Assembly: GCA_964017185.1 (NCBI GenBank)
Contig: OZ024877.1
Coordinates: 3,388,006 to 3,452,005 of the forward strand
Direction: 5' to 3'
DNA from: Rugalucina vietnamica
Taxonomy: Eukaryota > Mollusca > Bivalvia > Lucinida > Lucinidae
DNA: 64,000 nucleotides
The notes under the pieces were generated by a model. The model was not told the origin of the DNA. It was given only the letters and a program-made list of their open reading frames with translations, and did not search any database. The translations under genes and the position numbers were made by a program. Shown here piece by piece: positions 1-64,000 of this stretch. Position 1 is the first letter of the stretch, and every line of letters starts with the position of its first letter.

Positions 1-250
1 ACGTCAACGTATTGGTTGCTCGATTTGATATAAGATTTGTGAAAATATTGAAATGTTGTAAGAGGATGGATGGACCCCATAGCAGGTTCGGCTACTTAAA
101 CATTATTAGTTTGACACTATAAATATGATAGCATTGAGTCAGAGAGCATAATAGTTACTGTTATTCTGCAAATTTCAGCAGCATGGTCGATTCAAATTTT
201 GTGGGCTATTCTAGTCTTAAAGTACAACACAAAAAATAAGTGTTAACTAC
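1..250. other. Intron after the last visible exon
   Basis: No coding signal seen. It follows the GT donor at 249-250 on the minus strand. Bases 66-120 weakly resemble the plus-sense family B core (GGATGG...GGTTCGGCTA..TTAA), which may be a decayed copy. Confidence 0.4.
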
Positions 251-433
251 CAATGCAAATTGTAGACAAATCATGATTCCAAACTAACGCTTCAGTACAT
301 ATCAAGGTGGTGACGATTGGGTTTCTCTCGTAGCCAAAGTCACAGACAAAGTTATCACATTCCTCCCCTGCTCTAAACAGACAGGTGTCTGGTATTGTCG
401 CATGTGACAGATCATCGATGTTGCACATGTTAT
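251..433 (-). CDS. Sushi (CCP) module exon, last exon visible
   Basis: Internal exon of 183 bp with phase-1 introns on both sides: acceptor TTTCAG before 433, donor G|GTAGTT after 251. It encodes one selectin-type sushi module of 61 residues with six cysteines at about residues 4, 18, 26, 31, 46 and 60. The family landmarks are present: DTC, a G..C step, DFGYERN, a conserved W at 52, and a C-terminal CIG. Sushi modules are beta-sandwich units that bind proteins or carbohydrates outside the cell. Two glycosylation sequons found in most sister modules are lost here: N-F-T-C reads N-F-V-C and N-C-T reads I-C-T. It follows the DUF3011-like exon, so sushi modules resume after the second propeller. 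The gene continues beyond the window. Splice sites were read by eye. Confidence 0.83.
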
Positions 434-672
434 CTGAAATCAAGGAAAGCTCAACACAGATACTTGAACATAATTTTAAAACAATCGAACTATTCCATAA
501 TGGGATATTCTTTTTCAAAACAAGACACAGCAAAACAACATTAGAGAATAATTCAAACGGATTGATTGTCAGCGTCCAATCATGTCACATTTGTTCCAAG
601 GGGTTTTCCCATCTGAACGGAACGATGACAACTACTCTTGCTTTCACCTTCCGATGTCAGTTTAGCACTCAC

Positions 673-930
673 CTGCACAGATATGGAAGGTCGCTTCGCA
701 GCCATTATAAATCCATATTTTACTATTGGTGAACCCATATACAAGTTTTTCTCCATTGTAGTCTGATTTCTGACCACTAACGTACTCGCAAGAACCTGAT
801 ATTAATTTTGCGATTGTAACAACAAGGTCCCCTGTTACACCTTCTATGGGGCATTCCGTATAATGGTGGAACCAACTCCCGGTACAATTCATAGTTTTCA
901 CAACGTTCGAGCAGGTAGTGGGTGGTGTTT
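673..930 (-). CDS. Cysteine-rich exon resembling DUF3011
   Basis: Internal exon of 258 bp (86 residues), phase 1 to phase 1: acceptor ACTTTCAG before 930, donor G|GTGAGT after 673. It is not a sushi module. Six cysteines occur as TTC, MNC, TEC, GSC, NGC and HIC. The end, KIWIYNGCEATFHICAG, matches the pattern I recall for the small cysteine-rich family DUF3011 (an IWV-x-x-GCRA-x-F-x-V-C type ending, preceded by a C-P-I-x-G-x-V-x-L step); this is from memory and untested. The function of that family is unknown to me; extracellular ligand binding is only a guess. It sits between propeller B and a sushi exon and shares their intron phase, so it is very likely part of the same protein. Confidence 0.75.
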
Positions 931-934
931 CTGA

Positions 935-1165
935 AAGTTTAACCCAAATATGACGAATGGATTTTCCCATCATTATCATTTGGGTCAGTCCACTTTCATT
1001 ATTAGGGGCATCAGGAGTGATTTTTTTAAATTTTATTCAATTTTTCGATGAAAATTCTCTAAGCAAACAGAATAGCCCCAGATGGGACGCCGCAGAATGC
1101 GGCGTCACATCTGGGGCTATTCTGTTTGCCTATGTCCCATAAAAGGGACGCCAGGCTTAAATGAG
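935..1165. repeat. Interspersed repeat with perfect palindromic core
   Basis: The sequence from GTTTAACCCAAATATGACG through CCAGGCTTAAATGAGTTAA recurs, diverged, near 5878-6292. It holds an inverted repeat at 1064-1128 whose arms contain CAGAATAGCCCCAGAT and ATCTGGGGCTATTCTG around GACGCCGCAGAATGCGGCGTC. The repeat begins within about ten bases of the splice acceptor at 931-932. Confidence 0.7.
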
Positions 1166-1199
1166 TTAAAATAATAGCGCAAGTAGATAAATAGAATCC

Positions 1200-1340
1200 A
1201 TCATGGGTGTCCAGTGGAGATAGGAAAATCCCAACCCGAGGGTCCACCCGTTCCAGTGGGAAACGAGGCTCGCCGAGTTTCCCACTGGAACGGTGAACCC
1301 GAGGGTTTGGATTTTCCTTTCTCCACTGGGCACCCATGAT
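1200..1340. repeat. Foldback (palindromic) element with ~65 bp arms
   Basis: The left arm begins ATCATGGGTGTCCAGTGGA and the right arm ends TCCACTGGGCACCCATGAT. Inner arms AGTGGGAAACGAGGCTCG and CGCCGAGTTTCCCACT pair across the centre near 1270. No coding capacity. Most likely a foldback MITE. Confidence 0.75.
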
Positions 1341-1997
1341 CGATTCTTTTTCTTACATACTCCGATTTAATCTTTTTACCGGTAACGTAACCTGGTACCG
1401 CGCTTTAACCCTTGTGACGTTTGCATATTACGGATGTGACGTCACATGTAAATAAATCGTTGTCATGTAGTTTTTATTTGTTTTTATTTTAAAACGAGCG
1501 TGATTCAAGAATACTCGCTGTGAAAAACATCACTTTTGTCTACTTTTGGTGAACGCCATTGCTGCAAACAGTAGAAACGATCGAATTATATCACGTGCTT
1601 TTCTTATCTAGCATGAGCAACCAAACCAGCAGTGTAAGATCGATTTATCTACCACCACTAAAATACCGGAATTTTTCTATCTTTATGATAGAGGTATGTA
1701 AGAAAAATAAATTGTAGTCTCCTTGTTCAAGAGAAACCCAGTTGACTACTTGTAGAACATATGATGCCTGGTTTCGAACCCCTGATGCTAGCATGACTAT
1801 TCTTCTGTTCTATGATATTATTTAACAGCTAATGGAAAGTTTGTAATGGTTTTATATGAAATCATCTCTAAACATTATATTTTAGTAATTTGTGGAAGAC
1901 TTCTGCTAATACTGACATACATGTGGTACTTAAAAGTATTTGTTCAAATCTAGTCGTTTAGAATTAAGATACGATCCAATGTTTTGACCTTTACATA
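1341..1997. other. Intronic stretch, nothing recognised
   Basis: AT-rich sequence between the foldback and the G-family MITE. A GTGACGTCAC palindrome occurs near 1436-1445. I see no exon-like splice and codon pattern on either strand. Confidence 0.4.
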
Positions 1998-2229
1998 TGA
2001 GCCACCGCATGGAAAAACCAACAATCTGCATAGGCGAAAACAAAGGCGCAGACCGGTTTCGCAGTAACTGCGAACCTGATCAGCGTCTTTGTTTTCACTA
2101 AACAGTACAATTCCTCTACTTACTAAATCCAAAATTTCCATCCTCAAGCCATCTTCTGTGACTGTACAGCCCGGTTTGTGTCAGACCTGGTCGGAACCCA
2201 AATTGTTGGTTTTCTCACGCACAGGCTCA
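1998..2229 (+). mobile_element. Family G MITE, copy 1
   Basis: Terminal inverted repeats: GAGCCACCGCATGGAAAAACC at the left, and TTGTTGGTTTTCTC followed by AGGCTC at the right. Inside is a degenerate palindrome around GCAGTAACTGC flanked by matching CAAAGGCGC and GCGTCTTTG. A second copy lies at 11443-11689 with inverted internal order. No coding capacity; non-autonomous DNA element. It sits 27 bases downstream of the donor of exon 2257-2366. Confidence 0.7.
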
Positions 2230-2256
2230 TAAAAGATAATGTTGATATACATGTAC

Positions 2257-2366
2257 CAGATCCCGGTGATTTATAAACATCCAGCCAATTCATGTCAAAT
2301 AGACCGGACTCTAGACCAGTGGTTGTCACACTAGTGTTATCATACTTGTTAACTCTAATGACAAAT
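2257..2366 (-). CDS. Beta-propeller B, blade exon 5
   Basis: Internal exon of 110 bp, phase 2 at its start and phase 1 at its end: acceptor GATTCTAG before 2366, donor TCTG|GTACAT after 2257. Joined to the preceding exon it reads P-FVIRVNKYDNTSV, then GLFDMNWLDVYKSPGSG. The I-R-V...D-N-T strand followed by LDVY is the layout of a closing YWTD/NHL-type blade. It leads in phase into the DUF3011-like exon. The equivalent exon of propeller A was not found. The short length and weak donor context keep confidence moderate, but the phases fit on both sides. Confidence 0.7.
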
Positions 2367-2692
2367 CTAGAATCAAATCCAAGACATAAGAAATCAAAGG
2401 TACAGATGATGAAAATCAGTAGAGGCTTAGTATATCATTACACCAGAATATAGTATATTAGTATATAATTAAACGATATGTTGTAAAATCAAGACGAGAT
2501 ACACGAAAAGGAATAAATTCAGAAATATCATGGCATTGGTCCATACGTTCAACCTTCTTTCAATTACACGTAGAATAACCACTCAGATGCCTGAATGTAA
2601 TGTTTTTAAAAAGTAAACTATAAAACTTTGAGAGACATGGAAACACTTGGGCACAACACCACGTTTTACAGGATTTACATAAATAAACTCAC
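2367..2692. other. Intron, nothing recognised
   Basis: AT-rich intron between propeller B exons 4 and 5. No repeat family or coding signal seen. Confidence 0.5.
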
Positions 2693-2846
2693 GGGTTATC
2701 TTTTCCAACGAAGTACACGTTATCACCGACACTGTCTAAGTCTCTGATTGAAGATGCCATAGTGTCAGTGAAGAAGGTAGTGACTTCTGTACCATCATAG
2801 TCAGTTATATAAATTGCACTGCCGTCAGACCAGTAAACAATTTGTT
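2693..2846 (-). CDS. Beta-propeller B, blade exon 4 (YWTD motif)
   Basis: Internal exon of 154 bp, phase 1 to phase 2: acceptor ACATTTCAG before 2846, strong donor CC|GTGAGT after 2693. It encodes EQIVYWSDGSAIYITDYDG, then a D-S-V-G-D-N-V-Y-F strand. YWSD is the signature of LDL-receptor class B (YWTD) repeats, and I-x-x-x-DYDG-x-x is the second half of the same motif. Such repeats form the blades of a six-bladed extracellular propeller that binds protein ligands. The exon matches 38977-39136 of propeller A in phase, length (160 bp there) and layout (DYDGTEV against NYDGSSK), so the two are duplicates. Confidence 0.83.
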
Positions 2847-2988
2847 CTGAAATGTGACGTTATGACAGTTATCAGAAATCGCAGTAAGGTTTCTGTTTCT
2901 GTCAAATATGTAACTAAATATCAAAATGTATATACCACCAAAAGTATTCATGTACGCAATCGGTTACAAATGAATATTTGTCCAAAAA

Positions 2989-3152
2989 TGGTACAAGTAG
3001 GCAATGATCAGGATATGGCGCAATCAGAAAGAAAACACCACCCCAAAACCGAGGTGGGAAAAAACCTAAATTGACAATTAGGTACTTATACTAAGAAACC
3101 ATATCGTAAGCCGAATGGGCAGTCATTTTCCCAATAGGTGGCCACTTGTTTT
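2989..3152 (-). repeat. Family A fragment, diverged
   Basis: Contains GTACAAGTAGGCAATGATCA, a CCACCCCAAAACCGAGGTGGG segment and CCCAATAGGTGGCCAC, all marks of family A in antisense. It is more diverged than most copies and lies in the intron between propeller B exons 3 and 4. Confidence 0.8.
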
Positions 3153-3229
3153 AAATGAATGAACACTTTTGTTTGTTAAGTTTCGCATGTTCTTCAATTT
3201 TAGTTTGTCGAATTAAGGTCGCTTCTTAC

Positions 3230-3390
3230 CAAGAATATCCAATGAGAGGCAATACACGTCCCCAGACCCGGTAACTATCACTTGGGTTGGGGAATCATCA
3301 ACGCTCCTTTTAGACAGAGAGACGTCTGTAGCAAATTTCATTAGGACGTAGGAATTATTTACAGTAGAGTGGATTATGCCGAATACTATC
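3230..3390 (-). CDS. Beta-propeller B, blade exon 3
   Basis: Internal exon of 161 bp, phase 2 to phase 1: acceptor TTTTCAG before 3390, donor CTTG|GTAAGA after 3230. It encodes IVFGIIHSTVNNSYVLMKF, a variable loop, then VIVTGSGDVYCLSLDILG. The alternating strands with a terminal L-x-L-D-x-x-G step are blade-like and align with A-exon 45453-45595, which ends H-C-I-A-V-D-V-T-G. Sequence identity to other propellers is low, so the assignment rests on position, phase pattern and the paralogous exon. Confidence 0.75.
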
Positions 3391-3905
3391 CTGAAAACGA
3401 AGTTAAAATGCTCGATGATAAAATGCACATAGCAAGAAACAAATTAGTATCACCAGAACAACATACTTTCTCTTTTAATAAAAGGTGAATTTCATCCTTT
3501 TTGTTAAACATTACAGGATGAAACGTGTTTTTTTAAGAAATAGATCAGCTCTAGCGGTGAATTGTTGTGTAATAACTCACCGTTTGGAGGTCAGTTGTAA
3601 AGCAGCGCGCAGCGCGATTGATTTATCTGCATGCAACTGACCGAAAAGCAACGTCACGCTTCTTCGCCCAGTGAAATGGTTGCACAATATAACACGTTTT
3701 AACCATTGGCTATATTAGCGAGTGTGTTAGAAGTATATTTCTGTTTTATTTTGTGCTTTTGGTTACTGTTATCGGTATAATGGTTCTGTTTTAATCTGCT
3801 TTTGTATTTGGATACTTTCTTACGTTTTAAAAAGTGGTAAAATTTGAATTGCGATTCTCTTTTGATTCTGATGTGTTGGACATTTATTTAGAAGGTTATA
3901 CATAC
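3391..3905. other. Intron with a short palindrome
   Basis: Intron of propeller B. Bases about 3590-3647 form an imperfect palindrome: GGTCAGTTGTAAAGCAGCGC against TGCATGCAACTGACC around GCGCAGCGCG. Otherwise nothing recognised. Confidence 0.45.
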
Positions 3906-4080
3906 GGGAGCAAGAAGTCCAATTCTATTGCAACAAACGTTTCATCTACGCCGTTGTATATCTCACTAGTGTATTCATCATGTTCAATCTTTCCTAAAAT
4001 TCCACGAGCAGCAAAGAAAATGTTTCCGTTGGTTGGGTCAGCGGCAATGTCAGTGATACCGCTAAAGTCTGATCGTGAAG
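3906..4080 (-). CDS. Beta-propeller B, blade exon 2
   Basis: Internal exon of 175 bp, phase 1 to phase 2: acceptor TTTTGCAG before 4080, donor CTCCC|GTATGT after 3906. It encodes S-S-R-S-DFSGITDIAADPTNGNIFF, then a glycine-containing turn, GKIEHDEYTSEIYNG, and FVAIELDFLLP. The I-T-D-I-A-x-D-x-x-N-G-x-I-F-F step is the start of a YWTD/NHL blade and matches V-S-D-L-A-L-D-T-T-T-G-D-V-Y-F in A-exon 54156-54366. Same phases, same order in the gene. Confidence 0.82.
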
Positions 4081-4126
4081 CTGCAAAAAATATAATGGCA
4101 TTAATTATGCGATACTAAAATGTAAC

Positions 4127-4430
4127 CATCAGGAAAACATGTCCGTGAAATGTATACCCCATTATACCCTACCTTATTATAGAAAAAAACTGGGGTTTGC
4201 AGGGGTATACCTATTTTTCTTATTTTTGCTTCAAAATATAGATTGTGGGTACTCGTTAGAACCGCCTCGGCGAGGCGGTTCTAACGTGTACCCACAATCT
4301 ATGTTTTGAGCAAAAATAAAAAAAAACATCATTTTTTTTTTCAAAACATCATTTTTTTTTCTACTGAAAATTTTCATTTTTTACAACTTTAAAAATCTCT
4401 GTATATTGCATGGGCATTTTTTTCGTAATG
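4127..4430 (+). mobile_element. Family D MITE, copy 1
   Basis: Starts CATCAGGAAAACATGTCCG and ends TTTTTTTCGTAATG, so the ends are imperfect inverted repeats (CATCAGGAAAA against CATTACGAAAA). Core palindrome at 4241-4299: TTAGAACCGCCTCG followed by GCGAGGCGGTTCTAA. No ORF of note. Sits in the intron between propeller B exons 1 and 2. Confidence 0.88.
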
Positions 4431-4853
4431 AAAGGAAGAAAGGTGTGAAGGAAAATCATCATGACAATAAAACAATTATTGCAAAGCTGAAACGGGAGAT
4501 TCAATTATATAACAACATTGCAACGGAGGACAGTATAAGGAAAATGGAAAATAACACAGCATGCGGCGGTTATAAGAATATCATAAACAAGCCAGATATC
4601 ATATATACATGAACTAGAGCAAAATAGTTCTATTGAAGCACACTCAATGGTCTGAATGATTATATTTTCCACAGTGACTATTGGAATACACGTATGTCCC
4701 TAGATTCAAATAAAATGCTGATATTCCGACATGGATTCTGAATGTGCCAGTTTAGATTTAAGTTGTTTAGAATTTCGTGAATTGCCTTACTAACAAAGGT
4801 CCGTGATGTAAATTCTTATTCTTGAAAGGCTAAATGATATTAATTCCACTTAC
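4431..4853. other. Intron, nothing recognised
   Basis: The 68-codon open frame here on the plus strand is AT-driven and matches nothing I know. Confidence 0.4.
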
Positions 4854-5099
4854 AAAGATCGAGCACAACCTCCGTGGCACCATCGGCTATTGAACGACGT
4901 TTTATAATGTTTCCAACAGACCACACGATGCTTCTGCTGAAATTGTCATAATCGATTCCTGACTCGGTTCCCGCATCAGGTCCTCCAACAACCAATAGTG
5001 GTTCACTCGAGGTTGAGTCATTAAGGGCCAGTTGGTATATACCACCATTTGGCCAGGTTTTGATAAAAATGAAATCATCTGTAGCAAGCGCCGGAAAAG
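4854..5099 (-). CDS. Beta-propeller B, first exon (blade 1)
   Basis: Internal exon of 246 bp (82 residues), phase 1 to phase 1: acceptor AACATTTCAG before 5099, donor CTTT|GTAAGT after 4854. It reads AFPALATDDFIFIKTWPNGG, then IYQLALND, LLVVGG, SGIDYDNFSRSIVWSVGN, RRSIADG and ATEVVLDLCK. The G-I-D-Y-D-x-x-x-x-S-I-V-W-S-x-G-N-I-I-x-R segment is a clear YWTD-type blade. It begins the propeller after the sushi array, and its phase joins directly to the last sushi module. No signal peptide precedes it, so I see no sign that a separate gene starts here. The matching first exon of propeller A would lie 5' of 54366 and was not found. Confidence 0.83.
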
Positions 5100-5457
5100 C
5101 TGAAATGTTACATGCAATGTTGATAGAAATACATGTCATATTCAAAATGTGCAATATGTATTTGTGTGTTTTGAAATGGTAAACGTAGGAATAGAAGGTT
5201 CAAGAAATGATACAATTAAAGGCCAATACAAAGACATAAGGCAGTTAAAAGGAGCAATACAATGCAGAAACGAAATCGCACTAAGGTCGGTCGATGCAGA
5301 GGTATCTGACTTTTCATTTCAGCCCACCAAAACGCTGAAAATATTTTTTTTTCAGAATTAAGGCGGTTCAGTCTTTTGCTGAGCTGAAATTATTCAGATA
5401 CTCATGGTCGATGTGAAGGCGTTCCTGATTTCCTTGTACTGTAAAGCAATACTTTGT
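5100..5457. other. Intron, nothing recognised
   Basis: No repeat family or exon seen between the acceptor of 5099 and the next D element. Confidence 0.4.
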
Positions 5458-5737
5458 CATCACGAAAACATGTCCGTGTAATGTATACCCCCCTTGAACC
5501 CCACTTTTATATAGTTAAACTGGGGTACGAAGGGGTATACCTATTTTTCTAATTTTTGCTCCAAAACGTAGATTGTGGGTCCTGGTTAGAACCGCCTCGC
5601 CGAGGCGGTTCTAAAGTGTACCCACAATCTATGCTTTGAGCAAAAATAAGAAAAATGTCAAAAATTTTCATCTGAAAATTTTCAATTTTCAAAGCTAAAA
5701 AAATCTTTGTTTATTGCATGGGCAAGTTTTCGTAATG
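5458..5737 (+). mobile_element. Family D MITE, copy 2
   Basis: CATCACGAAAACATGTCCG to GGGCAAGTTTTCGTAATG, with core GTTAGAACCGCCTCG / CCGAGGCGGTTCTAA near 5584-5613. Nearly full length. Confidence 0.88.
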
Positions 5738-5785
5738 TGTACCACCACTGAGTGTAACACAGTTGCTGTTTACGTCTAGGGGACA

Positions 5786-6300
5786 CTCACTTCCTGCGGT
5801 TAATTAAAACAACCTGCAGAAATGTATTGCGAAACTCCTTGGGTTTTAGTGTTTCACCATGAGACATCACGGTTAGTCTTTGGTTAACCCATGTTTGACG
5901 AATGGATTTTCCTATCAATATCAATTGACTCCTCCGCCAGCAAGGTATAGCCACGCCCACTCCTATTTCCTTAGACAAACATTGTGTTTTTGCACCTATA
6001 TTTACCTGTAAAAAGCAAGTGTTGGTTTGTTTGTCTAACCCACGTGTTGTCTAACCGTCATTGACCGTTAGCTAATGTGCAGATTTGAATGGTCAATATA
6101 AAATGAATATTAATGATGGGTGGTTTGACGGAGGACTCAATTGGGCGAGTCCATTTTCATTTTTATAGATGTTAGGAGTGATTTTTTCATTTTTATCTCG
6201 TTTTTCGATGAAAAATCTCCAAGCAAACACAATAGCCCCAGATCTGTTTGTCTATGTCACATAAAAGGGACACCAGGCTTAAATGAATTAATGTCATTCA
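5786..6300. repeat. Second copy of the 935-1165 repeat with extra sequence
   Basis: Shares GTTTGACGAATGGATTTTCC with the first copy, and further on CGATGAAAAATCTCC, ACAATAGCCCCAGAT and ACCAGGCTTAAATGA. Unlike the first copy it has lost one palindrome arm: CCCCAGATCTGTTTG jumps straight to the far side. GTTTGACG motifs also recur near 6120. Confidence 0.65.
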
Positions 6301-6484
6301 TTCACTTTGAGAGTCGAGTTCAGCAGTTGGCAAATAAAATGACAGCATTATGGACGCATGTGTTGTTTATACATGTATAGGTACCATAGAAGTTTTCTTA
6401 CCTGTTCTATGTTGAAGTTTGGCGTTAGATTCTTGTGTAGTTAAAGGCGCTTACTCTCATATTGCGACAGATTTCTCTGAATTT

Positions 6485-6758
6485 CATCAGGAAAACATGT
6501 CCGTGACATGTATACCCCCTTAAACCCCACTTTTATATAGAAAAACTGGGATTTGCAGGGGTATACCTAATTTTCTTATTTTTGATCCAAAACATATATT
6601 GTGGGTACTCGTTAGAACCGCCTCGTTGAGGCGGTTCTAATGTGTACTCACAATGTACGTGTATGTTTTGAGCAAAATATTTAAAAATTCAAAATTATTC
6701 TTTTTTTTCTGAAAAAAAAAAAAGTCTCTGTATATTTCATGGGCAAGTTTTCGTAATG
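6485..6758 (+). mobile_element. Family D MITE, copy 3
   Basis: Starts CATCAGGAAAACATGTCCG and ends GGGCAAGTTTTCGTAATG. Core GTTAGAACCGCCTCG / TTGAGGCGGTTCTAA near 6610-6640 with one mismatch at the axis. Confidence 0.88.
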
Positions 6759-6841
6759 TAATTAATAAGTCAGACGATGATCGCAGTAAGAAGCCAAGAC
6801 AAACGCTATACAAAACATTCACCATGTATGTCATATAAATA

Positions 6842-7013
6842 CATCCTTAAACCCCACTTTAATTATATATAGTAAAACTGGGGTTTATTGGCGGTTCTAA
6901 CGTGTACACACAATCAATGTTTTGATTAAAAATCTAAAAAATATTTTCTTTTTTTTTCGACTGAAATTTTCAGCAGAAAAAAAAAATCTATATTGCATGG
7001 GCAAGTTTTCGTA
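6842..7013 (+). mobile_element. Family D MITE, truncated copy 4
   Basis: Lacks the left end and the left half of the palindrome. It begins near CCTTAAACCCCACTTTAATT and passes from GGGGTTTATT straight to GGCGGTTCTAACGTG, ending ATGGGCAAGTTTTCGTAGTG. Deletion within the hairpin is a likely cause. Confidence 0.75.
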
Positions 7014-7956
7014 GTGGACCATTTAGTTCAAACTATTTAAAAGTTCACAATGCATATTTACAAGAAATCCAAATGGACAAATATCAATGACAAAAATGTG
7101 TCATTATCTTGTTATTATTACGTTGACTTGATGAGGTTCGATTCAATCCAAATTAAAATACGGATAATATTTTAAAATTCAACACTTTTTATGTCTTCGG
7201 GTGTTTCAGTCATTCCTGACTGTCGTAAATCTGCATCATACTCATAAGTCATTATATCACTTATTTTGTTACTTTCTTGTTTAAACGGCATGATGTAAAG
7301 GTTTATTTTTTTTTCTTAAATATTTCTTATATCTACGGTTTTAAAAGCTTCTTAAAGGGAACAATTTGCATATTGTCCCAGTCCATCTTGATACTGCATC
7401 TTTATTCGCATTGCCATGTCACTATCAATAAACAAACATGTATTAGTTTTTTCAAGTGACTTTATTTTCTTAAGTTCAAAATCCTTTTCTGTTTACACTA
7501 AACAATTAGATCTACACTTAGCGTTAATGAAAAGTTACCAGTAAATCAAATTCAAATAACACATGGCATGACGACCTTGAAAATAGTCCTCAAACTTTTC
7601 GAAAATACACAAATTGCACGTGTTTCACGTGCACCATAGCTTTGATGCTTTTGGAACAGTTAAATGACACTTAATTTGCCGTTGGCCAGAATCATGAATG
7701 ACATATCATAAGTTTAAGTGGTGGTAACGTTTCATTGACGTTGAGTATATTACAAATAATACAATAATATTACCAATACAATTTATGCAGTAACATGATT
7801 AACAAAAACACAGTTTTCAGATCAATGCAATGAGGTCTTAATGGTGACTACCTACGGAGACTGCTTTGCGGTGTCAAATGGTTTAGTTCGCAGTTTTCTT
7901 CTCAATCAATAGCTAAGGAAGAAGAAATTTTGGTTTAAAGTATCGCCTTAAAAAGG
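7014..7956. other. Intron, nothing recognised
   Basis: AT-rich unique-looking sequence; short open frames only. Confidence 0.4.
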
Positions 7957-8292
7957 TTTAAGTAGGTAAAGAACAGGAAATGGCACAATAAGAAAAAAAA
8001 ATCCGACTCCAAAAACCGAGGTCAGAAAACTATATTGACAATTAGGAACTTATACAAAGAAGGTAAAAGTAGGCAATGATCAGAAAATGTTGCACCCCAC
8101 TCCGAAATCGAGGTGGAATAAACTAAACTGACAATTAGGTACTTATACTAAGACAATACAGCGTAAGCAGCTATTTCCAAAATAGGCGGTCACTCAGTTA
8201 CCCGAACTTAAAGTATGAAAACAGCACAAATATTCAACAGTAAAACATAAAACAAGTAGAACCACAACAGAAGTATCGCCTTGGAACGATCA
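7957..8292 (-). repeat. Family A, two diverged partial copies
   Basis: A first antisense fragment (about 7957-8055, with CCAAAAACCGAGG) is followed by a second (about 8060-8292) running from GTAGGCAATGATCAG through CAGTTACCCGAACTTAA to AAGTATCGCCTTGGAACGAT. Confidence 0.75.
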
Positions 8293-8551
8293 CATCATGG
8301 AAACATCTCCGTGTGGAACTTAACCCCTTCAAACCTATACTTATATAGTAAAATTAATGTTTGACAGGGTCATAAGAAAAAATCAATAATTGGTGTAATT
8401 ATGTAATTAAAAAATCAAAGATGCTAAATTCTAACAAAAATCGATATAATTATAAACCATTCCTTTATGACAGGCAAGGTAAAAATTTGTAAAATTAAAA
8501 TTTAGTTCATAAATAGATATTTAATATGTAATTAAATGAAACCGTAATGAG
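8293..8551 (+). repeat. Family E element, uninterrupted copy
   Basis: Starts CATCATGGAAACATCTCCG and ends AATGAAACCGTAATG. It matches 36612-37172 apart from a D insertion there, and so serves as the empty site for that insertion. Its left part (CTTAACCCCTTCAAACC, TATATAGTAAAATTAATG) parallels family D, which suggests a shared origin. Confidence 0.7.
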
Positions 8552-8789
8552 TAGGGAGGGGCTTGAACCAATTTCACAGGCTGGAGAAGCCCTAAGACTG
8601 GAGGAGACCAAGGGCAAATTCACGATCCTGATACTTAATAGTTGAAAATGTAGATGTAATTAATAAACAAACAACATTCTAGACAAGGTGCAAAACAGCC
8701 CACATCTCCAAGAAGTAGAACATAATGTTGATGTCGATGTCATTGTGTTATATTATTAAGCCCCGATGAAATTAGTAAAATAACACTAT

Positions 8790-9001
8790 TTTGTGTTTTT
8801 TGGATTGGGTGTTACGTCCATTTCAAGATTATTTCAGCTGATTTGAGACGGGCCTACCCGCAAGCAGAACTTTGCTTATCTTACATATGCCCCGTGTCAG
8901 GCTCGAACCCACACCAGCCATTGCGGTGAGATTATCGAAGATTAAGCACGGAAATGAAATCGCGGTAATGAAATATCAGTGCTCTTTACCACCCGGCCAC
9001 G
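8790..9001 (-). mobile_element. tRNA-derived SINE, antisense
   Basis: In antisense it shows a B-box-like GGCTCGAACCCACACCAG near 8900, an A-box-like CTCTTTACCACCCGGCCAC at 8983-9000, and the tail TTACGTCCATTTCAAGATT. The same order is seen at 57378-57612. The head resembles a Ser/Leu-type tRNA. Divergence suggests an old insertion. Confidence 0.75.
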
Positions 9002-9023
9002 GGGGGGGGGGGGGGGGGGGGGG
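9001..9023. repeat. Homopolymer G run (23 bp)
   Basis: Uninterrupted G run abutting the tRNA-like end of the SINE. Length may be unreliable, as such runs are error-prone in assemblies. Confidence 0.95.
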
Positions 9024-9258
9024 CGCTGAAAAAGACTTTGTAATTAATAAGTGTTTACAATGTGCTGAGGTACGTATGACAGTTGCATTGTTCATGTCAT
9101 CATCATTAACATTTATGTGTATAACGCGTTATGTATAAGAAATACTCATTTCTTTGACATTTAGGAAACATTATCACAATGAACCCATATGAAAGCTGGA
9201 ACATTAACTATTTAATTCTCATATCGTCTTCTAGACGAAAACTGACTAAAAAGAAGTA

Positions 9259-9534
9259 CATCAGGAAAACATGTCCGTGCAATAAATAACCCCCTTAACC
9301 CCACATTAATGTAGTAAAACTGGGGCATGCACGGTATACCTATTTTTCTTAATTTTGCTCCAAAACATAGCTTGTGTGTACTCGTTAGAACCGACTCGCC
9401 GAGGCGGTTCTAACCTGTACCAACACTCTATGTTTTGAGCAAAAATAAGAAAAATAACAAATATTTTCTACAGAAGTTTTCATTTTTTACAACTTAAAAA
9501 ATCTCTGTATATTGCATGGGCAAGTTTCGTAATG
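9259..9534 (+). mobile_element. Family D MITE, copy 5
   Basis: Starts CATCAGGAAAACATGTCCG and ends GGGCAAGTTTCGTAATG. The core palindrome has one mismatch (GAACCGACTCG against CGAGGCGGTTC). Confidence 0.85.
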
Positions 9535-9885
9535 AATACAATAATGCCCAGTGAGAGGTAATGTCTGCGCAGAGCCAACATCGACTATGCAATCTCCCAA
9601 CTTGAACAGTCTCGAGTATAAGGTTTAGACATCGTTAACAAAACCACTTTCATAAATAATAAAATATGAAACATCAGAAAAAAAACAATTGCCAGATTCC
9701 AGCTGGCTATTTATTATCAAAATGCCCTTAAATAAGTAATTAAGTCCAAATCAACACAAATGCATAAAATACAAAATATTAAAATCAAGAAAATGACAGA
9801 CCATTCAGCAAGGTACAGATCTAGGGTATTATATCACAGCTGATAAACACGTGGTATGGAATGGGAAACGCACCATTCAATTGAA
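9535..9885. other. Intron, nothing recognised
   Basis: No exon or known repeat seen. Confidence 0.4.
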
Positions 9886-10220
9886 GTTGAGATGAAACAA
9901 AAATCGAGTTTTCTCCTATACCGTTTACTCTTTTGACTGATTGATAGGCGCAGTCAATGCTGAAATTGAACATTTATTGAAAGAAAGTAACATAAGAAAT
10001 CCAGGTTATTTCTTTTTCGCAATCACTTCTGCCCCATGAACATTTAGTGCTTCCAGCACAATAACATTGAAGTGTTTGCGGAAACAAAATAACCGGGGTT
10101 TCTTATGTTACTTTCTTTCCATAAATATTCAATTTCTGCATGGACTTCACCCATCTATTTTTCAGTAGAGTACATGCTATAGGAGAAAACTCGAATATCT
10201 AACCTCAATTTCTGTCTAAA
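9886..10220. mobile_element. Family F inverted-repeat element, copy 1
   Basis: Outer arms: CGAGTTTTCTCCTATACCG at about 9903 and TATAGGAGAAAACTCG at about 10181. Inner arms: AAGAAAGTAACATAAGAAA and TTTCTTATGTTACTTTCTT. A related copy spans about 45660-46060. No coding capacity. Confidence 0.7.
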
Positions 10221-10375
10221 CTTCAGTTTACAGTCATAGATAATTCTACATGTATATTTCATGTCGATAAACATTGTCTATATATAACAACACATCCGAT
10301 TGAACTATAATTTGTTCACATTGACCTTGCCGACTGACATCATGTAGCAACATTTTGCAAATATATGAAGTGCAA

Positions 10376-10525
10376 ATCGTTTTACCGTGCCGGTTGACCT
10401 CTGACATAGATCTAGCATTTGTTGATCTGACTACTTTAATATGTATGTTTTCAATCATACGGCTCTTTGATGATAAATAATATACGACCATGTACTGTGC
10501 GTGTCACTGGAAAACTTTGTTACGT
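10376..10525. repeat. Diverged ~150 bp direct repeat, unit 1
   Basis: Aligns with 10801-10950: CCGTGCCGGTTGACCTCTGA against CCGTGCCGCTTAACCTCTAA, then ATGTATGTTTTCAATCATAC against ATATGTTCTCAATAATGC. Units are about 425 bp apart. Nature unknown. Confidence 0.6.
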
Positions 10526-10800
10526 CACGTCTGGTTCCCCAGGTGAAGTATTGTCATTTTCATGTGTACCAGTAAACCATTCCGATTCAAAACCGGCAAT
10601 GTCAAAGTATTTGCGCTATACTTGCTCAAGACATTTCCCAGTGTGATGTGAATTACGTGGATACAATTTATGGCTTGGGTACCATAATAAAATGACATTA
10701 TAGAAAAAATACCCCGTTGACGAAGTTCATGGCCGATGTTTCATGACAGGATGAAAGAACATGTTTAGAAATAATATAAAATATCTTAAATAGGAGTTAT

Positions 10801-10950
10801 AGGTAAACCACTTTGACCGTGCCGCTTAACCTCTAACATATATATGCGTTTGTTGCTCGTACTGCTTAAATAAATATGTTCTCAATAATGCGACTCTATG
10901 AAGGTAAACAATATATGACCAAGTGGTTCACATTCTACTGGAAAAGGTGT
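10801..10950. repeat. Diverged ~150 bp direct repeat, unit 2
   Basis: Partner of 10376-10525. The remainder of 10526-11442 shows no family I recognise, apart from a short tandem of AGTAAGAAGAATAT-like units at about 11140-11195. Confidence 0.6.
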
Positions 10951-11442
10951 AAAATATAGGTGTCCCTTTTATAGACTGGTATCAGTCCACTAAATATAAC
11001 AATATCACTTTAACTTAACAAACAAATGTCCATCAAATACAACTACTTACTATCAAAGTCGGATTGTGCATGTTTTTTTAGCTAATGGTGAGGTAATAAA
11101 GTACCATGGAAAAATAGCCCTTCAATGGTTATGCACCTTTCAGTAAGAAGAATATCAAGAAATATCGTCAGTAAGAAGAATATTCAAGAAATAATGATGG
11201 TCTTTCTTATTAGAGAGACGGACGACCAAGAAGAATATCTGGTGGTAGAGTCAAATATCTAAATACATGGCCTGAATGTCATGCTACCACTTTTATCGTG
11301 TTTACAAATCTTCATCACGTGAGTTCAAGCGGCACAGTCACAGTATTTTACCTATATCTTATCGCTTTAGGCATTTTTGTGCATGGACTTATTGTCGTTA
11401 TTTGAATTGCTTTATCAAACATGTCTAATAGAAACTATTATT

Positions 11443-11689
11443 TGAGCCGTCTCGTGGGAAAACCAACAATGTGGTTTCCGACCATTTCCGAGACAAACCA
11501 GGCTGTACGGTCACAGACGATGGTTAGAGGCTGGAAATTTTGGATTTAGAAAGTAGAGGAATTGTACTATCCATGTAGCGAAAACAAAGGCGCTGATCAG
11601 CTTCGCGGTTACCGCGAAGCTGATCTGCGTCTTTGTTTTCGCATATGCAGATTGTTGGTTTTCTCATAATGCGGCTCATTTATTATTAT
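11443..11689 (-). mobile_element. Family G MITE, copy 2 (well preserved)
   Basis: Ends: GAGCCGTCTCGTGGGAAAAC and GTTTTCTCATAATGCGGCTC. A strong internal palindrome near 11590-11637 pairs AGGCGCTGATCAGCTTCGCG with CGCGAAGCTGATCTGCG. The copy at 1998-2229 is the same element in opposite orientation. Confidence 0.8.
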
Positions 11690-12105
11690 AAAGTGAATGG
11701 CGTTCTGTGATACGACAGAATGACATGGTAAAGCCATAAATGGAACTCTGAATGCAGAACCCAAAATATACATAAGCATAAGGTAAAAAAGGAAGTATGT
11801 CAATCTGTGCACGTTCATTGGTACGGTAGGTTCACGTCACTTGTTTTGTCTGAAAAACAACGAAGGTGTTTGATTAAAAAGTTAAACATTCAGAAGAACA
11901 ACAACGTACACCATTTCATAGTCCCTTTAAAGCTGCGGAAATGAACTATCATTGCATAGACACGTATTCCATATCATTTAGAAAACCTGACGTGTTCATT
12001 TGTATAATAACATAGGAAGAATCGAGATATTCGCTAGTTTACAATGAACACAATTTCCCAACATATACATGTATTCTTATGCAAATTACTCTTTTGTTCA
12101 ATCCT
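11690..12105. other. Intron, nothing recognised
   Basis: No exon or repeat family seen. Confidence 0.4.
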
Positions 12106-12383
12106 CATTACGAAAACTTGCCCATGCAATAAACAGAGATTTTTTGAGCTTAAAAATTGAAAATTTTCAACTGAAAAATTTCGATATTTTTCTTATTTTT
12201 GCTCAAAACATAGATTGTGGGTACTCGTTAGAACCGCCTCGGCGAGGCGGTTCTAACGAGTACCCACAATCTATGTTTTGGAGCAAAAATAAGAAAAATA
12301 GGTATACCCCTGTATACCCCAGTTTTGCTATATTAAAGTGGGGTTCGAGGGGGTATACATTACACGGACATGTTTTCCTGATG
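12106..12383 (-). mobile_element. Family D MITE, copy 6 (best preserved palindrome)
   Basis: Reverse orientation, from CATTACGAAAACTTGCCCAT to ACATGTTTTCCTGATG. Near 12203-12284 the arms TAGATTGTGGGTACTCGTTA and TAACGAGTACCCACAATCTA are perfect complements around CCGCCTCGGCGAGGCGG. Probably a young copy or one under gene conversion between arms. Confidence 0.9.
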
Positions 12384-12739
12384 TAATGCTTTTATTAGTA
12401 AGCTTTGAATTCTGTGATAGTTTGGGTTAATTGAAAGATTAGGGAAAAGACGTATGATAAAATATCACTTGGTGTTGAGGTTCACTAGAGATTTTAACAA
12501 AGCTTATAAAGTAATATTTGGAAAAGTACTCCTACCAAACGCATGTCAATTGAAGAAATACCTCGATACCAATCCACACATCAAGGCAATCCACAACCAC
12601 GGTAGTCTATCACGAAAGCCGTGTCTAATAGAATGACCTCCACTGCAGTCTGATGCTAGAAAATAAAATCAAAACATTCAATCAAAACCTCATTTTGTTG
12701 TAATTTATAAATTTATCTTTTTTATTTTAACAGAGATGC
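12384..12739. other. Intron, nothing recognised
   Basis: Only a short plus-strand open frame (60 codons) without any family feature. Confidence 0.4.
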
Positions 12740-12990
12740 AAGTGTACGTATACAACTGGTTGAATTTTGGCGTTTTGTTTTGTTTTTATTTTGTTTCAAA
12801 TTGACTTAATATCATGTGTAACAAAGTTTACGCGAACGAAATGTCACGGTCAGAAGACTTACCCACCTGGTGTTTATGTCGGGACTTTCAATTTAATTGC
12901 AGAGATCCCTGGTCTCTCTTTGCTTACTTTAGATTTTCTATGGAAACTGCTTAAACTATCCAGGATTCTTTGTGCAATATTTATAGAATA
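12740..12990 (+). repeat. Repeat shared with 58240-58430
   Basis: CCACCTGGTGTTTATGTCGG followed by TTTCAATTTAATTG matches CGCCTGGTGTCTATGTTAGG followed by AAATTTAATTG near 58355. Possibly a fragment of a SINE or other short retroelement; not identified. Confidence 0.5.
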
Positions 12991-13775
12991 ACTTCAAATC
13001 ATAGCAGAACAGCATCAACTTATTATTAACAAGTAATAACATATTAAGCTAAGATCGGAAAGTGTATAATCAAAGTCAAGTCCTGCTCTTCAATATTGAT
13101 TCGAAAAGTGACAAAATACCCATGTTTATGTTTACTCATACAGAATAAAATATAACAATTAGGTCCTTCAGGGGTCACACCACTCAAAAATCTTCCATAG
13201 GCGACAATGCAAATTGTCGCACTTTGCGACAATCCCAGGTGTCACCAAACATTGCATGATCAAAGGGACTCCCATCGCCTTATAGCTCAGCCGTACATCT
13301 ACCCAACGAGCCAATTTCAACGGGGGTGGGGGGTGGGTTGACCGTTGATTTTTTCCGGTATTCCGTTTTGCAATGACCCTAGGTCTAGGTTTTACCCTCT
13401 AGACTGGTGCAGATTTGAGGAGGGGGTAGTTAACATACTGAGGCTTCCTATCCGAAATAGTCTCTTTCAAGATCGTGTTTTCTACACCCAAATGTCGTAC
13501 ACTAGTGATCTTTTACAGAGCATACAAAATATAAAACAGACACAAAGAAATGTGCTCATAATACAGTGTCAAATACGCCTAGGCAAAATTTTCAAATGCA
13601 CTATTTTCGTGGGGTACGGCAAATTGATACATGTTGAGCGGTGTTGCACCTGAAGAAGCAATGAAAACGTTCAAAGGAAGATAATATTGGCTATATTGCT
13701 GATAAGCCATACGTCCACCATGTCATGAAGCATTTGATTTACTTTTAGACCAAAATAAAGAAGTAAGCATTGAAC
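12991..13775. other. Intron, nothing recognised
   Basis: Between the repeat and the last sushi exon of the array. No supported gene. Confidence 0.4.
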
Positions 13776-13955
13776 CTGAACATCTGACAACATCGTATAT
13801 CTCCCAGTTGGTGTTTGACATACATATCACCGAATCTGTACTCGACACTTGCTGGTACTTATTGTTGCATATCGTATAGTTGCACGTGCTTCCCAGTGCC
13901 GCAATCCAGCCAGATATAGTTGTATCAGCAGGGGGCGATATCTGACAGTTGATTG
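13776..13955 (-). CDS. Divergent sushi module exon (module 12, last of array)
   Basis: Internal exon of 180 bp, phase 1 to phase 1: acceptor TATTTTCAG before 13955, donor TCAG|GTTCAA after 13776 (weak). It encodes 60 residues beginning AINCQISPPAD and ending DVVRCSG. Cysteines sit at about 4, 25, 30, 45 and 59. The second cysteine of the six-cysteine pattern, normally in an S-x-T-C context, is missing and GWIAA stands nearby. The conserved W is kept (51), but DYGY has become NNKY. An odd cysteine count suggests relaxed constraint or pairing with another module. Position next to propeller B and correct phases argue that it is still an exon. Confidence 0.72.
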
Positions 13956-13975
13956 CTGAAAATATGACCATTAAT

Positions 13976-14256
13976 CATTACGAAAACAGGCCCATGTAAC
14001 ATACAGATTTTTCCTAAGTTGTACAAATTGAAAATTTTTCAGTATTAAAGTGTTGATATTTTTCTAATTTTTGCTCAAAACATAGATTTTGGGAACACGT
14101 TAGAACCGCCTCGGCAAGACGGTTCTAACGAGTACCCATAATCTATGTTTAAATGCACAAATAAGAAAAATAAGTATACCCCTGCATACCCCAGTTAGTT
14201 TATATAAAAGTGGGTTATAAGGGGGTATATATTACCTGGATGTGTTTTACTGATGT
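13976..14256 (-). mobile_element. Family D MITE, copy 7
   Basis: CATTACGAAAACAGGCCCAT to GTGTTTTACTGATG. Core GTTAGAACCGCCTCG / GCAAGACGGTTCTAAC with two arm mismatches. Lies 20 bases upstream of the acceptor of exon 13776-13955 on the minus strand. Confidence 0.82.
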
Positions 14257-14605
14257 GATAAGTATAAAACATAAATCAAATGCATTCTTGACATCATTTG
14301 TCTCAATAACAGGGATGAGAATCAGTTTTGTTGAAAAGAGCTGAAATACCCTATACCCCCTTTTTAAGCATCAAATCTGAACAGATAAGACTGAACTTGC
14401 AACTGTTTGAAATCTTAAATATTGACGAAAAAAACTGACAACGCTCAAAAAGCTGACAATTATCATGCTTGGAATAAGAAATCAAGCATTTGAGTGAGGA
14501 ATGTTATGCTTGTGAAGCCCGAAACCGATATTGCTAGTTGGTTTAAAATAGGAATTTGCAATTAACATAGTTTTAAAACTAAATTTCAAGATAAACATTC
14601 CCTAC
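14257..14605. other. Intron, nothing recognised
   Basis: No exon or known repeat. Confidence 0.4.
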
Positions 14606-14797
14606 CACTTGCCATAGTTGAGCTGCACAGGAAAGATATGTTCAATGCCCAAGTTCCGTCCTCTAAACAGACTAGTGACACGATGTCATCAAGCCGCGAG
14701 AAGCCTTGGTAACATGTTATGTTGTCACAGGTAGAGCCGACACTTGTAGAGCACTGGTCTGATAGTTCTCCATTTGAAATATTGCTCGGACATGACA
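14606..14797 (-). CDS. Sushi module exon (module 11)
   Basis: Internal exon of 192 bp (64 residues), phase 1 to phase 1: acceptor CTTTTAG before 14797, donor AGTG|GTAGGG after 14606. It starts VSCPSNISNGELSDQCSTS and continues with GSTCDNITCYQGFSR, LVCLEDGTW and ISFLCSS. Six cysteines in the selectin-type sushi order. It carries a short extra tail after the last cysteine (SSTMASG), making it the longest module here. Sequons at N-I-S, N-I-T-C and N-I-S-F. The open frame upstream is intron read-through over a pyrimidine-rich tract and should not be taken as a signal peptide. Confidence 0.85.
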
Positions 14798-15127
14798 CTA
14801 AAAGAAAAGTGATATGGCAGTAAGTGACAAACAAATTTAGTAGAATTGAGAAAATGTGAAATAATTGAAAAAAAAAAAGAAAAAAGATTAACATCGACAA
14901 CAACAGCAGCAACAACAACACAATAGTAGAGAAACACATTCTTTTCTAGTGACAAAGCTTCGTTTGATAGACTACTTTTAATGTGCAAGTTATCATTAAA
15001 CGAATTGCAAAGAATTACAGACACCAATCAAATTACCGGCTGTAACCCTGTTTCATAATATGAAACATTATCATGTCAGCCTTGTAGCATAAGTATTGAT
15101 GCATTCCATGATGACGAAGCGATGTAC

Positions 15128-15310
15128 CTGTACACAATGTTGACAAGTCGTAATCCCAGGTTCCATCCTCTGTACAGTTTAACTGACCGACATTAGCTTT
15201 CTTCAAGTAACCAGAATCACATGTAAAATTCTCACATGAGTCATCGACTTTAGAGTCTAGGCAGGATGCATCGATGGTGCCATGTGGAATGATGTTAGGG
15301 CAAATTGTCT
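15128..15310 (-). CDS. Sushi module exon (module 10)
   Basis: Internal exon of 183 bp, phase 1 to phase 1: acceptor ATATTTCAG before 15310, donor ACAG|GTACAT after 15128. It encodes ETICPNIIPHGTIDASC, then DSCENFTCDSGYLKK, LNCTEDGTWDYD and STLCTG. All six cysteines and the G-x-W step are present. Sequons N-F-T (adjoining cysteine 4) and N-C-T (around cysteine 5) are both kept. Typical central member of the array. Confidence 0.88.
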
Positions 15311-15462
15311 CTGAAATATAAGGGAATAACAATATTAACATACATTATCTCTTAAACCTTTCATATTTCTAACCGTTTCACTGTCGTTTTTCTTTATCAT
15401 TATATATACATTGTAATATACAGAGATTTTGAAGTTGCAAACTTGAAAGTGTTTTGTACCAA

Positions 15463-15592
15463 AAACGGCAAGGCGGGTTCTAACGTGTATCCACAATCTA
15501 TGTTTTGAGCAAACATAAGACAATATAAAACAAATTTCTCTGAAAATTATCAAATTTTACAAATCAAGAAAATGGGCATGTTTCCGTAATGC
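15463..15592 (+). mobile_element. Family D MITE, 3' fragment (copy 8)
   Basis: Only the right half remains: GCGGGTTCTAACGTG, CACAATCTATGTTTTGAGC, ending GGGCATGTTTCCGTAATG. Located in the intron between sushi modules 9 and 10. Confidence 0.7.
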
Positions 15593-15865
15593 GTTCTTCT
15601 TTATGTTTTGTGTTGTCTATTCATTCTGTCTGCTACTCTGCTCTATAAGCCAGTTTTGCTTGGGTTGATAGGCTGCCCTGCTGGGAAAGAGGTAGCCACT
15701 TTGTTCTTCAATCACCCTGTTAAACTTTATATTAAATTTGATTGTATCAGTTTCTGAACTTTTTATTTTACACTCATTATACAAGCGTGAGCTTGAAATG
15801 CCTACTAAATCTAAAAGAACGGCATTAACAAAATATTACTTTTAGGTTAATGAACAATGGCATAC

Positions 15866-16045
15866 CTATACACAAAGTTGATAAGTTATGGTTCCATTCG
15901 CCAGATTCGGTACAGGTCGGTGAACCGAAAGTAGCATTTTGTTCATAGCCGCGGGCACATGTCACGTTATCACATGGTTCTCCAACCTTCATTGAACAGT
16001 CATTAAGTGTACCATGAACCAGATCCACACTTGTGCATAGTATCT
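15866..16045 (-). CDS. Sushi module exon (module 9)
   Basis: Internal exon of 180 bp, phase 1 to phase 1: acceptor ATTTTAG before 16045, donor ATAG|GTATGC after 15866. It encodes EILCTSVDLVHGTLNDC, EPCDNVTCARGYEQN, SPTCTESGEWNHN and STLCIG. Six cysteines; N-V-T-C keeps the cysteine-4 sequon, while N-C-T has become T-C-T. Extra sequon N-A-T in the loop after GYEQ. Separated by about 550 bp from module 10. Confidence 0.88.
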
Positions 16046-16108
16046 CTAAAATAGTATTCAACATTAATGAAGGTCTGTGTTCTCGGAAGAATTTCAGAAG
16101 TACTAAAA

Positions 16109-16300
16109 AGGTACAAGTAGGCAAAGATCAAGAAAAGGCGCAATCAGAGAAAGATTCCCACTCCAAAAACCGAGATGGGAAAAAACCAAAGTAACAATTA
16201 AGTACTTATACCATAAAACATTTCGTAAGCCGAATGAGCGGCTATTTTCCCAATAGGTGGCTACTCAGTTACCTTAACTTAACTAAAAATATGAAAACAT
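16109..16300 (-). repeat. Family A fragment
   Basis: Antisense GTACAAGTAGGCAAAGATCA through CCCAATAGGTGGCTACTCAG to TTAACTTAACTAAAAATATG. Truncated beyond that. Confidence 0.9.
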
Positions 16301-16352
16301 ACAGAAGAATCTGACAGAAGAATTTCAAAAGTACTGAATCTGTGTTTTCTTT

Positions 16353-16502
16353 GCATGGGCGGATCCAGAGGGGGGGGCAGGGGGTCCGGACCCCCCCCCC
16401 CCTGGAATTGCCAGATTATTATTTTTTACCATGTTGAAATTTTCCGTCAGACCCCTTCTGTGAATTTGGAACCCCTGAGAAAATTTTCTGGATCCGCGCA
16501 TG
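16353..16502. mobile_element. Short MITE with GCATG target duplication
   Basis: Ends GGCGGATCCAG and CTGGATCCGC are inverted, flanked on both sides by GCATG (16353-16357 and 16498-16502), the likely target-site duplication. Interior has a G-run/C-run hairpin near 16369-16403. No coding capacity. Confidence 0.78.
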
Positions 16503-16739
16503 CTTTGTGTTAAGTTTGTATGGAATTACATTTTGGTAGTTGTATGGGATTTCCTCCTCTCATATAGTTCTATTTTATGACCACCGTTTGGGAAAGTGTT
16601 GCCCACTGGGATGATTGATTGTTTATTTAACAACTACTAATTTAGTAGCTTGGATGCTACCCATATTGGAGTATGAGAACGAATTTTCACTTGCGTGTTA
16701 CACGAACAACTGAAGCAAGGGTTAGATTGCAATACCTAC

Positions 16740-16919
16740 CGACACATACAGAAGACCCATTGAAGTCCCAGCTACCATCCTCCGTGCAGTTAAATGACAG
16801 TACGCCCTCTGTTTCATTGTAACCATAATCACAGGTAAAGGCATCACAGGAGTCACCAACATGAATACCGCATGTATCACTCAGATTGCCATTCGAAATC
16901 TGTCTGTCACAAAGAGTTT
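16740..16919 (-). CDS. Sushi module exon (module 8)
   Basis: Internal exon of 180 bp, phase 1 to phase 1: acceptor TTCATGTAG before 16919, donor TCG|GTAGGT after 16740. It encodes ETLCDRQISNGNLSDTC, GDSCDAFTCDYGYNE, FNCTEDGSWDFN and SSVCVG. Six cysteines. The cysteine-4 sequon is changed to A-F-T, but N-C-T, N-L-S, N-E-T and N-G-S remain. The opening ETLCDR is shared with module 5 (27477-27656), pointing to a recent duplication. The long open frame upstream is intron, not exon. Confidence 0.88.
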
Positions 16920-17096
16920 CTACATGAAACAAAGTAAACAAAATATATATCATTGTGATGTGAATAACTGGCACATGGAACATATTACCGACACTATTAA
17001 CTGTAAATTTCAGATTGGCATTTTTATCTAGACTATTCAAACTTTTCAACACAATCATCTGAAACAGCTTCTTTACTGGCGTTTGCATATCTAAAG

Positions 17097-17500
17097 GTAC
17101 AAGTAGGCAAAGATCAGGAAAAGGCGCAATCAGAAAAAGATTCCCACTCCAAAAACCGAGGTGGGAAAAAACCAAACTAACAGTCAGGTACTTATACCAT
17201 GAAACACATCGTAAGCCGAATGAGCAGCTATTTTCCCAATAGGTGGCCACTCAGTTACCTTAACTTAACCAAAAATAAGAAAACATACATAAGGCGCCAA
17301 CAGCACAAAAATGTTTTTAAAACACCAAGACACAAAACAAAAAGAACCACCACAGAAGTATCGACTTGGAACGATCAGTAACACAAAGTTACTGGCGGGC
17401 TTAAACCGGTTTTACATGGCCATAACCTCACCCCCAGCTTCTGCAGTGGTTCATAACATTTAGTTAGGTATTCGGTCCTCGTGGTGAATCTCTAACTAGT
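17097..17500 (-). repeat. Family A, longer 3'-end copy
   Basis: Antisense from GTACAAGTAGGCAAAGATCA through AGGCGCCAACAGCACAAAAA, GAAGTATCGACTTGGAACGA, GTTACTGGCGGGCTTAAACC to CGGTCCTCGTGGTGAATCTC. Well preserved; covers about 400 bp of the consensus. Confidence 0.92.
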
Positions 17501-17647
17501 CAATGAATCATCAAGAACAAACAAATCATCAAGAATAAAACTATTTGGTGAAGCTCGTCCCTTTATGATATAATTTTGCCTCAAAACATTCACAAGATAA
17601 ATTATTATTAGCCATATTATCAATAGGTGTGTACATGCTGCACTTAC

Positions 17648-17827
17648 CAATACATAGTGTAGACAGGTCGTAGTCCCATGTCCCGGCGTCTGTACAGTTG
17701 AATGGCTCGACACCTGTTTCTTCGTGATAACCATAGTCACAAGTGAACGTGTTACATGAATCACCAACTTTTCTTCCACAGGTGTATGATATGTTTCCGT
17801 TAGGTATCGCGGTCGGACACATGATCT
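17648..17827 (-). CDS. Sushi module exon (module 7)
   Basis: Internal exon of 180 bp, phase 1 to phase 1: acceptor TTTTCAG before 17827, consensus donor ATTG|GTAAGT after 17648. It encodes EIMCPTAIPNGNISYTC, GDSCNTFTCDYGYHE, FNCTDAGTWDYD and STLCIG. Close to the array consensus in every landmark. After it (5' side) comes the largest intron inside the array, about 9.3 kb of repeats. Confidence 0.9.
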
Positions 17828-18034
17828 CTGAAAATATATTTGATCGTTTCAAAAAGCATACAAACTAGATAGAGCTTAGGTGTACACTAAACTAGTAGTG
17901 CGCAACTAACAAAGCAGTGAAAATAAAATGACTGAATAGTACAAATTGTACTATGGCCCTTATATTATCATGTTGAGTTCATCTTGGATGTTGGGACAGT
18001 AAGTCGGCCATGTTTGTGCTGGCTCATTGTCTTT

Positions 18035-18795
18035 GTTTACCATTTACTACACCGTTAAATGCACAGTACGTATCCTCAAACTATTATGACATTTGGATGT
18101 TCACAACCAATTCAATTGCAATTTGTGATAACGGCTACTCAACTACAGTTAATTTGAGATTAATTTTAAACTCATAAAAAGTAAACGGGTGACAGAGCTA
18201 AACCAAATGTTGTCTTAACTCTTTGGGGGCCTGAGCTTAGTATAAACAGTAAGGAAATAAATGACAACCATAAGTATTAACAATTTGTTGACTAATAACC
18301 TTGAAATCTTACACTCCTTACTTTAAGACCCCAGTTAATTTGCGCGCTGTGATATCAAAATCTAAAAATACCAGAGTGACGGTGTTGTTCATTCATTTTA
18401 TCTCTGTATTCATATGTTTAATATTTTGTATCTCTGCAATTTCGATTCCTTAATTTGATGCAGTATGATAGCTTTCAAATTTGACTTCAATGAAGTATGT
18501 CACACAAAAAAAATCTTACACACCTTACATAAAATATCTGCATAACGTTTTGTTTATAAAGCTATATCATAGAAATTTTGTCAGATCAAGTCCGACTGGG
18601 TACTTGATTTTTTTTGGTATATCACTTAGTAACTTCCATACAGTATAGTCTCACTGGGATGTAAAGCCTCAACATGGACCGGGCCATTTTTAACTACCCA
18701 TTTACTAAACCGTTCAATGCACAGTACACCAGATTGTCGGTTATATCTTCAAAATTATGACATTTGGTAGTTTACAGCCAATTTAATTGCATTCT
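18035..18795. repeat. Pair of diverged direct repeats ~100 bp
   Basis: TTTACTACACCGTTAAATGC at 18046 recurs as TTTACTAAACCGTTCAATGC at 18701; both are followed by ACAGTAC, ATTATGACATTTGG and CCAATT(C/T)AATTGCA. Units are about 655 bp apart. Not identified. Confidence 0.6.
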
Positions 18796-18900
18796 TTATA
18801 CTCCGCAGTGCGGGGAATTGTGCTATACCCTGCGCGTTTGAGTGTCCGTCCATTTGTCCGTCTGTCCGTCAGTCCGTCAGTCCGTCAGCGCTTCATTTCC

Positions 18901-19655
18901 GAGATTCACCACGAGGACCGAACAACTAACTAAATGTTGTGAACCACTGCAGAAGTTGACGGTGAGCTTAGGCGCTTGTAAAAAGTACAAGTAGGCAAAG
19001 ATCAGGAAAAGGCGCAATCAGAAAAAGACTCCCACTCCAAAAACCAAGATGGGAAAAAACCAAACTAACAATCAGGTACTTATACCATGAAAACATTTCG
19101 TAAAACGAATGAGCAGCTATTTTCCCAATAGGTGGCCACTCAGTTACCTTAACTTAACTAAAAATATGCAAACATACATGAGGCGCCAACAGCACAAAAA
19201 TATTTTAAACACCAAGACATAAAACAAAAAGAACCACCACAGAAGTATCGACTTGGAACGATCAGTAACACAAAGTTACTGGCGGGTTTAAATCGATTTT
19301 ACACGGTCGTAACCTCATCCTCAGCTTCTGCAGTGGTTCATAACATTTAGTTAGTTCTTCGGTCCTCGTGGTGAATCTCTAACTAGTAAATGAATCATCA
19401 AGAAAAAACAAATAAATCACGATAAACATCCTGATGAATCAAAAAACCAGGACTCATAGATTCAGTAAGCTGCCCGACGATGGAGATCCCTGGGCGCCAA
19501 ATAACTTACTAACTACGGAGCTAAAGAAAAACATCAGTTGGACCCCGGTAGGCCAAGCAACAGACAAGAAGCTCCGGCCCCAACCAACTAAAATGAATAG
19601 CTTTAAGTCGGGGCCATCATAGAGTCAGACGCCCGACCCACCGGCGTGCAATTAA
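18901..19655 (-). mobile_element. Family A, left arm of a large inverted pair
   Basis: A short plus-sense piece (18901-18984, AGATTCACCACGAGGACCG to GCTTAGG) is followed by an antisense copy from GTACAAGTAGGCAAAGATCA at 18988 to TTGCACGC complement near 19650. It pairs with 19900-20369 to give a potential hairpin with about 0.5-0.65 kb arms. Confidence 0.85.
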
Positions 19656-19963
19656 AGAAGACAGCAATTGAATTGATTTCCAAATATAATGTTGGGTTAA
19701 AGACGCTTTTAAGTGAGGGTCTTTCGGAACCAGAATTTTATGGTGACTTGGTTTACAAATTTAAGAAACTTATAGGAAGTAATGATTTTTCTTTTCAGTT
19801 TAGAAAAATCATAACACGTTACAGACGTATAGGTTATAACTTGAATGTTATGCGACAGTCTGCATGCTTAGTTTTTAACCCAATCACGGTTGAAAACTAT
19901 GCTGCCTTCTTTAATTGCACGCCGGTGGGTCGGGCGTCAGACTCTATGATGGCCCCGACTTAA
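19646..19963 (+). pseudogene. C-terminal part of a retroelement polyprotein (family A)
   Basis: Open frame of 105 codons ending TGA. From about residue 8 it reads IELISKYNVGLKTLLSEGL, then EPEFYGDLVYKFKKLIG, RKIITRYRRIGYNLNVMRQS, ACLVFNPITV and GRASDSMMAPT. Two decayed homologues occur at 47184-47435 and 52826-53017, and the same segment follows a reverse-transcriptase region at 46620-48260. I therefore take it as the C-terminal end of the RT protein of the family A element. I recall strings like this from predicted proteins of molluscs and corals (memory, untested). This copy starts mid-protein, so it is not a functional gene. Confidence 0.75.
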
Positions 19964-20369
19964 AGCTATTCATTTTAGTTGGTTGGGGCCGGAGCTTCTT
20001 GTCTGTTGCTTGGCCCACCGGGGTCCAACTGATGTTTTTCTTTAGCTCCGGAGTTAGTAAGTTATTTGGCGCCCAGGGATCTCCATACTCCATACAAGTC
20101 GATACTTCTGTTGTGGTTCTTTTTGTTTTATGTCTTGGTGTTTAAAATATTTTTGTGCTGTTGGCGCCTTATGTATGTTTGCATATTTTAGTTAAGTTAA
20201 GGTAACTGAGTGGCCACCTATTGTGAAAATAGCTGCTCATTCGGCTTACGAAGTGTTTTCATGGTTTAAGTGCCTGATTGTTAGTTTGGTTTTTTCCCAC
20301 CTTGGTTTTTGGAGTGGGAGTCTTTTTCTGATTGCGCCTTTTCCTGATCTTTGCCTACTTGTACTTTTT
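19900..20369 (+). mobile_element. Family A, right arm of the inverted pair
   Basis: Sense copy: AATTGCACGCCGGTGGGTCG, GGTTGGGGCCGGAGCTTCTT, then GTTGGCGCCTTATG, GGTAACTGAGTGGCCACC, ending TTTGCCTACTTGTAC. This is the 3' untranslated part of the retroelement. Confidence 0.9.
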
Positions 20370-20371
20370 TG

Positions 20372-20508
20372 GCACACCCGCAAGCAGAACTTGGCTCGTC
20401 TCACATGTGCCCAGAGGGGGACTCGAACCCACACCAGACACAGCGGTGAGATGATCGCGTGATTAAGAAACAACGCTCTTAACCGGTCGGCAACGGGGCC
20501 GCCGAGCA
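20372..20508 (-). mobile_element. tRNA-derived SINE head, antisense, truncated
   Basis: CACACCCGCAAGCAGAACTT, GACTCGAACCCACACCAGAC (B box, antisense) and CTCTTAACCGGTCGGCAACG (A box side). Same family as 8790-9001 and 57378-57612. It abuts the end of family A directly. Confidence 0.8.
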
Positions 20509-20960
20509 TTTATTGACCAATTTGCTTCAAACTTTATATAGGAATTCATATCAGATAGGAGGGGTTTGGGATTGAAGATGGGTACATTTCGGCAAATAAG
20601 TACGGAGTTGTGGTCCTTGATTTACGTAAAAAATTCGTTTCCGGGTTCTATCTTGAACGTTAATTGACCAATTTTCTTCACACTTTGTAAAGGAGTTCAA
20701 ATCAGGAAAGAGTGGTTTTGGATTGAGGAGGAGTCTATTTCGTCAAATAAGTACAGATCTAGGGCTCTTGCTTTACGTTAATGTTTTGTTTCCGGGCTCT
20801 AAGGGGTGGTTTGGTATTGTTGATGGGTAAATTTTGTCAATTAAAACATAGTTATAGCCCTTTAATTTGCGTTAATTTTGAAACACAGTTTCCAATGGTA
20901 TCATCAAGATATTCTGTGCATTTGTACTTAATTACATTTGCGTGATGCCTCCAGGACTTT

Positions 20961-22267
20961 TATGGATAACGGATACTTGTACCTTTAAACTACATTTAAT
21001 TGGAAATTAATTTGGCATTTACCTTTGATTGCATTTGCATTCGTCTTGTTATTTTAAGTATAACGGTCTGACACGCGGGTCATGTTCAAAAAACGTAGTA
21101 TAAATAAATAATGTCTGTATTGGGTTGGAATACCCGTTTGAGGACAAATTACGTGCATCTATGATATATAAAATACACAGAAACAAAAGTGATAGCCCTT
21201 TAAACAAGACGATAACGGTACTTTGAAATTAACTACTTCTACATACTTTGATTTGTAAGAAAACAAGATTATAAAGCCAGCAAATATGTCTTAATGATTC
21301 AATTAGCAACATGCAAGAATAAACAACTCATAAACCAACAGAAGCTTTCACCTTTATTTAGTTAAAACAAACTTCAAAATACGTTTTATATATACTATTA
21401 TACCTAACATACACGTGTATACAAATTAAGATAGAACTATTGTTATATATGTATATACTATTTCCTTCTAACTATGGTAATTATTATACTATAAAATATT
21501 GAAATACACAATTATCTGATCTACTTCTTATCTACTTACATGCAGTTATATTTCCACACTATTCTACAGTTAATAAGAACAAAATGTGCCAACAATTTTA
21601 CGAGAATTCGTAACGTCATTGACGTCCGTATTAACAAAATCTGGATAGTTGACCTCTTTGAAAGCACAAAACTACATTGGCTAATGTACAAAATTTGCAG
21701 ATACATATTAGTCACTATTATGTTTCCTTAGATTGTTAGCCTTTTGTATATTTGTAATGCAGTCTGTAGTTTAAACTTCGCAAAATTACACTGACACTAT
21801 CAATTCATGTGCAGTGTTGTCACCATTCATAGCTCATGAGACAGCAAAACCGGCAAGTATAAGTCAAGAAGCGTTTGTCATTTGTACTAATGCTAATGCA
21901 AAACTGTGACAAACTATATTACTCAATGTTTAATAGGAATCAAAATGTTATTTCGGTTCACAGGATATACTGGTACAGTATCTATATCCGAACGTTTTGC
22001 TATTATACACATGTAGCAGAACCATCACTGTTCAAGCATATTCTTCCTTTGCTTTCGTATTGTTTGCGAGCGCTTCTTGCAGACTTGCAGAAACAATGGA
22101 AGACTCCTTAATCTGAACTTGTGACTGCTGTCTACCCGGTTCAATCCTATCATCAACACTTCCTTATGATTTATTCGCATTTTGTTCACTTAAAATCTAG
22201 TCCTATAAGCTGGAGCTGGGAACACAAAACCGATTTGCTTAGGTATTACAGAATTTAGTATAAACGG
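20961..22267. other. Intron, nothing recognised
   Basis: AT-rich; small open frames only. No exon-like cysteine pattern on the minus strand. Confidence 0.45.
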
Positions 22268-22424
22268 TGGTCACCTATTGGGAAAATAGCTGCTCATTCG
22301 GCTTACGATATGTTTTCATGGTATAAGTACCTGATTGTTAGTTTGGTTTTTTCCCACCTCGGTTTTTGGAGTGGGAATCTTTTTCTGATTGCGCCTTTTC
22401 CTGATCTTTGCCTACTTGTACATT
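22268..22424 (+). repeat. Family A, terminal 155 bp
   Basis: GGTCACCTATTGGGAAAATA to TTGCCTACTTGTAC, the extreme 3' end of the consensus. Confidence 0.92.
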
Positions 22425-22718
22425 TTTCTTGTTGGACAGAACACTTTCTTGATTTAAATTTACACTGTGTGTCAAAATATTGTGGTAGCCATTTTTGAAA
22501 CGCTGTTTTGAGCAAACCAGTGTGTGTATTCGCAATTTCGAAATCAGTTTTCAGCTCCATACTCAGCAAAAACAAAAGTTTGGTTAAAAACGTGTTTTGA
22601 CCAAAAATTCGAATTTCCGGAATTTTCAGAAAGTCTGTTTAAGACATCAAAGCAACATTATTGTGATCAGCAAAACCTTTTTCAGTTAAATAAACCAGTA
22701 AGAAGTGTGGAATGAGAA

Positions 22719-23070
22719 AGTACAAGTAGGCAAAGATCAGGAAAAGGCGCAATCAGAAAAAGAATCCCACTCAAAAAAACAAGATGAGAAAAAACTAAAT
22801 TATCAATCAGGTACTTGATACCATGAAACATATCGTAAGCCGAATGAGCAGCTATTTTCCCAATAGGTGGCCACTCAGTTACCTAAACTTAACTAAAATT
22901 ATGAAAACATACATAAGGCGACAACAGCACAAAAAATTAAACACCAAAACATAAAACGAAAGAACCACCACAGAAGTATCGCCTTGGAACGATCAGTAAT
23001 ATAAAAATACTGGCGGGCTTAAATCAATTTTACGGGTACCTAACCTCACCCTCAGCGTCTACAGGTTGAA
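22719..23070 (-). repeat. Family A fragment
   Basis: Antisense GTACAAGTAGGCAAAGATCA through AAGTATCGCCTTGGAACGAT to CTCACCCTCAGCGTCTAC. Confidence 0.9.
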
Positions 23071-23124
23071 ACAATGGATAGGGTAAGATTGAATGACACA
23101 ACTGGACAGAACAGGAAATAAAAA

Positions 23125-23345
23125 ATAAAACTGAGATCCTTTAAGAGCAGTGAGCATATAAATGAGAAAGGGGATGGGTCATACCGCGGTTTCGGCTAAT
23201 TAAGCCTCTTCAGTGACCCTATATATTTGGCAACATGAAGCCAAATAGAATTACTGTAATTTTGCAACTTTCCACATGACAGTCAATACAACGACCATTA
23301 TAATCAAAAAGGGGCCAAATATATTAAACGTTGGTTAGAAGCAGT
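23125..23345 (+). repeat. Family B copy
   Basis: AACTGAGATCCTTTAAGAGC, GGGGATGGGTCATACCGCGG, TTTCGGCTAATTAAGCCTC, CAGTGACCC, then ATATATTAAACGTTGGTTAG. Matches copies at 27825, 47455, 49000 and 63115. Confidence 0.85.
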
Positions 23346-23413
23346 GGTAACTTCCATTTTAAGGGGTGTCCATTGTTGCTGCAAGTGTGCAAGAAGCACT
23401 CACAGAAAAATAA

Positions 23414-23536
<123 letters not shown>

Positions 23537-23919
23537 ACTGTTAACACAGAGATGGTTAGGTAGTAGGTCACTATTAACCTATGAACAAAACGTTTTGATC
23601 CATTTCAAACTCTGAGTAGTTTATACTGATACACCATTCACCATACTTGGATTGTTATACACGGTTATGCTATTTTATTTACATTGGTCACCTCCTCAAT
23701 TCGTTGGATGTATAAACGAGTGGGTTGAAACACAACTCGTATCAGTGACTCTGCAGATGCTGTCGTTATTTTTTGTTCTTCATATAATCACCTGCAAATA
23801 CAAGGAAAATATAATCAGTTCTCATCAAGGTATCCATTGTTAAAACCCTACAGTAATTTCTATAGCGGTCGTTCAAATGCCGGAGGTTCTGTTTTAATTT
23901 GGGCCATAACATGAGATAA

Positions 23920-24380
23920 TTTAATTTTAGTCCCTTAGATGACCCAGGTAAAAATAAAATTCGCTGCACCCCCAGAGGTACCAAGGTTGCTATATACCAC
24001 ATTGTAGATATTTTAATGCTGAATTCAATGCACAATGTTGTCAGTCTGGTAACCTGTGCAGAAAGTTTGTAAACAAGATTTTGTGGCCAGGGTATGACAA
24101 AATCTTTTTTTTCCACCAAATAGGAAAACGCAATCGTAGTGCTCCCCTGTTTCATGTCTGTAAGTTACTGATAGTTCTAATGATGGGTCTAATGCCTCTA
24201 AAAGTATTAAAGGGGTTGTTATCTGTGCAGAAAGTTTGTTAACACAATTTAGTATGGCCAAGGTATGACAAAATCTAATTTTTGTACCAACTATAAAAAC
24301 TTGATCATAGTGTTTCTTTGTATCATATATGTTACTTGCAAATGGTTCTAATGACTCTAAATATGTCACTTGCAAATGGT
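23920..24380 (-). repeat. Inverted-pair repeat, left part, with internal duplication
   Basis: AGTCCCTTAGATGACCC through GAGGTACCAAGGTTGCTATA is the reverse complement, diverged, of 26425-26575. Bases 24050-24190 and 24222-24365 are diverged direct repeats (CTGTGCAGAAAGTTTGTAAA and CTGTGCAGAAAGTTTGTTAA). Confidence 0.65.
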
Positions 24381-25604
24381 TTTAATGACTCTAAAACACT
24401 TGAAGAGGCATTATAGAACTGACGAAAGTATATGACAATGAGTTGTTATGTTTCAAGGTTGACATAATGGGTACCACCTCTTGAAACATAATGGTTTTTG
24501 GTGAAAATCGAAAATAACACAAAAAATGGCTAACATCGTTAAAACAATTTATGTATTTACTATTCATATATATGACTATTTTAATGATTCTTTGCATTAC
24601 TGTTGTACCAAAATAGTATTCTGGAGCATGTTGTTGCTTGGGAAATGAGTACTTTGTAGGTACATTCCATTCTTTAGTATCACATTTTGGGTGACTGTGG
24701 AAAGTATTCAATTTTGCATCATGCAAATGTGTTCAGTGTTGAGGACAATATTTGTTGGCATTTAGGCGTTCACTCCGACTAATCTGGCAGCCATAAAACA
24801 TGTGCTAGGTATATGCCTTATTTAATATTCACCATTATGAAAATGAGAAAATATCCATATAGGCCAATGACATAAAAAAATTTGTCAATGATATTACTGG
24901 TGTAATAAAAATGTGTCACAATGATAGGTTGGGCCTGGAATTAGTTTATTAATGATTTTAATAATGTATCTGTTATTTTAGTGATTTAACTAAATTCACG
25001 AATATGTAAATTGAATAAACTTACCATAGACTTCTATAATACCCAATAAAACGGGTGCTAATTTAACCTTTCTTGCACACCGGGGCAGTTTTTTTTTTCG
25101 TGGGTATCAAATTGTTCATTGTCCATGTAATGCAAAATAGATTTTACTGCACTATGTAAAATGCATGATTTCCATGGCAACCATCAACACAATTCTCGAT
25201 AATGGGGATATACCTACCAAAAATGATCGCATCTCCGTGCTTGCTTATCATAGACCACTAAACGTGGTCCCATTTTAGAGTTTTGACATAGCCATCAGTT
25301 TTGTTTTGTTTTTTTTTTGTTAAGAATCAATGAATCAGTACATAACTATATTGACAGAGTTTCCGGCAAATGCATTTTAGCAGACCAATGACAACAAATA
25401 AATAAATAAATAAATACATTATTTTATAAATTAATCGAGTTAAACGTTAAACGTTTACAAACAATTTCCAAGCTAGCACTGTGACCACCTTACTTCAATA
25501 GCTGCTCACCTTGCTTTCCGTTATACATGTTACATGTTGGTACCTATACTATATATTTTCGTATCATGATTTACCTTATTTCTTGTTTATATCTGTGTAT
25601 AAAT
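24381..25604. other. Intron, nothing recognised
   Basis: A (TAAA)n-type tract near 25398-25418. No exon or family found. Confidence 0.4.
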
Positions 25605-25958
25605 GAACCACTGCAGAAGCTGAGGGCGAGGTTAGGATCCTGTAAAATCGGTTTAAGCCCGCCAGTAACTTTGTGTTACTGATCGTTCCAAGGCGGTACT
25701 TCTGTGGTGGTTCTTTTTGTTTTATGTCTTGGTGTTTAAATTTTTTTGTGCTGTTGGCGCCTTATGTATGTTTTCACATTTTTAATTAAGTTAAGGTAAC
25801 TGAGTGGCCACCTATTGGGAAAATAGCTGCTCATTCGGCTTACGATATGTTTCATGGTATAAGTGCCTGATTGTTAGTTTGGTTTTTTCCCACCTCGGTT
25901 TTTGGAGTAGGAATCTCTTTCTGATTGCGCCTTTTCCTGATCTTTGCCTACTTGTACC
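25605..25958 (+). repeat. Family A copy
   Basis: GAACCACTGCAGAAGCTGAG through GTTACTGATCGTTCCAAGGC to TTTGCCTACTTGTACC. Confidence 0.92.
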
Positions 25959-26424
25959 TTTTTTTCAATCCAACAGCCAAAACTATATACCGAATTTAAT
26001 TCAAACAGAGCCTCAATAAATCCCGGAACGAGAACTTAAAACATCAACAATTAAAGGAGGTTTATATGCATACCGACAAGACTTGTGAATGTACTCTGCA
26101 GTGTAGAAATAAGATTTAATGAACCAAAAGGCTGTTTTCATGCGTTAACAAGAACAAAAATGACAAAATTAAAAATCAGAAACCATTATTGTGCACAAGT
26201 TACCCCACCCACCAAAAACTAAATAGGGTATTTTTGGTATGGTTTCTGAAATAAATAGATTGAACTGTGTTTCTTGTGTATTATCTAACCATTATCGTAA
26301 CATTTTTGTAAATTTGAGTTCATACATCCAAAAGAACATTGTTTGAAGACAATTTTCGTTCAACCTATGGATTTCATGTACTTTATAATTTCTCGAACCC
26401 CTTCCCTGCATTTGCGTGTTTACA

Positions 26425-26600
26425 CGGAACCTGCACAGGTTTACAGCTTGACAACATTGTGCATCGTGTTCAGCATGCTTCAAGCTTTAAAATGATGTAT
26501 AGGAACCTTGGTACCTCGGGGGGTGAAGCGAACTCCGTAAATAGCCCACATATTTGATTTCATCTAAGGGACTATTTCAGGCAAAATAATGTTAAGATAT
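26425..26600 (+). repeat. Inverted-pair repeat, right part
   Basis: CCTGCACAGGTTTACAGCTT, ATAGGAACCTTGGTACCTCG and TCATCTAAGGGACTATTTC mirror 23920-24062. The pair encloses about 2.4 kb. Stretches 25959-26424 and 26601-27116 show nothing else I recognise. Confidence 0.6.
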
Positions 26601-27116
26601 TTACAGAAAGCCGGCTGGTTTGAATGAATAATACTGAATATTGTTATATTGGACTGGAAGTCTACGTAATTAACAAGATGTCATGTTCCTGAAAAAAATG
26701 ACGTCAAATATAAGTAGTGCATTCCTTATGTAGATAGTACATGCAAAATGCATTGCATCTTAAAAACGCTTACCTCTTTTATTCTTTATTCATTTTGATG
26801 AATAGGCAAAATTCGTGCAAATCTTCTATCAGCTTGTTCATATTAAAACATTCCGTATTGTAGTTCTAGCGGTAGACGAGACACGAAGTCGAACAAACGA
26901 ACTGCGAAAATCCGCGATGTCTACTTTGGCAGTACAAAAATATACAGAAAAGGGCGTATGAAACACGATCTGAGACCGTAGCCTGTTATTCATACGTGTA
27001 AATGTATTTCATATAGCTGCAACAAATAGCTACAACGATTGAGATAATGTAATTTCGACACGAACTGCATAAACAAGACTTATTAACCCACACCCCAGAA
27101 TAAGCTAAGAACTAAC

Positions 27117-27299
27117 CTGTACATAGTGATGATAAGTTGTAACTCCATTCTCCAGATTCTGTACAATCAAATGGCGTAAATGTCTGGTTTTCTCGATATC
27201 CGTATAAACAGGTGAAATTGTCACATGTTTCACCGACTGTTAAAGCACAAGTTTCATTAGATACTTCGCCAAGTTCAAAAGTTGTGGGACAGAGTGTTT
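27117..27299 (-). CDS. Sushi module exon (module 6)
   Basis: Internal exon of 183 bp, phase 1 to phase 1: acceptor CTTTGCAG before 27299, donor ACAG|GTTAGT after 27117. It encodes ETLCPTTFELGEVSNETC, VGETCDNFTCLYGYREN, FDCTESGEWSYN and SSLCTG. Six cysteines with correct spacing; DYGY reads LYGY. The N-F-T-C sequon is present; N-C-T has become D-C-T; N-E-T and N-Q-T are extra sequons. It has no methionine-started frame and is easily missed by simple ORF calling. Confidence 0.88.
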
Positions 27300-27476
27300 C
27301 TGCAAAGACAAAATTTGGATATTCATCTTACAAGTTGGTGAAGATAACCGACATAAATACATGAATTGTGGTCCTTAATATCATTTGCTTGCTATTAAGT
27401 TACACATAGATTGATATGTTTCAGTTGTAGGACCATGATATTTGAAAGACCCTAATATCTTTGAACAAATCCATAC

Positions 27477-27656
27477 CAATACAAAAAGTTGCCACGTCAA
27501 AATTCCACAATCCTTTCTCCGAGCAGTTGAAAGCAGCAACACTTTCGGCTTTCTCAAACCCATAACCACATGTAAAGTTGTCACAAGTGTCTCCAACATT
27601 AATGTCACAGGAGTCTGAGAGATTGCCGTGTGGAATTGATCTGTCACACAATGTTT
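27477..27656 (-). CDS. Sushi module exon (module 5)
   Basis: Internal exon of 180 bp, phase 1 to phase 1: acceptor ATTCCAG before 27656, donor ATTG|GTATGG after 27477. It encodes ETLCDRSIPHGNLSDSC, GDTCDNFTCGYGFEK, FNCSEKGLWNFD and ATFCIG. Six cysteines. Opening and C-terminal halves resemble module 8. Only about 180 bp of intron separates it from module 6, the tightest spacing in the array. Confidence 0.9.
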
Positions 27657-27824
27657 CTGGAATATAAATTTGGATTATATGATTGCCGCTCTAGGTATTC
27701 GTTTTCTTCAAAATGGCAAACTGTTGAATCTGTATAGAAATGAGAGTCATATTTACGAACTAAGGAATACATTCCTAGTTGATCGACTTTATATATTCAT
27801 ATATTTGGCTTTGTTTTGGATAAA

Positions 27825-27995
27825 ACTAGCCTTTGTATTGACTATCCTGTTGAAAGTTGCAAAATTACAGTATTTCATTTGCCAAATCTAAAGGGTCACT
27901 GAAGAGGCTTAAGTAGCCAAAACCGCGATATGGCCCATCCCTGTTCTCATTAATATGCTTACTGCTCTTAAAGGATCTCAGTTTTTTATAACTTT
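27825..27995 (-). repeat. Family B copy, antisense
   Basis: CTTTGTATTGACTATCCTGT, AAATCTAAAGGGTCACTGAA, AAACCGCGATATGGCCCATC, ACTGCTCTTAAAGGATCTCA. Confidence 0.85.
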
Positions 27996-28084
27996 ACTTT
28001 AACGTCTATTAGGGGGTTCTTCTTGTGGATGATTATTGCTTTCGGTAAACTTGTTAGTTTGCATATAGACTATAAATACCAGAG

Positions 28085-29600
28085 GACCAATGGTCCTGTA
28101 AACGCTCACCTGAAACCCGAGATATATACCAATAAACTTGTTATATACATGTACATAACCCCATGTATATAACCCCAGGGCTGGGTCAGAGCAACCCCTT
28201 CAGTCAATTTCTTTTTGAAAACATAAAACTGCAGTCCATTTGCCAATTTACTGCAAGTTTTGCCCTTCAAATTTTCCCCAATCAAATGCATGGGCGACCT
28301 AAGTTGACCTTGCCGTAAAATAGGTCAAGATTATCCAAGGGTCATGATTTATATAAACAAAATAGGGCTCCATTGCCTGATGCTTCATGCCAAGTTTCAA
28401 TATCATAGGCCTTCTGGTTCTGAAGAAAAAGATTTTTAAAGGTTTTTGCTATTTATAGCCATGGCAGCCATCTTGGTCATGTGACCTTGACCATTTATAT
28501 ATACTTTCATTCCCACTTCCTAACAATGCTCCTCATAAAGTTTGGCTTTGATTGGCCAAGCAGTTTCAGAGAAGAACATGTTTGAATATCACTGTAATAT
28601 ACATGTATATTTTCCCGGTGTTGGGGCAGACAGACCCCTGGGGTCCAAATTTTTTCAGAATCATCAATATTAAGTCCATTTGCCCATTTCCTGCAAGTTT
28701 TTCCCTACAAATGACATTTTAACACTTTTCCCCATTCAAATGCATGAGCGACCTATGTTGACCTTGCCGTAAAATAGGTCAAGGTCATCCCAGAGTAATG
28801 ATTTATATAAACTTTGTAGAGCTCTAGTCACTCATGCTTCACACCAAGTTTCAAAATCATTGGCCTTCTGGTTCTGGAGAAGAAGATTTTTAAAGGTTTT
28901 TTCTATTTATAGCCATGGCGGCCATCTTTGTCATGTGACCTTGACCATTTATGTAAACTTGCTTTCCCCCTTCCCAAGGATGCTCCATATGAAGTTTGGC
29001 TTTGATTGGCCAAGCGGTTTAAAGGGAGAAGATGTTTTATTATTTTGGAAATATACGTGTATATAGCCCCGGGGCAGGGGCAGACAACCCCCCAGGGGCT
29101 GAAATTTTTCATTAACGTTAATCTTCTGTCCATTTGCCTATTCCCAGTAAATTTTACCCATTAAATAGCATTTTACCATTTTTTCCCATTCAAATGCATT
29201 GGCGACCTAAGTTGACCTTGCCGTAAAGTAGGTCAAGGTCATCCTAGGGTCAAGATTTATGTAAACTATGATGGGCCCACATCCCCAATGCTACATACCA
29301 AGTTTCATGGAAATCGGCCCACTGGTTCTTGAGAAGAAGATTTTTAAAGGGTTTTGCTATTTATAGCCATGGCGGCCATCTTGGTCATGTGACCTGGCCC
29401 ATTTATATAAACTTTCGTTCCCCTTTCCTAAGGATGCTCCACATGAAGTTTGGCTTTAATTGGCCAAGCGGTATCAGAGGAGAAGATCTTTGAAATTGTG
29501 GACGACGGACGACGGACGACGGACGGACGACGACGGACGGACGCCGGGGCATGGGTATACTATAAGCTCACCTGTGAGCCTTCGGCTCAGGTGAGCTAAC
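28085..29600 (+). repeat. Family C array, three ~456 bp units
   Basis: TTGACCTTGCCGTAAAATAG recurs at about 28302, 28757 and, with one change, at 29213, so the unit is about 456 bp. Each unit also has a GCCATCTTGGTCATGTGACC-type block and GTTTGGCTTTGATTGGCCAA. A GACGGACGACGG microsatellite (about 29500-29545) leads to a terminal hairpin, CTCACCTGTGAGCCTTCGGC then TCAGGTGAGC. Ends 24 bp before exon 29624-29803. Confidence 0.85.
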
Positions 29601-29623
29601 AAGTTGTCAGACACCTGGCCTAC

Positions 29624-29803
29624 CTATACAGAGCGTTGTCATGTTATAATCCCAAGTCCCGTCTTCGGTACAGTTTAATGGCTCGATTTCTGTATTTTCA
29701 TGGAAGCCATACTCACAGGAGAAGTTGTTACATGAATCGCCGACTCCTACATCGCAAGAACTTGACAGCTCGCCATGAGGAAAACTTCTATTACACTGGG
29801 TCT
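29624..29803 (-). CDS. Sushi module exon (module 4)
   Basis: Internal exon of 180 bp, phase 1 to phase 1: acceptor TCTCCAG before 29803, donor ATAG|GTAGGC after 29624. It encodes ETQCNRSFPHGELSSSC, GDSCNNFSCEYGFHEN, LNCTEDGTWDYN and TTLCIG. Six cysteines; sequons N-R-S, N-F-S-C, N-C-T and N-M-T, the most heavily decorated module. The family C array begins 23 bases beyond the donor, so the insertion just spares the splice site. Confidence 0.9.
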
Positions 29804-30048
29804 CTGGAGAGAAAAATATACATTTATATGTTGGCACGTTAAAACATATTCATTGAAACAACATCAGTGTGCATGACATCAGTGTGTAAAGGGGTTGAAT
29901 GTGTTTCATTTAATAGTTTCCAATTCATATAAAATAATGATTGCCAGCACCAGATGAAATAGAGATATAATCATTCATGCAAATAATCTGAATATCGAGA
30001 TGCTTGAACAAAATCTTTTAAACACAACACCGCAATTTAAATACATAC

Positions 30049-30228
30049 CTATACATAATAATGATACATTGTAGCTCCAGTCGCTTGAATCTGTACAGTT
30101 GAAGGTATCTACCATATCTGTTTTGTAATATCCGTAATCACAAGTGAAGTTACCACATGTGTTGTCAACTCTGTTACCACATGTTGAGGATATGTCACCA
30201 TTTGGTATAGTCAGATTACAAAACGTTT
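30049..30228 (-). CDS. Sushi module exon (module 3)
   Basis: Internal exon of 180 bp, phase 1 to phase 1: acceptor TTATTTCAG before 30228, donor ATAG|GTATGT after 30049. It encodes ETFCNLTIPNGDISSTC, VDNTCGNFTCDYGYYK, FNCTDSSDWSYN and SLLCIG. Six cysteines; sequons N-L-T, N-F-T-C, N-C-T and N-V-S. The usual E/D-x-G-x-W step reads D-S-S-D-W, so the turn glycine is missing. Confidence 0.9.
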
Positions 30229-30834
30229 CTGAAATAAGAATAATATTTACAAACATGTAAAGTAAGAAGAGAAAGTCAGTTGAAGGCATTAGATACATGT
30301 ACCAACAAAGACAACAAATAAGACATCACAATATCATAAAGATAAACATAAACTCGATGACTCCCCAAAACACAATGAATCACCGGTAAAGAGAAAAACA
30401 AATACATGTAGATTTTGATAGACAAGGTAGCCATCGGTAAATTGAGGCTTAAACTTAACTAAGCCGTTTTAGAGGTTCGATGTTAAATTAAGAGTTTCGA
30501 TGTGCAATTAGGTTTAACGAAGAGTCTTGAGTAGTTATATTTTTAAACATGGAAACAATGTCCCGACTTGAACCAACATGACCATAGCTGTTGACCGAGA
30601 CGTTAAGCCACACCCCCATCCTGGTGTGGTACTGTCAATTTGACGTTTCACTAGTAAACTATTCTTATTCTGAGCTCAAACAAATAAATAAAACATTCAT
30701 AAACCACAAAATAATCCAAAGACACAAAATGAATGCAACTGATCTTTGTTATATGACAGCCTAATGTTAGTGACGTAAATAATATTTCCTTGTAGGTGAA
30801 AAGTATAGTACAGTATGATTTTCAAATAACCAAC

Positions 30835-31011
30835 CTAAGCAAATACTTGTGTGGTTGTAGTTCCAGTCCCCTGATTCAGTACAATTCAGAGAGCCAACAT
30901 CCGGGTTTCTGTGGTAACCATAGTCACACGTGAGGGTATCACATGTCTCTCCTACCTTGGCAGTACACGTGTCAGTAGCATTGTCTATGCTACCACTGCT
31001 ACATATGATTT
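30835..31011 (-). CDS. Sushi module exon (module 2)
   Basis: Internal exon of 177 bp (59 residues, shortest of the array), phase 1 to phase 1: acceptor GTTTTCAG before 31011, donor TTAG|GTTGGT after 30835. It encodes EIICSSGSIDNATDTC, GETCDTLTCDYGYHRN, LNCTESGDWNYN and TSICLG. Six cysteines. One residue is missing between cysteines 1 and 2. The cysteine-4 sequon is lost (T-L-T-C); N-A-T, N-C-T and N-H-T remain. Confidence 0.88.
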
Positions 31012-31107
31012 CTGAAAACAAAACATAAGATTTTGGAGAACAAGGACTGAATTATGTATAAAATTAACACCAATACTACAGCAATGCAGTATATTCTGGT
31101 CATATGT

Positions 31108-32015
31108 TTGTAGTCTTCTTATGTATGTTTTCATATTTTTAGTTAAAGTGTTTTGGCACCCTTATTTGATATGTACTTCAAAATGAAGAGCTTTCAAAAC
31201 CATGAATTTTGATATAAAAATGATAAAAATCGGCTGGGAAATAAGAAAGTTATAGACAATTTAACATGCAAAAAATGATTGCATGGGCGCCGCCATTTTG
31301 TTTATTCGGTTAGTTTTCATATTTTTATTAAAATCAAAATAACCACTGAACCCAATTATAATAAATACTTCTTCAAGCATTGGGATCAGCTAGTTCTACA
31401 TTCTGGAGAAAGATTTTTCAAAATCGCCCGAGAAATAGAGCAATAAGAGCAATTTGAAAATATTCAAAATGGCCGCCAGGAGTCTACTTTTGGTAATGAG
31501 TGGAGTCTAAATTAAAACTGAAAAAATCAAATTAAATGAATTTTTCCCGAATATTTTCGTATCAAACTTTGATAGCTGTTTATTTCTAGCAACAGGCAAT
31601 ATTGTTAATCGAATGAGCACACATTCATAGAATTTCTATGTTAAAAGAAGCCTTTAATTTTGATTTTATCCCAATTTTTTAACCTTAACTAGAAAACAAA
31701 ATGGCGGCAGTCCATATTTCATACTTAATGACCCATAACTTTCTTATTAGACCACCGATTTTCATCAAATTTATATCAAAATGCTTGGTTTTGAACGTCC
31801 TTGTATTTGAAGTACATATCAATTTAGGGTACCAAAACACTTTAAGTTTAGGTAACTGAGTGGCCACCTATTGGGAAAATAGCTGCTCATTCGGCTTACG
31901 ATGTGTTTTCATGGTATAAGTACCTGATTGTTCATTTAGTTTTTTCCCACCTCGGTTTTTGGAGTGGTAATCTTTTTCTGATTGCGCCTTTTCCTGATCT
32001 TTGCCTACTTGTACT
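31108..32015 (+). repeat. Family A copy split by a TTAA element
   Basis: Left flank TCTTATGTATGTTTTCATAT and TTTTTAGTTAA; right flank TTAAGTTTAGGTAACTGAG and onward to TTTGCCTACTTGTAC at 32015. Removing 31147-31841 plus one TTAA restores the usual family A order. Confidence 0.88.
31147..31841. mobile_element. 695 bp inverted-repeat transposon with TTAA target duplication
   Basis: Ends AGTGTTTTGGCACCC and GGTACCAAAACACT, flanked by TTAA at 31143-31146 and 31842-31845. Inverted arms of about 200 bp: TTGATATAAAAATGATAAAA pairs with TTTTCATCAAATTTATATCA, and both arms hold GCCGCCATTTTGTTT or its complement. TTAA duplication is typical of piggyBac-, Kolobok- and Sola3-type transposases, so this is probably a non-autonomous member of one of them. 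No transposase is encoded. Confidence 0.88.
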
Positions 32016-32317
32016 TTTTTCTATCGACATTAGAATGCGGCTAGGTAATTGCTTATAGTAGCTAAAATACTGTGGTATTTTTGCCTGTGCAATTACACAT
32101 TTATTAACAATAAGAAGAATCAATGCAAAAAGAATGAGGAGGCTCATAAAGTATATTATGATAACAAAATAAATAAATCGTACATTTTAAGATGTGAATG
32201 TAGCAGAAAGCCTGCAGATTTTTGGCTCAAGCAGTACACTAGAAGATAAATGGTCATGCCCTTACTGTGATCGCGTCAAGCAAGCGTATGTTTTTACTAT
32301 TTGAAGGTAAAACTAAC

Positions 32318-32497
32318 CGTTGCACAACGTTGGTAGCTGAACATTCCAGATTCCAGCTTGAGAACAGATTAAGTAAACAATAGTTGTGTTCTTCTTGTAC
32401 CCATATCCACACTGAATATCAGACATATTGCACGATCCGCCTAGCTGTGTGCAATTTTCAGGTAATGTGGTGTTGCCGAGCCCTTCTTCACTGCAAC
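32318..32497 (-). CDS. Sushi module exon (module 1, first of the array)
   Basis: Internal exon of 180 bp, phase 1 to phase 1: acceptor CAACTCAG before 32497, donor AACG|GTTAGT after 32318. It encodes GCSEEGLGNTTLPENC, GGSCNMSDIQCGYGYKKN, LICSQAGIWNVQ and PTLCNG. All six cysteines and the conserved W are present, but it is diverged from the central modules: E-T-x-C is lost and cysteines 3 and 4 are one residue further apart. No internal methionine-started frame marks it. Its phase-1 start cannot join directly to the phase-2 end of 38977-39136, so an exon between them is missing from this annotation. Confidence 0.82.
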
Positions 32498-34094
32498 CTG
32501 AGTTGATACGGAAAAATCAAATATTTAATAAACGAGCTATAATGCTTCTGTTTAATTGCCACTTACACCTTTCAAATTTGTTGTCGACAAAATGGTATTG
32601 GAATTAATACAGAAAACAAAATTATATGTTATGCTGATAGCCGTTAGACAAAAGGGAAACCTTTGCAGGATTCTGTTTTATTTTGAAATATAATATACGA
32701 ATGCCAACTTGTGATGAAAATCCGTCATGGAATGAACATCACCACGCCACAGTTCAAGACTAAAAACATTTTATCATCTTTGTGGTCTTTAAGCAAAATA
32801 CGAACTTACTTGTCAACAGATCATAAACAAATTATTCTATAATGCTTAATTTAAGTGCTTATTTAGTTATTTTCCGACCCCCTTTATTATTTTCATTTTT
32901 TTTGGTGGGAATGTCTTTCAGACTGCGCCATTTCCTGTTCATTGTCTACTTTTATTTTTCTATTCAAACGCACATTGAATACTGCAATGCTGTATGGTGT
33001 AATACATATAACAAAATACACTGTATCAATATAAAAAATGAATAAATTACAAAATTGTGAACTTATTTTAGCACATGAAAATGATGGACTCAAGCACTCG
33101 TTAAACCCCCTATTTCATAAAAGTGTTCACTGCTCTGACAGCATTTTCTGTTTTTATTATTTTTTTTTTTTGTATTTTGATCAGTTCGTTTTCCTTAACA
33201 GATCAAACAATTGAATCGAACGAGCAAATCAAAAAGAAAACAAATAATACAGACCTACATCAAAAAGAAACCCAACAAACGAAAGATAACTCACTCGTTA
33301 TGGACGATCCGAAAAATGTCGGTACATCAATGTATGACATGTGCTGTAGCCCATTTGTTGGTTCGAAGTCTGTCACGTTTGATGCGTCCAATCTGTGTAC
33401 TTTTGTAATTTTACTGTGAATAAAGCACTGAAATAACTAAAATGTGTTTTTTGGTGTCTGAGGTAAATGTGTTCCCTCAAAAATTCAAAAATGACCAGAA
33501 AATGGCACAATCAGAAAGAAATTCCCACTCCAAAAACCGAAGTGGGAAAAAAACTAAAGTCTAAAAACTTGCCTCTGATAATGGTTTTTCGCAGAAAATG
33601 TTGTATGGCGGACAAAAGACAGAGTGTTTTGATGTCAAAATCTCAGTCTCAGTTTGTCCTAATAGGACCTGCAAAAAATTTGAAAATCGGTCATTGATAA
33701 AGTTTTAACGGCAAAAATGAATTTTCAATGAGGATTCTGTATTGACAAGGGAGGTATTCGATGATCGCAAAAATTGATACTTTTCGGAAAATTTTACTTG
33801 ATCATGAAGATTTAGCATCAAGTAAGTTATATGTGTCATATAAAATGATTTCGAACAATCATTTTAAAATACTAAGGATTTGCATTTTTGCAGGAAAATA
33901 TTTACCTCCCTTTCATGAGATTTTTTTTGTACAGAAAATCCCTATTCAAAAATGTTTTGACCATATTTGTTTTTATTTGTCCATCGATTTTAAAAATTTT
34001 TGCTACACATTTTGAGACAAACTAAGTGCTCAGTTATGCCAAGAAAATATTTTTGATGAATTCAAACAGTTGCAAAATATCTGCGAAATAGAGG
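32498..34094. other. Intron with two family A scraps
   Basis: Sense scrap at 32900-32955 (GGTGGGAATGTCTTTCAGAC) and antisense scrap at about 33495-33560 (ATTCCCACTCCAAAAACCGA). Open frames at 33123-33419 and 33467-33697 match nothing known to me. Confidence 0.5.
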
Positions 34095-34250
34095 ATATTT
34101 GCTTTTTTTCGGTGAAAACCAATTATATTCCACCAAGTGAGTTGAAAACATCAAAATTTTCACGAGTGCGTAGCACGAGTGAAAATTTTTATGTTTTCTA
34201 CACATGAGGTGAAATATATTTGGTATTCACCGAAAAAAAGCAAATTTTCT
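34095..34250. repeat. Foldback element centred near 34170
   Basis: TTTGCTTTTTTTCGGTGAA pairs with TTCACCGAAAAAAAGCAAA, and ATCAAAATTTTCACGAGTGC pairs across GTAGCAC with ACGAGTGAAAATTTTTATG. Arms about 70 bp. No coding capacity. Confidence 0.8.
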
Positions 34251-34512
34251 TTTTATTTTATACAACACACGGGCATTTTCCAATTTACAAGGCAGGCGGT
34301 AAAAATGCAAAAACCAAAAATTTTTGAAAACACAAATAATTTTGGTACCACATTGTTCCTTACGTTCTAACTAAGAAAATGAATACCCACACTTTGTGTT
34401 TTCGTTCATAAACAAGGGAGTTATAGGCGTTTAAATTTCTGAAGTGAGACACATTTAATGACGTCAAGTAAATGGAAACGTCAGAAGTAATCCAAAATCT
34501 ACAGTGAAGATA

Positions 34513-34632
34513 TAGGCTGATATCAGTCACTGGTGACTTTTGATATCAGTGAGATTTGATATCAGTGTAATTTCATATCAATGAAAATACCAATTTTATC
34601 AAGTTTTGATATACATTGGTTTTCACTGTAGA
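34513..34632. repeat. TTTGATATCAGTG motif cluster
   Basis: GATATCAGTCACTGG, TTGATATCAGTGAG, TTGATATCAGTGTA, TCATATCAATG and TTTGATATACATTGG follow one another within 120 bp. A short diverged tandem array. Confidence 0.65.
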
Positions 34633-34727
34633 GTATAAAATAAACGCTATTATCACACACTAGGAAATACACTTTAAATTGACAATACATGTCAATGAAA
34701 AGTTTACGTCCTGAAACACCACTTGTA

Positions 34728-34971
34728 CATGTATATAGTAAAACTCTGGTTTATTGGGGTATACATATTTTCGTTATTTTTTATCTAAAATATAGATTGT
34801 GGGTACTCGTTAAAACCGCCTTGCCGAGGCGGTTCTAACCCACAATCAATGCGGTGTACCCACAATCAATTTTTTGAGCAAAAATATCAAAACTATCGAA
34901 TATTTCCCGATGAATTTTCAATTTTTACAGCTAAATCTCTGTACATTGCATGGGCATGTACATTTCGTAAT
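34728..34971 (+). mobile_element. Family D MITE, copy 9 (left end missing)
   Basis: Begins in TATATAGTAAAACTCTGG, core CGTTAAAACCGCCTTG / CCGAGGCGGTTCTAAC, then a duplicated ACCCACAATCAAT, ending ATTTCGTAATG. Confidence 0.78.
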
Positions 34972-35148
34972 GGATACTTAGTATTTCATCATGCTTGCTC
35001 AAAATGATTTTAAAGTGGCACAAATTACATACCTGAGACAAAATTTTCATAATCAAAAAACTTTTTTGAAAAGTATTAATTTTCGTGATTATCGATTATC
35101 TCCCCTGTCACTGCAAAATTCCCATTTAAAATTTATTTTGGCCATAAA

Positions 35149-35255
35149 AAGGTACAAGTAGGCAAAGATCAGGAAAAGGCGCAATCAGAAAAAGATTCCC
35201 ACTCCAAAAACCGAGGTGGGAAAAAAACAAACTAACAATCAGATACTTATTCAGG
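35149..35255 (-). repeat. Family A fragment
   Basis: GTACAAGTAGGCAAAGATCA to AACTAACAATCAGATACTTA, antisense. Confidence 0.9.
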
Positions 35256-35551
35256 TACATAAAAACTTTATCTGCTAACTGATTTTCATAACTTTTGCAG
35301 GTCCTGAGAGGACAAAATAAGATCAACATTTTAACATGATAATATTTTTTCTATCGTCTTCCACATAAATCTCTTATGCGACAAACAATTATTAAAGGCA
35401 AGGTTTTAGACTTTAGTCAGTCGTTTGATTTGGAATTGAGGATCGGTGTCTTCTCTATATACATTCATAATTATCTAGGGACAAGAAATTACAAACAAAT
35501 GACTGTTATTGTTTGATGTATTATTTATATTTCTATGTCAACGCCAAAAAT

Positions 35552-35826
35552 CCAAGTCGATACTTCTGTGGTGGTTCTTTTTGTTTTATGTCTTGGTGTT
35601 TAAAATATTTTGTGCTGTTGGCGCCTTATGTATGTTTGCATATTTTTAGTTAAGTTAAGGTAACTGAGTGGCCACCTATTGGGAAAATAGCTGCTCATTC
35701 GGCTTACGAAGTGTTTTCATGGTATAAGTACCTGATTGTTAGTTTGGTTTTTTCCCACCTTGGTTTTTGGAGTGAAGTCTTTTTCTGATTGCGCCTTTTC
35801 CTGATCTTTGCCTACTTGTACTTTTT
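35552..35826 (+). repeat. Family A fragment
   Basis: CAAGTCGATACTTCTGTGGT to TTTGCCTACTTGTAC. Confidence 0.92.
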
Positions 35827-36039
35827 AAACATAATATATACAATATGAAGCTATCCGTGACACCGCATTACCCTCTACAATTGGGTCTGTGTATTACAAT
35901 GGTTGATGAGGTAGTAAGGAAAAGATGAAATATTTGTTTTCACAAGGTCATGATCATAAACTTAGTGGTTCTCCGATTCATCATACAGATGTCTGCATGA
36001 ATACACGTAATAATCCTATCCCACTCCCCGACAAGCGCA

Positions 36040-36088
36040 TGTTAACCCAGAGGACCAATAGTAACTCTAACCTGAATTTTGGTCTTTG

Positions 36089-36120
<32 letters not shown>

Positions 36121-36530
36121 TGTCCCAGGTCAAGTTAGACAATGTGTAAAATAACCTTGACCTTAAATACTTATATAATTTCAATAGCATGGTTAACTGT
36201 CTCTAATAGGGCTTACACACTAACACGTGATCCGTTGCGATCATCAACGAAATCTCTAGATTTTTAAGTATTTTCAGGGCACAGTCTAAAATCTGTCTGA
36301 AAAGCTAACATTTATTCTTATAGACGATGCCATACAAATGAAAAATATCAACCCAAAAACATGATTTATGATGAACTAGTGTGCCCAATGCTGCATACCA
36401 AGTTTCGTTGACATCGGCCCACCGGTTCTTGGAAGGAAACATTTTTTAATATTCTTTAACAATGTTGATAATCTCTTCTTAAGGATACCCAAAATGATGT
36501 TTGGCTTTTTTTTTTGGTCTAGGGTTCTCT

Positions 36531-36567
<37 letters not shown>
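36040..36567. repeat. Family C remnant with poly-A and poly-T runs
   Basis: CAGAGGACCAATAGTAACTC and GCATACCAAGTTTCGTTGAC belong to family C units. A 27 bp A run (36089-36115) and a 34 bp T run (about 36534-36567) flank the remnant. Confidence 0.6.
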
Positions 36568-36568
<1 letters not shown>

Positions 36569-36611
36569 AGAAAATTAAGTTTTAATCTTTAGTACGCAAC
36601 AACTTAATTTA

Positions 36612-37172
36612 CTCCATCATGGAAGCATCTCCGTTCGGAACTTAACCCCTTCGATTCTATACTGAAATAGTAAAATTTAGGTTTGAAGGGGTCAAGAGAA
36701 AAAAAATCAATAATTGATGTAATTATGTAATTCAAAAGTCAAAAATGCTAAATTCATTAAACAAAAATCAATATAATACATCAGGAAAACATGTCCGTGA
36801 AATGTTTACCCCTTTAAACCCCACTTTTATATAGCAAAAAAATGGGTATGCAGGGGCATACCTATTTTTCTTATTTTTGCTCGAAAACTTAGAGTGTGGG
36901 CACAAGTCTGCGCCGAGGCGGTTCTAACGTCTACCCACAATCTATGTTTTGAGCAAAATAAGAAAAAAAATCAAAAATTTCCTGCTAAAAATTTTCAACT
37001 TTTACAACTTAAGAAAAATCTATATTTTACATGGGCGTGTTTTCGTAATGAAATCATTATTTTATGATAGGCAAGGTAAATATTTGTAAAATTAAAATTT
37101 AGTTCATAAATAGATATTTAATATGTAATTAAAAGAAATTCCCAAAGTAATCAAGGAGAAGTTCCCGTAATG
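36612..37172 (+). mobile_element. Family E element split by a D element
   Basis: TCCATCATGGAAGCATCTCC to AAAATCAATATAAT, then the D copy at 36779-37050, then GATAGGCAAGGTAAATATTT to GAGAAGTTCCCGTAATG. The uninterrupted relative at 8293-8551 confirms the join. Confidence 0.8.
36779..37050 (+). mobile_element. Family D MITE, copy 10
   Basis: CATCAGGAAAACATGTCCG to GGGCGTGTTTTCGTAATG, inserted in family E. Left half of the palindrome is damaged (GGGCACAAGTCTGCGCC instead of the usual arm), the right half is intact. Confidence 0.85.
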
Positions 37173-37257
37173 CAATAAATTGTCTGTTAATGCCTCATCA
37201 CAGATAAGCGAAAATCTCTCGACGTAGATTTGCGTTTGACTGCGAAAAATAACTTGT

Positions 37258-37312
37258 GTTTGTTTGGTATATTGTTTGACGTCCCAGTCAACAGCTATGG
37301 TCATGTAGAGAC
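37258..37312 (-). repeat. SINE-like fragment, ACGTCCCAGTCAACAGCTAT
   Basis: TTGACGTCCCAGTCAACAGC then ATGGTCATGTAGAGACG. Related pieces at 30575-30612, 41808-41870, 42990-43027, 51554-51660 and 61325-61370. Confidence 0.6.
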
Positions 37313-37439
37313 GTTAGCTTTTGAAAGGAATGTAAAGTAATAAATCAAACAAACACGAATTCCTATCTGGCAATAACACACAAGTCTGCGTCGAAGAACT
37401 TCAGCTTAAATTCGACGAGTTATATAGAAAATCTGAAAC

Positions 37440-37690
37440 AAAAATCGACTTTATCCCATTGAAACACCTAGGTGACTATATTGGACCTGGCCATAAAAAA
37501 GTCAAGGTTTATCCGAATGTATGATTTATACCAACTAAATTGGGGCACGGTCCTTGAGCATTGGTTCACGGTTCCGGAGAAGAAGATTGTTTAATGTTTT
37601 TATCAAATAAGGGCATGACAGTCATCTTGGTCATGTGATATGGATCATTTGTACATGTACTGATAAAATGGTTCGAGGACACTTTTAATA
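37440..37690 (+). repeat. Family C remnant
   Basis: CACGGTTCCGGAGAAGAAGA, GGTTTATCCGAATGTATGAT and GTCATCTTGGTCATGTGATA match family C blocks, heavily decayed. Confidence 0.6.
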
Positions 37691-38976
37691 AATTTTATAA
37701 TTGACGTTCCAGTGTTTTTTGTATTTTCACAAGTTTAATAATGGTCTTTTGCCAATATTTATATAAAATGTTATTTGTCGAATCTTATTTTTGACTGGTT
37801 AAATTACATCGACAAACACGTGGTATTTACATGTTTATAAATATAAAAATATTTGAAAATTGCCCTATCCAAATCCTTTTAAATTATGGAAATATTGATA
37901 ATGATATAGTTCGGCTTGAAATGTGAAATTTCAGTCATCACATTCAGTGGATAACGCTACAGAGACACTTTTTGAAAGACAACTGTAAGCAAAAAATCAG
38001 TAAAAATGACATTACTGATAAAATGGCAGAATCCCAACATCGATAAAATTTGTGCGAGACTTCCCAATAAAACCTACAGAAATGCAATTTGTTACAAAGA
38101 GCTAGAGCCACATCAGAACTGAAAGATTCAACATTGTTAATGATGTGCAAAATGTTAGTCACAAAGAAATAGCTGTTTAAACAACAAGTTAGCAGAAAAG
38201 TCCACGTCAAACAATTTAAACGTCATGGCATGCCCCGGATAATCCTAACACATGTCGCAAAAATCGTCATAAAAACAACAATTTCTATCGATTTGCCTAA
38301 AACTATTGACTGTAAACCTTCGTGGATTGGGAATAAAAATATGAAAATTTGCTTTAAGTCCATTGAGAAATAATAGTTTTATAGGAAGTTTTGACTCGGC
38401 CAAAGTACATGTATACAGAAATCCAGGTGTCAAATGACGTTAACGTCTTGGCGTGCTCCAGGTAGCGCTAACACGTATCGAACATATTGTCATAGCAACA
38501 ACGTTTATCAAGCGATTTGTCTGAAACTTTCCATGCTTGTTTGTATTAAATTGATGGCAAACATACGGTAATTTCAGAGAAATCTCATCCGTACTTTTGA
38601 TTTTATTAGAAAAGACCACATACGTTTTGCTCAGCCTACGTAAAAACTTTTGTTTCCCCCTTTTAAAGGATTATTCCCTTACTACCCCCTTTTGAACGTT
38701 TTAACTGCTTCCAAAGAATCACACTTTTATATTTTTATTCACAAGCAATTTGGCTTTGATTGGCGGTTTGATTGAAGCGGTTTCAAATAGGAAATGTTTG
38801 AACGACAACAATAACGACAACGACGGATACCATTGTGTTTCATATTCTTCTAAATAATGCTTTTGGAGGCTGTTTGATGCTTCTACTGAATTCTATTTCT
38901 ATCTAGTACAAACTATTTGTTCTATACAGCCCTCGTCTTAAATAAAATGTATATAATGTGTGTATGAAATTCTAAC
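37691..38976. other. Intron with a diverged ~222 bp direct repeat
   Basis: AACGTCATGGCATGCCCCGG at 38220 recurs as AACGTCTTGGCGTGCTCCAG at 38442, and CGATTTGCCTAAAACT recurs as CGATTTGTCTGAAACT. Nothing else recognised. The missing propeller A exon should lie between here and 32498 but was not found. Confidence 0.55.
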
Positions 38977-39136
38977 CGTGAAGTCGAAGAAACAACGTAG
39001 TATATATAGTCACCAACAACTTTCATATCATATACTGATCCAGATGGTAGTGTGTAAAACACGGCCTTACTACTGCCATCATAGTTCATTTTCAAGATTG
39101 TACCGGCAGTGGTGTCACTCCGCAGCACAGTTTGAT
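38977..39136 (-). CDS. Beta-propeller A, blade exon (third visible)
   Basis: Internal exon of 160 bp, phase 1 to phase 2: acceptor CTTTTTTCAG before 39136, donor CACG|GTTAGA after 38977. It encodes DQTVLRSDTTAGTILKMNYD, GSSKAVFYTLPSG, then SVYDMKVVGDYIYYVVSST. The I-L-K-M-N-Y-D-G strand followed by D-x-K-V-x-G-D-Y-I-Y-Y is a full YWTD-type blade. It matches 2693-2846 of propeller B in phase, length and layout. It should be followed by a phase-2-to-1 exon like 2257-2366, which I could not find. Confidence 0.82.
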
Positions 39137-39335
39137 CTGAAAAAAGAGTGACATACATGTACATGTACCAATACAGATATCTAAAACGAAAGCATTTACT
39201 CTTAAATTATACATTTGGAAAAAGTAAGGGAACACCTAAACGTAATTTTCTCTTTGCGAAATCATCACTTTCCAATTCTGATAGTCGGTTACTTTGATCC
39301 GCTATTAAACCGTGATAAGGTCAGAATGTGCACAT

Positions 39336-39487
39336 GCTTATTGGGAAAGTAGCTGCTCATTCGGCTTACGATATGTTTCATGGTATAAGTACCTGGTTGT
39401 TAGTTTGATTTTTTTCCCACCTCGATTTTTTGAGTGGGAATCTTTTTCTGATTGCGCCTTTTCCTGATCTTTGCCTACTTGTACCTT
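39336..39487 (+). repeat. Family A, terminal fragment
   Basis: TTATTGGGAAAGTAGCTGCT to TTTGCCTACTTGTACC. Confidence 0.9.
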
Positions 39488-39639
39488 TTTAAAACAGGAA
39501 AGTCTGGTTTGTACAGCAGTAATGCTCACGACTACGGTTCTTGCTCCAGGAATCAATCTATTAACCTACCACCAGTGTTGTGATAACTGTTCCTATTCCT
39601 ATATTTGTAAACCAATGGTATTTTTATCGAATACACTAT

Positions 39640-39850
39640 TTTTGTGCTGTTTGAACCTTATGTACGTTTTTATAATTTTAGTTAAGTTCGGGTAACTGAG
39701 TGGTCGCATATTGGGAAATAGCTGCCCACTCGGCTTACTATATGTTTTCTAAGTACATTTATAACTACCTAATTGTCAATTAAGTTGTTTCCCACCTCGG
39801 TGTTTGGAGTGGGAACGTCTGATTGCGCCTTTTCCTTGACCATTGCCTTT
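39640..39850 (+). repeat. Family A, older diverged copy
   Basis: TTTTTGTGCTGTTTGAACCT, GGTAACTGAGTGGTCGCATA, CGTCTGATTGCGCCTTTTCC. The GTTTGAACC variant marks an older subfamily shared with 48530 and 56640. Confidence 0.8.
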
Positions 39851-40194
39851 CAACTAACAAGGAATTAAATACGGTCACCAGCATTGTCATCAGTTCTTCA
39901 GTGGAACCTGTCCTAAGCAAGTTGCCAAGTGAAACTCTAAAATCGCGTGGTTGGAACCAGGTGCTTGCTTAATGCAGATACATGTATGTGTTTTACACAC
40001 GTTGCGCGTCCTAACCATGAAAACTAGACGTGTAGTTAAACACCGTCTCATCTACAAAATGAACTAAGATACATATCGCCAAGTAGCATAAAAAAGTACA
40101 AGTATCTTCTTGGTAGAGTATGTCCTCTATTAAAGTGGTAGTACATGACAATGGTATGCATAAAACTTAAATAATTGGCTTTTTAGTGAAAAAG

Positions 40195-40435
40195 GGACAA
40201 GTAGGCAAAGATCAGGAAAAAGGCGCAATCAGGAAAAGATTCCCACTCCAAAAACCGAGGTGGGAAAAAAACAAACTAACAATCAGGTACTATACCATGA
40301 AACATATCGTAAGCCGAATGAGCAGCTATTTTCCCAATAGGTGGCCACTCAGTTACCTTAACTTAACTAAAACTATGAAAACACACATAAGGCGCAAACA
40401 GCACAAAACATTTTAAACACCAAGACATAAAACAA
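40195..40435 (-). repeat. Family A fragment
   Basis: ACAAGTAGGCAAAGATCAGG to ACACCAAGACATAAAACAAA, antisense. The stretch 39851-40194 before it holds nothing recognised. Confidence 0.9.
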
Positions 40436-40607
40436 ACGTCGTTATCAACATTATTACATTTGAGAAGATAAAGTTAATTTATTTTACGTACAATAAATAT
40501 TGAATTTGTATTTTGAGAAAATTTTAAAATGTCAATATTTTACACCTGTCGAAGATAGAATAACATTGAATCTGTCACCTGTCATAAATTTAGAATGTTC
40601 TGTACGT

Positions 40608-41320
40608 GGACAATTCGGACCTTGGCTAATTCGGACCTGATTCGGACCTCGCTGTGGACAACTCAGACCTTGGCTTTCGGACCTCGACCACTGGTCAGAT
40701 CGGACCCCGGGAAATCGAGGTCTGAATTGACCAATATTTGTGATGAAATCGCTCTGAGCAGCCTACCTGTTTCATACGGGTAAACTGTGTTTTAGAAAAT
40801 GTTGTCACCATGTTAATCAGCTTGCGGAGTCATCTTAATTTTCGTCGTCGTCATGTCCAGAAAGCAGTAAAACCTGCTTACAACATCCGTTTAAGCTATA
40901 AATAGTTTACTAAATCCATGCAACAGATTGCAAATACGGCCAGTACTAGGATACAAGTCTTATTTAGATGTTTGGATGGCTCATTGTTGATCTTTACACA
41001 GTTTTTAAGGAAAATACAAAATGAAACGGTCAATATTGACCAATGGAAAAGGCCCGAAATGTCCGAAGGAAATGGTCCGAAGTGACCAATTGAAAAACTC
41101 CGAATTTACCGAGAGAAAAGGTCCGAAGAGACCAAAGGATTTCCTTATTGAGGTCCGAATTCATCAATAAAATAAGGTCCGAATTGGCCAGTGGTCGAGG
41201 TCCGAATCGACCAGTGGTCGAGGTCCGAATCGACCAGTGGTCGAGGTCCGAATTGACTAGAGCCGAGATTTTGAGGGTCTGAATTGACTAAGGCCGAATT
41301 AGTCAAGGCCCGAATTGTCC
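40608..41320. repeat. Foldback array of TCCGAATTGACC-like motifs
   Basis: Outer ends GGACAATTCGG (40608) and CCGAATTGTCC (41310) are perfect complements. The left arm to about 40735 repeats TTCGGACCT variants; the right part from about 41030 repeats AGGTCCGAA variants, including three tandem 23 bp units with GACCAGTGGTCGAGGTCCGA at about 41175-41260. A roughly 290 bp middle has no motif. Flanks share TTTAGAAT..T. Class unknown. Confidence 0.8.
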
Positions 41321-41477
41321 ATAATTCATTTAGAATATACGAAAAACTGCCATAGAATTAGAATACCCAAGGTTGTATTGATGGCAGCGATTTAATGGTT
41401 AAAATAGTTACAAAATTATCATTTTTTTAGATAGTTGTGATTTAATCTCTTACAAACGGCATAGCTATTTCTATAAA

Positions 41478-41615
41478 AAGGTACAAGTAGGCAAAGATCA
41501 GGAAAAGGCGCAATCAGAAAAAGATTCCCACTCCGAAAACCGAGGTGGGAAAAAACCAAGCTAACAATCAGGTACTTATACCATGAAACATATCGTAAGC
41601 CGAATGAGCAGCTAT
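41478..41615 (-). repeat. Family A fragment
   Basis: GTACAAGTAGGCAAAGATCA to CGAATGAGCAGCTAT, antisense. Confidence 0.92.
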
Positions 41616-42359
41616 AAAATCGAAATTGAACGGCTGCTGTCAATAACGTGATCTGAAAAGTTAAATAGCTCTAACCAAAGTGCACTTGTCTCTCAAAAAT
41701 GTGCAAATGAAGTGCACTTCCTGTAACCTTAAGTTCTACCTCCACTGTACATATACATTTTTTTTTGTCACGAGCGGTATATTGTTTTTGTTTCTCTGAT
41801 TTTTTGATACTTTACGCCCCATGTAATGTCTATGGTCATGTTAGGACGCTGCCTCCATTTGATGGGACTCCACTAGATTTGATATAAGATGCCACCCGAA
41901 AATTGCGTTGAATAGAACCAACCAAGTAACCAACAAAGACTCATATATGAATGATTTGACAAGAGTAGTGTATTGTGCCTGATATATTATATTTTCAATA
42001 GATGAGAGACTAGCTTTCTCTTTACATGCCTATATTTCACTCCTCCATCTTCGTTTGAAGTTTTGCTCTCATTATCCAGTTATTGAAAAGAATTTCGTTT
42101 CTGTTAAACAACATCGGCAATACGAAAATGATTCAGTAAATTATTGCTGTTTTTGTTCTTGTTGCTAAACGTTCCAGTAAAGTACTGTATTATAGCGGGA
42201 CGTCGACACCATTTGTAGCTCAGGCCTTCTAAGCTGTTTTACCTCTGCTCATTTGGTTATTCACTAATAAACCTAAGGCATTGGGTTGCCGATCTGTTTA
42301 TCAAAGCCCTGGGCCGATTTGGGTAAATTTGAGGATACAGTTCATGATGGTTGCAGTTA

Positions 42360-42470
42360 AAATAAAAATTGGATCCCCGCCTATTGGGGCTGTGAGAAAT
42401 AGATGGGCTGCTTAGCTTATACGTTTCTGACTGACCATCTGATTACTAGTTTAACGTTAAGTTTAAGCCT
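42360..42470. repeat. Repeat shared with 51780-51930
   Basis: CCCCGCCTATTGGGGC, ATGGGCTGCTTAGC and TGACCATCTGATTACTAG match the reverse complement of 51790-51910. Probably the tail of the SINE-like family with ACGTCCCAGTCAACAGC. Nothing recognised in 41871-42359. Confidence 0.6.
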
Positions 42471-43030
42471 ACCTATGAAACTAGGTTCAAACCATTCATA
42501 CATATAACCCTTATGTGGGTGGCTATATACTGAGCAACACGATTATGACATGTTTTCGCATTTCAATGTAATGAAATTAAGTCTACCATGCATATACTTT
42601 TCAGAAATAGCCAATGAATAAGTTGGGTTCACATGTTTTGGGTTTTCTGAGCTCAAATCGGATAGTTCAAAACGGTTATGTTGGTGGCATGCGCCTCCTG
42701 AGAGATACTGGAAATCAGTTTTAACACAAGTGGCTTCTTTATGGATCGTGAAAAAAAATCATTTCTTGAGACGCATAACGCAGAATGTGACATCAAGATG
42801 TTGTGAGGGATGTCGATCGCCCGGCAATCCATATAATTCTGTGGAGACAAAGTTTATTTGATAACGTTCCAGTGTAAAACAAAAGAAATAAACCGATGTT
42901 GCGTTTTAAGTGGCTTAGTATATTTGAAGAATATTTTGGATGCCATGACATCCTAATTTTGTATAAAGTCTCATGAAATGGAGACATCGTCTCGATATGA
43001 CAATAGCTGTTGACTGGGACGTTAAGTATC

Positions 43031-44712
43031 ATTTCAAACAATTTAAAAATGAAAATATATTCTATTGGCCTTTATCTATGCTGATCAATGAACAAATGAA
43101 TTGGTTCGTCTGTTCAGTTGTTAGGAATCTTGATCTTGGGCTTGTTAGTACATCCCTCCTCTTCCAGGAGAACCACTTCGATGGACAACGTGTGATTTAC
43201 TTATGAGGCTTAATACTTGCACTTATATTGTGCTTGCTATCAAATATTTACCCATACACCACGGAAATCATGCAAATAGTTTCAGCTTATGTGCACTTGT
43301 ATAAACAAGTTCGTAACATTTCAGTTTGACTGGCTAAGTAAAGCAGTGCGTTTCATATTGAGAACATAGCAGAGTTCTCTAGAGGATGTCTCGATCTCAT
43401 GAAGGAATGATTAACGGGATAGCCCACTGTCGGAATCAGTCAGCTCTGTACAGTCCAGGAGAATAGCAGTGAACGCTATCACTTATTTTAAGGCCATTCA
43501 ACTTTGTCACACCCAATGAATTCTGAATTAACTTATATATCTTATCCAGAAATGGTTGTCTTATTTTGTTTTGTGACTCATATTTAAGGAGGCTCGATAC
43601 CAATTTTTGTTGATAAATAGATCTATAAGTTTTAGACAGCTTAAAATGTAGGTGGAATGCTACTCAAAAAGCAAAATATTTATGAGGGTATCCATGCTTT
43701 TTAAAAAGTTACTGATTTTCAAAATTGAGAAAAATATACTTTTTGAAATAGTTTCAATTTCATTTTTCACGGAAGAGATCTAAAATATGTAAACGGAATG
43801 TGTTCTAAACTGTAAATGTATTCACAAGCTACTTGCCAAATAACAAAATTGAAAGGTTAAAATGAATATATGCATTCTAGGGCAAAATACAATTTTTTGC
43901 AGAAAATATCTTTATTAAATTTTTGAACATATTTGTCTAGTACATCTCCCAGAATATACTTAGAATAACAAAAAACTGATTTTTTTTTAACATGGAAATG
44001 ATTATCAAATAAGATAATGTATAAATCGATAGGTGTTTCCACGCTTTTTAATCTGCTATAAGCATTTTCCCACACCTACCCTTCACAAAGATGCATATCC
44101 CGGCGTATAATCAAACCTCATTAAAATGTTTTCAAAAATATTTTTAAAGCTTGTTATGTATGGATGTTTAGATTCAAATATTGCCAATGTGATGATGCCA
44201 AAATCATTAAATTCTGATAAATGTTAGATGAGATATAAGGCCCAAACCACCACTTGTCGTACACCGCGATCATATAGTCCCGACAATTATATGCTACAGT
44301 AACATTTTAAAAGCTTCAACTTGAATGTAAAAAGTTATTATTTCCCTTTCAATACCGGCTGGATCTGAGTCAGATAAGGCATTCTAGTTAGAAAATTTAA
44401 AACATCTATTCAATTATCAACAATTTTTTAAATCAAAAAGAACAAAACAAGCAATTTTGATGCATTTTCATTTTCCATTCTTTTTACATCTACTATTGAA
44501 GGGATATGCAAATTTCTTCAACCGTATGATTTTCATCACAATATGTGTAATCTATATTAAATTATACAAATTTTTACAACAACCAAATAACGATAACTCT
44601 TGCTTTTTGAGCTCATTACAGTTGTCTTATTTATTACTATCGACAGTCCTTGAGCAAAAACAATACTCAATATTTTCTGGTTCTTTGTATTGTTGGATCC
44701 ACTTCATACTGA
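43031..44712. other. Intron, nothing recognised
   Basis: A TAGCTGTTGACTGGGACGTT SINE scrap ends near 43027. Beyond that, AT-rich sequence with no exon or known repeat. Confidence 0.45.
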
Positions 44713-45030
44713 TTAAACCTCGTACGTGTGGCCCGTATTATATAAGTACCAGACAATTAATCTAGCCGTCTTACCTGTCCTCTGGGCCGACATGATATCA
44801 AATCCAGCATCACGCCAGACCAGATAAGCCAGTCTAATGTGATAATTCTGAGTATTCATAAATATCATGGAAATTTTTCCCACAGCCTCTTCCAAAATTT
44901 TGTCTGACCAGTACCCATGAACAGCCTGCTCGTAAAGACTGCTCCACTGTGATTTGTCACAAGCATCAAGCAGATCCATCGTGCTTGGAAGCCCATACTG
45001 CTCCAAAACCTTATTTACATAAACAACCAA
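44713..45030 (-). pseudogene. Retroelement protein fragment
   Basis: Open frame of 105 codons. It contains VLEQYGLPSTMDLLDACDKS, then AVHGYWSDKILEEAVGK and NYHIRLAYLVWRDAGFD. The Y-G-L-P-S...W...V-x-x-Y-W...L-x-x-E-A layout resembles, from memory, the segment after the reverse transcriptase in some non-LTR retrotransposons. It could also be a host exon, but it lacks a convincing acceptor and the cysteine or propeller patterns of the gene around it, and the neighbouring exons already join in phase without it. Confidence 0.5.
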
Positions 45031-45452
45031 CTTTTAGATACTCCATCCTTGACAAGTATTTGTCCTTCAGCAAAACGCCGTTCAACCGAATCACTCCTTA
45101 AACCCCCCAGGGCACCTAACTAAAGGTGCGTTTATGAATTTCCCCCTCAACCTCCCCCGGAATTTGACCCGATAACATGCATAGACTGTTGCGTCTTCAG
45201 TTCTATCCGGAAGGTGCATTATCTGTTTAAGACAAAATTTATAAAACTGAATAATCTTTGCAATATCTTGTCTTCTGTCTAAGCGATCGCTCCCAGAGAT
45301 ATTTTGTTGTTTTTAAACTAAAATAAACTCGACCGTTTACTCTTAAATAAGATCAATCATATGATATGTCTTATTGTTATGGCTAAGATTATGATATCGT
45401 AAGGATAAGTCATGTCTTATACCGAAATTAGCCAACATCACAACATTCTTAC

Positions 45453-45595
45453 CTGTTACGTCAACTGCGATGCAGTGTACAGTGGCGGTAATTCCAGCTT
45501 CTATTACTTCAACATTCGAGCCATTGAAATCCATTTTAACTATATCATATTGAGTTCCGCTTGCTACTGATACCCGTATGAGGGCAAACAGAAAC
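45453..45595 (-). CDS. Beta-propeller A, blade exon (second visible)
   Basis: Internal exon of 143 bp, phase 2 to phase 1: acceptor CTTTGCAG before 45595, donor ACAG|GTAAGA after 45453. With the previous exon it reads G-FLFALIRVSVASGTQ, then YDIVKMDFNGSNVEVIEAG and TVHCIAVDVTG. I-V-K-M-D-F-N-G-S-N is a strong YWTD-repeat strand, and I-A-V-D-V-T-G opens the next blade. Counterpart of 3230-3390. Introns on both sides are 6-9 kb. Confidence 0.85.
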
Positions 45596-45659
45596 CTGCA
45601 AAGAATAAAATAAAATGCATTGTGTTTTTGTGATCATGTTAGTTCACCTCTGACTGACA

Positions 45660-46060
45660 TTGACCACTACTGAGAATCACGTGGTATTGTATACATAGAA
45701 ACCGATAAATGATCGATGACACACATTGCAATTGACGTCGAAGTTGATGTTAGAGGTTTGAATTTTCTCCTATAGCGTTTACTCGTTATCTTTTTTGTTT
45801 TCGCAAACAGCTCAGAAAACTGAATCAATAGTGATACTCCTTACTTACATCACAATAACATGAAACGTGTTTGCAAAAAAGAAATAACCAGGATTACTTC
45901 TAATCAATAAATGTTAATTTCTGCATTGCCTGCACCTATCTATCAGTCAAAAAAGTAAACGCTATATGAGAAAACTCGAATATCTCATCTCAATATCGGT
46001 GACAACTGCAATGTGCGTCAACGATGATTTTATCGGTTTGTATACATTCCGTACCTCGTG
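45660..46060. mobile_element. Family F inverted-repeat element, copy 2
   Basis: TTTTCTCCTATAGCGTTTAC at 45767 pairs with GTAAACGCTATATGAGAAAA at 45955. Outside these, CACGTGGTATTG...CATAGAAACCGATAAATGATCG also pairs loosely with CGATGATTTTATCGGTTTGT. Counterpart of 9886-10220, longer here. Confidence 0.7.
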
Positions 46061-46379
46061 ATTCTCATCTGTGTGATAAGCGTTTGCAACCATAAATAAA
46101 AACGAAACATGCCTAAGCAAGTATAAGCGTAGTATACGAGGCGATTTCCAGAAAACAAGATAGATACAAGATACAAATTTATTCGGCAAATTAAGCAAAC
46201 TACAATGCTTCTAGCCTACAAATACAAGAAGAGTAATGTACAACATATTGACACAGATAAGTGAGAAGCTTATGAACATATAATACATTAGAAAAAACAA
46301 AATTGATTTCAAATGTTTACATTTCATTCTCATTTCTTAATTTTGTTGCAAAATAAAGATATTTTGAAATTTTGAAAAC

Positions 46380-46600
46380 GTAAAATTAGGCAGTGATCAT
46401 AAATGGCGCAAACAGAAAAAAATTCCACTCCAAACACTGAGGTGGGAAAATTAAATTAACAATCAAGTACTTATACTAAGCAAACATATTGCAAGCCGAG
46501 GGGACAGCCATTTTCCCAATGCGTGGCCACGAGTTACCCAAACTTAATTAAGAATATGAAAACATACATACGGTGCTAACAGCACAAAAAATTAATACCA
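46380..46600 (-). repeat. Family A, diverged antisense copy
   Basis: GGCAGTGATCATAAATGGCG, AATTCCACTCCAAACACTGA, ACCAAGACATAAAACAATAA. Older than the copy it abuts at 46620. Confidence 0.8.
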
Positions 46601-47183
46601 AGACATAAAACAATAAGAAAAAGGTACAAGTAGGCAAAAACCAGGAAAAGACACAATCAGAAAACGATTCCCACTCCAAAAATCGAGATGGGAAAAAAAC
46701 TAAATTAACAATCAGGTACTTATACCATGAAAACATATCGTAAGCCGAATGAGCAGCTATTTTCCCAACATGTGGCTACTCAGTTACATAAACTTAAATA
46801 AAAATATGGAGACATACATAAGGCGCCAACAGCACAAAAAATAAACACCAAGACATAAAACGAAAGAACCACCACAGAAGTATCGCTTGGGAACGATCAG
46901 TAATATAAAATTAGTGGCGGGCTAAAATCGAATTTACCTCACAGCCATAACATCACAGTGGTTCACAACATTTACTTATTTGTTCGGTCCTCGTGGTGAA
47001 TCTCTAACTAATCATCAATGATAAACAAATTAATCATGATAACCGCCATGATGAATCAAAAACGAAGACTCACAGATGGAGATCCCTGGGCGCCAAATAA
47101 CTTACTGAAAATCACCAGTTGAACCCCGGTGGACTAAACAACAGACAAGAAGCTTCGGCCCCAACCAACTAAAATGCATAGCT

Positions 47184-47435
47184 TTAAGCAGGGGCCATCA
47201 TATAGTCTGACCCATGACTCACCGGCGAAGCATAGTAATCAACCATGATTGGGTTAAAAACTAAGCATGCAGACTGTCGGATAACATTTAAGTTATATCT
47301 TATACGTCTGTAACGTGTAATGATTTTTTCTGAACTGAAAGGAAAAATCTTTCCTCCTATAAGTTTCTTAAATTTGTAAACCAAGTCACATAAAATTCTG
47401 GTTCCGTAGAGGCCTTCACGTAAAGGCGTCTTCAA
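47184..47435 (-). pseudogene. C-terminal segment of the RT protein, decayed
   Basis: Reads GLKTPLREGLYGTRILCDLV, YKFKKLIGGK, KIITRYRRIRYNLNVIRQSA and CLVFNPIMV. It aligns with 19646-19963 but has lost PEFYG and the conserved A-A-F-F-N-C-T segment near its end. Followed by the conserved non-coding 3' region. Confidence 0.78.
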
Positions 47436-47454
47436 TCCAACATTATGATTATAC

Positions 47455-47640
47455 TAGTCTTTGTATCGACTAGCCTGCTGAAAGTTGAAAAAATACTGTA
47501 ACTCTCTTTGGCTCCATGTTGCCAAATCTAAAGGGTCACTGACGAGGCTTAAATAGCCGAAACCGCGGTATGTTCCATCACCTTTCTCGAAAATATGCTC
47601 ACTGCTCTTAAAGTATCTCAGTTTTATTTTTATTATCAAA
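47455..47640 (-). repeat. Family B copy inside the RT coding region
   Basis: Antisense: CTTTGTATCGACTAGCCTGC to AAAGTATCTCAGTTTTA. It separates S-K-F-Y-R-R-H-Y-L-I from the N-V-G-L-K-T segment, which are adjacent in the intact arrangement (compare I-E-L-I-S-K-Y-N-V-G-L-K-T at 19646). Confidence 0.8.
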
Positions 47641-48529
47641 TAGTGTCTACGATAAAATTTAGAAATTATTTTCGAAGTTTATGATACCAAAACTCCTGTT
47701 GGCGAAGTTTGGCCGTTTAACATTTATTTCGAACTTTGATGTCCGCTTCATGATTGCAGACTCTAGCGAACCTAATAAGTTGCGAAATGTATACACCTTG
47801 AGGGTCACGAGGCGGAACGTTACCATCCAAAAACGGAAAATTTACTATATCAAAATCAAAGTCATCGCGCTTATCATAAATTTTAGAAGAAACAAATCAA
47901 TTTGCAACTGAAAGATGTAAATCTAAGAAAAAGGCTTCGGTATCTGAGGTATTGGCTTTGCTCAAATGTAGTTCAGATAGATACATTTGATTGACAATAC
48001 GTTAAAAATAAGAATTGTCGATATTCAAAAGGTCATCAAGGTACCTGGAAGTCGAATTAAAAGCCTTGATAACATTAGCTTGATTATCATGGTTAAGGGA
48101 ATCCATGAAATCTCTTTCGTTGCAGCATAAAAAATAAATCTACGAGAGGTGCGCAATTTGTACCCATCGGAATTCCAACAAATTTGTTTATGGGCAACTG
48201 TAATAACAATTAAACGAAGCATTGGATGTTTCAAAAAATACAAGAAAGTGATCAATATTTCATTTAAAATATGAATGAATTAGTTATTTACATGCACTTA
48301 ATCAGTATAACATGATGTTCGACTCGGGGCCACACGTGAAAGTTTCCAGTTACATCGCCACATAAGTACTTTCCTTAACGAATAACATTTTATTATTTGC
48401 ACTCGACTTGCGATGACGCTCATTCAAAAGAGAATGTCTGTCCAGACACTTTATATAATTAGTTAAAAGAATAAGATTTAAAATATGAATAAATAAGTTA
48501 TTTACATGCACTTCATCAGTGCCACATGA

Positions 48530-48850
48530 TGTTCGACGCGGGGTCAGGTGATGAGGGTGAGGCTAGACGCCTGTATAATCGGTTTAAGTCCCCAGTAATT
48601 CTATAACAATGTGATCGTTCCAAGGCGATATTTCTGCTGTGGCTCTAATTGTTTTGTGTTTTCGAGTATAATTTTTATGCTGTTTGAGTCTTAGGTGCGT
48701 TTTCATATTTTTAGCTCAGTTCGGTTTACGAAATGTTTTCTTGGTATAAGTACCTAAGTGTCATTTTGGTTTTTTCCCACCCCTTGGTTTATGGAGTGGG
48801 AATTTCTTTCTGATTGCGCCATTTCCTGATCATTGTTTACTTGTACTTTT
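48530..48850 (+). repeat. Family A, older diverged copy
   Basis: GGTGAGGCTAGACGCCTGTA, TGTGATCGTTCCAAGGCGAT, TTTCTGATTGCGCCATTTCC, GTTTACTTGTACTTTTT. A CACTTCATCAGTGCCACATGATGTTCGAC block just before it (about 48507) duplicates 48294-48322. Confidence 0.82.
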
Positions 48851-48999
48851 TCAGTATCGGTCTTTACCTGATGGAGAAATTAAGAGCTAACTTATGCATT
48901 TTAAATTACATATGCTTGATTTACGCACTTTCATTGGTATCTGTAAGATCAGCGAGGATATTCTGAGAATTCAGAACTTTATTATCGGTTAAGATTCAT

Positions 49000-49210
49000 T
49001 TTCTAACCAATGTTTAATATATTTGGTCCCATTTAGATAATACTAGTCTTTGTATCGACTACCCTGTATAAAGTTGCAATATTTCAGTAATTCCCTTTGA
49101 CTCCATGTTGCCAAATCTAAAGGAGTTTGATAGTCGAAACCGCGGTATGGCCCATCCCCGTTAACATAAATGTGTTCGCTGCTCTTAAAAGATCTCAGTT
49201 TAAACTTTAT
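49000..49210 (-). repeat. Family B copy
   Basis: TTTCTAACCAATGTTTAATA, CTTTGTATCGACTACCCTGT, GAAACCGCGGTATGGCCCAT, GCTCTTAAAAGATCTCAGTT. Confidence 0.85.
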
Positions 49211-49429
49211 TCACAGATTAAGAAATGTTAGTGCGCAAAATTGATCCCATTTTCATGCAAATACCTATGTCTTTGCCTTATGATAATTAAATAACATGAA
49301 TAGTCACATGGCACTACAGCATAGCCTTAACACATTTCGGCAAAAATGATCCAACACAGGATTTTTGTTGAGAAACTAAGTGAAATGTAGGTCTACATAA
49401 GAATTTGGAGAACTGTAAAACTTTGGGTA

Positions 49430-49625
49430 CAAATAGGCAATGATCAAGATACAATCAGAAGGCAAATCCCAGTCCAAAAACCGAGGTTGGAAAAAACTTA
49501 ATTGACAACTAGGTACTTATACTTAGAAAACATATGCTAAGCCGAGTGAGCAGCTACTTTTTAATAGGCAGCACTCTGTCATCCGAACTTAACTAAAACC
49601 TTGAAAACGCACATAAAGAAGTATA
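49430..49625 (-). repeat. Family A, diverged antisense copy
   Basis: ACAAATAGGCAATGATCAAG, CAGTCCAAAAACCGAGGTTG, CTAAGCCGAGTGAGCAGCTA. Sequence 49626-50004 shows nothing recognised. Confidence 0.75.
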
Positions 49626-50004
49626 TAGTTGGGGAACCGAAATCGCGCATCTTGCAAAATGACAAAAAATTGCACCCGACTTTGATATGGCTGAATTTTT
49701 GTATATTGGTAGTTGATATCGAACCACTGTAAAGAAATACGCTGCGAATTGCATTTCGATAAAACAGTGCATTTTGTATGGAACGCCGTTGATGTGTCTA
49801 TAATAATTATCTTTCATGCACACTCGCTTTGTGAGAACGCGTATAATAGTGTACACTAATTTTGAACCTAGTACAATGCTCTTATCATCAAAGAACTTTG
49901 TGAGAACTAAAATGCAAAAAAAAATAAAGGTATGGGCAGCCGTTTGTCATCCAGACTTTAGTGAGCTGTTATATCAAGGTATTTTCAAATTTTAAACTTT
50001 GTTT

Positions 50005-51480
50005 ATAGCTCACATGAGCCGTCCGGCTCACACGTTGAGCTTATAGAACAGGCAAATACCCAACATTCGATCACCAATCAGTCGTCCATCCGTCGTCGTC
50101 CATCACTTTAGCTCACCTGAGCCGAAGGCTCATTCGGAGTTTATAGGATGGTACTCGAGCCGGCTTACGTCTGTGCCTCCGGCCATATTTACAAAGTTCT
50201 TTCCGAAACCACTTGACCAATCAAAGCCATATTTTATATGAAAATAAATAGTAGGCAATGATCAGGAAATGGACACAAACACAAAGAGATTCCAACTCCG
50301 AAAAACCGAGATGGGGAAAAAACAAAATCAACAATCAGGTACACATACTAAGAAAATATATCATAAGCCGTTTCCAAAAAGGCGGCAACTCAGTTACCCA
50401 AACTTAACTTAAATAATGAACACGTACATAAGGTGCTAAAAGCACAAAAATTCAAACCCAAGGCATAACACAATAAGAACCACCACAGAAATGTCGCCTT
50501 TGAACGATCAACTGGCGGGCTTAAACTAGTTTTACAAGATCCTAACCTCACCCTCAGTTTCTGCAGTGATTCACAACTTTTAGTTAATTGTTCGGTCCTC
50601 GTGGTAAAACACTAACTCGTCAATAAACTCGTCAAATTAATTTTATTTGAAGCATCTATAGGAAGAGGAACCATTTTGTATATAAATAATCCAGGTCACA
50701 TGACCAAGATGGCCGCCATGTCCATATATGGTTAAAAATCCTTCAAAACCTTCTCCGAAACCGATGAGCCGAATTCAAAGAAATTTGACATGAAACACTT
50801 AGGACTCAAGTACTACAATGTATATATAAATTATGACCCTGTGATGACCTTGACCTATTTTACGGCGAGGTCAACTTAGGTCGGATAAGCATTGAAATGA
50901 GGGAAAAAATTAAAATGCCATTTAAAGGGAAAATCTTGCAGGAAATGGGCAGTAGGACTGAATATCAATGATTCTGAACATAAAATTTGACTCCAGGGGC
51001 TCATTTGCCCCGACCTCTGTACAATATACATGTATGCAATATTCAAACATCATTTCCTCTGAAAGCGCTTGGCCAGTCAAAGCCAAATTTCATAGGAAGC
51101 ATCAATAGGAAAGCAGAACCAATATGTGTATAAAGTCCAGGTTACATTCCAAAGATGGCCTACATGCCCATATAATGAAAAAAAAGAAAAAAAAAACAAA
51201 AACAAAAAAAAAAACAAAAAAAAAAAAAAAAACTTCTTTTCTCCAGTGACCGTTCTCTCTAACTCTCAGGTGAACAGTCGTTGCTTGGGCTACTTGTGAA
51301 AGATCTTCTCCCTTGAAACTGCTTCGTCAACTTCAAAAGACGAAATTCATGTCGGGCATCCTTAGACAGGGAGAACCAGAAATTGCATACAGTGGCCAGG
51401 TCACGTAACCGAGAAAGACGTCATGTCAAGATAAACATTTAAAATTTTCTTCAGAACCATATTATAAATTAAATCGACTG
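50005..51480 (-). repeat. Family C element, antisense, split by family A
   Basis: Starts with hairpins TAGCTCACATGAGCCGTCCG and TTAGCTCACCTGAGCCGAAG, then CAAAGCCATATTTTATATGA. After family A (50250-50640) it resumes at AGCATCTATAGGAAGAGGAA, AAGATGGCCGCCATGTCC and CGAGGTCAACTTAGGTCGG, with a second partial unit to 51480 and an A-rich tract at 51179-51234. Confidence 0.8.
50250..50640 (-). repeat. Family A copy inserted in family C
   Basis: TAGTAGGCAATGATCAGGAA to GGTCCTCGTGGTAAAACACT. Flanks TATATGAAAATAAA and AATTTTATTTGAAGC rejoin to TATATGAAGC, so TGAA may be a short target duplication. Confidence 0.82.
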
Positions 51481-51553
51481 CAGTCACGCCACTTGAGGTT
51501 GATGGGAATTATATATGTATATAGAGAAACAAACAAAGCAGGATGTGTTGTAT

Positions 51554-51631
51554 GTTTGTTTGAATTGATGCTTTACGTCCCAGTCAACAGCTGTTTGTTT
51601 GAATTGATGCTTTACGTCCCAGTCAACAGCT
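51554..51631. repeat. Perfect 39 bp tandem duplication
   Basis: Two identical units beginning GTTTGTTTGAATTGATGC and ending CAGTCAACAGCT, inside a SINE-like sequence that continues to about 51930. Probably a recent slippage event. Confidence 0.92.
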
Positions 51632-51930
51632 AAGGTCATGTTGGGACGTTGTCTCCATTGTTTGGGACTTATACTCAAAGTGAGAATGGCATTACATCCA
51701 ACAAGTGTTTGAAATATAACCATCCAACTAAGCCACAAAAGGCTTATACGTATGGATGGTTTGACTTGAACCGCGTTTCCTGGGCAGGCTCAGACCAGAG
51801 CGGTTAACCAGTAATCAGATGATCAGTCATTAGTATATATAAGCTTTGCCTGGAGGCACAAGCAGCCCATTATTTTTCTTTAGGCCTCAACGGGCGGGGT
51901 CCCACTGACTTAACTTTTTCCTCTGAGTAT
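51632..51930. repeat. SINE-like sequence with GTCCCAGTCAACAGC head
   Basis: GGTCATGTTGGGACGTTGTC, then CAGACCAGAGCGGTTAACCA and GGGCGGGGTCCCACTGACTT. Its far part matches 42360-42470 in reverse complement. Confidence 0.6.
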
Positions 51931-52204
51931 ATATAGAGACAAAGAACAAAGCAGGATGTTTTTAGAGATTGATACAGCTTACTGTATTGTTTTTATCTAC
52001 TTTCTGCTTTTTCATGTTAAGTAACAGCAAAAAATAAAAAGGGTAATACACACACGGTATTTTTCCTCAACTTGACTCTCAGTTAATGCCGCAGGTTTGT
52101 TAAAAAGAAAACGTGATTATTGAATATAATACTCACAAACACCATTCTGACGATGCACGGTGTTCAAACTCATTAAATTTGTAGGACACAAAAATTATGT
52201 TAAA

Positions 52205-52975
52205 AAAAGGAACAAGTAGGCAAAGATCAGGAAAAGGCGCAATCAGAAAAAGATTCCCACTCTAAAAACCGAGGTGGGAAAAAACCAAACTAACAATCAG
52301 GTACTTATACCATGAAACATATCGTAAGCCGAATGAGCAGCTATTTTCCCAATAGGTGGCCACTCAGTTACCTTAACTTAACTAAAAATATGAAAACATA
52401 CATAAGGCGCCAACAGCACAAAAAAGTTTTATACACCAAGACATAAAACAAAAAGAACAACCACAGAAGTATCGACTTGGAACGATCAGTAACACAAAAT
52501 TACTGGCGGGCTTAAACCGGTTTTACATGGCCATAACCTCACCCTCAGCTTCTGCAGTGGTTCATAACATTTAGTTAGTTATTCGGTCCTCGTGGTGAAT
52601 CTCTAACTAGTAAATGAATCATCAAGAACAAACAAATAAATCATGATAAACATCCTGATGAATCAAAAACCAGGACTCACAGACTGAGTAAGCTGCCCGA
52701 CGATGGAGATCCCTGGGCGCCGAATAACCTACTAACTCCGGAGCAAAAGAAAAACACCAGTTGGACCCCGGTGGGCCAAGCAACAGACAAGAAGCTCCGG
52801 CCCCAACCAACTAAAATGAATAGCTTTATGTCGGGGCTATCATAGAGTCTGACGCCTGACACACCGGCGTGCAATTAAAGAAGGCAGCATAGTCATCAAC
52901 CATGATTGGGTTAAAAACTAAGCATGCAGACTGTCGCATAACATTCAAGTTATAACCTATACGTCTGTAACAAAA
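52205..52975 (-). mobile_element. Family A, long 3'-end copy with coding remnant
   Basis: Antisense from ACAAGTAGGCAAAGATCAGG through GAAGTATCGACTTGGAACGA, CGGTCCTCGTGGTGAATCTC, GATGGAGATCCCTGGGCGCC, GACAAGAAGCTCCGGCCCCA to the coding end. The most complete single copy of the 3' region, about 770 bp. Confidence 0.93.
52826..52975 (-). pseudogene. C-terminal end of the RT protein (truncated)
   Basis: YRRIGYNLNVMRQSACLVFN, PIMVDDYAAFFNCTPV and a degraded G-R-A-S-D-S-M-x-A-P-T end (QASDSMIAPT). 5' truncated, as expected of a retroelement copy made from the 3' end. Confidence 0.8.
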
Positions 52976-53020
52976 AAAGTGTCTTTTTGAACACTTTTGT
53001 GGGAAAACATCAAACACGTA

Positions 53021-53494
53021 TCAATCTGAATTCTTTTTGTTATTAATGACTTAAACGTAGTTAGAAATAAACATAAAATGCGCTTTCGAGCAATAAAAAT
53101 GCATTTTAGATGGACTCGGAGGCAAATAATTGTAGAGGTAAAATTGCAGAGTCGGGGCTCGCTCAATCAAATGTCTATAAAACGACAACCACTGCATGTA
53201 AAGAACCATCCTTGATACGATTGTTGATACAGATGTTAGTCATTATATCTGCCGAATTTTAGCCGATTTACTTAATTCTGGTAGAAGTTATTTGATAGTT
53301 TATCAATCTTATTTTTCACAAGTACCTAATGGGCTACCGTAGAAAAACGCCTGCTGTGTTGTTATGCAAGTCGATCGTGATTTCTATACAGTGGTTTCAG
53401 ATACCCCATATAATTACCTTTTCAACCATATACAATTTAGCCGTATTATTTTCGGGTGCAAGGGTTAGCCAAAATCTTCATTGGTTCCCCAACT
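53021..53494. other. Intron, nothing recognised
   Basis: Short open frames only. Confidence 0.4.
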
Positions 53495-54130
53495 AATAAG
53501 TAGGCAAAGATCAGGAAAAGACGCAATCGGAAAAAGATTCCCAGGTGAGACAAAACCAAGTTAACAATCAGGTACTTATACCATGAAACCATATCGTAAG
53601 CCGAATGAGCAGCTTGACTGATCGTTCCAGCGCGATACTTTTATAGTGGTTCTATTTGTTTTATGTATTTGAGTCACATCGTTTTGCTAACATCTGTTAA
53701 CATGTTATTCGTTGGTACTTATATTTTATATCTCTTAACATGATTTCCTTATTGCTTGTTTATATCTGTGTATATCAGAGCCACTGCGGAAGCTGAAGGT
53801 GAGGTTATGGCCATGTAAAATCGATTTAAGCCCGCGAGTAACAGTAACCTATTAGGAAAATAGCTGCTCATTCGGCTTACGATATGTTTTCATGGTATAA
53901 GTACCTGATTGTTAATTTAGTTTTTTCCTCACCTCGGTTTTTGGAGTGGGAATCTTTTTCTGACTGCGCCTTTTCCCGATCTTTTCCTACTTGCACTTTT
54001 TACAGGTACCTAACCTCACCCTCAGCTTTTGCAGTGGTCCACAATAGTTAGCTAGTTGTTAGGTCCTCGTGAGGAATCGCTCACTAGTCAATGAATCATC
54101 AAGGTCAAACAAATAAATCATGATTACCAC
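53495..54130. repeat. Mosaic of family A pieces in both orientations
   Basis: Antisense piece 53495-53615 (TAGGCAAAGATCAGGAAAAG), sense pieces from 53620 (ACTGATCGTTCCAGCGCGAT) to 53995 (CCTACTTGCAC), then antisense 54003-54130 (CTAACCTCACCCTCAGCTTT). Ends 25 bp from the donor of exon 54156-54366. Confidence 0.85.
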
Positions 54131-54155
54131 CATGATGAATCACATCAAAACTTAC

Positions 54156-54366
54156 CCATTTATAGGATCAATAGCAAAATCCTGGAAAGTATTTGTCGTA
54201 TGGTAAAGCTCTGTCACCTCACCATTGGTATCTATCACTCCGATACTGCCTATTCTCTGAGGATCTCCATAGAATGCACCGCTATAACCGGCAAAATATA
54301 CATCTCCTGTGGTTGTGTCTAGGGCCAAATCAGAAACCCTTGTGATTACTAGGTCACCGGAAGAAG
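54156..54366 (-). CDS. Beta-propeller A, blade exon (first visible)
   Basis: Internal exon of 211 bp, phase 1 to phase 2: acceptor TTTTCTAG before 54366, consensus donor AATGG|GTAAGT after 54156. It encodes S-S-GDLVITRVSDLALDTTTG, DVYFAGYSGAFYGDP, IGSIGVIDTNGEV, TELYHTTNTFQDFAIDPING. The V-S-D-L-A-L-D-T-T-T-G-D-V-Y-F-A opening and closing F-A-I-D-P-I-N-G are both YWTD/NHL-type blade starts. Counterpart of 3906-4080. It is the most 5' exon found; at least one more propeller exon and the protein start must lie upstream. Confidence 0.87.
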
Positions 54367-54394
54367 CTAGAAAACAAAGTTAACAGCAGTCAAT

Positions 54395-54460
54395 CAATGC
54401 AACGCTACAGCCTGCAAAATACGTATCCCCAGTGGTAGTGTCCATAGCCAAATTGGTCAT
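54395..54460 (-). pseudogene. Vestigial duplicate of propeller exon 54156-54366
   Basis: The minus strand reads MTNLAMDTTTGDTYFAGCS, matching S-D-L-A-L-D-T-T-T-G-D-V-Y-F-A-G-Y-S of the intact exon next to it. The frame ends at a stop shortly after, there is no matching end, and the upstream side runs into a stop, so it is probably not spliced. Confidence 0.75.
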
Positions 54461-54604
54461 GTGAACGGATGATACAAAGTAAACTGGATTTTAGCAAAGT
54501 TAGAACCCCTAAGAGCCTACATGATATAAAATCATATTTTGTATCAAGTATAGATACTTTTCAGATATCATACAGCAGATCTTCGTAAATTATATAATTG
54601 AATG

Positions 54605-54730
54605 TAAAAAGGTGCATGTAGGCAATGATCAGAAAAGGCGCAATCAGAAAGAAATTCCCACTCCAAAAAAAAACCGAGGTGGTAAAAACTAAATTAGACA
54701 ATTAGGTACTTATACTTAGAAAACATTTTA
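54605..54730 (-). repeat. Family A, diverged antisense copy
   Basis: GTGCATGTAGGCAATGATCA to ACAATTAGGTACTTATACTT. Confidence 0.82.
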
Positions 54731-55314
54731 TTAAGGAAGATAATGACCCCAAAGGCAATTTTAACGGCTCGATAAGATTTTCTTATTCTTATTTATAGCT
54801 ACTTTAGAATGTTTGTTTTGAACTGAGCAAATAAAAAATGGGGTTCACCGAGTATAATTTTGAGTTGTACCTGTTGAAAGGACGCCCACTGCGTGTGCCG
54901 GAAAAAGCGCTTTCTGCTAGTTGCTATTACAATTTGGCAATGAAAAATGCGAAAAGTACAAGTAGCACTATCCAAATATCATACATTTCAATAATACTAA
55001 ACGTTGTTGAATGGATATAATGAAAATTATCAGGTGCCAGCTTTGCCTTGAAGTGGTATAACTAACAAATATTTGGTAAATTTGTGATTGTTTGTTTATT
55101 TTGTTTTAATCCTCGTTTACGTAGCAAATCCAATATTATTCAAGAACCATCCGATAAATTTCTGCGAAAAAAATCCCGGTTACAGATTCTCTTAAAACAT
55201 GTAATTTGATGAGAAAAAAAACATGTAGTTACCAGAATGAAAAAAATACTACAGACGATTATGTTACCCCCACCAATTTAATTTTGCTTACGCTTTTCGT
55301 AATTTTATTATTAT
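54731..55314. other. Intergenic or intron, nothing recognised
   Basis: No exon or known repeat. Confidence 0.4.
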
Positions 55315-55620
55315 GTGAAGGTACAAGTAGGCAACGATCAGGAAAAGGCGCAATCAGAAAAAGATTCCCACTACAAAACCCGAGGCGGGATAAAAAAAAA
55401 ACAAACTAACAATAAGGTACTAAGGCCATGAATACATTTAGTAAGCCGAATGAGCAGCTATTTCCCAATAGGTGGCCACTCAACTAAAATATTATAACAT
55501 ACATAAGGCGCCAACAGCACAAAAAAATAAACATCAAGACATAAAACAATAAGAACCACAACAGAAGTGTCGCCTTGGAACGATCAGTAATTTAAATCGC
55601 CAGTGTCGGTTTTAAATCGT
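55315..55620 (-). repeat. Family A fragment
   Basis: GTACAAGTAGGCAACGATCA to AGTGTCGCCTTGGAACGATC. Confidence 0.9.
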
Positions 55621-55929
55621 GATGGTGAACCTGAATGTGAAGCGCAAAGTCTCTACATGTATGTTGATATTCAGTAAAAGTTTTAAGCATATGTTTTGCT
55701 TGTTTAATTATATATGCAGCTTTAATCAACACAGTATCGCAAATTTCAAAGTCATGGCGCCAAAAAACGTCGCACGAAATTGACAGAAATTTAACGAAAC
55801 GTCGCCTTTATTATGACGTCATAGGCGTAATTCATAAAAAAAAAACGTCAAATGAAACAGACGCTATAAATAAATAAATTTGCTTTACATAAATTCTCCA
55901 TTTTCAAAATCCGAAGCCAGAGATTCACA

Positions 55930-56275
55930 GCTGAGGGTGAGGTTGTGGCCATGTAAAATCGATTTAAACCCACCAGTAACTTTGTGTTACTGATCGTTCC
56001 AAGTCAATACTTCTGTGGTGGTTCGTTTTGTTTTATGTCTTGGTGTTTAAAATATTTTTGTGCTGTTGGCGCCTTATATATGTTTTCATATTTTTAGAGA
56101 AGTTAATGTAACTGAGTGGCCACCTATTGGGAAAATAGCTGCTCATTCGGCTTACGAAATGTTTTCATGGTATAAGTACCTGATAGTTAGTTTGGTTTTT
56201 TCCCATCTCGGTTTTTGGAGTGGGAATCTTTTTTGTGATTGCGCCTTTTCATGATCTTTGCCTACTTTGTACCTC
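55930..56275 (+). repeat. Family A copy
   Basis: AGCTGAGGGTGAGGTTGTGG to TGATCTTTGCCTACTTTGTA. The stretch 56276-56639 that follows shows nothing recognised. Confidence 0.92.
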
Positions 56276-56904
56276 GCAATAGAGTTTTTTTGCCTGGGTG
56301 TTGGCATTACCATTACATGTAAGCATTGTTAGAATCTGTCGGGGCCTTGTTTGCAATTCCCCACAATGTAAATTATTGCACTTTATCTATATTAGGGTTT
56401 CCTGATGTAGAGATCCACTCTTAAGCAGTTAAAATATCATGTTTGACTAATAAAATAATACTGTTAGATGCTTTTCATTTGAAACATTAGAGTTGATGAT
56501 CTGAAGGTTGACACTGATTTTCAATTTTATGAAAAATCACATGCATGCGTAATTTGAAGGATTACCGCCTGTAGAGTTCGCCTATGAATCAGTTACTTTA
56601 AAGAACGTTGTAACGTGCCCCAGTAATTGTATATTAATGACCGTTTTGTGCTGTTTGAATCTCATGTATGTTTCATACTTTAGTAAGTTCGGGTAACTGA
56701 GTGGCCGCCTATTAGACATTTTTCACTTTTGAACGTAAATTTTGCTGGCGCTTGCGGTTACGACTTTGTGTGTGATGGGCGACGACTCGTGAGGGCATAT
56801 CTGAGACGAAGGCGAGGGGAGATATGAAGAAATTACTTATTCAAAACTACCAACAGCCCACCGGAGGTGTATTAAATGAGATAATCAAAAAACGAAATTG
56901 TCCA

Positions 56905-56985
56905 GGACGCCTAGCTGAATAGTTCAGTAGGTAGAGTGTAAGACATAGAATCGAAAGGTCCTGGGTTCGAGTCCGGGTAGGACAA
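56905..56985 (+). repeat. tRNA-like sequence in the left inverted repeat
   Basis: ATAGTTCAGTAGGTAGAG (A-box side) and GGGTTCGAGTCCGGG (B box with T-arm pairing CCTGG/CCGGG). The anticodon stem and acceptor do not pair well, so it is not a functional tRNA gene. The mirrored copy is at 62601-62690. Confidence 0.75.
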
Positions 56986-57057
56986 AAAATATTTTTCCTT
57001 TTCTTTGTTTCTGCCTTCTTTCGCACCTGTGGCAATAAAGTTTAGAAAACTAAAAAG

Positions 57058-57086
<29 letters not shown>
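57058..57086. repeat. Poly-A run (29 bp)
   Basis: Inside the left arm. The right arm has only a short AAGAAAAAG stretch at the matching place. Confidence 0.95.
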
Positions 57087-57088
<2 letters not shown>

Positions 57089-57377
57089 AAAAAGAAAATA
57101 ATATTTTATCTATTGGCAAATGCAAGAATCACAGAATTCACTGCTGCATTTAATCGTAAGTTTCTGGATTAAACTGTCTAGTGAGAAGGCAGACCGCATG
57201 TATAGGTTTTTATAGGTCTTGATTTTTCACCCATTGAAGCCGATAACTCGATCGTCATTTTCGGCAGAAGAACGGATCAGCGACCGATCCTAACGTCAAC
57301 ATTTATTTCCTGACTGGCTGGAACAGATAATGTGGATAAGCTGACCGCCTGTAATGACTAAAAAAATACGCAAGCGT

Positions 57378-57612
57378 CCCCCGTGGCCGAGCAGTTAAGA
57401 GCGCTATTTCATAGTCACTTAATCATCTCACCGATGTGTCTGGTGTAAGTTCGAGACCCACAATGGCCACATGTGAGACAGGCCAAGTTCTGCTTGTGGG
57501 TGTGCCAGGCGGTTTTTCTCGGGGTACTCCCGTTTTCGCCCCACCTACTATTTGGTGCTTTTCATATGAGCTGAAATAATCTTGAACGGGACGTAAAACT
57601 GAATTTTAACAA
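57378..57612 (+). mobile_element. tRNA-derived SINE, near full length
   Basis: CCCCCGTGGCCGAGCAGTTA (A box), GTGTAAGTTCGAGACCCACA (B box), then GTTCTGCTTGTGGGTGTGCC, a conserved-looking core TTTTTCTCGGGGTACTCCCG and a tail GAACGGGACGTAAAACTGAA. It interrupts the left arm of the 6.16 kb element, so it is younger than it. Confidence 0.88.
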
Positions 57613-58239
57613 ATACACAAGACACCAAATCAAAAAAGTATAGTGTACATGTTCAGATATATGTGTATTATTAGATGTAAAACTACAGTTTCACGTGCTA
57701 TCTCGTGAGCGAACGATGTTTATTTTGTCGATGTCTAGTTTTGAGTCCATTCGACAGTAGGAAGAGCGATGGGGGCAATACCCTACATGTAGCTACAATA
57801 TGCCTAGCCACACAACTGTTTTTGTTTATTATAGACTTTCAACAGTATTTCTGCCATATCGAGTGCGATGGTTACGATGTAGAAAATTAATTTGGCAAGA
57901 CATAAGCTTTCGTTCTGATCCTCATTTATTCTGTGAGATAGTATGCGTGCTGTTTCACCTGGTTGAATTCAAATAAATAAATTAAAATCAAACTAACACA
58001 ATTATATTATTTTCATGAGTTTTTAAAGTGTTTCCGTAGAGGACGCATAGTGTTTCAGTCGCCCCGTAAAGCGGTCGCGCGTCACTTCGCCGCAGTTTAC
58101 TTTTGATGTTCGCCATTTCACATACACGTAGAAGCAATTTTGGACACTACAAAGTGCACAAATTATTCATTTGTTTCACAAATAATGGTGTATACAGTCT
58201 TCACATTGACACATGTGTTTTCTTAAGATTATTGCCTCG

Positions 58240-58430
58240 TGTATTGTCCCTTTTACGTAACAGAATGGACGCTGGTCTTGTTTGGAAAGAGCTAGTAATT
58301 TTGTTTTTTATGCGTGTTGTTAAATTGCTTGTGATGTGTTGCACCGCCATGTCTCTCCCGCCTGGTGTCTATGTTAGGATGGGAAATTTAATTGTATAGA
58401 TTCTTGGTCATTTTATTGTTACTTGATTAC
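58240..58430 (+). repeat. Repeat shared with 12740-12990
   Basis: CGCCTGGTGTCTATGTTAGG and AAATTTAATTG..TAGATTCTTGGTC. Confidence 0.5.
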
Positions 58431-58494
58431 AGATAAGGGTCGGATTGTGCTCATTTCTGATTATGATGATGCGTTTTTATACAATTTTCGGCCC

Positions 58495-58640
58495 GTTCAA
58501 GATTATTTTAGTTCATATGAGACGGGTAAATCAGTAACAGGGGGAAAAGGGGAGAACCCTGAGAAAACGAACTTGCACACTCACAAGCAGAACTTGGTTT
58601 TTGTCACCCGTGATTGTAAGACTGATAAATTGGGCAGCAA
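58495..58640 (-). repeat. SINE fragment, antisense
   Basis: TTCAAGATTATTTTAGTTCA, GGAGAACCCTGAGAAAACGA and CACTCACAAGCAGAACTTGG match the core and tail of 57378-57612; the tRNA head is missing. Confidence 0.72.
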
Positions 58641-59143
58641 CCTACGGCGAAGAGTTCATTGTCTTGGTGTTGGTAGTTGCCAAAACGATATTGCTGCGCT
58701 GAAGGTTGTTTTAATCCATTTTATCACATGTTGTGTGATGTTGCATCAATCTTTGTTGTAAGGACTTTGATTGTATCGCAAGCATATACGATGGTGCTGA
58801 CACTGATAGACAATACCCGAATACACATATACAGTATACCACGCAGACATTTCACGTGTCCATTTACCGACCTTTTATATGTAAACAAACGAACCGCCAT
58901 TCATGATTCTAAAATATATACATGTAACAGGAGAAATTTAATTGTGTTGTGTTTGGCGATTGAAATTTTGTCCTAGGGCCCATCGACAAAACAAAGATCA
59001 TATCAAGCCGGATCAGTTATCAAACCACATTGCTGCTTGGCAAGCCGAATGCAGTTGGTGTTAAGGACATGCCTTCTTTTGTCCTTTTCAACATTTAAGA
59101 GTACGATTTCTATCATGATAAAGTTTATACCGAACCTATTAAG

Positions 59144-59330
59144 CAAGCCTCCATGGTGCAGTGGTTATTTCACGTGCCTTATAAACCAGGGATCGCAGGT
59201 TTGATCCTGGTCTTCTTGAGTCTGTCGGATGAGACTATAAACTGAGGTCTCGTTTCCATATGACCTTTGCTGTTGGATTAACGCTCAAATCAACAAACCG
59301 ATTCAATTTATTATTTATTTAAATTCAGAT
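59144..59330 (+). mobile_element. tRNA-derived SINE, second family
   Basis: CCTCCATGGTGCAGTGGTTA and GGATCGCAGGTTTGATCCTG resemble A and B boxes; then CTTGAGTCTGTCGGATGAGA and a TTATTTATTTAAATT end. Confidence 0.65.
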
Positions 59331-59529
59331 TGAGTAAGAAGCATATGTGCTTATATGCTTGCCCGGTTCCGGACGCAAAGATGGGTCCGTATGAGTAAGG
59401 TTAAGAATGAATAAATTTTGTACAGTGTAGATCTGTCGTCAGCATGTGTAATACATGTGCACTAAAACGGTACCCTGTATCATGACGATATCATTACAAA
59501 ACCTTAACAAGCAAAATACAGTGTGTTTT

Positions 59530-60502
59530 TCTAAGTTGAAAAAAAATGAAAATTTTCAGTTTTGATATTTTCTTATTTGTTCAAAACATATATTGTGGAC
59601 ACATGATAGAACGAATACTCACAATCTATGTTTTCAGAAGCATAGGCAACCTAAGTTGGCAATGTCTTATAATAGGTTAATGTCATCCCTGTGTCATATA
59701 TAGACTTTGTAGATGCTTCATGCCAAGTTTCAAAATCATAGGCCTACTGGTTATGAAGAACATTTTTCAATTAATAGCCATGGCGGCCATTTTGGTCAAG
59801 TTACCTTGACCATTAATACAAACTTCCGTTCCCCTTCCACGAAGTTTGGCTTTGATCGGCCATGCGGTTGCAGAGAAGATGTTAAAATATTATAGTCATA
59901 TACATGTATATATCCCCCAGGCAGGAGCAGACAACCACCTGGGTCTTAATGTTTTCATAAAAATAAATCTGCCCATTTGTATTATCATAGCAAGTTTCCA
60001 CCCATTTAATTACATTTAACTGATTTCTCCATTTAAATGCATGGGCGACCTACATGAAAGTTGATCTTACCTTAAAATAGGTCAAGGTCATCCCAGCGAA
60101 ATGATTTATACAAACTTTGTAGTGCTTTTAATATTGTTTGATGCTTCATGCCATCTGGTTCTGGAGAAGAAAAATTTTAACGGTTTTTGCTATTTATAGC
60201 CAAGGCGGCCATCTTGGTCATGTGACCTGGTCCATTTATGCAAATTTCGTTCCCCCTTCCTAAGAATGCTCCGCAAACAGTTTTAACTTTGATTGGCCAA
60301 GCTGTTTCAGAGAAGAAGATCATGGAAATTGTTGACAGACGACCGTACGGACGGACGACGGGCATGGTCATCCTATAAGCTCACCTTTTGAGCCGAAGGG
60401 CTCATGTGAGCTAAAACTAGGTATACCCCTGCATACTCAAGTTTTGCTTTATAAAAGCGTTGTTCAATGGGGTAAACATGTCACGGACATGTTATCCTGA
60501 TA
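59530..60502 (-). mobile_element. Family D MITE split by a family C element
   Basis: Left remnant 59530-59638 (CACAATCTATGTTTTC, mostly without palindrome arms) and right remnant 60414-60502 (AGGTATACCCCTGCATACTC to GACATGTTATCCTGAT) are the two sides of one D copy in reverse orientation. Confidence 0.75.
59639..60413 (+). repeat. Family C element with terminal hairpin
   Basis: GGCAACCTAAGTTGGCAATG, ATAGCCATGGCGGCCATTTT, AAAATAGGTCAAGGTCATCC, GGCGGCCATCTTGGTCATGT and end hairpin GCTCACCTTTTGAGCCGAAG / GGGCTCATGTGAGC. One and a half units. Confidence 0.85.
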
Positions 60503-61131
60503 AGGATAATAGACCATGCTCGATATTACTTGAAATGTGTCAAAACGTTGTAAGGCGTAGAATAAAAAAAACTGCACATAAAATTAAAGAACAACTAAAT
60601 GTTTCAAATCGTAAATCTTGCCATGTTTACGTGTAAAAAATTGTGTGTTCACGAAAAACACGTGAAATGTAGCTTAACAGAACCAATGTACGTATATACA
60701 TGCACCAGTATGTTAAAAGTCACATGGCGATAACAAATAGTTGATAGTTGCTTTCCCACCAACAGTTATCGTCATATGCAGACGGGATCTCGGTTTATAG
60801 TGTCACCATAAAGCCATGGGCAGCTCAGAATTGAACTAGCGATCCCTAGTTATGCACACGAGTGTCTAAAAAATAACATTCTGCACTGGAAGTTGTTTTA
60901 TTCGCGCCAAGCATTTGTAAGGCCGACTCGCATTGAACGCGTAATGTATCTTTAATGGCAAACATGACGGTTGATGATGCGATTTTGTAAACATGTCGTG
61001 TCAAAGGCCACTTCTGGTTCATTGTTCCATTAGAATCAGACAGTTAAATGGGAAGACAACAATAATCATTGTTACCATTGCATATGATAACATTGTTTAC
61101 GATTTATATCTTTAATTGCTGTCTGGATTGG

Positions 61132-61163
<32 letters not shown>

Positions 61164-61321
61164 TTTTTTTTTTTTGTTTTTTTTTTTTTTTGTTTTCTAC
61201 GCAAGAATATTGTCAAAGACGCGAAAAAAAAAAAATTCCAATAAAAATAGGCGTTTCCTACTCGCGCTCAACCTCCTGAGCTAACGAGTCATATGCTCTT
61301 ATCAAAATCATTTTTTATTAA
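60503..61321. other. Interior of the 6.16 kb element, little recognised
   Basis: A SINE-like scrap at about 60750-60860 (CCAACAGTTATCGTCATATG, GAACTAGCGATCCC). T-rich tract 61137-61191. Confidence 0.45.
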
Positions 61322-61510
61322 GGCTTTATGTCCCAGTCAACATTTTTTTCAGTCATGTCGGGACGGAGCCATCGCTTCCTGGGTTTAACCAGTTAGTAAG
61401 GAGTTAATGTGTCTTGCTCAAGGACACAACACGGTGGCGCCTGTGGGGATCGAACCCAGGACCTCTCGATTCGGAGTCAGACGCCCTACCACTACGCCAC
61501 CGCGCTCCCT
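61322..61510 (-). mobile_element. tRNA-derived SINE, antisense
   Basis: TTTATGTCCCAGTCAACATT tail side, GTCTTGCTCAAGGACACAAC, then antisense B box GGGATCGAACCCAGGACC and A-box side CTACCACTACGCCACCGCGC. Well preserved tRNA head. Confidence 0.85.
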
Positions 61511-61621
61511 AAAATAATTTTGTACCAGTCTTATATCAACTACATGTACGTATTTATTATCGACATGTGATTTTACGAAGCGACTGACTTAACCACTGCG
61601 ACATGAAGTCATCTACGGATT

Positions 61622-61622
<1 letters not shown>

Positions 61623-61699
<77 letters not shown>
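61623..61699. repeat. Compound microsatellite (GCGT)n (GT)n (GA)n
   Basis: GCGT units 61623-61660, GT units to about 61689, GA units to about 61699. Confidence 0.95.
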
Positions 61700-62600
61700 C
61701 TCGCGTAAAGAATATTGTCAGCCTGTTTTAGGGCTAAGCAAGGTACGCGGCAGATTATCATGATTATGAAAAAAACGAACTGTATGTTTCTCAGTCTATA
61801 AATATTCATTTTCTTAAAAATAATATTGTTTTAGTTTGAAGTTTAATTATATTTATTTGAATTCAACCAGATAAACATCACGCATAATTCAAGAGCATAA
61901 ATGAGGATCAGAAAAAAAGCCTTTGACTTTGAAAAAAAAAATCCCAAAAATCGTAATTATCGCATTCAAAATGCTGAAATATTGTGGAAGGTCTACAAAA
62001 CCTCAACTTATTTGTATGGCTATGCAAAATGTAGCTAGGATATCGCACTTATGACTTGCAGATGATTGTCTAATGGACTCAAAACGATACATCAACCAAA
62101 TAAATAACATCAAGATTTCGAGTATCTGTTTGAAATACATGTATAAACATGCCAAAATAAATTATGTTCTCTCACGAGACAGCACGTGGAACTGTAGGTC
62201 TTACACTTAATAAATATACATATATCTTTACATGTACACTATACAGTGTACTATTTGAGCCGCGGAAAACATTTTAAGTCGTTCAGGATGTCTAACTTAT
62301 CCTAGCCACATTATGCCTGTACAAGCCTTCTGTTTATTCATATTTTCATGTCTCCCAGAAAGAAATATTGACGTGAGGATAGATCAGCTCTTATACCAAA
62401 AATACGATCGAGCACCCAATACAAGAGAAAACATACATGGGCTGCCGTCTCAAACTTCAATTCCTTTACGATTTAAGAATTTAATGTAGTAGGGCATTTC
62501 ATGATTCTTGCATTTGCCAAAAAACATAATCAGCTGATAACATATGTTTTATTTCCAAAGCTTTTTTGTCACAAGAGAGACAAATAAAGAAAAGAAAAAG

Positions 62601-62690
62601 GTGATACGTCCGGGACTCGAACCCACGACCTTTCGCTTTCAATCCCAAGCACGCTACCTACTGAGCTACACAGCTACACGTCCTACACTA
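62601..62690 (-). repeat. tRNA-like sequence in the right inverted repeat
   Basis: Antisense GGGACTCGAACCCACGACCT (B box) and CTACCTACTGAGCTACACAG (A-box side). Its antisense reading TAGCTCAGTAGGTAGCGTG is closer to a real tRNA than the left copy. Confidence 0.8.
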
Positions 62691-63109
62691 TTTCATTTTT
62701 TGACTCTCTTATTTAATTCGTCTTCGTCGGCTATTGGTAGTTTTGACTAAGTAATTCTTCATATCGTCCCTCGTCTTCGTCTCAAATATGCCCTCACGAG
62801 TCGTCCCCCATCACACGGAAAGTCATAACCGCAAGCGCCAGCAGCACTTACGTTCAAAAGTGAAAAATGTCTATTGGGAAACTCGGCTTACTATATGTTT
62901 TCCTTGTTATAGTACCTAATCGGGAATTTAGTTTTGGTTCCCACCTCGGTTTTGGGAGTGGGAATTTCTTTCCAATTGCGTCGTTTCCTGATTACTGCCT
63001 ACTTGTACATTTATATATGGGATCTTCGAGCTCAGCAACGACCCCTTTATTTACAAATGGTTGACATGGTCGTTATTAGAAAACAGAGTATAACGAGATC
63101 AATAAAATT

Positions 63110-63380
63110 AAAACTGATATCATTTAAGACCAGTGAACATATGAAAGGGGATGGGTCATATCATGGTTTCGGCTATTTAAGCCTCGTCAGTGACCCTTCA
63201 GATTTGACAACATGGAGCTAAAGGGAATAATTGTAATTTTTGCACCCTTGAACCGGGTAGTATATACAAAGACTAGTATTTTTCAAATGGGGCCAAATAT
63301 ATTAAACGTTGTATGTCAAATGTTGGTTAGAAAATGTATCCTAACCGATGATAATTTTCTGATTTCTCAGATGGATGTTA
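63110..63380 (+). repeat. Family B, longest copy
   Basis: AAACTGATATCATTTAAGAC, GGGGATGGGTCATATCATGG, TTTCGGCTATTTAAGCCTCG, CAGTGACCCTTCAGATTTG, then AAATATATTAAACGTTGTAT and AGAAAATGTATCCTAACCG. In the same orientation as the family A copy that follows. Confidence 0.85.
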
Positions 63381-63449
63381 TACAGGGGGATTTTTTTGGC
63401 TTATGCACTGCGTTTCAAGTATTCAAATACATTAAGGTAAGAGCTGCTC

Positions 63450-64000
63450 GGGCGTAAGACTCGATGATTGCCCCGACATAAAGTTATTCATTTTAGTTGG
63501 TTGGGCCGGAGCTTCTTGTCTGTTGCTTGGCCAACCGGGGTTCAACTGGTGTTTATCTTTTGCTCCGGAGTAAGTAAGTAATTGGAAGCTCAGGGATCTC
63601 CATCGTTGGGCAACTTACTCAATCTGTGAGTCCTTGTTTTTGATTCATTATGTAATTTATCATAATTTATTCGTTTGTCCATGATGATTCATTGACTGGT
63701 TAGAGATTTACTACGAGGACCGAAAAACTAACTAAAAGTTATGAACCATTGCAGAAGCTGAGGGTGAGGTTAGGATCCTGTAAAACCGGTTTAAGCCCGC
63801 CAGTAATTGTATATTACTGATCGTTCCAAGGCGATACTTCTGTGGTGGTTCTTATTGTTTTACATTTTGGTCTTTAAATGTTTTGTGTTGTTGGCGCCTT
63901 CTGTGTGTTATCATATTTTAGTTAAGTTTAGGTAACTGAGTGGCCACCTATTTGGAAAATAGCTGCTCATTCGGCTTACGAAATGTTTTCATGGTATAAG
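63450..64000 (+). mobile_element. Family A, long copy running off the window
   Basis: GCTCGGGCGTAAGACTCGAT (end of the coding part, degraded), GGTTGGGCCGGAGCTTCTTG, CTGATCGTTCCAAGGCGATA, GGTAACTGAGTGGCCACCTA to CATGGTATAAG at 64000. Confidence 0.92.

Follow-up and report, generated by a model that had tools for sequence, protein, structure and literature searches.

In the LDL-receptor-related proteins (LRPs), EGF modules link the propellers. Among bivalves, the Venerida have multiplied their CCP-only 'P-selectin' type-B proteins through tandem duplication (PMC9484242); the sections of that paper considered here describe neither propellers nor DUF3011-like modules. DUF3011 is the repeat of the sea-hare egg lectins, which bind galacturonic acid, and the Aplysia lectins AKL and ADEL are made of three tandem DUF3011 repeats alone, with 218-219 residues (sections considered of PMC5484111). 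A coral skeleton proteome paper, in the sections considered, places YWTD and sushi on separate proteins. A literature search for an architecture combining propeller, sushi and DUF3011-like modules found none, in agreement with the earlier note on this DNA, which knew of no such architecture. The modules are known; the combination looks new.

The window, a stretch of 64,000 nucleotides from the lucinid bivalve Rugalucina vietnamica (GCA_964017185.1, contig OZ024877.1, positions 3,388,006 to 3,452,005), contains 23 minus-strand exons between 54366 and 251, one more than the 22 counted in the earlier note. All 23 have AG/GT borders, and the joined reading frame of 1364 amino acids is stop-free. 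The phases had been thought consistent at all but one junction; they agree at 22 of 22, and the mismatch is absent. The module order is propeller 1 (four exons), 12 sushi exons, propeller 2 (five exons), a DUF3011-like exon and a 13th sushi exon, as follows (all on the minus strand).

54156..54366, minus, B1, propeller 1 exon, phase 1-2
45453..45595, minus, C1, propeller 1 exon, phase 2-1
38977..39136, minus, D1, propeller 1 exon, phase 1-2
33295..33413, minus, E1, propeller 1 exon, phase 2-1
32318..32497, minus, SU1, divergent sushi exon, no Pfam Sushi match, phase 1-1
30835..31011, minus, SU2, sushi exon, phase 1-1
30049..30228, minus, SU3, sushi exon, phase 1-1
29624..29803, minus, SU4, sushi exon, phase 1-1
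27477..27656, minus, SU5, sushi exon, phase 1-1
27117..27299, minus, SU6, sushi exon, phase 1-1
17648..17827, minus, SU7, sushi exon, above Pfam Sushi cut-off, phase 1-1
16740..16919, minus, SU8, sushi exon, phase 1-1
15866..16045, minus, SU9, sushi exon, phase 1-1
15128..15310, minus, SU10, sushi exon, phase 1-1
14606..14797, minus, SU11, sushi exon with C-terminal extension, counterpart SUy outside the window, phase 1-1
13776..13955, minus, SU12, sushi-like exon of a special type common to SUz, five cysteines, weak donor, phase 1-1
4854..5099, minus, A2, first exon of propeller 2, weak acceptor, phase 1-1
3906..4080, minus, B2, propeller 2 exon, phase 1-2
3230..3390, minus, C2, propeller 2 exon, phase 2-1
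2693..2846, minus, D2, propeller 2 exon, phase 1-2
2257..2366, minus, E2, propeller 2 exon, phase 2-1
673..930, minus, DUFa, DUF3011-like exon, all-beta model without PDB match, phase 1-1
251..433, minus, SU13, sushi exon, phase 1-1

The exon chain is real, and the window exons come from one or two large animal genes. Judged by their sequence, these would encode secreted or cell-surface proteins built of propeller, sushi and lectin-like modules. A selenoprotein signal was also considered and was rejected, the SECIS matches marking the opposite ends of a single short stretch that resembles a repeat.

The window holds propeller 1 without its first exon, A1, which lies beyond the window end at window coordinate 119731-119492. 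Using phmmer against the PDB, the window part of propeller 1 and propeller 2 matched LRP2 with E values of 8.1e-9 and 6.4e-9, respectively. A three-propeller profile matched LRP2 with E = 8.1e-32, a value that adds up many LRP2 repeats; the best individual stretch has an i-E of 4.8e-5. The solved YWTD propellers matched in the PDB were those of LRP2, LRP4 and LRP6, and the likeness to LRPs lies in this six-bladed YWTD-type propeller sequence. Of the earlier reading as two YWTD/NHL-type propellers, the YWTD half is thus retained, but the NHL half is rejected, as Pfam scans of the propellers gave no NHL match. The LDL-receptor class B profile (Ldl_recept_b), which the earlier note had proposed for searching, also had no Pfam match in any propeller; the Pfam matches obtained were weak (E <= 0.1) and concerned single members, DUF5050 in one of the three propellers and SGL in one of the three. 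Unlike those of LRPs, the propellers are flanked by sushi modules and not by EGF or LDL-A modules (by inspection and Pfam scans of the pieces given), and no LDL-A or EGF module was found in the Pfam-scanned pieces.

The sushi modules were counted with a six-position cysteine pattern that was composed after the exons had been seen and that permits Trp at position 2. The minus strand contains 13 occurrences of it, each in a phase-1 AG..GT frame; the plus strand has none, nor does any of 40 first-order Markov sequences of equal length. The 12-exon array described earlier stands, but not as one of six-cysteine modules throughout: 12 of the 13 window exons have six cysteines, whereas SU12 has five, the second being replaced by Trp. 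A Pfam Sushi search, also proposed earlier, recovered eight of the 13 modules at E <= 0.1 (best 1.7e-5), with SU7 exceeding the Pfam cut-off, and left five unmatched; HRM matched two of the modules. A model folded from the alignment with SU7 as first row has a pLDDT of 92.1, and a fold search with it ranked E-selectin first (E = 0.026, prob 0.98; none at E <= 0.001). The PDB matches listed are mostly CCP/SCR proteins, although the second is an unrelated zinc finger; the fold predicted for the window module is that of a sushi domain. The likeness to selectin-type sushi modules thus lies in the six cysteines and in the top fold match; no C-type lectin or EGF domain was found in the pieces scanned. 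The array contains 37 sequons, 102 Asp+Glu and 22 Lys+Arg in 725 amino acids.

The window DUF3011-like exon has no Pfam DUF3011 match at E <= 1, and the fold search with its model gave nothing usable (best E = 2.4). A single PDB profile match (E = 0.56) was set aside as chance. A neighbouring copy outside the window matches Pfam DUF3011 weakly, with E = 0.042 and a sub-threshold 14.2 bits against a cut-off of 25; it provides the likeness to AKL and ADEL and leaves the earlier assignment of the window exon plausible on sequence grounds. The arrangement differs from the tandem repeats of the Aplysia lectins in that sub-cut-off single exons stand here in a mosaic (PMC5484111, sections considered). 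Two exons downstream of the window are called WAP-like from their cysteine pattern, judged by eye; one matches Pfam WAP at E = 0.19 (12.5 bits against a cut-off of 20.8) and the other is unmatched.

The chain continues beyond both window ends: upstream are propeller 0, one sushi exon and A1, and downstream are a second DUF3011-like exon, the two WAP-like exons and two sushi-type exons (SUy and SUz). The extended chain has 35 exons with AG/GT borders and all phases matching, and encodes 2114 amino acids without a stop; none of 20000 exon-order shuffles retained all phases, a weak control since 23 of the 35 exons are 1-1. These properties argue for one large minus-strand gene of about 154 kb (window coordinates 141807 to -12103), to which we give roughly an even chance. 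So does the position of A1, which follows the sushi exon after propeller 0 by 367 bases, has no in-frame start codon and is preceded by no candidate in a signal-exon scan of that gap (splice-site and signal-peptide scores are home-made); A1 with B1-E1 aligns full-length with propellers 0 and 2, both of five-exon layout. A0 combines an ATG-led hydrophobic stretch, read in frame upstream, with a TATATAA 146 bases before the exon border, and no such TATA box lies within 400 bases upstream of A1 or A2. A paralogous locus preserves the exon order. A single transcript probably spans the part from propeller 0 to the end of the 12-sushi array.

Against a single gene, the A1-to-B1 link requires a 65 kb intron, no WAP or DUF3011 match reaches its Pfam cut-off and some are lacking altogether, and no 3' end or stop exon was established after SUz, where a transmembrane exon scan gave one poor candidate only. 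The missing 3' end, the very long, repeat-filled introns and a truncated B1 copy with a terminal stop just upstream of B1 (54490-54383) could also be read as signs of duplicated units in an array that has partly decayed or is not expressed, in which open exons persist and no intact gene spans the array; we consider this improbable, as open frame, borders and phase are retained in 35 of 35 exons.

That propeller 2 belongs to the transcript running from propeller 0 to the 12 sushi modules is plausible, with evidence both ways. At its far end the chain repeats the SU11-SU12 pair as SUy-SUz, as though each pair closed a gene: SU12 and SUz are 52% identical and form a clade with support of 100/99, the C-terminal extensions of SU11 and SUy are similar, and only three exons of the SU12 type turned up in the genome. 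The 8.7 kb gap between SU12 and A2 is flanked by a weak donor and a weak acceptor; reading A2 upstream in frame likewise leads to a stretch headed by ATG, which looks less hydrophobic on inspection, and at 13649 there is a short candidate stop exon whose acceptor is good (ranked fourth of 13 by score, with a coding score of about zero). These features, and the clustering of propeller relatives on both strands of C9, would fit two neighbouring paralogues from a single tandem family, the first comprising propeller 0, sushi, propeller 1 and twelve sushi modules and the second running from propeller 2 through the final sushi pair; the window would then hold the 3' part of the first, ending after SU12, and the 5' part of the second. 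We hold this to be a serious contender, somewhat short of even odds. It is opposed by the agreement of phases across the gap and by the lack of a TATA box near A2, and the strict signal-exon scan of the gap found no candidate, the loose one a single weak candidate. When the stretches following SU12 and SUz were compared at the nucleotide and protein levels, no common 3' exon emerged either, only the SU12/SUz and repeat-like matches. A transmembrane exon scan of the gap found none. The earlier view that the exons form one protein is plausible: it keeps its support from the phases, the open frame and the absence between 13776 and 5099 of a convincing signal-peptide exon, as well as the lack of a TATA box within 400 bases upstream of 5099, but is weakened by the repeated terminal pair, the weak donor and the possible stop exon.

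The product of a single gene would be an extracellular protein, secreted or held at the surface, with the order signal peptide, propeller 0, sushi, propeller 1, twelve sushi, propeller 2, DUF3011-like, sushi, DUF3011-like, two WAP-like and the final sushi pair. From the LRP2 similarity, the YWTD-type propellers would bind protein ligands; the sushi array, with its E-selectin fold match, sequons and acidity, may be a stiff, N-glycosylated spacer or second binding surface. The DUF3011-like modules may bind sugar, by analogy with the Aplysia egg lectins (PMC5484111, sections considered), and the WAP-like modules may serve in protease inhibition or against microbes. A recognition or adhesion role may follow; the adhesion or immune receptor suggested earlier stays conjectural, no good transmembrane exon having been found in the two gaps scanned.

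The genome yielded 16 propeller matches, every one of them on C9 at 2.40-3.53 Mb, on both strands; they thus form a local gene family. We tentatively propose that the ~154 kb gene is a three-propeller mosaic, in which a selectin-like stalk of sushi modules bears YWTD propellers in place of the lectin head, along with added lectin modules of DUF3011 type, and that the C9 cluster members recombine phase-1 exons as a lineage-specific recognition family. Within a clustered family, the gene would fuse YWTD propellers directly with sushi modules of selectin type and with a lectin-like domain that is known chiefly from the eggs of sea hares. If expressed, it would place DUF3011-like domains in a large mosaic protein and offer a test of the growth of invertebrate recognition repertoires through phase-1 exon movement. 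The paralogous locus has its D0-type exon at C9:3138605(+) and its A1-type exon at 3180338(+).

The window (C9:3388006-3452005, in a genome of 1.09 Gb and 47 contigs) holds 23 exons on its minus strand, all with AG/GT borders, whose phases agree at 22 of 22 junctions and whose joined frame of 1364 amino acids is stop-free. The consistent minus-strand chain of the earlier note thus stands, but with 23 exons rather than 22 and without the one phase mismatch. The chain extends beyond the window on both sides, to 35 exons, 6345 nt and 2114 amino acids without a stop. None of 20 000 shuffled exon orders preserved all phases, which is a weak control because 23 exons are 1-1.

Exons of the chain (negative positions lie left of the window)
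Right of the window: A0, B0, C0, D0 and E0 (propeller 0), SU0 (sushi) and A1 (propeller 1)
54366-33295, minus: four exons of propeller 1 (B1-E1)
32497-13776, minus: twelve sushi exons (SU1-SU12)
5099-2257, minus: five exons of propeller 2 (A2-E2)
930-673, minus: DUF3011-like exon (DUFa)
433-251, minus: thirteenth sushi exon (SU13)
-7145 to -7402, left of the window: second DUF3011-like exon (DUFb)
-8877 to -9032, left of the window: WAP-like cysteine-rich exon
-9552 to -9770, left of the window: WAP-like cysteine-rich exon
Left of the window: SUy and SUz, sushi exons

A sushi pattern of six cysteine positions and a tryptophan (also permitted at position 2), drawn up post hoc from the exons, matched 13 times on the minus strand, always within a phase-1 reading frame that had AG and GT in range, and had no match on the window plus strand or in 40 first-order Markov sequences; the count exceeds chance. 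Six cysteines are present in 12 of the 13 modules and five in SU12. Pfam Sushi at E ≤ 0.1 picks up eight of the 13 (best 1.7e-5) and leaves the other five without a match; two modules also match Pfam HRM. Against the PDB, the 13-module profile found C4b-binding protein and beta-2-glycoprotein I (E ∼0.001). An AlphaFold model built from 12 modules (pLDDT 92.1) ranked E-selectin first (E = 0.026, probability 0.98), with CCP proteins in most listed rows; no match reached E 0.001 and rank 2 was an unrelated zinc finger. Selectin repeats have six cysteines each, and it is to this selectin-type sushi that the modules come closest.

A1 and B1-E1 together make a full-length propeller, alignable with propellers 0 and 2; identity to propeller 2 is 31% for propeller 1 and 40% for propeller 0. 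For propeller 1, the exons inside the window match LRP2 (8.1e-9), LRP4 (2.2e-8) and LRP6 (0.005); propeller 2 matches LRP2 (6.4e-9), and a profile from all three gives LRP2 at E = 8.1e-32, a sum of eleven stretches of which the best on its own gives 4.8e-5. These similarities suit the YWTD type named in the earlier note, but Pfam LDL-receptor class B matches none of the three, which counts against an LRP-type assignment; DUF5050 is found in one of three and SGL in one of three. Directly upstream of B1 lies a shortened B1 copy with a stop (54383-54490).

For DUFa, Pfam gives nothing at E ≤ 1, but DUFb, a copy 7 kb outside the window and 69% identical to DUFa, reaches DUF3011 at E = 0.042, below the cut-off. 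DUFa is predicted to be all beta (pLDDT 72.6), and its profile and fold model returned nothing usable from the PDB. Nine such exons are found in the genome: two here, three on C6 (27.72-27.82 Mb), two on C5 and two on C8. Those on C6 adjoin several sushi exons lined up at 27.98-28.01 Mb, possibly another lectin-sushi locus (G000:C6:27724747-28007613). The two WAP-like exons resemble that domain, with Pfam WAP at E = 0.19 for one and no match for the other.

Propellers 0 and 1 probably share one transcript, since the 367 bases between the end of SU0 (120099) and the start of A1 (119731) hold no signal-exon candidate and A1 lacks an in-frame start, and since in a paralogous locus an A1-type exon (3180338, plus) lies 42 kb beyond one of D0 type (C9:3138605, plus). 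At a third locus on C9, D0- and E0-type exons precede an A exon at 3316853. That all exons form one gene has, in our estimate, nearly an even chance, and turns on the gap between SU12 and A2 (13776 to 5099). A second gene starting at propeller 2 is a serious contender at somewhat below even: the SU11-SU12 pair recurs as SUy-SUz, the SU12 donor and A2 acceptor are both weak, an in-frame ATG lies above A2 and a candidate stop exon lies at 13649. In favour of one gene, a strict scan of the gap gave no signal-exon candidate, a loose one gave a single weak candidate, no denser than in other sequence (16 in 65 kb), and the TATA box present at A0 is absent near A2. A decayed array is improbable.

The propellers belong to a local gene family: the 22 candidates scored in the genome yielded 16 matches, every one of them on C9 at 2.398-3.530 Mb, on both strands, five being propeller 2 itself. 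Three SU12-type exons were found, two at this locus and one at C9:2422466. Strong sushi exons are also densely packed on one strand at G000:C10:17309319-17353433, where they are among the top of the 150 Pfam Sushi matches scored.

The chain contains 126 cysteines and 52 sequons; the twelve-sushi array has 37 sequons and 102 acidic versus 22 basic residues. The many cysteines and sequons, with a signal-like start at A0, suggest an extracellular, glycosylated protein, which may equally be secreted or surface-held, as scans of the SU12-A2 gap and the region after SUz found no good anchor. The LRP-like propellers would suggest protein ligands, the sushi arrays could provide stalks and binding surfaces, and the DUF3011-like modules may bind sugars; a recognition or adhesion role, in immunity or matrix, appears likeliest. 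Aplysia egg lectins, which bind galacturonic acid, consist of DUF3011 repeats (PMC5484111), and CCP-rich 'P-selectin' genes have expanded in tandem in venerid clams (PMC9484242). The propeller-sushi-DUF3011-like architecture was not found in the literature searched, mostly without subscription papers.

The window also contains two Rfam SECIS_1 matches (19561-20005), one per strand, at either end of 445 bases that include a 118-amino-acid open frame; they are more likely repeat-element ends than selenoprotein signals. An intron of the sushi array carries a tandem repeat (28272-29494; 454-base unit, 2.7 copies). Seven 25-base near-perfect palindromes (AGAACCGCC...GGCGGTTCT, ≤3 mismatches), where none is expected by chance, occur at 4258, 5588, 6614, 9387, 12230, 14102 and 34812; six lie within 4258-14126, in and around the gap separating the two units.
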